Assembly (NCBI RefSeq): GCF_035582795.1
Contig: NC_134366.1
Coordinates: forward strand, 1,562,501-1,626,500
Reading direction: 5' to 3'
Length of the DNA: 64,000 nt
Origin: Mycteria americana
Lineage: Eukaryota; Chordata; Aves; Ciconiiformes; Ciconiidae
Shown: in pieces, positions 1 to 64,000 of the stretch
How the letters are laid out: each line of letters starts with the position of its first letter
Numbering within the stretch: position 1 is the first letter of the stretch
Program-made: the position numbers and the translations under genes
The notes under the pieces: generated by a model
The model's database searches: none
What the model saw: the letters and a program-made list of their open reading frames with translations, nothing else
What the model was told of the DNA's origin: nothing

Positions 1-950
1 GCTTGTAATCCCTGTTTTACCACACTCATAACTTCTCAAAATATCCACCTTTGATCTGAAATTTTCCATGGTTGAGGTCTGATCAAAGTCCTTAGGCTTT
101 TTTTTTTTTCTTCTTTAACTCCTTGGAAAAATCCCTCCAGCTGCTCTGTGTCTCGGGATGAAGATTCTTATTCGTAAAAAAGAATTAAAAAAATCCATCC
201 ACACTTTATTATTTTTTAAGCTGAATCTGTGGTCTAGTAAATAGCGTAACTCTAAACAGAAATGTGCTGTTTGTAATTCCCTTGTTCTTCGTCGTGTCTG
301 CAAACGCGCCTGGGTCTGCAGCTCCAACGTGGGGGGGTCCTTAGACGGGAAAGATGGGGTGCTTTCCCCATCGCTGAGCTGCCCTGGTCTTCAGGGGTGA
401 AGATGCTGTGGTGTGGTGTGAGCAGTGCCTTCTGTTTGGAGACCCTCTTCCAAAACCCTTCTTCGTTGGTCCTGCTTTGGGAATCCGTGGCAGAGGGTCT
501 CCAGCACGGGTACCCAGCCTGTTCGGGGCGCACCCTGCTTATTCTGCCCTCTCCTCGGGTTCCCTGTTGGCCTGGGAGACGTTGCCTCCCCTCTCCGGGT
601 ATCTCGGTGCCGCCTAGCAGGTCCTCCAAGACTACTTCTGCTGCATCTTTGCCCTCTCCATTAGCTTCAGCACCGAAGTTGGTAAATCCAATGGGACCCC
701 TTAGCTCATCCTCCGCCCTGGCTCCTTGCTCGTGGACGAGCAGGACCAGTGGGTCTTTCTCCTCTTTGTGAGTTGCCACGGTTGGTCAAGCAGCTGAAAA
801 CAAATGAATGTTTTAGGAATTGATGCTGCTGTTGGGCATTGGGTCCCCCCAGGGTCTGCGTGCCGTCGGTGGTGGTCCTTTTGCTGCTGGTGCCCTGGAC
901 CTGTGGGTTTCTGAGGTCTCACAAAGCCTCTTCTTTTCTTTCTCTCCCAG
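1..950 (+). other. SETD2 intron, no further feature seen
   Basis: Upstream intron sequence ending in the acceptor at 941-950. Overlapping short open frames on both strands show no recognisable protein. No repeat family was recognised. Confidence 0.7.
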
Positions 951-1626
951 GTATGACACACCAGCGTCTTCGAAGAAGAAAGTCCGGCTTAAGGATCGCA
1001 ACAAACTGTCCACGGAGGAGCGCAGGAAGCTGTTTGAACAGGAGGTCGCCCAGCGGGAAGCCCAGAAACAACAACAGCAACTGCAAAACCTGGGGATGAC
1101 GTCCCCCCTGCCCTACGACTCCATGGGCTACGGCACGCCCCACCACAGCTTTATCGGCTACCCACCTGGCTACCCCATGCAAGCCTACGTCGACCCCAGC
1201 AACCCCAACGCTGGCAAGGTGCTGCTGCCCACGCCCACCATGGATTCGATGTGCTCACCGGCAACGTACGAGCACCCGCAGACTTTGGTTGGGCACACGG
1301 TGGAACCAACCCTAACGACTCCTCAGCCGGTACCAGTAGTCCAACATGTAGCAACGACGATGGAGGTTACGACTCCGCAGTATGTAGCACAAAGCGACAC
1401 CGTGGTCCATCAAGAACCCAACGTGGCCGTCCTGCCCGTGGCCGCGCCGGGACCGGTGCAGAGCCAGAGCTACGGGGTCTGGGATTCCAGCCAGCAGACT
1501 GTAGCTGTACAACAGCAGTACTCGCCAGCCCAGTCCCAACCAGCCATATACTACCAAGGACAGACCTGTCAGACCGTTTACGGTGTGACATCCCCCTACT
1601 CACAGACGACCCCACCGATTGTACAG
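951..1626 (+). CDS. SETD2: SETD2 exon: basic/Q-rich segment and low-charge linker
   Basis: The acceptor is TCTCCCAG ending at 950 and the donor is GTAATTT at 1627. The exon starts with the third base of a codon and encodes 225 residues. It begins [10 protein letters not shown], then has an acidic-basic stretch [12 protein letters not shown] with a glutamine run. The rest is a Pro/Val/Gln/Thr-rich linker ending [12 protein letters not shown]. Reading frame continuing past 1626 is intron. Confidence 0.95.
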
Positions 1627-4600
1627 GTAATTTCCATTTCAGACACAGCGTGGCACGAAACACCCGTAAAACGAAGGGTACCAGCCTGCAGCTGGCAAAA
1701 CCGCTTTATTTGCTCACTCTCTGGTAGTGCTCTTAACATCAGAGCATCCTGCTTTGCTCTAATATTAAGCTGCAGTAGCTATCTCAGATAACTTCCCATC
1801 CGAGAGTCTGAGAAAAGCACATTTAGGCAGGGTATTTTCCGTGTACAAACGCCATGTATCATAGTTGCTGGGGCCAAGCGGGAGTTTACAGCTTGCAGAG
1901 GCTTTTTTAAACCTGTTTATAAAAGTTCTGTTGTTTTTTCGATTGTGGATTCTGGTGAACGGGTATTTCTGGGTAAGAGCTTCCACTGTCACTGACCAAG
2001 TAAGCAGTAAAACGTCGAGGTGTGAGCTCGCCTTCCGTTGACTTTTGGAAGCAGGGTCTGGAGCTACCAGCTCTTGTATGACTGAAACCAAACAAAAACC
2101 CCAACAGATCGACCTTCTTTATCCGTTTTCTCTGAATTACACGTCCCTTTCCATCAGGCTCAGCCTTGAGCTCCGAATGACCGTGCTTGAAGTGCTGTCT
2201 CCTCCTACTTGGTCTTCGTTAACAAGGGTATTGGCGTTCAGCATCTTGCCAATGCCTAGTTCTTCCTAAAAGCAAGACGTAGGCAATTGTACGACTCCGG
2301 GGATAGCAAATAGGCCAATCGTGTATCAAGATTGTTTGCTTGAACCCCGCCTCAGTCAGCGGTTATTGCTGTTTGGTGGTTTGGATGTTACCTTCCATTA
2401 GTCCTCAAGGACTATTACCCTCTTCTTGCCTCCGCTTTTTGATTCCCAGTTAGGGAAGCTGTACTGCGTCCTCCAGTAAAGGGTTTTTGGTAAAGCAAGC
2501 TGACTTGTGATTCCCCATGCTCCGTTTCAGAGTTACGCCCAGCCAGGTCTCCAGTACATCCAAGGCCAGCAGATCTACACGGCTCATCCGCAGGGAGTCA
2601 TAGTGCAGCCACCGACAGCAGTAACTACGATCGTCGCAGCCGGGCAGCCTCAGCCCATCCAGCAGGTAAGGCTTGGTGGGTCAGGAGGGATGGGGAGCGT
2701 TCATCTACGTCTGCTTTGGGTTTGCGTCATTCCCCGTGGCTTCTGGATGCTGTGAAAGTGTTGGTGGTACCAGCCGGAGGAGTTTCCCTGCGGCGGCGTG
2801 CTCGTGCCCTTCGGGATGCTGCTCTCCAGGCTGGATGTGCACATCAGACACGTTTTTGGGGGGTTTTGAGCCCAGATCCTGTGGTGTTCAGGCTTTCTGC
2901 CAGCGCATCCGAGAAGGCTGTGTATGGGTGGGTACATGGGAGCTCCATGAGCTGCTTTGACCACTGAAGCTCCTCCATCAGAAACAATGGCTTTGGCATC
3001 CACCACAAAGGATTTAAGAGCATGAGTGGCAAAGCGGCTGTATTATAAGCTTGGGATGTGGTTGAGTGGTTGCTTGGAGCATCTGATGAAGAACATATTG
3101 TCCTTGTCACTTCTTGGGCCGACACTAATGTCATTTTTAAGTTTTACCTTCAACAAAGTCTTTGTCGTGGGGGAAAGAGCTGTGAGGGCTGCTCTGATCG
3201 CCCTCGCAGCCGCTCACGTCTTTCTCTTCCCCCTTTTTGTGCTATTTTCAGCCAGAGCTCGTGGTGACCAATAACCTCCTGGACTTGCCTCCACCATCCC
3301 CTCCAAAACCCAAAACGATCGTCCTCCCACCCAACTGGAAAACAGCCCGAGATCCAGAGGGGAAGATCTACTACTACCACGTGGTAACAAGGTGAGCGTG
3401 ATAACGAGGTGAGCGTGATGGCTGCTTCAGGGTTGAAGTTTGATGGCTCAAGTGAAGGAATTGGGTGTAAGAGAAATGGATGTTCAGCCCTCGGTGTCTC
3501 GTTAGGCACCCGGCGGGGTTAGCTGCTCGTTAGCCGGGTGGGTGGGAGGCTGAGATCGCTCAAAACCTTTCCTTCAGCCCCGTAAATGTGGCCCGGGGAT
3601 AGAACCCCCTTTTCTGCGAGCAGAAGCGCAACAATAGCAAACGATTTCCTTGCGAACGATGACTCCAGCCGCGCGTTGAGTTGTAACCCGGTGTGATAAC
3701 GGGATGGTGAGGAGCTCCACTTCTGACATCTGATTGCAAAAAAAAAAAAAAAAATCCCATCAAAGCAACATCTTTCACCCCAGCATCTTGGTCAAGTTGG
3801 ATTTAATTCTTTTGACATCATCTTTGGTTCCCATCGCTCTGCCGGAACACGCCGTGTCCCACACGGTGCTGAAATGGCAGCAGAATTAACAGGTAGAGAG
3901 AGACCTTGCCTGCCCCTCGTGCTCTGAAACACCCGTCCGACTCTGGCAGCGGTGCCAGGCAAATAACCCCGGTCTGTGGAGGCTTTGACGCACGTGCGAG
4001 TGTTTTGGTGGGCGTGCCGTAGGTCTTTGGTGGCTCAGGGATCAGCCGTGACCCATGGCGTGCGGCATTTTTTCCATCTTCAAGCCTCCGGTCTGTTCTG
4101 GAGCAAGAAGGAGAGTTTCCCAGTGTTTTCCCCACATTTTTGTGATCAGTTTTGGAATGTACCGGGTTTTTGGATCAATACCTCTGAACTTAGCTAAAAT
4201 GAGTATCATGAATTTTAGACTTCTGAAAAGGGTTTTTTTTTAATTTCAAACTCCATGTGAGGTCTGCATGGGGATCCACCTCTCTAAAGGGTTAAGCCTG
4301 AGTAATTTCTTACGTGTCCTGACTGTCCTGATGTCAGTTATTGTTACTTGCACGCATTTCTCTGCATCGATCCATCTTTTCAATCTCCCGTTTGGACTCC
4401 TTCCTGCTACCTTCCGCATCAAGAGTTGCACCGAGAGCAGAGCAGGAGACCTTCAAACCCCAGGAAGGAAAAAAAAACAAACAAACAAACAAAAAACCCC
4501 CCAAAAAACCAGTCGAGCAGGAATTTGTGATTTGTCCTGTGGTTTGGAAGTCTTGCAGTGAGATGAGGAGACCCAACTGAGCCTTCCCCCTTGGCGAGGA

Positions 4601-7600
4601 ATGCCTCCTCCGTGCGTCTTCTGCAGCTACACGAGAAGCCACTAATTGAATATAATTAATCTTGTACTTTTTTGAGGAACACATGCTGGAAGATTTCTTT
4701 CAATCCTTTTAACTGTATATCTTCTGACAGGACCAGGCCAGTAGAGGAAATCTTATTTCTCGATATGCTTTCTTATTTTAATATTTCATTTAAATGAATC
4801 AACTCAGTAGTGGTCTGAGGTCAGGGGTATGCAGCAGGAGGATGAAGGAGCATGATGGAGCACGTGGCGGCTGGTTGAAACAAGGCTTTCACGTTTCCCC
4901 CAGCGTTTCCTGAAGAGTGAAAAGCCTTGAAGTGGGACAGGGTTTCTGATACGGGTCAGAAACGTCGAGAAACTCAAACCAGCGGCTCCTTTGGATGCAG
5001 GCTTTCAGGTTTGGGGTTTTTTTTTTTTGTTGTACTGAAGAATGCACGTCCTGGCTTCACGCAGCCTAGAGATGGAAAATAGTTGCAGTGTTAGGTCACT
5101 TCCAAACCTAACGAGGTCTGGAGATCTGTCCTTTGCCTCCCTCTTGTTCAGTCTGCTTACAAGTGAGTCCTCTCACCTGATGGAGAGTCCTGTCCTTGCC
5201 CTGCTCCTGCAAAGACAGTGGTCTGTCCTGCTGGTCCCCGTTTCTCCTGGTTGTGTTCCTCCCTTGGTCTGTGGTTTTCCTCCCCGGCACCGTCCTGTAT
5301 CTGCTCTCGGATGCCGACGGCTGTCCCCTCCCCTCTTCCCCACCTGGAGGAAATCCAAACCAGTTCTCCCCATCCTTCCCCGGTTTGAGCGTGGTGGGGC
5401 TCTGCCCCGAGCGTTGGCCTGACGAGCCCAAGCAGGCTGTGATGGCTTTTTCCATCTCAGCCGAGATGTTTCTGCAGAAATGGTGCTTCCCGTGTGCAGT
5501 GAGCCAAGAAGAGCTCTAGCCCTGTGTTTAGCCTCTTCTAGCGTCTGGATGAGCTTCGTGTCATCTGCCCATCCATCCTTTCAAGGCTCCTGCTCATTCC
5601 TGTGGCTTTCTCAAGATCTTTGGTCGGTGTCCTTTCTGTGATGAGATGCCTGTGACTGAATACTTGGCTTGAGGTGCCAAGGGCTGACCCTGCTCTGCAG
5701 GAAGGAGTGCCTTCCCCAAAGTCTCCGCTGTGATGTCTCCCGTCTTCCCACGCCAGAATCACCGACCTTCTTTATTTCATGCCTGTGATGAACTTCCCTT
5801 GATCCCACGTTGAGTGTCACCAGTCATAGAAAATCGTGCAACTTCCCTTTTTTAAGTTCTTCTTGCTTGGCTTTAGCCTTCTCCAACTTAGAAGCCTACT
5901 GAAGCTCATCATTAATAGCAAGACAGGGCCATGCGTTACACCCATGTTAAGAGTTTTGATGACCGATGGAGACCAGATGTCCCAGCTGATGGGACAGTCA
6001 ATAAGCAGGTACCAGTTACTTTTAAGAGGGTGACGGTGGTCTCTCTGTCTTCCTTCAGGCAAACCCAGTGGGACCCTCCTACCTGGGACAGCCCAGGGGA
6101 TGATGCCAGCCTTGAACACGAAGCTGAAATGGACCTCGGGACCCCAACGTACGACGAAAACCCCATGAAGGTAAGTGCGGGGCCAGCGAGGGAAACTCGG
6201 CATTACCGTCTCTTTGACAGACCGTGGGGATAATCCCGTCCTGCGGAGCAGGAGCAGCAAACGCCAGGGCTGTTGCTGAGGTCGGTACGGACTTGGGGGG
6301 ATGACAGAGGGAAAAGTGACCCAAGATAAGCCGTAGTGGCTATACTGACCATAGGACCACTGGGTTTTTGTGCTTTAAAACGGTGGTAGAGGATTAACGG
6401 AGTTAAGTTGTTCTTTTCTTGGCACTGTGAAATACCCGACGAAATACGCTGTGCTGCCCGGTAGCTGCCGAAGAGCAGCTTCCCCTGGTTGCTGCCAGGT
6501 TCTGCCCTGGTGACAAATAGAATCACAGACTCACAGAATCGTATAGGTTGGAAAAGACCTTTAAGATCATCGAGTCCAACCGTAAACCTAACACTGCCAA
6601 GCCCACCACTACACCATGTCCCTGAGCACCTCATCCACACGGCTTTTAAATACCCCCAGGGATGGGGACTCCACCACTGCCCTGGGCAGCCTGGTCCAGT
6701 GCTGGACAACCCTTTCGGTGAAGTAAAATTTCCTCATATCCAGTCTAAACCTCCCCTGGCGCAACTTGAGGCCATCTCCTCTCGTCCTGTCACTTGTTAC
6801 CTGGGAGAAGAGACCGACCCCACCTCTCTACCCCCTCCTTTCAGGCAGTTGTAGAGAGCGATGAGGTCTCCCAAATAGCCGAGCAGAGATTTGCGTGGTG
6901 CGCCCACCTCCTCGGCTTTTTGGGTGCTGGCTTGGTAAAGACCCCGCTGCTCCTTTGCTCACCTCTCGGGCTGCGCCGACCGGGGCTTGGGTGAACTCAG
7001 GACTTCCCTGGGGGAAGTCCTGAGCTGATGTTCTGCCCTGGACGCCAAGCATCGGCTGCAACCTCATGTGCGGAGACAACCTTATAACTGGCCAAAAAAA
7101 GGGCCGTGGCGGGGGAGAACGTTGAAATAGGAAAAACTAACGGTGCAGAAGCAGAGGAGCCGGGAGCTCTGTGTTGCTTCCACCACCAGCTGCCTTTCTG
7201 CTTTCCTGGTGAGTGCTGCAGCATCTCCGTCGCTCCTGCTGTCAGAGGTAACGCCTGAGAGGACGGAGCTGCTCTCCACATGGGATTTAATTCCCAGTTA
7301 GGTCCCTCTGCGGCCACATCTACCCCAGTGCTCGGTGGGAGGGGACTTGGCTGAGCCTCCTTGGAGGACTCGTCTGCCGTCGGCGCGGGTTTCCAGCTCT
7401 GCCAGCCCTTGCAAAGCAGGGAGGGCAGAGTCTGAGCAGCGGTTGCTGAGCCCCTGTAGATAAATCAGCCTGTGTAGCTTTCTGATTCCCTAAAAAGAAG
7501 AGGGAAGAGCCGTGGAAAGAAAGGTTAGCCAGGTTGTAACTCTCAGGGAGCAATTCTCTTGGTGCTCCGGTGATACCCACAGACTCGGGGCTGATTTTGC

Positions 7601-10600
7601 CGTAGGTACTGAAGGTGCTGTCCGTCCTACAGCGCCCAGGAGCATCTCCCACTGCTGCCCTCGCCTTCCCGCAGGCTCTTCCCCTGTGCTGCCAGGATCC
7701 TAAGTGTTAACCCAATCCCCATAACGCCTCCGAGTACTTCAGCCGGGATTCCTGGCGAGTTCACTTAAACTACGTTATTTACAAATATTTCTCTCCCTGT
7801 AAAAAAGTTAATTAGGAAATGGACTAAGACCTGGCACACACCGCTCAGTCACGGAGCCTTTACTTCTGCAGAGGAATCCAGAAAAGCCTTTTAAATGATT
7901 TTTGTCCCTGGGTCGGTATCACGCGTTTCCTGCCGGCATCCCCTGCCGTTCTGGGAATCTCGGCGGGCAAAGGAGCAAATTGTCACGGCACCGGGAGGAT
8001 TCATAAACACGCGAGCGTCCTGGGATCGCTGGGGCTTGCTGGATCCCTTCGGTGAGCCTCGGGTTCGGTAGCGTGCAGTGACCTTGCGCCGCACTGCTCC
8101 GGCTGATACCTCGCTTTATCGCGCTCAGCAAAAGCATTAAAAACTGAGCTCATGCAGCTTTATGAACTCTCCAGATGACTCGGGCTGAAAGAGCAACAAA
8201 TATTCCCGATTTGCCTGTTTCCTACAGCGCGTTTCGCTTTGATGGGAAGAGTTGTCCGTGTGCTTGCCTCGGGTCGATCGCAGTTTATCTGCACTTGCCT
8301 GATGCTTCTGGGCTGGGTTGCAAATTGCTGTTGGAGGCTATCGGCGTGCAAAGGGAGACGCGAGAACCTATTTATCAAAGACCTTCATTTTAGGCTTGAA
8401 GGCGAGGTTTTATTAAGCTGGAACAGCCATAAACTGCATCCCCACGGGGGGATTTGCTGCTCTAGCTGTACGAGCCAAAGCTGAATGGTGCGGACCAGCC
8501 TGGAGATATTGGGGAACGTCCCTGTGATGAGAACAAGGCGCTGAGAAGAAGGTTGGGCTCTTCTGAGCGAGAAAATAGAGTTCTGCTGGTACTTTGCAGC
8601 TTGGGGAGTCTTTTTCCTGCTGACTTTCGAGGGTGACTGCAAACGGAGCAGCAAGGAAAGATGCTTCTGTAAATGCAGGCAAGCGTTCACATGCCAGATT
8701 CCAAACCTTTGGGATAAAAAAGGTGCTGAGGACTGGGGCGATGCTCGAAGGGCTTCGTCTCGGGGCAGATGTGAGCTGGCTGCTTCTGCCTGAAGTTTTC
8801 GCTGCTCACTCAAACCCTGAAATCCCAATTTTCAGGTGCAAAACAATTCTGAAGCCATCAATACCTCGTTCCTAAATTAACACCGGCCGCGCGGCTTTGG
8901 CTGACCTCACGGCGACGTGGTTCTTGCTCACTTTAGAGCTTTAAATCTTTTTCGTCTTGGCCAGCATCGCCTGAAGGTTGGGCTTTTCCCGGCTGTGGAA
9001 ATAACGCTGAATTCCCACGTGGTCGTAGCTTGCTCACCGCCGCCTCCGTAAGACGCTTCCACCCTGAAACTGCAACCGCATTCCTTGGATTTTTTTACCC
9101 TCCTCCCCAGCCCGCACCTTTTCCAAGAGGGATTAAACCCTCCGGCGTCGTGGCTCCGGCCATCCCACAGCTGCTGCTTCTATTCCTGGTGTCCCCCGCC
9201 TGCGAAACGCATGCGACAGCAGTGACCGGGGTATTTTATTTCCTCCGGAGCGTGTTCAACGCGCTTCCGAGCATCATCTGCTCCCTTCTCGATACCCTCA
9301 AAGCCCCGGCGTGGCCGGTGTTGCTACAGCTGGTGCCAGCAATGGGTGAGCTCGCCGGGGGCTCGCGTGCCGGTATAGTGATCTTGATGGAAGGGCACAA
9401 GAGGTGCGCGACGCCACGCTCGCTATTTCCCTTTAAAGCCCGTTTTAAAACATGCATTTTCCCCTGGAAAAGGGGTTTCATGAGAGGGTGGCCTGGCGGA
9501 GCGCTCGGGGAGGCTGGCAACGACACAGGGCTGGATGCCGAAGTTTTTGCATCCTTTTAAGATGCAAAGGAGGAATTAGAAATTAGAAATAAGATGCACA
9601 AGGAGAAATTAGCACCTTTGCACAAGGAGTAGCTTAGAAATAGAGTTTCTATTTCTCCTCATGCTCCTCAAAATTTTGGCACTGATTTTTCCCCCCATTG
9701 CATCCTTTTAAGATGCAAAAAGCTCAGATTTGTTGCACGGATGCGTTCGCGTCTCTGCCCGTCGGTACCTCCTGAAGAGCACGGAAAGGTCGGCATCAGC
9801 GGAGCAGATCCCACGCTGCCGGAGAAGGGCATCGTGGAAAGGCTCCTCCGAATTTCCCAGCACGTTTGGCTTCTTGCTCCCCTCCCACCGTCACCCCATC
9901 CCCGGCTGGTTTTCCCCTAACAGCGTCGTTGCCCACCTCTCCATCCCCACCTCTCCATCCCCACCTCTCCATCCCCACCTCTCCAGCCCCACCTCTCCTC
10001 TGGAGGGTTTTCGCATAAAGCAGCGAGGCCGATCAATGCCATTACCACCATTTTTGGGGTCTTTTCCTGCGTTACAGTTTTCCCGGCGGGGCGGCACGGC
10101 TTTGGGTTACGGGAACGCTTTGGAGGGGCTACGAGGGAAGCGCCGCGGTCACGTCAAGGCAGGCTGAAGCCCTTCGATAAGGAGGTTTTAATGTTAAAGA
10201 TTAATTTTAGCACAAGGAGAAATTAGCACCTTTGCACAAGGAGTAGCTTAGAAATAGAGTTTCTATTTCTCCTCATGCTCCTCAAAATTTTGGCACTGAT
10301 TTTTTCCCCCCGTCCCGCGTGCTCCGGCCGAGGGGAGCGGGATTTCCCCTGAGCTGCCAGACCGTGCTGCCTGCCTGCCGTAGGCAGCCCTGCCTGCGCC
10401 GGGGCAGGGACCGCAGCCGTGCATCGGCTCACGGCTTTCCCATCCGGCGGGCTTGGTGGTCGGCCGGGGTTTGGCTTCTCCTTCCCGCTCCGGTCCCTGG
10501 AAAATGCTATTTTCCCCTTCCAGGTCACCCCCGCAGCCCAGGCAGCTCCCGCGGTTGTGGTGGGAAGCGATGGAGCCTTTCCACAGCTCGAAATCCCGGG

Positions 10601-13600
10601 AGCGTTTAGTCCCAGGCTTAATCCAACCAGGCCGGGCTTTAGTTTTGCATTTACTTTCTTTACGCATCGATTTTCACTCGTCTTTATTTGGCCTTTGCAG
10701 CGCTTCCCTGCGAGCTCCTCCAAACCCATCCCCTCCGGCTCTACTTCAGCCAGCTAATTAGCGCTGATAATTTATAACATCCTTTGAGGGCTAAATTAAA
10801 ATCCTGTCGTTACCAAACTGACCCGCGTAGGAAATAACTCCTTCCCTGGGCTGACTCGGGGAATTTGGAGAAATTTGGGTGTGCTGGCAAACCCGCGGCT
10901 GGGTGATGGAGAAGGGCTCGGTGCCGGGAGGTGGCTGGGCTTGGGGACAGGAGGTGGCAGGGCTTGGTGACGCCACCGTGCCGGTGCCGCGCCGGGAGCC
11001 GGCAGGGAGCCATCTGCTCCCCATTACCAACCTTTTGATGTCGGTACCCGAGCCGCGGGCAGGGAGCGGCGAGCTTTGATGTGCGGCCAGCCCAGAGACG
11101 CACCAGCGCTCGCTCGGGACAGCCCTCGGCCATAAAACTTCCCCGTCAAGGGTTGATTTAAGCCCCACCTCGGTTTGCTTACGGGACTTCTGCCCTCCGG
11201 CCTAAACCAGGCGCGTCTTTGGGGTTTGAAAGGGATGGGATGGCTCCTGCTTTTTTCAGTGTTAAATACTTAAAAAAAATTGTTTTTTTTTTTTAAAATG
11301 AAAAGAGCGGAAAGGAGAAGGCAAACCTCCCCCGGCTTTGCAAGCCTTTAACGAGCCCTTTTGCTCTCTCCAGCCTTAAAATCTGAGTCGTGATAACCCG
11401 CGGTACCCAAACCTCTCTCAAAAGCCAGCGCCGGCGGAGAGGTGCTGCTTTTCGCTCTCTTAAGACTCCGAGGAGGTCGCGGGGCTCCAAGGCGAAGCCC
11501 ACGGGGATGGGCGTGCGTGGAGAGGTGGGCGTCGAGCTGGCGGCGAAGGGATGCTCGCCGGGATGCAGCGGGCGCAGTTTCTACTCCGTTAATGCAGGCA
11601 ACAAATTAAATCAGCCGGTGCTTGTGCTCCGTGGGATTGGTACTCGGGGGAACAGCCAAAAATTCCTATAAAATTCAATTTATCCTTCCGCAATCGTCTC
11701 TAGCTAAAGAGAATCTGCTGTAAACGCTCGCCAGCGGGGTCCCAGCCCTCGCAGCGATTTCGGCACGGGGATGGTTCCGGCAGGGACGGTTCTGCCGCCG
11801 TCGATAGCTGCCGCCGAGCGCCTGGCTTTGATTAACGGGCTGAATAAGCGAGCGTTGCTCAAACGGCCCCCGGAGCGGGGTTAGGACAGCGTCCCTCCCG
11901 CCTGGGTGTCCGGCCGTGCCGGATTCATCCCTGCAAATCAGGGTTGTGCCGGTAATTAGGCTTTAACGTGGGTGAAATAAATGGGGGGCGGTGATCAGCT
12001 GCTTTCCTTCTCCCTCGCTCCAGCTACGGATAATACCCCCACCGCAGCGCTCGCCCCCCCAAACCAGGCCGACTCGCCCAGGGCCAGCTCGCGCCCTTTT
12101 TCCAGCTTTTTTTCCAAAGAAAACAAGAGCGAGGAGCGGCCCCCGTGCCTCCCCGGGGGCTGTGCTCCCAGCCCAGCAGCGTGGCTGGAGCACGCCGGGA
12201 AGCGTGCCGGGACCGGGCTGGGGAGCGCACCGGAATTGGGCTGGGGAACGTGCTGGGACCAGGCTGGGAAGGGCTCCGGAATTGGGCTGGGGAGGGTGTT
12301 GGGATCGGGCTGGGAAGTGTGCCGGCACCGGGCTGGAGAGCGTGCCGGGATCGGGCTGGGAAGCGCGCTGGCACCGGGCTGGGGAGCGGGCTGGGAAGCG
12401 TGCCAGGATCGGGGTGGGGAGCGTGCTGGCACTGGGCTGGGAAGCTCACCGGGACTGGGCTGGTGCGTTCCCCAGGACCACACTGGGAAGCGCGCCTGGT
12501 TTGGGGTGGGGAGCGTGCCGGCATCGGGTTGGGAAGCGCACCGGGACCGGGCTGGGAAGCTCACTGGGACCAGACTGGGAAGTGCGTGCCTGGTTTGGGG
12601 TGGGGAGCGTGCCGGCATCGGGTTGGGAAGCGCACTGGGACCAGACTGGGAAGCTCACTGGGACCAGACTGGGAAGCGCGTGCCTGGTTTGGGGCGGGGA
12701 GCGTGCTGGGACCAGGCTGGGAAGCACACCGGGACTGGGCTGGGAAGCTCACCGGGACCAGACTGGGAAGTGCGTGCCTGGTTTGGGGTGGGGAGCATGC
12801 CGGCATCGGGTTGGGAAGCGCACTGGGACCAGACTGGGAAGCTCACCGGGACTGGGCTGGGAAGCTCACTGGGACCAGACTGGGAAGCTCACCGGGACTG
12901 GGCTGGGAAGCTCACCGGGACCAGACTGGGAAGCTCACCGGGACCGGGCTGGGAAGCTCACTGGGACCGGGCTGGGAAGCTCACCGGGACCAGACTGGGA
13001 AGCGCGCGCTGCCCGCCTGGCTGTGGGGCAGGGGTTGGCAGGAGGAGCGCCGTCCCCAAGGTGGGGACAGGGACGGGGACAGCCCTGCTCGCCTCGGCCA
13101 GCGTCTTAATACCCTTTTTCTTCCCCCCTCTCCAGTCTTCCAAGAAGCCCAAGACGGCGGAAGCGGACACGTCGAGCGAGCTGGCCAAGAAGAGCAAGGA
13201 GGTGTTCAGGAAAGAGGTGAGTCCCCCAGCGCCCCGGGAGGTTTGTCACCGTCCCACGCCGGTGACGCGACCCGGGGGGACGCCGGAGCGGGGGCGTCGG
13301 GGTTCGCCGTCCCCGCGCGGGCGATGGGACGCCGGAGCGGGGGAGCCCGCCGCTCGGGGACGTCGGGGCGGCCCGCCGTCCCGCGGACGGTTGGGTCTGG
13401 GGGTCGGCGGATCCCCGGGGACGCGTCACCCCCGGGGCCGGGGCCGGGGCCGGGGAAGGGGCGGCGGGGCCGGTGGGCGAGGGCAGGGCCGGGCGCAGCT
13501 CTCTGCTCCCGCAGATGTCGCAGTTCATCGTGCAGTGCCTGAACCCCTACCGCAAACCCGACTGCAAGGTGGGGCGGATCACCACCACCGAGGACTTCAA

Positions 13601-15948
13601 GCACCTGGCGCGCAAGGTGCGGGGGACGCGGGGGGACGCAGGGGACATGGGGGGACGCGAGGGGACGCGGGGGGATGCGGGGTACATGGGGACGCAGGGG
13701 ACGCGGAGGACGCAGGGGATGCGGGGGGACGTGGGGGGACGTGGGGGATGCAGGGGGATGCGGGGTACATGGGGATGCAGGGGACGTGGGGGATGCAAGG
13801 GACGCAGGGGGATGTGGGGGACACAGGGGATGTGGGGGGACGTGGGGGGACGCAGGGGACGTGGGGGATGCAGGGGGATGCGGGGTACACAGGGACACAG
13901 GGGATGTGGGGGATGTGGGGGGCCGCGGGAGATGGAGGGGGATGCGGGGTACATGGGGACGTGGGGGATGCAGGGGACGCAGGGGGATGCGGGGGACACG
14001 GGGGATGCAGGGGGATGCAGTGGATGTGGGGGGACGTGGGGGATGTGGGGGGACACGGGGGATGTGGGGGGATGCGGGGTACATGGGGACGCAGGGGACA
14101 TGTGGGACACGGGGGACGTGGGGGATGCGGGGGGATGCGGGGGACACGGGGGGGATGCAGGGGACGGGGGGGGATGTGGGGGACGCAAGGGACGCAGGGG
14201 ATGCGGGGGGATGCAGGGGACACAGGGATGCAGGGGACGGGGGACACGGGGGGGATGCAGGGGACGCAGGGGGATGTGGGGTACACGGGGACGCGGGGGG
14301 ACACAGGGGACGTGGGGGGACGCAGGGGGACGTGGGGCGGGGGGTGGCAGGGCCCCTCCCGCGGGCGCGGCGTGCCGGGTAGGGGAAGGGAAACGGCAAC
14401 GGCGGGGGAAGGTGGGGGAGTCCCAGCCGATATTTGGGGGACCACAGCCAGCGGTTGGGGGCGCTTGGGAACGAGGGGACACATTGGGGAATATTTGGGG
14501 AACATTTGGGGAACCCAGGAACTATTTCAGGACTAAGAGGCAATATGTGGGGACTAAGCAAATATTTGGGAATAATAGCCAATATTTGGGGAACATTTGG
14601 GAATAATGGGACACATTTGGGGAATAATTAGGAATAATAGGAAATATTTGGGCAATATTTGGGAATAATGGGACACATTTGGGGAATAACAGCCAGTATT
14701 TGGGAATAAGGGGAAATATTTGGGGAATGATAGCCAATATTAGGGGAATATTTGGGAAAAATAGGAAATATTTGGGAAACAATAGCCAATATTTAGGGAA
14801 TGTTTGGGAATAATAGGAAATATTTTCAGAATAATAGCCAGTATTTGGGGAGTATTTGGGAATAATGGGCAATATTTGGGGAATAATAGCCAATATTTAG
14901 AGAATATTTGGGAATAATGGGACACATTTGGGGAATAATAGCCAGTATTTGGGGAATATTTGGGAATAATGGGAAATATTTGGGGAATGATAGCCAATAT
15001 TTAGGGAATATTTGGGAATAATGGGACATATTTGGGGAATAATAGGAAATATTTGGGAATATTTAGGGAATAATAGCCAATATTTAGGGAATATTTGAGG
15101 AATACTAGCCAGTATTTGGGGAATAATGGGAAATATTTGAGGAATAATAGCAAAATACTTTGGGAAATAATAGGAAATACTTGGGGAATAATAGCAAATA
15201 TGTGGGGAATACTTGGGGAATAATAGGAAATGCTTGGGAATATTTGGGGAATAATAGGAAATATTTGGCCATATTTGGGGAATATTTGGGGAATAGGAAA
15301 TATTGGGGAATATTTGGGGAATAATAGGAAATATTTGGAGACTATTTGGGGAATAGGAAATATTTGGGAATATTTAGGGAATAGGAAATATTTGGGAATA
15401 TTTGGGGAATAATAGGAAATATTTGGAGAATATTTGGGGAATATTTGGGGAATAGGAAATATTGGGGAATATTTGGGGAATAATAGGAAGTATTTGGGAA
15501 TATTTGGGGAATAATAGCAAATATTTGGAGACTATTTGGGGGATATTTGGGGAATAATAGGAAATATTTGGAGAATATTTGGGGAATATTTGGGGAATAA
15601 TAGCAAATATTTGGAGACTATTTGGGGGATATTTGGGGAATAATAGGAAATATTTGGAGAATATTTGGGGAATATTTGGGGAATAATAGCGAGTATTTGG
15701 GGACTAATGGCAAAATAGCTTGGGGAATGCCCAAGACTTGGATTGCTGGGAATAACGGTGCCGTCCCGGCCCTGCCGCCCCCGCAGCTGACTCACGGCGT
15801 CATGAACAAGGAGCTGAAATACTGCAAGAACCCGGAGGATCTGGAGTGCAACGAGAACGTGAAGCACAAGACGAAGGAGTACATCAAGAAGTACATGCAG
15901 AAATTCGGGGCCATCTACAAACCCAAAGAGGACACGGACCTGGAGTGA
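951..15948 (+). CDS. SETD2: SETD2, C-terminal part (last seven coding exons)
   Basis: SETD2 is the nuclear H3K36 trimethyltransferase that travels with elongating RNA polymerase II. Only the C-terminal 468 residues are here; the AWS-SET-postSET catalytic exons lie left of the window. Exons, all bounded by AG/GT: 951-1626, 2531-2665, 3252-3391, 6059-6170, 13136-13216, 13515-13616, 15787-15948 (TGA at 15946-15948). The seven exons splice in one frame. In order they encode a basic stretch and Q-rich segment (KQQQQLQ), a low-charge P/Q/V/T-rich linker, a WW domain (LPPNW...YYYH...WDPP) split over exons 3 and 4, and the SRI domain that binds the phosphorylated RNAPII tail (exons 5-7, ending KEDTDLE). 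Identity to mammalian SETD2, compared from memory, is very high in WW and SRI and lower in the linker. The 7 kb intron before the SRI exons and the last intron have expanded through tandem repeats. Confidence 0.97.
2531..2665 (+). CDS. SETD2: SETD2 exon: linker
   Basis: A 45-codon phase-0 exon beginning [14 protein letters not shown] and ending GQPQPIQQ. It is flanked by GTTTCAG and GTAAGG, and joins the previous exon after PPIVQ exactly as in mammalian SETD2. Confidence 0.95.
3252..3391 (+). CDS. SETD2: SETD2 exon: proline-rich segment and first half of WW domain
   Basis: Begins [18 protein letters not shown], a proline-rich stretch known in SETD2 to contact the WW domain, and continues into [13 protein letters not shown]...YYYHVVT. 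It ends after the second base of an Arg codon. The donor GTGAGCGTGA at 3392 is repeated 17 bp downstream, at 3409 (see findings). Confidence 0.95.
3392..6058 (+). other. SETD2 intron within the WW domain
   Basis: Unique-looking intron sequence with ordinary T-rich and A-rich tracts, for example at about 3737-3754 and 4467-4490. The only noted structure is the duplicated donor at its 5' edge. Confidence 0.7.
6059..6170 (+). CDS. SETD2: SETD2 exon: second half of WW domain
   Basis: Encodes (R)[17 protein letters not shown] and then an acidic segment ending [10 protein letters not shown]. It supplies the second WW tryptophan region. The acceptor is CCTTCAG and the donor GTAAGTGC. Confidence 0.95.
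6519..6872 (-). mobile_element. CR1 LINE, truncated 3' end
   Basis: The plus strand begins with an antisense ATTCTGTG-type tail (AATCACAGACTCACAGAATC) and runs into the canonical avian CR1 3' region: GGTTGGAAAAGACCTTTAAG, GATCATCGAGTCCAACC, CTGGGCAGCCTGGTCCAGTG, and GTAGAGAGCGATGAGGTCTC near 6852-6871. Sense is therefore the minus strand and the 3' end is at about 6519. Only the last ~350 bp (end of ORF2 and 3'UTR) remain, a typical 5'-truncated copy. It sits in the SETD2 intron antisense to the gene. Confidence 0.9.
6873..9596 (+). other. SETD2 intron, unique-looking
   Basis: Intron between the WW and SRI exons. No gene, array or recognisable transposon was seen in this stretch. Confidence 0.6.
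9597..9690 (+). repeat. 94-bp direct repeat, copy 1
   Basis: Starts CACAAGGAGAAATTAGCACC and ends GGCACTGATTTTT. It recurs apparently without mismatch at 10211-10304, 614 bp away. It contains the hairpin AGAAATAG-AGTTT-CTATTTCT and an internal duplicate of CACAAGGAG. Near copy 1 a second short motif, GCATCCTTTTAAGATGCAAA, occurs at about 9549 and 9702. Confidence 0.85.
9935..10000 (+). repeat. Short (CCCCACCTCTCCATC)n array
   Basis: About four copies of a 15-bp unit, CCCCACCTCTCCATC, in the SETD2 intron. Confidence 0.75.
10211..10304 (+). repeat. 94-bp direct repeat, copy 2
   Basis: Second copy of the repeat at 9597-9690, in the same orientation in the same SETD2 intron. Near identity implies a recent or gene-converted duplication. 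Confidence 0.85.
12180..13015 (+). repeat. 23-bp minisatellite in SETD2 intron
   Basis: The unit is AAGCTCACCGGGACTGGGCTGGG with variants; the period was checked as 23 bp at 12841-12864. The left part is more diverged. The middle has a longer composite unit with GTGCGTGCCTGGTTTGGGG. Because 23 is not a multiple of three, all three plus-strand frames stay open (frames of 851, 372 and 465 residues), none of which is a gene. Confidence 0.92.
13136..13616 (+). CDS. SETD2: SETD2 exons: start of SRI domain
   Basis: Two exons, 13136-13216 and 13515-13616, separated by a 298-bp GC-rich intron. They encode [20 protein letters not shown]...FRKE and [20 protein letters not shown]...DFKHLARK. These are the first helices of the Set2-Rpb1-interacting (SRI) domain. 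Confidence 0.95.
13617..14350 (+). repeat. G-rich ~9-bp repeat array, last SETD2 intron (left part)
   Basis: Degenerate GGGGGACGC, GGGGGATGC and GGGGGACAC units run from the donor of the penultimate exon. The strand is nearly C-poor and G-run rich, so it could form G-quadruplexes. Open frames on both strands follow from the period of about 9 bp. Confidence 0.9.
14455..15725 (+). repeat. AT-rich minisatellite, last SETD2 intron (right part)
   Basis: About 1.27 kb of GGGGAATATTTGGGGAATAA-type units of variable length (about 20-60 bp) with the recurring motifs AATAATAGGAAATATTTGG and AATAATAGCCAATATTT. It nearly abuts the G-rich array, so one intron holds two unrelated arrays back to back. Confidence 0.9.
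15787..15948 (+). CDS. SETD2: SETD2 last coding exon: end of SRI domain
   Basis: A 53-residue exon with stop, beginning [19 protein letters not shown] and ending KPKEDTDLE. The acceptor CCCCCGCAG closes the repeat-filled last intron. The exon is almost identical to mammalian SETD2. Confidence 0.97.
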   Translation: MTHGVMNKELKYCKNPEDLECNENVKHKTKEYIKKYMQKFGAIYKPKEDTDLE

Positions 15949-16039
15949 CCACCACCCCCCATGGATGCCAGACCCAGCCAAACCTCGGAACACCCGATTC
16001 TGCCAGGATTCGCGGTTTTAAACCACCAACCTGTGAATT

Positions 16040-16071
<32 letters not shown>

Positions 16072-16119
16072 ATTATTATTATTTTTAAAAAAAAAAACCA
16101 CAAAAAAACCCCAAAAGAA

Positions 16120-16125
16120 AATAAA
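16120..16125 (+). promoter_or_regulatory. Proximal poly(A) signal, SETD2
   Basis: AATAAA about 170 bp after the SETD2 stop codon. It would give a short 3'UTR isoform. Confidence 0.5.
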
Positions 16126-16618
16126 CTTCGTTCCCTACGGCGTGAGGCGGTTTGTGCTGCCGGGGCGACGCGGAGGAAAAGCCGGGCTTTGCTAAACCGG
16201 GCTTTGCCGGCTCCCCTACCCCAGCGGTGCTGTCGGACGCACGCACCCCGTGCGTCACCAAGCTCTGTATTATATTTTAACGTATATGTGAATATATTGA
16301 TAATTTGGGGTTGTTTTTTCGTTTTTGTTTTTGCTTTTAGCCCAAGACGTGCCGATACCACGGGAACACTTTGTAAGGATAGTTTCGGGGTTAATTTTGG
16401 TTTGGTTTTTTTTTTTTTTTTTTTTGGTTGTTTCCTTGGTTTTATTTTTGGTTCTGCGAGGTTTAATCTGTTTTCATGTAAATATTGTGGAGCGGGGCTG
16501 CCCCCGGATTTCTGGCAGGCCTCGTGCTATGTTGATAAGATTGATTTTACTGCTTAAATCATTTTACTTTATCCAATTTTTACGGAACTTTTTATGTAAA
16601 AAAAATTAAAAAAAAAAA

Positions 16619-16624
16619 AATAAA
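16619..16624 (+). promoter_or_regulatory. Distal poly(A) signal, SETD2
   Basis: AATAAA in an A-rich tract about 670 bp after the stop, at the end of the AT-rich 3'UTR composition. Confidence 0.5.
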
Positions 16625-16640
16625 AGAAAAATGACCAAAA

Positions 16641-16955
16641 ATCGATACCGGTCCCGGCCCCGAAAGAGGTTTGGCACGGCCGGGGGGGGCGGCTGGGGGG
16701 ACCTGGCGGTGGCACTCGGGGAAGCCCCTGTCAGCCTTAGCATCCCCATGGGGGGGACAGGAGGGGGTCTGGGGGTGACGCAGCTCGGGGCAGGGGTGCC
16801 CGTGCACATTTTGGGGTTAAACCGGCTCTTTTCCGTCACGCAGCGTCCCCCGGTGCCGCCTGCCGTGGGGTCTTTGGGGTTGTTTCCCCCCCAGGGCCAC
16901 CCACCCCCCTGCTGTCCTTATGGGGAGGGGTGTGGGACGCGCGCCTGGGGACAGA
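16641..16955. other. Spacer after SETD2
   Basis: GC-rich spacer between the SETD2 poly(A) region and the tandem array. No gene seen. Confidence 0.6.
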
Positions 16956-16959
16956 CGGA

Positions 16960-18235
16960 CGCCTGAGGACACGCATCCCAGGGACACGTGCTTGGGGACA
17001 CATGGATGTCTGAGGGGACACATCCCGGGGACACACGGACACCCGAGGACACACGTCCCGGTGGCATGCTTGTGGGGACACATGGCTGCCTGAGGACACA
17101 CATCCTGGTGACACGCGTCTGGGGACACACAGGGACATCTGAGGACACGTGCTTGGGGGGACACACGGACATCTGAGGACGCACATCGTGGTGACATGCT
17201 CTTGCAGGGACACACGGATGCCCGAGGACACACATCCCGGGGACACGCGCTTGTGGGGACACATGGACACCTGAGGACACATGTCCTGGGGACATGTGCT
17301 TGGGGACACACGGACACCCAAGGACACACATCCTGGGGACAGGTGCTTGGGGGACATGGAAACCTGGGGACACGTGTCCTGGGGACACACGGACACCTGA
17401 GGACACACATCCAGGAGACACATGTATGTGGGACAGGGACACCTGGGGACATACATCCTGGGGACACACGGACACCAAAGGGGACACATCCCGGGGACAC
17501 AGACACCTGGGGACACGCATCCTGGGGACACACAGACACCCGAGGACACACATCCTGGGGACACACACTTGTGGGGACACATGGACACCCGAGGACACGC
17601 ATCCCGGGGACACAGACACCTGGGGACACGCATCCTGGGGACACACGGACACCAAAGGGGACACATCCCGGGGACATGCACTTGTGGGGACACACGGACA
17701 CCTGAGGACGCACATTCTGGGGACACACATTTGGGGGACACAGACACCTGGGGACACGCATCCTGGGGACACACGGACACCAAAGGACACACATCCTGGG
17801 GACACGTGTCCTGGGGACACATGGACACCCGAGGACACACATCCTGGGGACACACGGACACCAAAGGGGACACATCCTGGGGACACGCACTTGCAGGGAC
17901 ACACGGACACCCGAGGACGCACATCCCAGGGACACACGCTTGTGGGGACACATGGACACCCGAAGACACACATCCCGGGGACACACATTTGGGGGACAGG
18001 GACACCTGGGGACGTGCATCTTGGGGACACACGGACACTCGAGGACACACATCCCGGGGACACACGCTTGTGGGGACACACGGACACTCGAGGACGCACA
18101 TCCCGGGGACACAGACACCTGGGGACACACGTCCTGGGGACACACGGACACCCGAGGACACGCGTCCCGGGGACACACGCTTGTGGGGACACACGGACAC
18201 CCGAGGACGCACATCCTGGTGACACACAAGTGACA
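16960..18235. repeat. GGACACAC minisatellite between SETD2 and NRADD
   Basis: About 1.27 kb built from CGGACACCCGAGGACACACA, CCTGGGGACACACGGACACC and GCTTGTGGGGACACA blocks with variable spacing. It fills nearly all of the convergent intergenic space and reaches the NRADD poly(A) signal. Long open frames on both strands (up to 556 residues) are repeat artefacts. Confidence 0.92.
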
Positions 18236-18237
18236 CA

Positions 18238-18243
18238 TTTAAT
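18238..18243 (-). promoter_or_regulatory. Candidate poly(A) signal (ATTAAA), NRADD
   Basis: Minus-strand ATTAAA about 180 bp after the NRADD stop, at the edge of the tandem array. It is a common variant signal; no AATAAA was seen between stop and array. Confidence 0.45.
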
Positions 18244-18424
18244 GCGCCCACCCAGGGACCAGACGCGTCCCCGAGCCCCGCGCCCTCCGTCACCGTCCCC
18301 ACCAATCCCCCCCCCTTCCCCGCACCCCTAAAAAAGTACAAAACCCACGTTAGAATAAAAAAATCCACGGGGAGCACCCGCCGCGCCCACCCGGCGCCCG
18401 CGGCCGGGCCTCGGGGACCCGCGG

Positions 18425-18729
18425 TCACACGGCGGAGGTGGCGTCCCCGGGTCCCGCCAAGCGCTGGGCCGCGTCCTGCCGGCCGATGGCAGCCAGGGCC
18501 TGGCACAGGGTCTCCAGCGTGGCCCCCTCGGTGCCGGCCCAGGCGCTGAGCAGGGTGCGGGTGGGTGCCCGGCCCCGGCCGAAGGTGCCGATGGCGTCGG
18601 GGCCGAAGCCCAGGCGGGCGGCCAGGCTGCGCCAGTCCCCGCCGGGACCCCCGCTCTCCAGCAGCCGCTCCAGCTCCTCCTGCCGCTGCGGGGCCACCGC
18701 GCCCAACGGGTGCCCCTCGGGGCGGGGGG
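18425..18729 (-). CDS. NRADD: NRADD last exon: death domain
   Basis: Starts PRPEGHPLGAVAPQRQEELE and encodes the six-helix death domain (DWRSLAARLGFGPDAIGTF; TLLSAWAGTEGATLETLCQA), ending GPGDATSAV and stop. The tail resembles the PDZ-binding end of p75NTR (TSPV). Confidence 0.92.
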
Positions 18730-21700
18730 CTGCGGGTGGGGGCCAGGGTCAGCGCCCAAAATCACTGCCCGGCGCCCGGCGGTGCTTCTGCGCCGGAGGT
18801 GTCGCCGGCTCCCCGGAGAGAGAGACCTACCGGGGCATGGGTGCTGCCCGACCCCATTTGGGTGCTCCCCAACCCCATCTGGGTGCTCCCCAGGGCATGG
18901 GTGCTGCCCGACCCCATCCAGGTGCTCCCCAACCCCATCTGGGTGCTCCCGAGGGAATGGGTGCTGCCCGACCCCATTTGGGTGCTCCCCAACCCCATTT
19001 GGGTGTTCCTTGACCCCCATTTGGGTGCTCCCCAGGCCATGGGTGCTGCCTGACCCCACCCAGGTGCTCCCCAGTCCCATTTGGGTGCCACCCAAACCCA
19101 TCCGGGTGCCCCCTGACCCCCATTTGGCTGCTCCCCAGGGCATGGGTGCTCCCCGACCCCATCTGGGTGCTCCCCAACGCCATTTGGCTGCTCCCCAACC
19201 CCCATTTGGTGCCACCCAACCCCATCTGGGTGCTCCCCAAGGCATGGGTGCTGCCTGACCCCATTTGGGTGCCCCCCAACCCCATTTGGGTGCCCCCCAA
19301 CCCCATTTGGGTGCTCCCCAGGGCATGGGTGTCCCCCAACCCCATTTGGGTACCACCCAACCCCATCCGGGTGCTCCTCGGGGCATGGGTGCTCCCCAAC
19401 CCATCTGGATGCTCCCTGGGCTGTAGGTGCACCCCAAGCCCATCCAGATGCTCCCCAAGGTACAGCTGCTCCCTGGAGACAGAAGCACCCTGACCCCCAC
19501 CCACCCATGAACACAGGTGGTCCCCAACCCCATCCTGATGACATCGGGGGACAAACACCCCCCCCCAGACCCCACCCTGGGATGGGTGCCCTCGCCCCCC
19601 CCCAAAACTGGGTGCTGGGTGCTCACCCTTGCCGGGCTGGTGGGGCTCCTGCAGGCTGTGGGTGTCCAGGAAGACCCCGCTGTCACTGTGCAGCTTCTCC
19701 CCCTCGGGTGACGTCCCCAAGTCCCCTGCCCGCGCCTTGGCCAGCTGCTGCTTCTGCCTGCACGTGTGCCAGCTGCCCGCGGGGACGGAGGGGGGGTCAC
19801 CCAGGGTGCTGGGGTCCCCCCCCCCCCCCCCGTGTCCCCCCGCCCTCGTCGTCACCCCCAAACCTACCACTTGAAGGCCACGTAGGCGAGGAGTCCCACC
19901 ACCACGGCGGCCAGGAGGGAGCAGTAGACGGGGATGATGTCCTTGCCGGTGGCCTCGGGCGGCGGCGGCACGAACTTGGGGGTGGCGGGTGAGGGGTCCC
20001 CCGTCACCGGCTCCCCGGGGGGGTCCCCCTCCGTGCGCTCCAGGTCCTCGACTACGGGGATGAGGTTAGGGGAGCCCCGCTCCCGCCCACCCCTGCCTCA
20101 GTATCCCCTTGCAGGGAAACCAGCACCCACGGGTGGCTTGTGGGGTGGGGGGGGACACCCTAAATATGTTGGGGTGCTGCAGTGTGTCCCCTCAATTCAC
20201 CCCAATTTCCTTTACCCCCCCCCCCGTGGTGCACAGCACCCCAGACCCACCCACGGGGAAACTGAGGCACAGCCACCGACCCCACAGTGAAGACCCCCCC
20301 CCTCCCCGGGTGCCACCCCCCGCCCTTGGGTGCCACCCCCCCTTCCTGGGTGCCACTCACGGGTGCAGAGGGTGTCGCGGGTGGGGGTGCAGGCCCGGGC
20401 GGGCGGCAGCGGGCAGGGGGTGCAGGGCTGGCAGGGCTCCACCGCGCTGCTCAGCGCCGAGAAGGTCCGGTCTGGGGGGGGGTGGGGGGGTGGTGAAGGG
20501 TGCTGAGGGGTGCGGGGGGGGGGCGGGGGTGGGGGGGTACTCACTGTGGGTGCAGGGCTGGCAGCGGGTGTCGGCGTGGCCGCAGGGCTCGGTGACGCCG
20601 AAGCCGGGGGGACAGGGGGTGCAGCAGCCCCCCCCCGCCGCCGCCCTCCCGCTCTCGCAGCCCCCGCCCCACCCGGGCACCTGCGGACACGGGGGGGGGT
20701 GGGGGGGTCCTGCCTCAGTTTCCCCTCGACGTTGCCCCCGGGGAGGGGGGGGTGAGCATGACCCCCCGCCCAAAACCCCGCTGTGCCCCCCCCCCCCCCC
20801 CCATGGCGGGGCTGGTTTGGGGTCCCCGTGGTCCCGCGGGGGGGGGGGGGGAAGGGAGGGGGGGGTGCTCGGCCCCGGCGGGGTGGGTGGGCGTGGGAGG
20901 CGAGTGCTTGTGCCCGGGGGGGGGTACGATGGAATGGAGGGGGGTGAGAGACTAATGGATACAAAAAGAATAATGAAGGAATAATGAACTACAGCGAATA
21001 AAATTGGAAAATCGAATCAAAGGAAGAGAAGGAAATAACCGCAGAGAAAAGAAAAATAAGCGGGAAATAAAAGCCCCTGACATGAGCGAAAGGAGAAGGA
21101 GATGGAACGGAACGAAATGAAGGGAAATAAAGCGAAAACATATGAAGTCAAGTAAAATAAAATCGAAATAAAAAGAAATAGAGCGAGAGCAAAAGAAAGA
21201 AAATGAAAAGAAAATGAAATAAAGTAAAAGAATATGAAATGAAGTCAAAGAAAATAAAAAGAAATAAAGTAAAATAAAATGAAATGGAGTAAAATAAAAT
21301 AAAAAGAAAAGGAAATAAAGTAAAAGAAAATAAAATGAAATAAAGTAAATAAAGTAAAATAAAATAAAAAGAGAATGAAATAAAGTAAAAGAAAAGGAAA
21401 TAAAGTAAAAGAAAATAAAATGAAATAAATAAAGTAAAAAAAAAAAAACCGAAATAAAGTAAAATAGAGTAAAATAAAATAAAAAGAAAATGAAATAAAG
21501 TAAAAGAAAATGAAATAAAGTAAAAGAAAATAAAAATAAAAAGAAATAAAAGGAAACAAAGTAAAATAAAAAGAGAAGAAAAGGAAAGGAACTAAAATAA
21601 ACTAAACCCGAATGAAAGGAAACAAACGAAATCAAACAAAAGAAAAAGAAATACAGGACATGAAGTGAAGTGAAACGGCGCATCCCGGGCAGCGGCGGCC

Positions 21701-21933
21701 CGGCGGGCCCCGGGGCGCAGCGGGGAGCCCCGTCCCGTCCCGTCCCGTCCCCGTCCCCGTCCCCGTCCCCATCCCGTCCCGTCCCCGTCCCCGTCCCCGT
21801 CCCCGTCCCGCCCCGGTCCCGCCCGCACCGGGCAGAGCAGCACCAGCAGCAGCAGCGGCAGCAGCGGCAGCAGCGGCACCGGCAGCGGCACCGGCAGCCG
21901 CAGGAGCGGCCGCACCGCCCGGCCCCGCCGCAT
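18425..21933 (-). CDS. NRADD: NRADD/NRH-type p75 neurotrophin receptor paralogue
   Basis: Six exons (minus, 5'->3'): 21829-21933, 20545-20680, 20361-20471, 19868-20051, 19627-19772, 18425-18729. They splice in one frame of 329 codons including stop. Residues 1-35 are a leucine-rich signal peptide (MRRGRAVRP...LLLLVLLCP). Next come two TNFR-type cysteine-rich repeats (GGGCCTPCPPGFGVTEPCG; AVEPCQPCTPC), with an N-glycosylation sequon NRT formed across the exon join. A Pro-rich stalk, the transmembrane segment IPVYCSLLAAVVVGLLAYVA, the juxtamembrane motif PEGEKLHSDSG and a C-terminal death domain (RQEELERLLE...WRSLAARLGF) follow, ending SAV. The last motifs are diagnostic of the NGFR (p75NTR) family. 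p75NTR itself lies elsewhere in vertebrates, and NRADD sits near SETD2/NBEAL2 in mammals (from memory), so NRADD/NRH is the best call. Canonical p75NTR has four cysteine-rich repeats; only two are seen here. Expected role: a membrane partner of neurotrophin/Trk/sortilin-type signalling (inferred from family). Confidence 0.88.
18840..19500. repeat. 60-bp minisatellite in NRADD intron
   Basis: Built of ~20-bp pieces (CCCCATTTGGGTGCTCCCCA) organised in a 60-bp higher-order unit that begins GTGCTGCCCGACCCCAT at 18841, 18901 and 18961. It lies in the last NRADD intron (18730-19626). Confidence 0.92.
20052..20544. other. NRADD introns around the second cysteine-rich exon
   Basis: Short G/C-homopolymer-rich introns (20052-20360 and 20472-20544). 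I looked here for exons encoding the two missing cysteine-rich repeats and found no spaced-cysteine frame. Confidence 0.6.
20945..21655. repeat. A-rich polypurine tract in NRADD intron 1
   Basis: About 700 bp of AAATAAAGTAAAAGAAAATG-like sequence on the plus strand with very little C. It is an abrupt A+T-rich island inside a very GC-rich gene. Period is irregular (about 10-20 bp). Confidence 0.85.
21829..21933 (-). CDS. NRADD: NRADD exon 1: signal peptide
   Basis: ATG at 21931-21933, then 35 codons, Arg-rich at the N terminus and followed by a long Leu/Pro/Val stretch ending LLVLLCP. The donor GTGCGGG is a weaker GT site. A GGGAC-type pentanucleotide run follows directly in the intron (about 21733-21810 on the plus strand as GTCCC/GTCCCC). 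The start is supported by the CpG-rich DNA just upstream and by frame closure. Confidence 0.75.
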
Positions 21934-22440
21934 CGCGGAGACCCGGGCCCGGCCCCGGGACCCGCTCGCTCCGCTCCGAGCCGCTCCGAGCCGCTCCGAA
22001 CTGCTCCGAACTGCCCCGAGCCGCTCCGGTCCCGGCCGGCTCCGCTCCGCTCCGCCTCGGTTCGGCTCCGCTCGGTCCGGTCCGGCTCCGCTCGGCTCCG
22101 CTCGGCTCCCTCCGGTCCGACTCGGCTGGGCCGGGCTGGGCGCGGCTCGCCCCGGGCCGGGCAGGGCGGGGCGCTCCGCCATTGGCTGCGAGCGGCGAGG
22201 CGGGGCGGGGCTCCGCGCGGAGCCCCGCCCCTCTCGGCTCGGCTGGGTTCGGGTCCGCTTCGGCCCAGCCCCGGTTCGGGTCCCGCTCCGCGCCGGCCCG
22301 GTGGCCACCGCCCGGGCGGGGACCGGACTGGCCCAAACTGGGCCGGAGCGGGCCGCTTTCACCCGCTCACGCTGGGGCCGTGGGGACCGTGTCCCCCCCC
22401 CGCCACCTCCCTGTCGCCTCTCAGCCCCGGGGGCAAAAGT
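21934..22440 (-). promoter_or_regulatory. CpG-rich region upstream of NRADD
   Basis: Dense CpG DNA with runs such as GCTCCGCTCGGCTCC between the NRADD start codon and the DSD poly(A) signal. It contains CCATTGGCTG at about 22180 (an inverted CCAAT box). It is the inferred NRADD promoter; the start site cannot be fixed from sequence. Confidence 0.5.
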
Positions 22441-22462
22441 GCCTGGAAATGGGAAAAGCAGC

Positions 22463-22468
22463 TTTATT
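22463..22468 (-). promoter_or_regulatory. Poly(A) signal, DSD
   Basis: Minus-strand AATAAA (plus TTTATT), 640 bp after the DSD stop. If used, the whole 19-bp array at 22480-23085 lies in the DSD 3'UTR. Confidence 0.6.
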
Positions 22469-22479
22469 GAGGCCGGTGC

Positions 22480-23085
22480 GGGGAGGGGGTGCAGCACCCC
22501 CGAGGGGGTGCAGGGCCGTGGTGTGGGTGCAGCACCCCACGTGGGTGCAGGACCCCAGTATGGGTGCAGGACCCCGGCGTGGGTGCAGGACCCCGGCGTG
22601 GGTGCGGGGTTTCGGCATGGGTGCAGCACGCCGGTGCGGGTGCGGCACCCTGGTGTGGGTGCAGGTTCTTGGTGCGGGTGCACAGGCTCGGCATGGGTGC
22701 AGCACCCCAGGATGGTTGCAGGATCCCGGCATGGGTGCACAGTCTTGTTGTGGGTGCAGGGTCTTGGCGTGGGTCGCAGCATGGGTGCAGGGTCTCGGTG
22801 TGGGTGCTGGGTCTCGGTTTGGGTGCAGCACCCTGGCATGGGTGCATGGCCTTGGCGTGGGTGCAGGACGCTGGCGTGGGTGCAGCAACCCCCCGGTGTG
22901 GGTGTGGGGTCTCAGTGTGGGTGCAGGGTCTCGGTGTGGGTGCAGAGTCTTGGTGTGGGTGCAGGACGCTGGCGTGGGTGCAGCAACCCCCCGGCATGGG
23001 TGCAGAGTCTTGGCGTGGGTGCAGAGTCTTGGCGTGGGTGCAGGGTCTTGGCGTGGGTGCAGGGTCCCGGCGTGGGCGCAGCGCC
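22480..23085. repeat. 19-bp minisatellite in DSD 3'UTR
   Basis: Units such as GTGGGTGCAGGACCCCGGC and GTGGGTGCAGAGTCTTGGC, period 19 bp, with occasional CAACCCCCCGG insertions that recur. It lies between the DSD stop codon and its poly(A) signal, so it is predicted to be transcribed. Confidence 0.9.
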
Positions 23086-23108
23086 CCGGCAGCTCCCCGC
23101 TCTCCTCC

Positions 23109-26100
23109 CTACCAGCCGCGGACGGGGTGCCAGAGCTCCACCACCTTCCCGCCGGCGTGGACGTAGTAGACGGGGTGCATGGCGGCGGTGGCGCAGGCCT
23201 GCGGTGGGTAGGGATGCTGAGCCGGGCGTGGCCGGGCGCGGCCGGGCGTGGCGTGGCAGGGCGGGTACTCACATGGAAGGGGATGAGAGCCAGGATGCTG
23301 CCCAACGGGAAGCGCCCGAAATCCAACCGGCCGTCGACGGCTTCCACCTGCCCGTGCTCCTGCGTCAGCCCCACCAGCCTGCGGGGACACGCCGTCACGT
23401 CGCCCACCCGCGTGTCTCCCCCACCCGTGCCACCCACGGCACCCACCTGAGCTGCGGGTGCCCCTCGATGGCGGCGCAGCCCGTGGGCGCCTGGTCCCGG
23501 CCGTGGAGGCTGAGGGCGGCCCACCCGCAGTCCACCAGGAGCTGGTTGCGGTGGGGATAGTGACCGATGACCCTGGTGAGGACACGGATGGCCACGTCCT
23601 CCGGGTGACAGGAACCCAGCAGGGTCTGCTGAAGGTCTGGGAGAAGAGGGTGCCCAGCCCGGGTTGGGGTGCGTCCCACCCTGGGGGGGGGTGTCACACC
23701 GGGGTTGGGGGGTGGTCCCAAGCCCCCCAACCCACTCACCGTAGAAGAGGTAGTTGCCCGGGTGGAGCTCGGTGAGCTGGGCCATCTCCGGCACCGGGTG
23801 GCTGCAGGACGGCGTGGAGCCGATGCTGGCCTGGGGACACGGCACGCCTGCCCGCCGCAGCCTGCCGGCACACGGGACCCTCTGAGCGGCCAGGGCACGG
23901 CCAGGGGGACATCACCCCCAGGCACCGTGGGAGTGGGAGCAGAGGTGGGGCCATCACCCCCCCACCCCAGGCACCATGAGGAACAAGATCAGAGGTGGGT
24001 CCATCACCCCTGGTGTCACAGGAGCAGGACCACAGGTGGGTCCATCACCCCCAGGTGCCATGGGAGTGGGACCAGAGATGGGTCCATCACCCCTGGTCAC
24101 CATGGGAGCAGGACCAGAGGTGGGGCCATCACCCCTGGGCACCATGGGAGCGGGACCAGAGTTGGGTCCATCACCCCCTGTGCCAGGCATCATGGGGAAC
24201 AAGATCAGAGGTGGGTCCATCACCCCTGGTGTCACAGGAGCAGGACCAGAGCTGGGTCCATCACCCCCAGGTGCCATGGGCGTGCGACTGGAGGTGACTC
24301 CATCACCCCTGGGCACCCCAGGAGAGCGACCGGAGGTGGTGATGCCCCAGGGAGCCCCAAATGTGCGAGGGAGACCCCCAGATGTTCAAGGGAGCCATCC
24401 AGATGTGGCAGAGCACCCCCCCCCCCACTGCGGTGCACCAGGAGGACCCTGAGATGTGCTGGGGAGCCAGCCAGATGTGCCTGGATGCCATCCAGAGGTG
24501 CCAGAGAGCCCCCAGATGCAACAGAGAGCCCCCCAAACACCCAAGGCAGGTCACGCCCCCCCCAGATATGCCAGAGCACCCCTCCAGATGTGCCTGGGAC
24601 CACCCCCAGCTGTGCCCAGGCATTCCCAAATGTGCCTGAGATCCACCCACACGGAGCTGGAGATGCCCCCAGATGTTTTAAAGCACTCCCAGATGTCTCT
24701 GGGAGCCCCCAGATGTGCCACTGCACCCCCAGATGTGTTGGAGACCCCTTCAGATGGTTCTGGGAGTCCCCAGATGTGCAAGAAACCCCACCCCGATATG
24801 CTGGAGACCCCCCAAGATGTGCCAGGGTGCCACCAGATGTGCCCAGGTGGCCCCAGATGTGCCAGAGATCCATCCAGATGTGTGTGGGACCCCCCCCAGA
24901 CATCCCATAGCAACCCCAGATGTGCCTGGGACCCCCCTCAGATGTACCAGGACATCCCCAGATGTGCCAGAGGTTCCCCCCCCAGACGGGCCTGCGATCC
25001 GCCCCAGGTATGCCAGAGCCCCCCCAGATGTGCCAGAGCACCCCCAGATGTGCTCAGGAGCCCCCAGATGTGCCTGAGATCCACCTATATGAGCCTGAGC
25101 TCTCCCCAGATGTGTTAAATCATCCCCAGATGTTCCAGGGCCCCCCTCCGATGGGTCAGAGCACCCACAGATGTGCGCAGGAGCCCACAACCCCCCGAGT
25201 ATGGCCCAGCTCCCCCAGATGTGCCTCGGACCCCTCCCAGATGTTCCCGGGCCCCTCCCAGCTGTGCCAGAGCCCCCTTAGCTGTGCTGCGGACACCCCC
25301 CCCCAGATGTTCTGGGGCACCCCCAGATGTGCCCAAGATCTTCCCAGATGTGCCCGAGCAGCCCAGATGTGTCCCATCCCCCCCTACATTCAAAGGCCAC
25401 GTGGCGAGGGGGTGCCATGTCCCCATGGGGGGGGAGGGGGGTCACACCCCTCCCCCGCTCTCCCTGGCCCCTCTGGGACCGTGGGGCTCATCGGGGGGTG
25501 GGGGTGGGGGTGTCAGAGCAGCCCCCCGAATTTTAAGGGGGAGGCGGGGGGGGCAGCAGGTTTCCCCGCGTGCCTCAGTTTCCCCACCGCAAACCGGTGC
25601 CACAACCGAGTGGGGTGGGGCCGCAGACCCCCCGGGAGGGGTCCCCAGGGGAGCACGGCCCCATGCACAGGGGATGGGGGTCCTGGGGGACCCCACTGCC
25701 CCCCCCCCCCCCAAAGTGGGAACCACCCGGCAGCAATTCCCTGCGGGATGCAGAAACCCGGCTGGGAGGAGCGGGTGACAAGCGGGGGGGGGGACACACA
25801 ACGACACAGGTCCCAACCTGCCACCAAAGCCACATCAAAGGTGAGCGGAGCTGCCAGCGTCCTCCTCCAGCACCCCGGGGGGGCTTTGTAGGGCCCCCTT
25901 TTATGGGGGGCATTTGCATTTACAGCCAGGCACCGGGGTTTTATGGGGTGGGGGACACCCCCCTCCCCCACGGTGGCCAGCTTGGCCCCCTCCCCCCGCC
26001 CCAAATCCCCTTAACTCTGCCCGTCCCTGGGTTTGGGACACTCACGCGGTGACGAAGTCAAGCACGGCGGCGGCGGTGGCCCGGGCGATGGCTTGGATGG

Positions 26101-28722
26101 CCGGGACATCGCGGCAGCCGTAGGTGTCCCCGCAGTGAGCGTAGACCCCCACCAGTGTCACCTCCTCCGGTGCCTCCTCGGCGATGGCCCGGGCCAGGGC
26201 CACCGCACCGGGGTCCGTGGGCCGCACGCCGGCTGCCGGGCCAGGAGGAGGAGGAGGGTCCCAGCGTGGCTCGGGGGGGTGGGTGCTGGGGTGGGGGGGG
26301 TGGGGGGGGCTTTGGTGGCCAATGTTGGGTGAGATGGTGGAGATGGGGGGCTTGGGGGGACGGGGGCATCACCCCCATGGAGCGTCCTGGGGGTGGGCGG
26401 GTGAAGATGGGGGTTGGGGGGGCTGAAATGTCCCATCGTGGGGGGTTATGGGGGGCTCGCCCCATGGAGCACCCTTGAAGAATGATTGGGGGGGGGTCTT
26501 GAATGTCCCATCCTGGTTGAGCTGCGGGGGGGACATGGGGGTCCCCCGCCATGGAGCATGCTTGAATAATGGCTTTTGGGGGGGGGGTGTCTCAAATGCC
26601 CCATCCTGGGGGTTATGGGGCACCCCTGCCCCATGGAGCACCCTTGAAGATGACTTTTTTTGGGGGGGGTGTCTTAAATGCCCCATCCTGGTCGAGCTGG
26701 TGGGTCTGGGGGCTTGAGGTTGGCGGGGCACAGAAGAACAACTTCTTGTGGGGGTGGGGGGCTCAAATACCCCATCCTGCTTGAGCTGCTGGGGCTGGGG
26801 GGGGACATGGAGCATGGCACCCCGGGGAGCATCCGGGGGGGGGTGCAACCACCCTTGGCGAGAACGCGCGATGTCCCCCCTCCGCATCCCCCCACCCCAC
26901 AGCACCCCAGGCACTGGTGGGATCCCAGAGGCTGGTGGGATCCCAGACACCGGTGGGATCCCAGATGTTGGTGGGATCTGAGATTCAGGTGGGATCCCAG
27001 ACGCTGATGGGATCCCAGACGCTGATGGGATCCCAGATATTGGTGGGATCCCAGATGCAGGTGGGATCCCAGACACCAGTGGCATCCCAGATGTTGGTGG
27101 GATCCCAGACACTGGTGGGATCCCAGATGTTGGTGGGATCCCAGAGGCTGGTGGGATCCCAGATTCAGGTGGGATCCCAGACGCTGATGGGATCCCAGGC
27201 ACCGGTGGGATCCCAGAGGCTGGTGGGATCCCAGACATTGGTGGGATCCCAGACACTGGTGGGATCCCAGACACCGGTGGGATCCCAGATGTTGGTGGGA
27301 TCCCAGAGGCTGGTGGGATCCCAGGCACCAGTGGGATCCCAGATGCAGGTGGGATCCCAGACATTGGTGGGATCCCAGACACCGGTGGGATCCCAGACAC
27401 CGGTGGGATCCGAGATTCAGGTGGGATCCCAGACGCTGATGGGATCCCAGACACTGGTGGGATCCCAGATATTGGTGGGATCCCAGATATTGGTGGGATC
27501 CCAGGCACCGGTGGGATCCCAGAGGCTGGTGGGATCCCAGGCGCCGGTGGGATTTGGGGTGTGTGGGGGTTACTTTGGGGGGGGTCACCTACCCCTGCCG
27601 TTCCCGCAGTCGAGCTTGAGCCAGACGAGCCAGCGCTTGCCGGCGGGCAGCGGGTGCTGGCGCAGGAGACCCAGGGCCCGGGGGCTGTCGAGGAGGAGCT
27701 GGAAGGTTTGGAGGCGCTGGGCCAGGGCCGCGCACTCCTCCAGCCGCCCCCCCGGCAGCGGGTAGGCGTAGAGGATGTCATCGAAGCCCCCCGCCGCGAA
27801 GAACCGAGCCTCGGCCAAGGTGGAGACCACGATGCCGCGGCGGGTGCCGCCCGTCGCCAGCTCGGCACCTTCTCTGGGGGAGGGGGTGGAGGGAGGGGGT
27901 GATGGGGGGTGCTAAGGGGGTGCTGGGGGGGCACGGGGGGGTCTGGGAGGATGCCGGGGGGATGGTGGGGTGCTGGGGGGATGCTGGAGGGGAAGGTGGG
28001 GGATAGTGGGGGGGTGATGGGGAGGAAGGTGGGGGGATGCTGGGGGATGTTGGGGGGATGCTGGGGGAGAAGGGAGGGGATACTGGGGGGATACTGGAGG
28101 GGAGGTGGGAGGGTGCTGGGAGGATGCTGGGGGGATACTGGAGGGGACGATGGGGAGGAAGGTGGGGGATACTGGGGAGGATGCTGAGGGGTTGCTGGGG
28201 GGGATGATGGGGAGGAAGGTGGGGGGGTGCTGGGGGGGAGGATGGGGGGAGGATGGGGGGTGCTGGGGAGGATGCTGGGGGGATACTGGGGGGATACTGG
28301 GGGGGAAGGCGGGGGTTGCTGAGGGGGAGGATGGGGGGAGGATGGGAGGGATACTGGGAGGATGCTGGAGGGATGTTGGGGGGATGCTGGGGAGATGCTG
28401 GTGGGGGGGACGCTGGGGGGGATGCTGGGGGGATTTTGGGGGGAGGATGGGGAGATGCTGGGGGGGATGCTGGGGGGTTGCTGGGGAGGGGGGTGGGGGG
28501 ATGTTGGGGGGGATGCTGTGGGGGGATGCTGTGGGGGGATGCTGGGGGTGGGGGGGGCACACTCACAGCGTCTTGTGGGTTTTGACGTGGGGGCGCAGGC
28601 GGAGGCCGAGGGCCCGGCAGCGTTCCCGCATGCGCTCGGCGTTGCGCCGCATGGTCGCCTGCTCCAGGGTCAGCGCCGGGGTGGGCAGCTGCTCCAGGGG
28701 GGCCCCCAGCCAAATGCTGGTG
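23109..28722 (-). CDS. DSD: D-serine dehydratase (PLP- and zinc-dependent), 5' end unresolved
   Basis: Exons (minus, 5'->3'): 28567-28722, 27593-27873, 26046-26232, 23740-23861, 23447-23636, 23273-23378, 23109-23198; all joins keep frame. The product is a fold-type III PLP enzyme that converts D-serine to pyruvate and ammonia, as characterised from chicken kidney. The PLP lysine lies in PHVKTHKT. Numbering from the IWLGA position makes it residue 45, as in the chicken enzyme. Zinc ligands His and Cys are in IPFHACAT, formed across an exon join. Other matches include [51 protein letters not shown] and the C terminus [10 protein letters not shown]. From IWLGA to the stop there are 374 residues versus 376 in chicken (from memory). 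Chicken starts MWLGA, but here that codon is ATT. The exon begins one base into a codon (C ACC AGC ATT TGG), so the start must come from an upstream exon I could not find, or from ATG 22. The gene otherwise looks intact. Confidence 0.93.
23900..24315. repeat. ~42-bp minisatellite in DSD intron
   Basis: Units like GGTGCCATGGGAGTGGGACC followed by AGAGATGGGTCCATCACCCC, about ten copies, with a longer variant carrying GGAACAAGATCAGAGG. Confidence 0.88.
24340..25385. repeat. CCCCAGATGTGCC-type array in DSD intron
   Basis: About 1 kb of irregular units of about 20-27 bp centred on CCCCCAGATGTGCCAGAG, abutting the preceding array in the same intron (23862-26045). Confidence 0.88.
25386..26045. other. 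DSD intron, remainder
   Basis: GC-rich intron sequence with G and C homopolymers ending at the exon donor. Nothing else recognised. Confidence 0.6.
26440..26840. repeat. ~95-bp tandem repeat in DSD intron
   Basis: About four diverged copies of a unit with CATGGAGCACCCTTGAAGAA, a G run, and AATGCCCCATCCTGG. Confidence 0.8.
26915..27555. repeat. 18-bp BamHI-site minisatellite in DSD intron
   Basis: About 35 copies of GGTGGGATCCCAGACACT-type units, period 18 bp, nearly every unit with GGATCC. The period is a multiple of three, so long frames stay open on both strands (282 and 304 residues): repeat artefacts. Confidence 0.95.
27905..28555. repeat. GGGGGGATGCTGG array in DSD intron
   Basis: Degenerate ~13-15-bp units GGGGGGATGCTGGGG with GGAGGAAGGTGGGG variants. 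It fills most of the intron between exons 27593-27873 and 28567-28722. It is G-run rich on the plus strand. Confidence 0.9.
28567..28722 (-). CDS. DSD: DSD exon carrying the PLP lysine
   Basis: Reads [20 protein letters not shown]...[14 protein letters not shown]...[10 protein letters not shown]. The acceptor CCTCCGCAG gives an exon starting with one leftover base, so a coding or non-coding exon upstream must supply the first two bases if the start lies there. Confidence 0.92.
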
Positions 28723-29104
28723 CTGCGGAGGGGGGGAACCTGCCCTGCACCCAGCCCTGCACCCAAACCTGCACCCACCACGCACCCACCACGCACCCAC
28801 CACCCCTCCAAACCTGTACCCCCTATGCACCCCCCAAAAAACCCCCCTGCACCCACCTTGCACCCCCCCTGGACTCATCCTGCATCCACTTGGCACCCAC
28901 CCCTGCACCCAAACCTGCACCCACCCCTCCCCTGGGGGCACAGAGGTGGCTGCCGTGGGTCCCTGCCCCTTGGGTGGGGATTGGGGGCTGGGGGCCAGCG
29001 GGCTGAGCCCCCCCCACGGGACCCAGCACCCAGGGGTGCTTTGGGTGGGGGCGGTGCTGGGGCAGCCCGGGGGTGTCCCCACCGCTGGGCACAAACCGGG
29101 GGGT

Positions 29105-29810
29105 TCCCTCGGTCTCAGGTGGACACTTGGGACTGGGACCTATGGGACTGGGAAACCGGGGAGTGGGACACCTGAGTCACCTCAAACAGGGACACTGGGA
29201 GCAGGGACAAGTGGGACTGGGACACCTGGGACTGGGACACCTGGGAGAGGGACACTTGGGACAGGGACAAGTGGGACTGGGACACCTGGGACTGAGACAC
29301 CTGGGACAGGGACACTGGGAACAGGGACAAGTGGGACTGGGACACCTGGGAGAGGGACACTTGGGACAGGGACACTGGGAACAGGGACACTTGGGACTGG
29401 GACCTATGGGACTGGGAAACTGGGGAGTGGGACACCTGGGTCACCTCGAACAGGGACACTGGGAACAGGGACAAGTGGGACTGGGACACCTGGGACTGGG
29501 ACACCGGGAACAGGGACAAGTGGGACTGGGACACCTGGGACTGGGACACCTGGGACAGGGACATATGGGACTGGGATGTGTGGGACAGGGACACATGGAT
29601 TGCCTGGGACTGGGACACTTGGGACTGGGACACTTGGGACTGGGAAACCTGGGACTGGGAAACCTGGGAGTGGGACACCTGGGTCACCTAGGCTAGGGAC
29701 ACTGGGAGCAGGGACACCTGGGACAGGGATGCCCGAGACTGGGACACTGGAAACGGCCACCTGGCACTGGGACACATGGGACTGGGCCACCTGGGCCCAG
29801 GACACGGGGA
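29105..29810. repeat. GGGACACCTGGGACT array upstream of DSD
   Basis: Units of about 15-20 bp such as GTGGGACTGGGACACCTGGG and ACAGGGACACTGGGAACAGG, with larger repeated blocks (GGGACCTATGGGACTGGGAA occurs twice). Confidence 0.9.
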
Positions 29811-29929
29811 CAGGGACACCTGTCCAGGTCCAGGTGGGATGGGGACACCTGGGCCCTCCGTGGGGTGACCTCGGTGTCCCCACCAACACCTGGGGCACCC
29901 ACCGCAGGCTGTCTGGGGTGAAGGTCCCG

Positions 29930-30310
29930 GTGGCACCCTGAGCACCCATCCCTCCCCCTGCCCACCTGTCTGTCCGTCCGTCCATCCCTCCGTCCGGCGC
30001 CGTGGCTGCTCCCGGCTCGGCTCCGGTGGCTCCGGTGGCTCCGGTGGCCCCGCTGGTGCCCGCTCCACGTGACGCCGTGGGCACCCGCAGCCAGCCTTGG
30101 CTGGGGACAGAGGTCGCTGCCGGCCATGGGGCCCCCCCGGGGGTGGCAGGGGCAGGGGAGGACACGGGCGCCGCGGCCGGGGACATTCAGCCTCCCCGGG
30201 ACAGCACAGGGACAGCCTGCCAGCTCCCTGGGGACAGCGGCCGGCTACGGAACCCCATGCCCGTGGGGGGCCGAGGAAGGACGGCTGAGACCTGGAATGC
30301 TCGTGCTCCG
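29930..30310 (-). promoter_or_regulatory. CpG-rich stretch, candidate DSD 5' region
   Basis: Non-repetitive GC-rich DNA upstream of the DSD exons, the only non-array sequence between DSD and the 40-bp array. A first DSD exon and promoter would be expected about here. A minus-strand ATGGCCGGC occurs at about 30127 but I could not tie it to a donor. Weak call. Confidence 0.25.
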
Positions 30311-32860
30311 TGTGCCCGGGGCTGCTGAGACCTCCCGTGCTCATGACACGTGGGTGCGCGGCTGCTGAGGCCTGGCACGTTCATGACACGTGGGCACAGG
30401 GTTGCTGAGGGCTGAGGCCGCACGTGCTTGTGACGTGTGCACATGGCTGCTGAGAGCCCGGCTGCCCCGTGCGCGTGACGCAGGGGTGCAGGGCTGCTGA
30501 GACCCCCCACGCTCGTGACACAGGGGTGCAGGGCAGCTGAGACCCCCCACGCTCCTGACACAGAGGTGCACAGCTGCTGAGACCCCTACACTCGTGACAC
30601 AGGGGTGCAGGGCTGCTGAGACCCCCCACGCTCCTGACACAGAGGTGCACAGCTGCTGAGACCCCTACACTCGTGACACAGGGGTGCAGGGCTGCTGAGA
30701 CCCCCCACGCTCGTGACACAGGGGTGCAGGGCTGCTGAGACCCCCCACGCTCGTGACACAGGGGTGCAGGGCAGCTGAGACCCCCCACGCTCCTGACACG
30801 TGGGTACAAGGCAGCCGAGCCACAACCACGTCCATGGCACATGGATACGCGGCTGCTGAGACCCCCCATGCTTGTGACACAGGGGTGCAGGGCTGCTGAG
30901 ACCCCTCACACTCGTGACACGTGGGTACAAGGCATCTGAGACCTTCCACACTCGTGACACATGGGTACAAGGCATCTGAGACCTTCCACACTCGTGACAC
31001 AGGGATGCACGGCTGCTGAGACCCCCCATGCTTGTGACACAGGGGTGCAGGGCTGCTGAGACCCCCCACACTCGTGACACGTGGGTACAAGGCATCTGAG
31101 ACCTTCCACACTCGTGACACATGGGTGCAGGGCAGCTGAGACCCCCCACGCTCATGACACAGGGGTGCAGGGCTGCTGAGACCCCCCACGCTCGTGACAC
31201 GTGGGTACAAGGCAGCCGAGCCACAACCACGTCCATGGCACATGGATACGCGGCTGCTGAGACCCTCCATGCTCATAACACGTGTGTACAGGGCTACTGA
31301 GATCCCTCCCACTCAGGAGACGTGGGTGCACGGCTGCTGAGACCCCTTACAGTCGTGACACACGTGTACATGGCTGCTGAGACCCCCCCGCCTCGTGACA
31401 TGTGGGTGCACGGCTGCTGAGACCCTTTACACTCATGACACGTGTACATGGCTGCTGAGGCCCCCCCACGCTTGTGACACCTGGGGCTACGGCTGCTGAG
31501 AGCCCCCCCACTCATGACACGTGGGAGCACGGCTCTTGAGCCCCCCCCAGTCTGGTGACGCAGGGGAACTGGGCTGCCAAGACCCCCCCACCCCTGACAC
31601 ATGGGTGCAGGGCTGCTGAGACCCCCCATGCTCGTCACACGTGGGTACACAGCTGCTGAGTACCCCCCCCACACCCGTGACACACAGGGCTAGGGCTGCT
31701 GAGACCCCCCCCACTCATAACATGTAGGTGCATGGCTCTTGAGACCCCCCCAGTCTTGTGACACAGGGGTGCACGGCTGCTGAGACCCCCCACGCTCGTG
31801 ACACGTGGGTGTACAGTTGCTGAGACCCCCCCCCACTCATGACAAATGGGGCTAGCGCTGCTGAGACCCCCCACACTCATGACACGTGGGTGCACGGCTC
31901 CTGACCCCCCCCCCCCAGTCTCATGACACAGGGGTACAGAACTGCTGAGACCCCCCCACTCGTGACACATGGGTGCACGGCTGCTGAGCCCCCCCCCCCC
32001 ATGACATGTGGGTACACAGCTGCTGAGACCCCCCTCAACTTGTGACACATGGGTGTACAGTTGCTGAGACCCCCGCCCACGCCTGTGACACGTGGAGGCA
32101 CAGCTGCTGAGACCCCCCACGCTCGTGACACATGGGTGCAGGGCAGCTGAGACCCCCCACACTCATGACACCCGGGTGCAGGGCAGCTGAGACCCCCCAC
32201 ACTCATGACACAGGGGTGCAGGGCTGCTGAGAACCCCCACGCTCGTGACACGTGGTTACGTGGCTGCTGAGACCCCCCACACTCGTGACACAGGGGTGCA
32301 GGGCTGCTGAGACCCCCCACGCTCGTGACACCCGGGTGCACGGCTGCTGAGACCCCCCACACTCATGACACAGGGGTGCAGGGCTGCTGAGACCCCCACG
32401 CTCGTGACACATGGGTACAAGGCAGCTGAGACCCCTCACACTTGTGACACAGGGTTGCACGGCTGCTGAGACCCCCCACGCTCGTGACACAGGGGTGCAC
32501 GGCTGCTGAGACCCCCCACACTCGTGACACAGGGGTGCAGGGCAGCTGAGAACCCCCACGCTCGTGACACAGGGGTGCAGGGCTGCTGAGACCCCCCATG
32601 CTCGTGACACGTGGGTACATGGCTGCTGAGACTCCCCACACTCGTGACACAGGGGTGCAGGGCTGCTGAGACCCCGCACACTCGTGACACAGGGGTGCAG
32701 GGCAGCTGAGAACCCCCACGCTCGTGACACAGGGGTGCAGGGCTGCTGAGACCCCCCACGCTCGTGACACGTGGGTACATGGCTGCTGAGACCCCCCACA
32801 CTCGTGACACAGGGGTGCAGGGCAGCTGAGACCCCCACGCTCGTGACACGTGTGTCCCCA
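30310..32860. repeat. 40-bp satellite-like array between DSD and NBEAL2
   Basis: About 2.5 kb of a 40-bp unit: GCTGCTGAGACCCCCCACGC followed by TCGTGACACAGGGGTGCAGG (period checked at 30481-30521). Variants carry GTGACACGTGGGTACAAGGC, so many units contain the E-box CACGTG. The middle (about 31300-32090) is more diverged; both flanks are nearly homogeneous. Multi-unit blocks recur, for example the CACAACCACGTCCATGGCAC block at about 30820 and 31224. Confidence 0.95.
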
Positions 32861-33003
32861 TGTCCCAGCCCAGCCAGGCCCTGCTACACAGGGCAGGTCC
32901 CCCCCACCGCGAGGGGACACCGTGGGGACGGGACACACCGGGGGGGGACACACGGGGGGGGACACCCCCATCCCGCGCGGGGCAGACAAGGGCCTTGCAC
33001 GCG

Positions 33004-33009
33004 TTTATT
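33004..33009 (-). promoter_or_regulatory. Poly(A) signal, NBEAL2
   Basis: Minus-strand AATAAA (plus TTTATT) about 415 bp after the stop codon. The 3'UTR also has an (AAT)n run at about 33021-33050 and a G-homopolymer near 33241-33265. Confidence 0.65.
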
Positions 33010-33420
33010 TCCCATAGATATATTATTATTATTATTATTATTAATTTTTTTTTCTGTAAAAGACCTAAAAATGGATAGAAAAAAAAAAAATAAAAGGGGA
33101 GGGGGGACACACCGGCCGGCTCCTGGCCAGCGGGCGCGGCGGGGGGGGGACGTGGCACCCCCCTTCCCAGCGAGGGGTCCCCCGCCTCCTCCTCTCCCCC
33201 GTCCCCCCTGCGGGAAGGGGGGACGCGTCCCCCTAAAATCTGGGGGGGGGGGGGGGGGGGGGGGATTCCGCGCCCCCCCACCCCACCCCACGGGGGGCTG
33301 GATAAGGCCACGGGCGATGGGGCTGAGCGGGCGGCGCGGGGGCTCCCCGACCCCCCCGGCTCCGCGGGGCGCAGGGCCCCCCCCCGCCGCGCTGCGGGGG
33401 CACCCGGGGGGGGGCAGCCC

Positions 33421-61331
<27,911 letters not shown>

Positions 61332-62500
61332 GACCCCGGTGCACGGCGAGCCGCGCCGGCGCAGCCGGGACAGGACGGGACGGGGGGGGACGTTGTTGTT
61401 ATTTTACGTCCCCCCCCTTTCTCACCGCCGCCTCGCTTCGCTCTTGTGCAAAGCGACCGAAAAAAAAAAAAAAAAAAAACCACCCAAAAACCAGAGCGTC
61501 AGGAAATGCCAAGTCACCCGCCGCCCCAACGGCGTTTCCTCTCACCGCGCCTGGCCGCCCGGCAGCGTTTCGGGGTGCCGGGGTGCCGCCGGTCGCCCCC
61601 AGCCCCGCGCGCCCACCCAGCGGCTCTGGGATGCGCCAGGGATGCGGTCAAGGTGATGGCGGTGGCCACGGGGCAAGGCGGGACGATGGGCATCGCCGCC
61701 GGCACGCGGCACAGCGCGGACACGACGCTCCGGCCCGGTTGGTTTCAAACGCCCCGGATAACCGGATCGCGCTGAAAACATGAACCAAATCTTGCCGTCG
61801 CCCCCGCCGCCACGGGGGCGACCGAAGCCGGGGTGCGTTGAGTTTGTCGGTTCTCACCATCCCTCCTCCCCACCCGACCTTCCTCCTTGCACCCACCCGC
61901 TGCTGGCGGCCCATCCCGGCGTGGCGCTCACCGGGCCGGTGCCGGTGGCCGCCCCCGCCGGTGCCCGTCCCAGCCGGTTGCCGGCTGGCAGAGCCTGTTG
62001 GGTGGCTTCTGGGCTCAGCCGGCGCGGTGCTGCCTGGGAACGTTGTGCCAGCACCTCCGTCCCCCGCCGGCGCTGCCGAGAGCTCCGGACCCCCCCCCAA
62101 AAGCGATGGTGGCAAAGCCACCAGGTTGTCACCTCCCCGCCGTTGAGTCCCACGGCGTGACGCCGAGGGTCCCGGCAGCGGGACCCCACCGGGGTCCCTG
62201 CCACCCCCCCGCCCCCCAGCTGGTGTGGGACAACATGGCCGGCACCGTGCCTGCCACGGCACGGCCACCCCGTGGGACACCCCTGGGGACATCCCTGTCC
62301 CCTGCCAGCGCCGGCGGTGCGGTGACACGAGCTCGGCCCTGTTTTAAAGCCACGAGAGAGAACGCATCCGCTCCCGGTGCGCAGCCCTCATCAGATCTCA
62401 CCGTCTGGGGAGGGGGACGATGACGGGGGACGCCGCCATGGAGGTGACACTCAGACCGGTGGCATCACCCGCTGCCCTGGCTTCAAGCCTCAAAAGAAGC
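61332..62500 (-). promoter_or_regulatory. CpG-rich region upstream of NBEAL2
   Basis: Non-repetitive, CpG-dense DNA upstream of the candidate first exon, with an A20 run at about 61460. Mammals have CCDC12 upstream of NBEAL2 (from memory); no trace of it was seen here. Promoter role is inferred from position. Confidence 0.4.
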
Positions 62501-62699
62501 CCGGTAGCGGGACGGCAGAGGGTTAACGCAGGCCAGGGACGCGTCCCGGCAGCCGCGTCCCCACCGGCGATGGCACCGTGGCGGAGGCCAGCGCGGTTTT
62601 GCAGCGTGACCCAGCTAGGGAGGTGACACCGAGGTCCTGCCTCGGCCCCGGTGTCTCTCGGAGGTGGCATGGCCACCCCGTCGGCGTGGCACGGCGAGC

Positions 62700-64000
62700 A
62701 GGCACACCCCGCCGGCGTGACACGCTCACCGTGCAAGGCCGCGCACCCGGACGGCGCGGCACGTGTCGCCGGGAGCACGCAGCCCGGCGCCGCAGCACGT
62801 GTCCCCAAGGGCGCGCGCGCACACTGATGGCGCGGGACGTGTCCCCGTGCGAGCGTGCACGCCCCGACGGCGACGCGTGCACCCCCGTGCAAGCTTGCAC
62901 GCCCCGACGGCGTGGCACGCGTCCCCGTATGACCACGCGCACCGTGACGGCGTGGCACGTACGACCACGCGCATCCCAACGGGGTGGCACGCGTCCCCTG
63001 TGCCACCACGCACGCAAACCAGCACGGCACCTGTCCCCGTACCGCCACGCGCAGCCCCGCGGCGCGGCGCCTGTCCCGGTGCGAGCGTGAACACCCCAGC
63101 GGCGTGGCACGCGTCCCCGTACGACCGCGCACACCTGGTGGCGTGGCACGCGTGCTTTGCACGAGCTCGCCCACCTTGACGGCATGGCGCGTGTCCCTCT
63201 ACGGCCACGTGCACCCGATGGCGCGGCACGTGTCCCCTGTACGAGCGCGTGCACCCCGGCGGCGTGGCATGTGTCCCCGTACAACTATGCACGCCCCAAC
63301 AGCGTGGCACGTGTCCCCGTACGACCACGGCCACCTTGATGGCACGGCACGTGTCCCCTGTATGATGAGCAGGTACGCCCCAACGGCGTCACATGTGTCC
63401 CCATACCACCACGGCCACCTTGACGGCACGGCACCTGTCCCCTGTATGAGCACGTACACCCCAACGGCGTCACACGTGTCCCCGTACAATGGCGTGGCAC
63501 GTGTCCCCATAGAACCACAGACACCTCCACGGCATGGCATGTGTCCCATACGACCACGGCCACCTCCACGGCACGGCACAGGTCCCCATACAACCACAGA
63601 CACCTTGACAGCACGGCACGTGTTCCCATACGACCACGGCCACCTCCACGGCATGGCACAGCATGGCATGTGTCCCCATAGAACCACGGCCACCTCCATG
63701 GCATGGCACAGGTCCCCATACGACCACGGTCACCTCCACGGCGTGGCACATGTCCCCATACGACCACGGCCACCTCCATGGCATGGCACAGGTCCCCATA
63801 CGACCACGGTCACCTCCATGGTGTGGCACATGTCCCCATACAATCACAGCCACCTCCACGGCGTGGCACGTGTCCCCATACAACCACGGCCACCTCCACG
63901 GCACGGCACAGGTCCCCATAGGACCATGGCCACCTCCATGGTGTGGCACATGTCCCCATACAACCACATCCACCTCCACGGCATGGCACAGGTCCCCATA
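62700..64000. repeat. GTGTCCCCATACGACCAC array, right end of window
   Basis: Units of about 42-45 bp: GGCACGTGTCCCCATACGAC + CACGGCCACCTCCACGGCAT. The left part (62700-63330) is diverged and CpG-rich; the right part is increasingly homogeneous up to the window edge, so the array probably continues. Many units carry the E-box CACGTG. Confidence 0.92.

Follow-up and report, generated by a model that had tools for sequence, protein, structure and literature searches.

What has filled the long introns and spacers of a run of neighboring genes with tandem repeats, while leaving their exons alone? The locus raising this question lies in a 64-kb stretch of DNA, analyzed whole and called the window hereafter, which starts 1.56 Mb into a 175-Mb contig (C2; 175,112,271 bases) that is not a dot chromosome, and which is without any N. 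The window holds four genes: the 3' end of SETD2, an NRADD-like gene, a D-serine dehydratase gene (DSD), and NBEAL2 (Table 1). Apart from the SRI domain match of SETD2, the names SETD2, NRADD, and NBEAL2 are ones that we take to be correct from the look of the sequence. When 10 gene pieces were compared with Pfam, four reached the curated cut-off (SRI, Death, and BEACH twice), two scored below it, and four were unmatched. In addition, phmmer matched positions 27588-27911 to PDB 3anu (E 4.7e-43), an NBEAL2 piece matched PDB 1t77 (LRBA; E 2.6e-10), and a piece of the NRADD-like gene (19867-19974) resembles a membrane segment as judged by eye.

Results

Arrays are concentrated in a bounded island

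We defined arrays as tandem repeats reported by TRF with a period of 7 or more. The window contains 59 separate runs with a period >6, totaling 20,357 bp, and these are very unevenly spread, with 107 bp in positions 1-12,000 versus 20,250 bp in positions 12,001-64,000 (38.9%). Merging at 30 bp gave 52 arrays, 29 of which are at least 150 bp long (19,330 bp). An initial annotation of this DNA had counted more than two dozen arrays starting near position 12180, with units of 9, 18, 19, 23, 24, 39, 40, 41, 60, and about 180 bp. The count agrees with ours, the first large array begins at about 12.2 kb, and all of these unit sizes were found, the largest as 177-196 bp.

This density is due neither to chance nor to the genome background. 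Twenty dinucleotide shuffles, made in 1-kb blocks of the 52 kb, yielded 105 array bases on average and at most 252, which rejects chance as the origin. On the same contig, 10 far stretches (1.8-80 Mb) contain 396 array bases in 100,000 (0.4%) and 14 near-flank stretches 861 in 85,900 (1.0%), both much sparser than the island. Background was rejected on 45 stretches picked by place, a set that excludes L001-L008, which came from a telomere-motif search (L001-L006 overlap one another, and L007 has 45% TRF cover), and L042, which is all N. The regional process that had been proposed over chance is thus supported.

The island is sharply bounded. Its left edge falls inside the SETD2 intron 6171-13135 and its right edge beyond the window, between C2:1,629,513 and 1,632,501 (stretches L032 and L033), for a length of about 55-58 kb. 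GC content steps from 0.590 to 0.698 at position 12,001, and the right edge is marked by a drop from 0.666 to 0.466. The density is regional: within clear-cut limits on a large chromosome, long introns and spacers are filled with repeats and exons are spared.

Across the 45 stretches, GC content and array cover are correlated (Spearman 0.49), yet stretch L017, with a GC content of 0.625, is only 0.8% array. Samples taken at 0.6 Mb, one of 1-2 kb per contig, were 11% array on C1 and 23% on C4, and contained zero arrays on C3 and C5; two samples of 1-2 kb each by the opposite end of C2 also contained zero. Since C3, C5, and the far end of C2 are array-free in the samples taken, a general subtelomere effect alone is insufficient. 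These samples suggest that neither high GC nor proximity to a contig end suffices alone.

Table 1. Genes, island, and principal arrays, in window positions
Positions	Strand	Feature	Basis
1..12000	.	Array-poor SETD2 part, internal control	107/12,000 array bases
951..15948	+	SETD2, 3' part, seven located exons	Exon table; SRI domain 54 bits
951-1626, 2531-2665, 3252-3391, 6059-6170, 13136-13216, 13515-13616, 15787-15948		SETD2 exons (last ends with stop codon)	
12197..64000	.	Array-rich island in window	TRF cover 20,250/52,000 bases
12201..13005	.	23/94-bp array, SETD2 edge intron	TRF
13619..14337	.	9-bp G-rich array from third base of SETD2 intron	96% quadruplex-motif bases
14560..15706	.	AT-rich array (GC 0.33), 11/31/52/104-bp hierarchy, SETD2 intron	TRF
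17027..18227	.	Array, SETD2-NRADD spacer	TRF
18458..20097	-	NRADD-like gene, located pieces only	Death domain 18458-18682, 52.4 bits
18833..19455	.	21/60-bp array within NRADD-like gene	TRF
21191..21601	.	A-rich array (GC 0.15), spacer	TRF
22487..23090	.	19/98-bp array, 23 bp off last located DSD exon	TRF
23112..28722	-	DSD gene, located exons only	phmmer, exon table
26906..27540	.	18/72-bp array, DSD intron	TRF
27895..28555	.	11-bp G-rich array, 661/693 bp of DSD intron	TRF
29186..29795	.	15/60-bp array, spacer past first located DSD exon	TRF
30474..32849	.	40-bp array, 59 copies, DSD-NBEAL2 spacer	TRF
33424..58383	-	NBEAL2, located exons only (first coding exon not found)	BEACH domain exons, exon table
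33584..34512	.	24-bp polypyrimidine array, NBEAL2 intron	TRF
34730..35263	.	Diverged relative of array 33584-34512, same intron	Array comparison
37286..37607	.	24-bp unit of 33584-34512 in other NBEAL2 intron, exons between	91% over 322 bp
39282..39869	.	18/71-bp nested array (67%/96% match)	TRF
41566..42201	.	34/103-bp array, NBEAL2 intron	TRF
43342..44007	.	Degenerate TTAGGG-like array, NBEAL2 intron	TRF
51086..51449	.	26/78-bp array, NBEAL2 intron	TRF
54302..54762	.	49/98/196-bp array, NBEAL2 intron	TRF
55280..57573	.	Four arrays (7-bp A-rich, 31-bp, 40/100-bp, 39-bp), one 2,679-bp modelled NBEAL2 intron	TRF
58556..59212	.	41-bp array past first located NBEAL2 exon	TRF
59456..60900	.	39/314-bp nested array	TRF
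63291..64000	.	40-bp array, continues past window end	TRF

Long introns and spacers carry arrays, exons do not

Counting an intron as array-bearing if it contains an array run of at least 100 bp, we found arrays in 9/9 modelled island introns of at least 1 kb, 13/19 of at least 500 bp, and 0/23 of <300 bp. Arrays make up 52, 60, 66, and 52% of the four spacers, the fourth of which comprises all sequence beyond the first located NBEAL2 exon and may conceal a 5' exon. The statement that almost every long intron and spacer is affected is hence well founded. Coding sequence is spared: only 22 of 7,407 typed coding bases of the island lie in arrays, all from one doubtful 24-base NRADD piece, and without this piece the figure is 0 of 7,383, as expected from the claim that exons are untouched. 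The companion claim of perfect splicing was borne out only in part. With automatically picked GT/AG sites, phases agree at 6/6 junctions in SETD2, and at only 29/40 in NBEAL2, 1/4 in DSD, and 0/2 in the NRADD-like gene; many of these mismatches may be attributable to missed exons.

SETD2, which straddles the left edge, also changes in base composition. Its GC3 is 231/334 (0.69) outside the island versus 96/106 (0.91) inside (Fisher p 3.5e-6). This jump shows a regional GC bias and lends indirect support to GC-biased conversion as a companion process, but it is not evidence that the same events make the arrays.

We looked for copies of exon edges in neighboring introns. The best non-self match, at 36.5 bits, equals the highest of five shuffles and lies below the 42.1-bit threshold given for exon stuttering in PMC12954441. 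With no match above the shuffle control, exon stuttering was rejected here.

Unit distribution, nested periods, and divergence

The cores of four array units were searched in the whole genome. Those of the 41-bp (58556-59212) and 39/314-bp (59456-60900) arrays matched only their own array (7/7 and 16/16 matches), as did 23 of 24 matches of the 40-bp unit (30474-32849), the remaining one being a stray on another contig. The 24-bp unit matched five times in 33584-34512, once in 37286-37607, and zero times elsewhere. Among the 29 arrays, eight pairs are related at E 1e-3, mostly weakly. The description of the units as private thus fits three of the four units searched, each in a single array, whereas the 24-bp unit, confined to the island, is present in two NBEAL2 introns. 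Not all units are unrelated, given this shared unit and its diverged relative at 34730-35263.

In 16/29 arrays, the best period is 1.9-fold or more the length of a base period that is shorter and more diverged. Copies within arrays match at 72-96% (median 84%), and base periods often near 70%; judged by this divergence, many arrays are old. The TTAGGG-like array stands out by its motif, with 23 exact TTAGGG in 43300-44300 versus 14 across the remaining 51 kb of the island.

Discussion

Relation to known repeat-rich regions

Sequence stuttering is a known kind of repeat in avian dot-chromosome genes, in which introns are full of local imperfect tandem expansions and exons are intact, with extensive length variation within species; its repeat blocks are isolated in single introns, and a dot-chromosome location is typical, not exclusive (PMC12954441). 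The same source describes exon-edge copies as occasional (190/5,572 dot introns), assigns 36 of the 236 introns with exon stuttering to macrochromosomes, and mentions stuttering in gerbil introns as data not shown. Our island is alike in its array-filled long introns (all nine of at least 1 kb), intact exons, and affected intergenic DNA. It differs in lying, as a bounded island, close to one end of a 175-Mb contig, with no exon copies found, and, as against single-intron blocks, in a 24-bp unit shared by two introns, the other three of the four units searched each sitting in one array.

GC-rich "hidden" avian genes such as leptin and TNF, for which quadruplex-forming motifs are stressed, likewise have repeat-filled introns (PMC6792250). 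The island shares their tandem-repeat introns and flanks and high GC, but 24/29 of its arrays have at most 10% motif bases. For other genes, repeat-rich loci have been linked to absence from assemblies (PMC6792250, PMC12954441). GC-rich subtelomeres of macrochromosomes have been reported to lack genes and to harbor rapidly changing proteins (PMC8449477, PMC11061957); the accelerated regions include the chromosome 2 p-arm end in chicken (PMC8449477), and chicken NBEAL2 lies at chr2:3.845-3.860 Mb (PMC5098818). The island resembles these subtelomeres in its raised GC near a macrochromosome end, although the term "tandem repeat" is absent from the main texts of PMC8449477 and PMC11061957. Finally, gerbil runaway GC regions are bounded GC outliers, as is the island, and have been ascribed to GC-biased conversion (PMC7403616); they belong to a mammal, and the text of PMC7403616 uses neither "tandem repeat" nor "minisatellite."

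What is new here is a bounded array island on a macrochromosome, repeat-filled introns having so far been described mainly for dot chromosomes. An island with a gene astride its edge makes it possible to tell the influence of a local domain apart from that of chromosome size.

Candidate mechanisms

The best explanation, to which we give an even chance of being right, is an elevated and long-lasting domain of meiotic recombination with local repair that makes and regrows arrays; recombination or break repair is the most likely agent, and may still be active. The setting is a GC-rich, gene-dense island close to the end of a contig of macrochromosome size, where local DNA repair would repeatedly convert short stretches of introns or spacers into tandem arrays and re-expand existing arrays as longer blocks. 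Breaks mended by slipped or out-of-register strand invasion would let arrays be born and regrow, and GC-biased conversion in the same repair would raise GC and GC3. Arrays would pile up in introns and spacers because selection purges those entering exons or splice sites. Nested periods in 16/29 arrays are the trace that repeated re-expansion would leave, and the SETD2 GC3 jump the one that regional conversion bias would leave; the 24-bp unit in two introns could reflect template switching or conversion between arrays. The density contrast with the rest of the contig, the GC steps at both edges, and the expansion of AT-rich as well as G-rich sequence also speak for this reading. Against a recombination domain stand the GC-rich yet array-poor L017, the array-free samples of C3, C5, and the far end of C2, the exon-edge search with no match above control, and the many old arrays.

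More tentatively, and somewhat short of an even chance, array-making may be a property of a chromosomal domain, neither of a sequence type nor of dot chromosomes, such that nearly any noncoding sequence, G-rich or AT-rich, would become nested arrays and units would pass between introns of one gene. If so, SETD2, which lies partly inside and partly outside, would serve as a natural experiment for tracking down the agent. The island offers a concrete place for weighing recombination versus replication as the cause of repeat-filled avian introns.

Passive accumulation in a gene-dense, GC-rich region, with a normal rate of unit birth and rare deletion, would account for the divergence of the arrays and for their presence only where exons allow. 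We consider it unlikely: SETD2 introns immediately beyond the edge are nearly empty (107 bases in 12 kb), although arrays could accumulate there just as freely, and nested periods indicate repeated growth.

Slightly less likely still is replication slippage or fork stalling at G-rich, quadruplex-forming DNA, for which high GC would suffice with no regional agent. In its favor, quadruplex motifs make up 11.1% of array bases and 7.7% of the non-array island versus 0.2% of positions 1-12,000, they account for over half of the sequence in four arrays, GC and array cover are correlated, and quadruplexes are named as a candidate in PMC6792250 and PMC12954441. However, only 5/29 arrays exceed 10% motif bases, and arrays are GC-poorer (mean 59.7%) than non-array noncoding island DNA (65.3%). 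Three of the 29 are AT-rich, so that G-rich and AT-rich sequence have both expanded, and L017 is again at odds with GC as a sufficient cause. G-rich slippage, put forward in the initial annotation, is therefore not supported as a general cause. A transcription-linked strand bias found no clear support either, the coding-strand split of 20 genic arrays being 12 versus 8.

An assembly artefact through collapse, duplication, or mis-joining of repeats is very improbable: there are scaffold gaps nearby (100 N in L018), but the window itself is gapless, exon order and phase are kept at the 6/6 SETD2 and 29/40 NBEAL2 junctions, and diverged copies with nested periods are not a product of assembly errors. 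Equally improbable is retention for a function such as chromatin organization or gene-cluster regulation, which the arrays adjoining exon edges (13619-14337 and 27895-28555) might suggest; units are mostly dissimilar, with no clear strand rule and mixed composition, and therefore no shared binding unit is visible.

As a separate observation on mobile elements, a 351-base probe (6520-6870), presumably CR1-like, has no second match in the window, whereas about 270 kb of DNA sampled elsewhere contains matches at nine separate sites. These nine outside matches, too few as proof, are suggestive of mobile-element depletion.

Tandem arrays occupy introns and spacers of the island

On the forward strand the window carries the 3' end of SETD2, and after it come an NRADD-like gene, a D-serine dehydratase gene (DSD) and NBEAL2, all on the reverse strand. 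This gene set and a presumed CR1-like repeat suggest that the DNA is avian. Pfam matched an SRI domain in SETD2 and a Death domain in the NRADD-like gene, DSD matched PDB 3anu (E 4.7e-43), and BEACH exons were found in NBEAL2, for which an exon table was built; 6 of the 10 pieces submitted to Pfam had no match at the curated cut-off. The names SETD2, NRADD and NBEAL2 are assigned from motifs, the order of the genes and the domain matches.

Tandem repeats with a period of 7 or more, detected using TRF, cover 20,250 bases of window positions 12,001-64,000 versus 107 bases of positions 1-12,000, while dinucleotide-keeping block shuffles (n = 20) gave a mean of 105 array bases and a maximum of 252. 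Merging at 30 bp left 52 arrays, of which 29 reach 150 bp or more. A run of at least 100 bp is present in all 9 modelled island introns of at least 1 kb, in 13/19 of at least 500 bp and in none of the 23 shorter than 300 bp, in models where some exons are not located and a few introns may really be two. Arrays make up 52, 60, 66 and 52% of the four spacers, the last of which may hide the first NBEAL2 exon. One NBEAL2 intron holds a degenerate telomere-like array, with 23 exact TTAGGG motifs versus 14 in the island's remaining 51 kb. By eye, an array-poor SETD2 intron contains two near-copies, a dispersed rather than a tandem duplication.

Because of the GC step on the left, the end of the last long run on the right and the array-free stretch beyond it (see the table), the island measures about 55-58 kb, with edges placed from sampled stretches.

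Coordinates of features in the window and in sampled stretches of the assembly
Feature	Position	Description
Window	C2:1,562,501-1,626,500	C2, 175,112,271 bases
Presumed CR1-like repeat	window ~6.5 kb
Near-copies of ~100 bases	window about 9600-9700 and 10210-10310	SETD2 intron
Left edge of island	window 12,001	GC per 500 bp rises from 0.590 to 0.698
First array	window ~12.2 kb
Telomere-like array	window 43300-44300	NBEAL2 intron
L032, right part of island	C2:1,626,501-1,630,500	17% array, GC 0.666; last long run ends at L032 position 3013
L033, right flank	C2, from 1,632,501	no array, GC 0.466
L012	C2:600,001-610,000	34% array, GC 0.80; SCO-spondin-like exons (by eye)
Array-rich stretch	C2:0.8 Mb	11% array
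Array-rich stretch	C1:0.6 Mb	11% array
Array-rich stretch	C4:0.6 Mb	23% array
L007	C1:195,860,412-195,863,435	45% TRF cover, periods 167-221 bp
Interstitial (TTAGGG)4 sites	C1: 8.15, 195.9, 212.2 Mb

Located exons are free of arrays, and those of SETD2 share the rise in GC

The initial annotation described the exons as untouched and splicing perfectly. The first part is borne out, with 0 of 7,383 located island coding bases in arrays once one doubtful NRADD piece (22/24 bases within an array) is excluded. The second is well supported for SETD2 and mostly for NBEAL2 but unsupported for the two small genes: with splice sites picked without using phase and a chance match of one third, junction phases match at 6/6 (SETD2), 29/40 (NBEAL2), 1/4 (DSD) and 0/2 (NRADD) junctions. 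The left edge falls within SETD2, where GC at third codon positions is 231/334 outside the island versus 96/106 inside (Fisher p 3.5e-6). Whichever agent raises GC affects exons too, whereas arrays stay out of them.

Four searched array units are largely private to the island

Unit cores of four arrays were searched genome-wide, using a search that may skip very common words, and matches fell inside the island in 7/7 cases for the 41-bp unit, 16/16 for the 39/314-bp unit, 6/6 for the 24-bp unit and 23/24 for the 40-bp unit, whose remaining match is on contig C22. The 24-bp unit is common to two introns with exons between them (91% over 322 bp); therefore, one unit can occur in more than one intron. 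In 16/29 arrays the best period is 1.9-fold or more the length of another, shorter period with greater divergence, which we read as old arrays re-amplified as blocks.

Possible origin of the arrays

The share of bases in quadruplex motifs is 11.1% within arrays, 7.7% in the rest of the island and 0.2% at positions 1-12,000; in only 5/29 arrays does it exceed 10%. Array GC is 0.597 versus 0.653 in the noncoding DNA between arrays, 3/29 arrays are AT-rich, and the orientation of arrays shows no clear dependence on the coding strand (12 to 8). The scarcity of quadruplex-rich arrays, the lower array GC, the AT-rich arrays and the lack of a clear strand rule therefore suggest that the array-making agent depends on place more than on sequence. 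What fits best is a long-lived recombination domain that would act at the island, accompanied by slipped repair and GC-biased conversion; passive accumulation of arrays is a possible alternative.

Similar repeat growth on chicken dot chromosomes has been named sequence stuttering in a paper (PMC12954441) that places 36/236 introns showing exon stuttering on macrochromosomes and does not settle the mechanisms. The island seems to work likewise but lacks the typical dot-chromosome location, and exon copies were looked for in it and not found. SETD2 and NBEAL2 are absent from the main text, and the supplementary gene list may include either. PMC6792250 describes other GC-rich genes with introns full of repeats, and in PMC8449477 and PMC11061957 the subtelomeres of macrochromosomes are the site of GC peaks and of missing genes. 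Literature on NBEAL2 and avian missing genes, on subtelomeric macrochromosome tandem repeats in bird introns and on avian or subtelomeric intronic tandem repeats gave, in the portions covered, no account of the island.

Arrays elsewhere in the genome

In the same assembly (1,348,465,905 bases, 279 contigs), ten 10-kb stretches at 1.8-80 Mb of C2 contain 396 array bases in 100,000, fourteen C2 stretches at 1.0-1.71 Mb contain 861 in 85,900 (L032 excluded as island), and thirteen on other contigs contain 462 in 24,000. Array cover exceeds 10% in 5/6 stretches with GC of at least 0.60, L032 included (the sixth, L017, has 0.8%), and exceeds 5% in 1/39 of lower GC (L037, 8.1%). In these samples, arrays were found where GC is high and the end of a large contig is close, but neither GC nor position suffices alone. 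Exact (TTAGGG)4 matches number 24,600 in the whole assembly (14,882 forward, 9,718 reverse); C1 has three interstitial sites besides a run near its end, and the cover of L007 surrounds an interstitial telomere motif deep in that contig.
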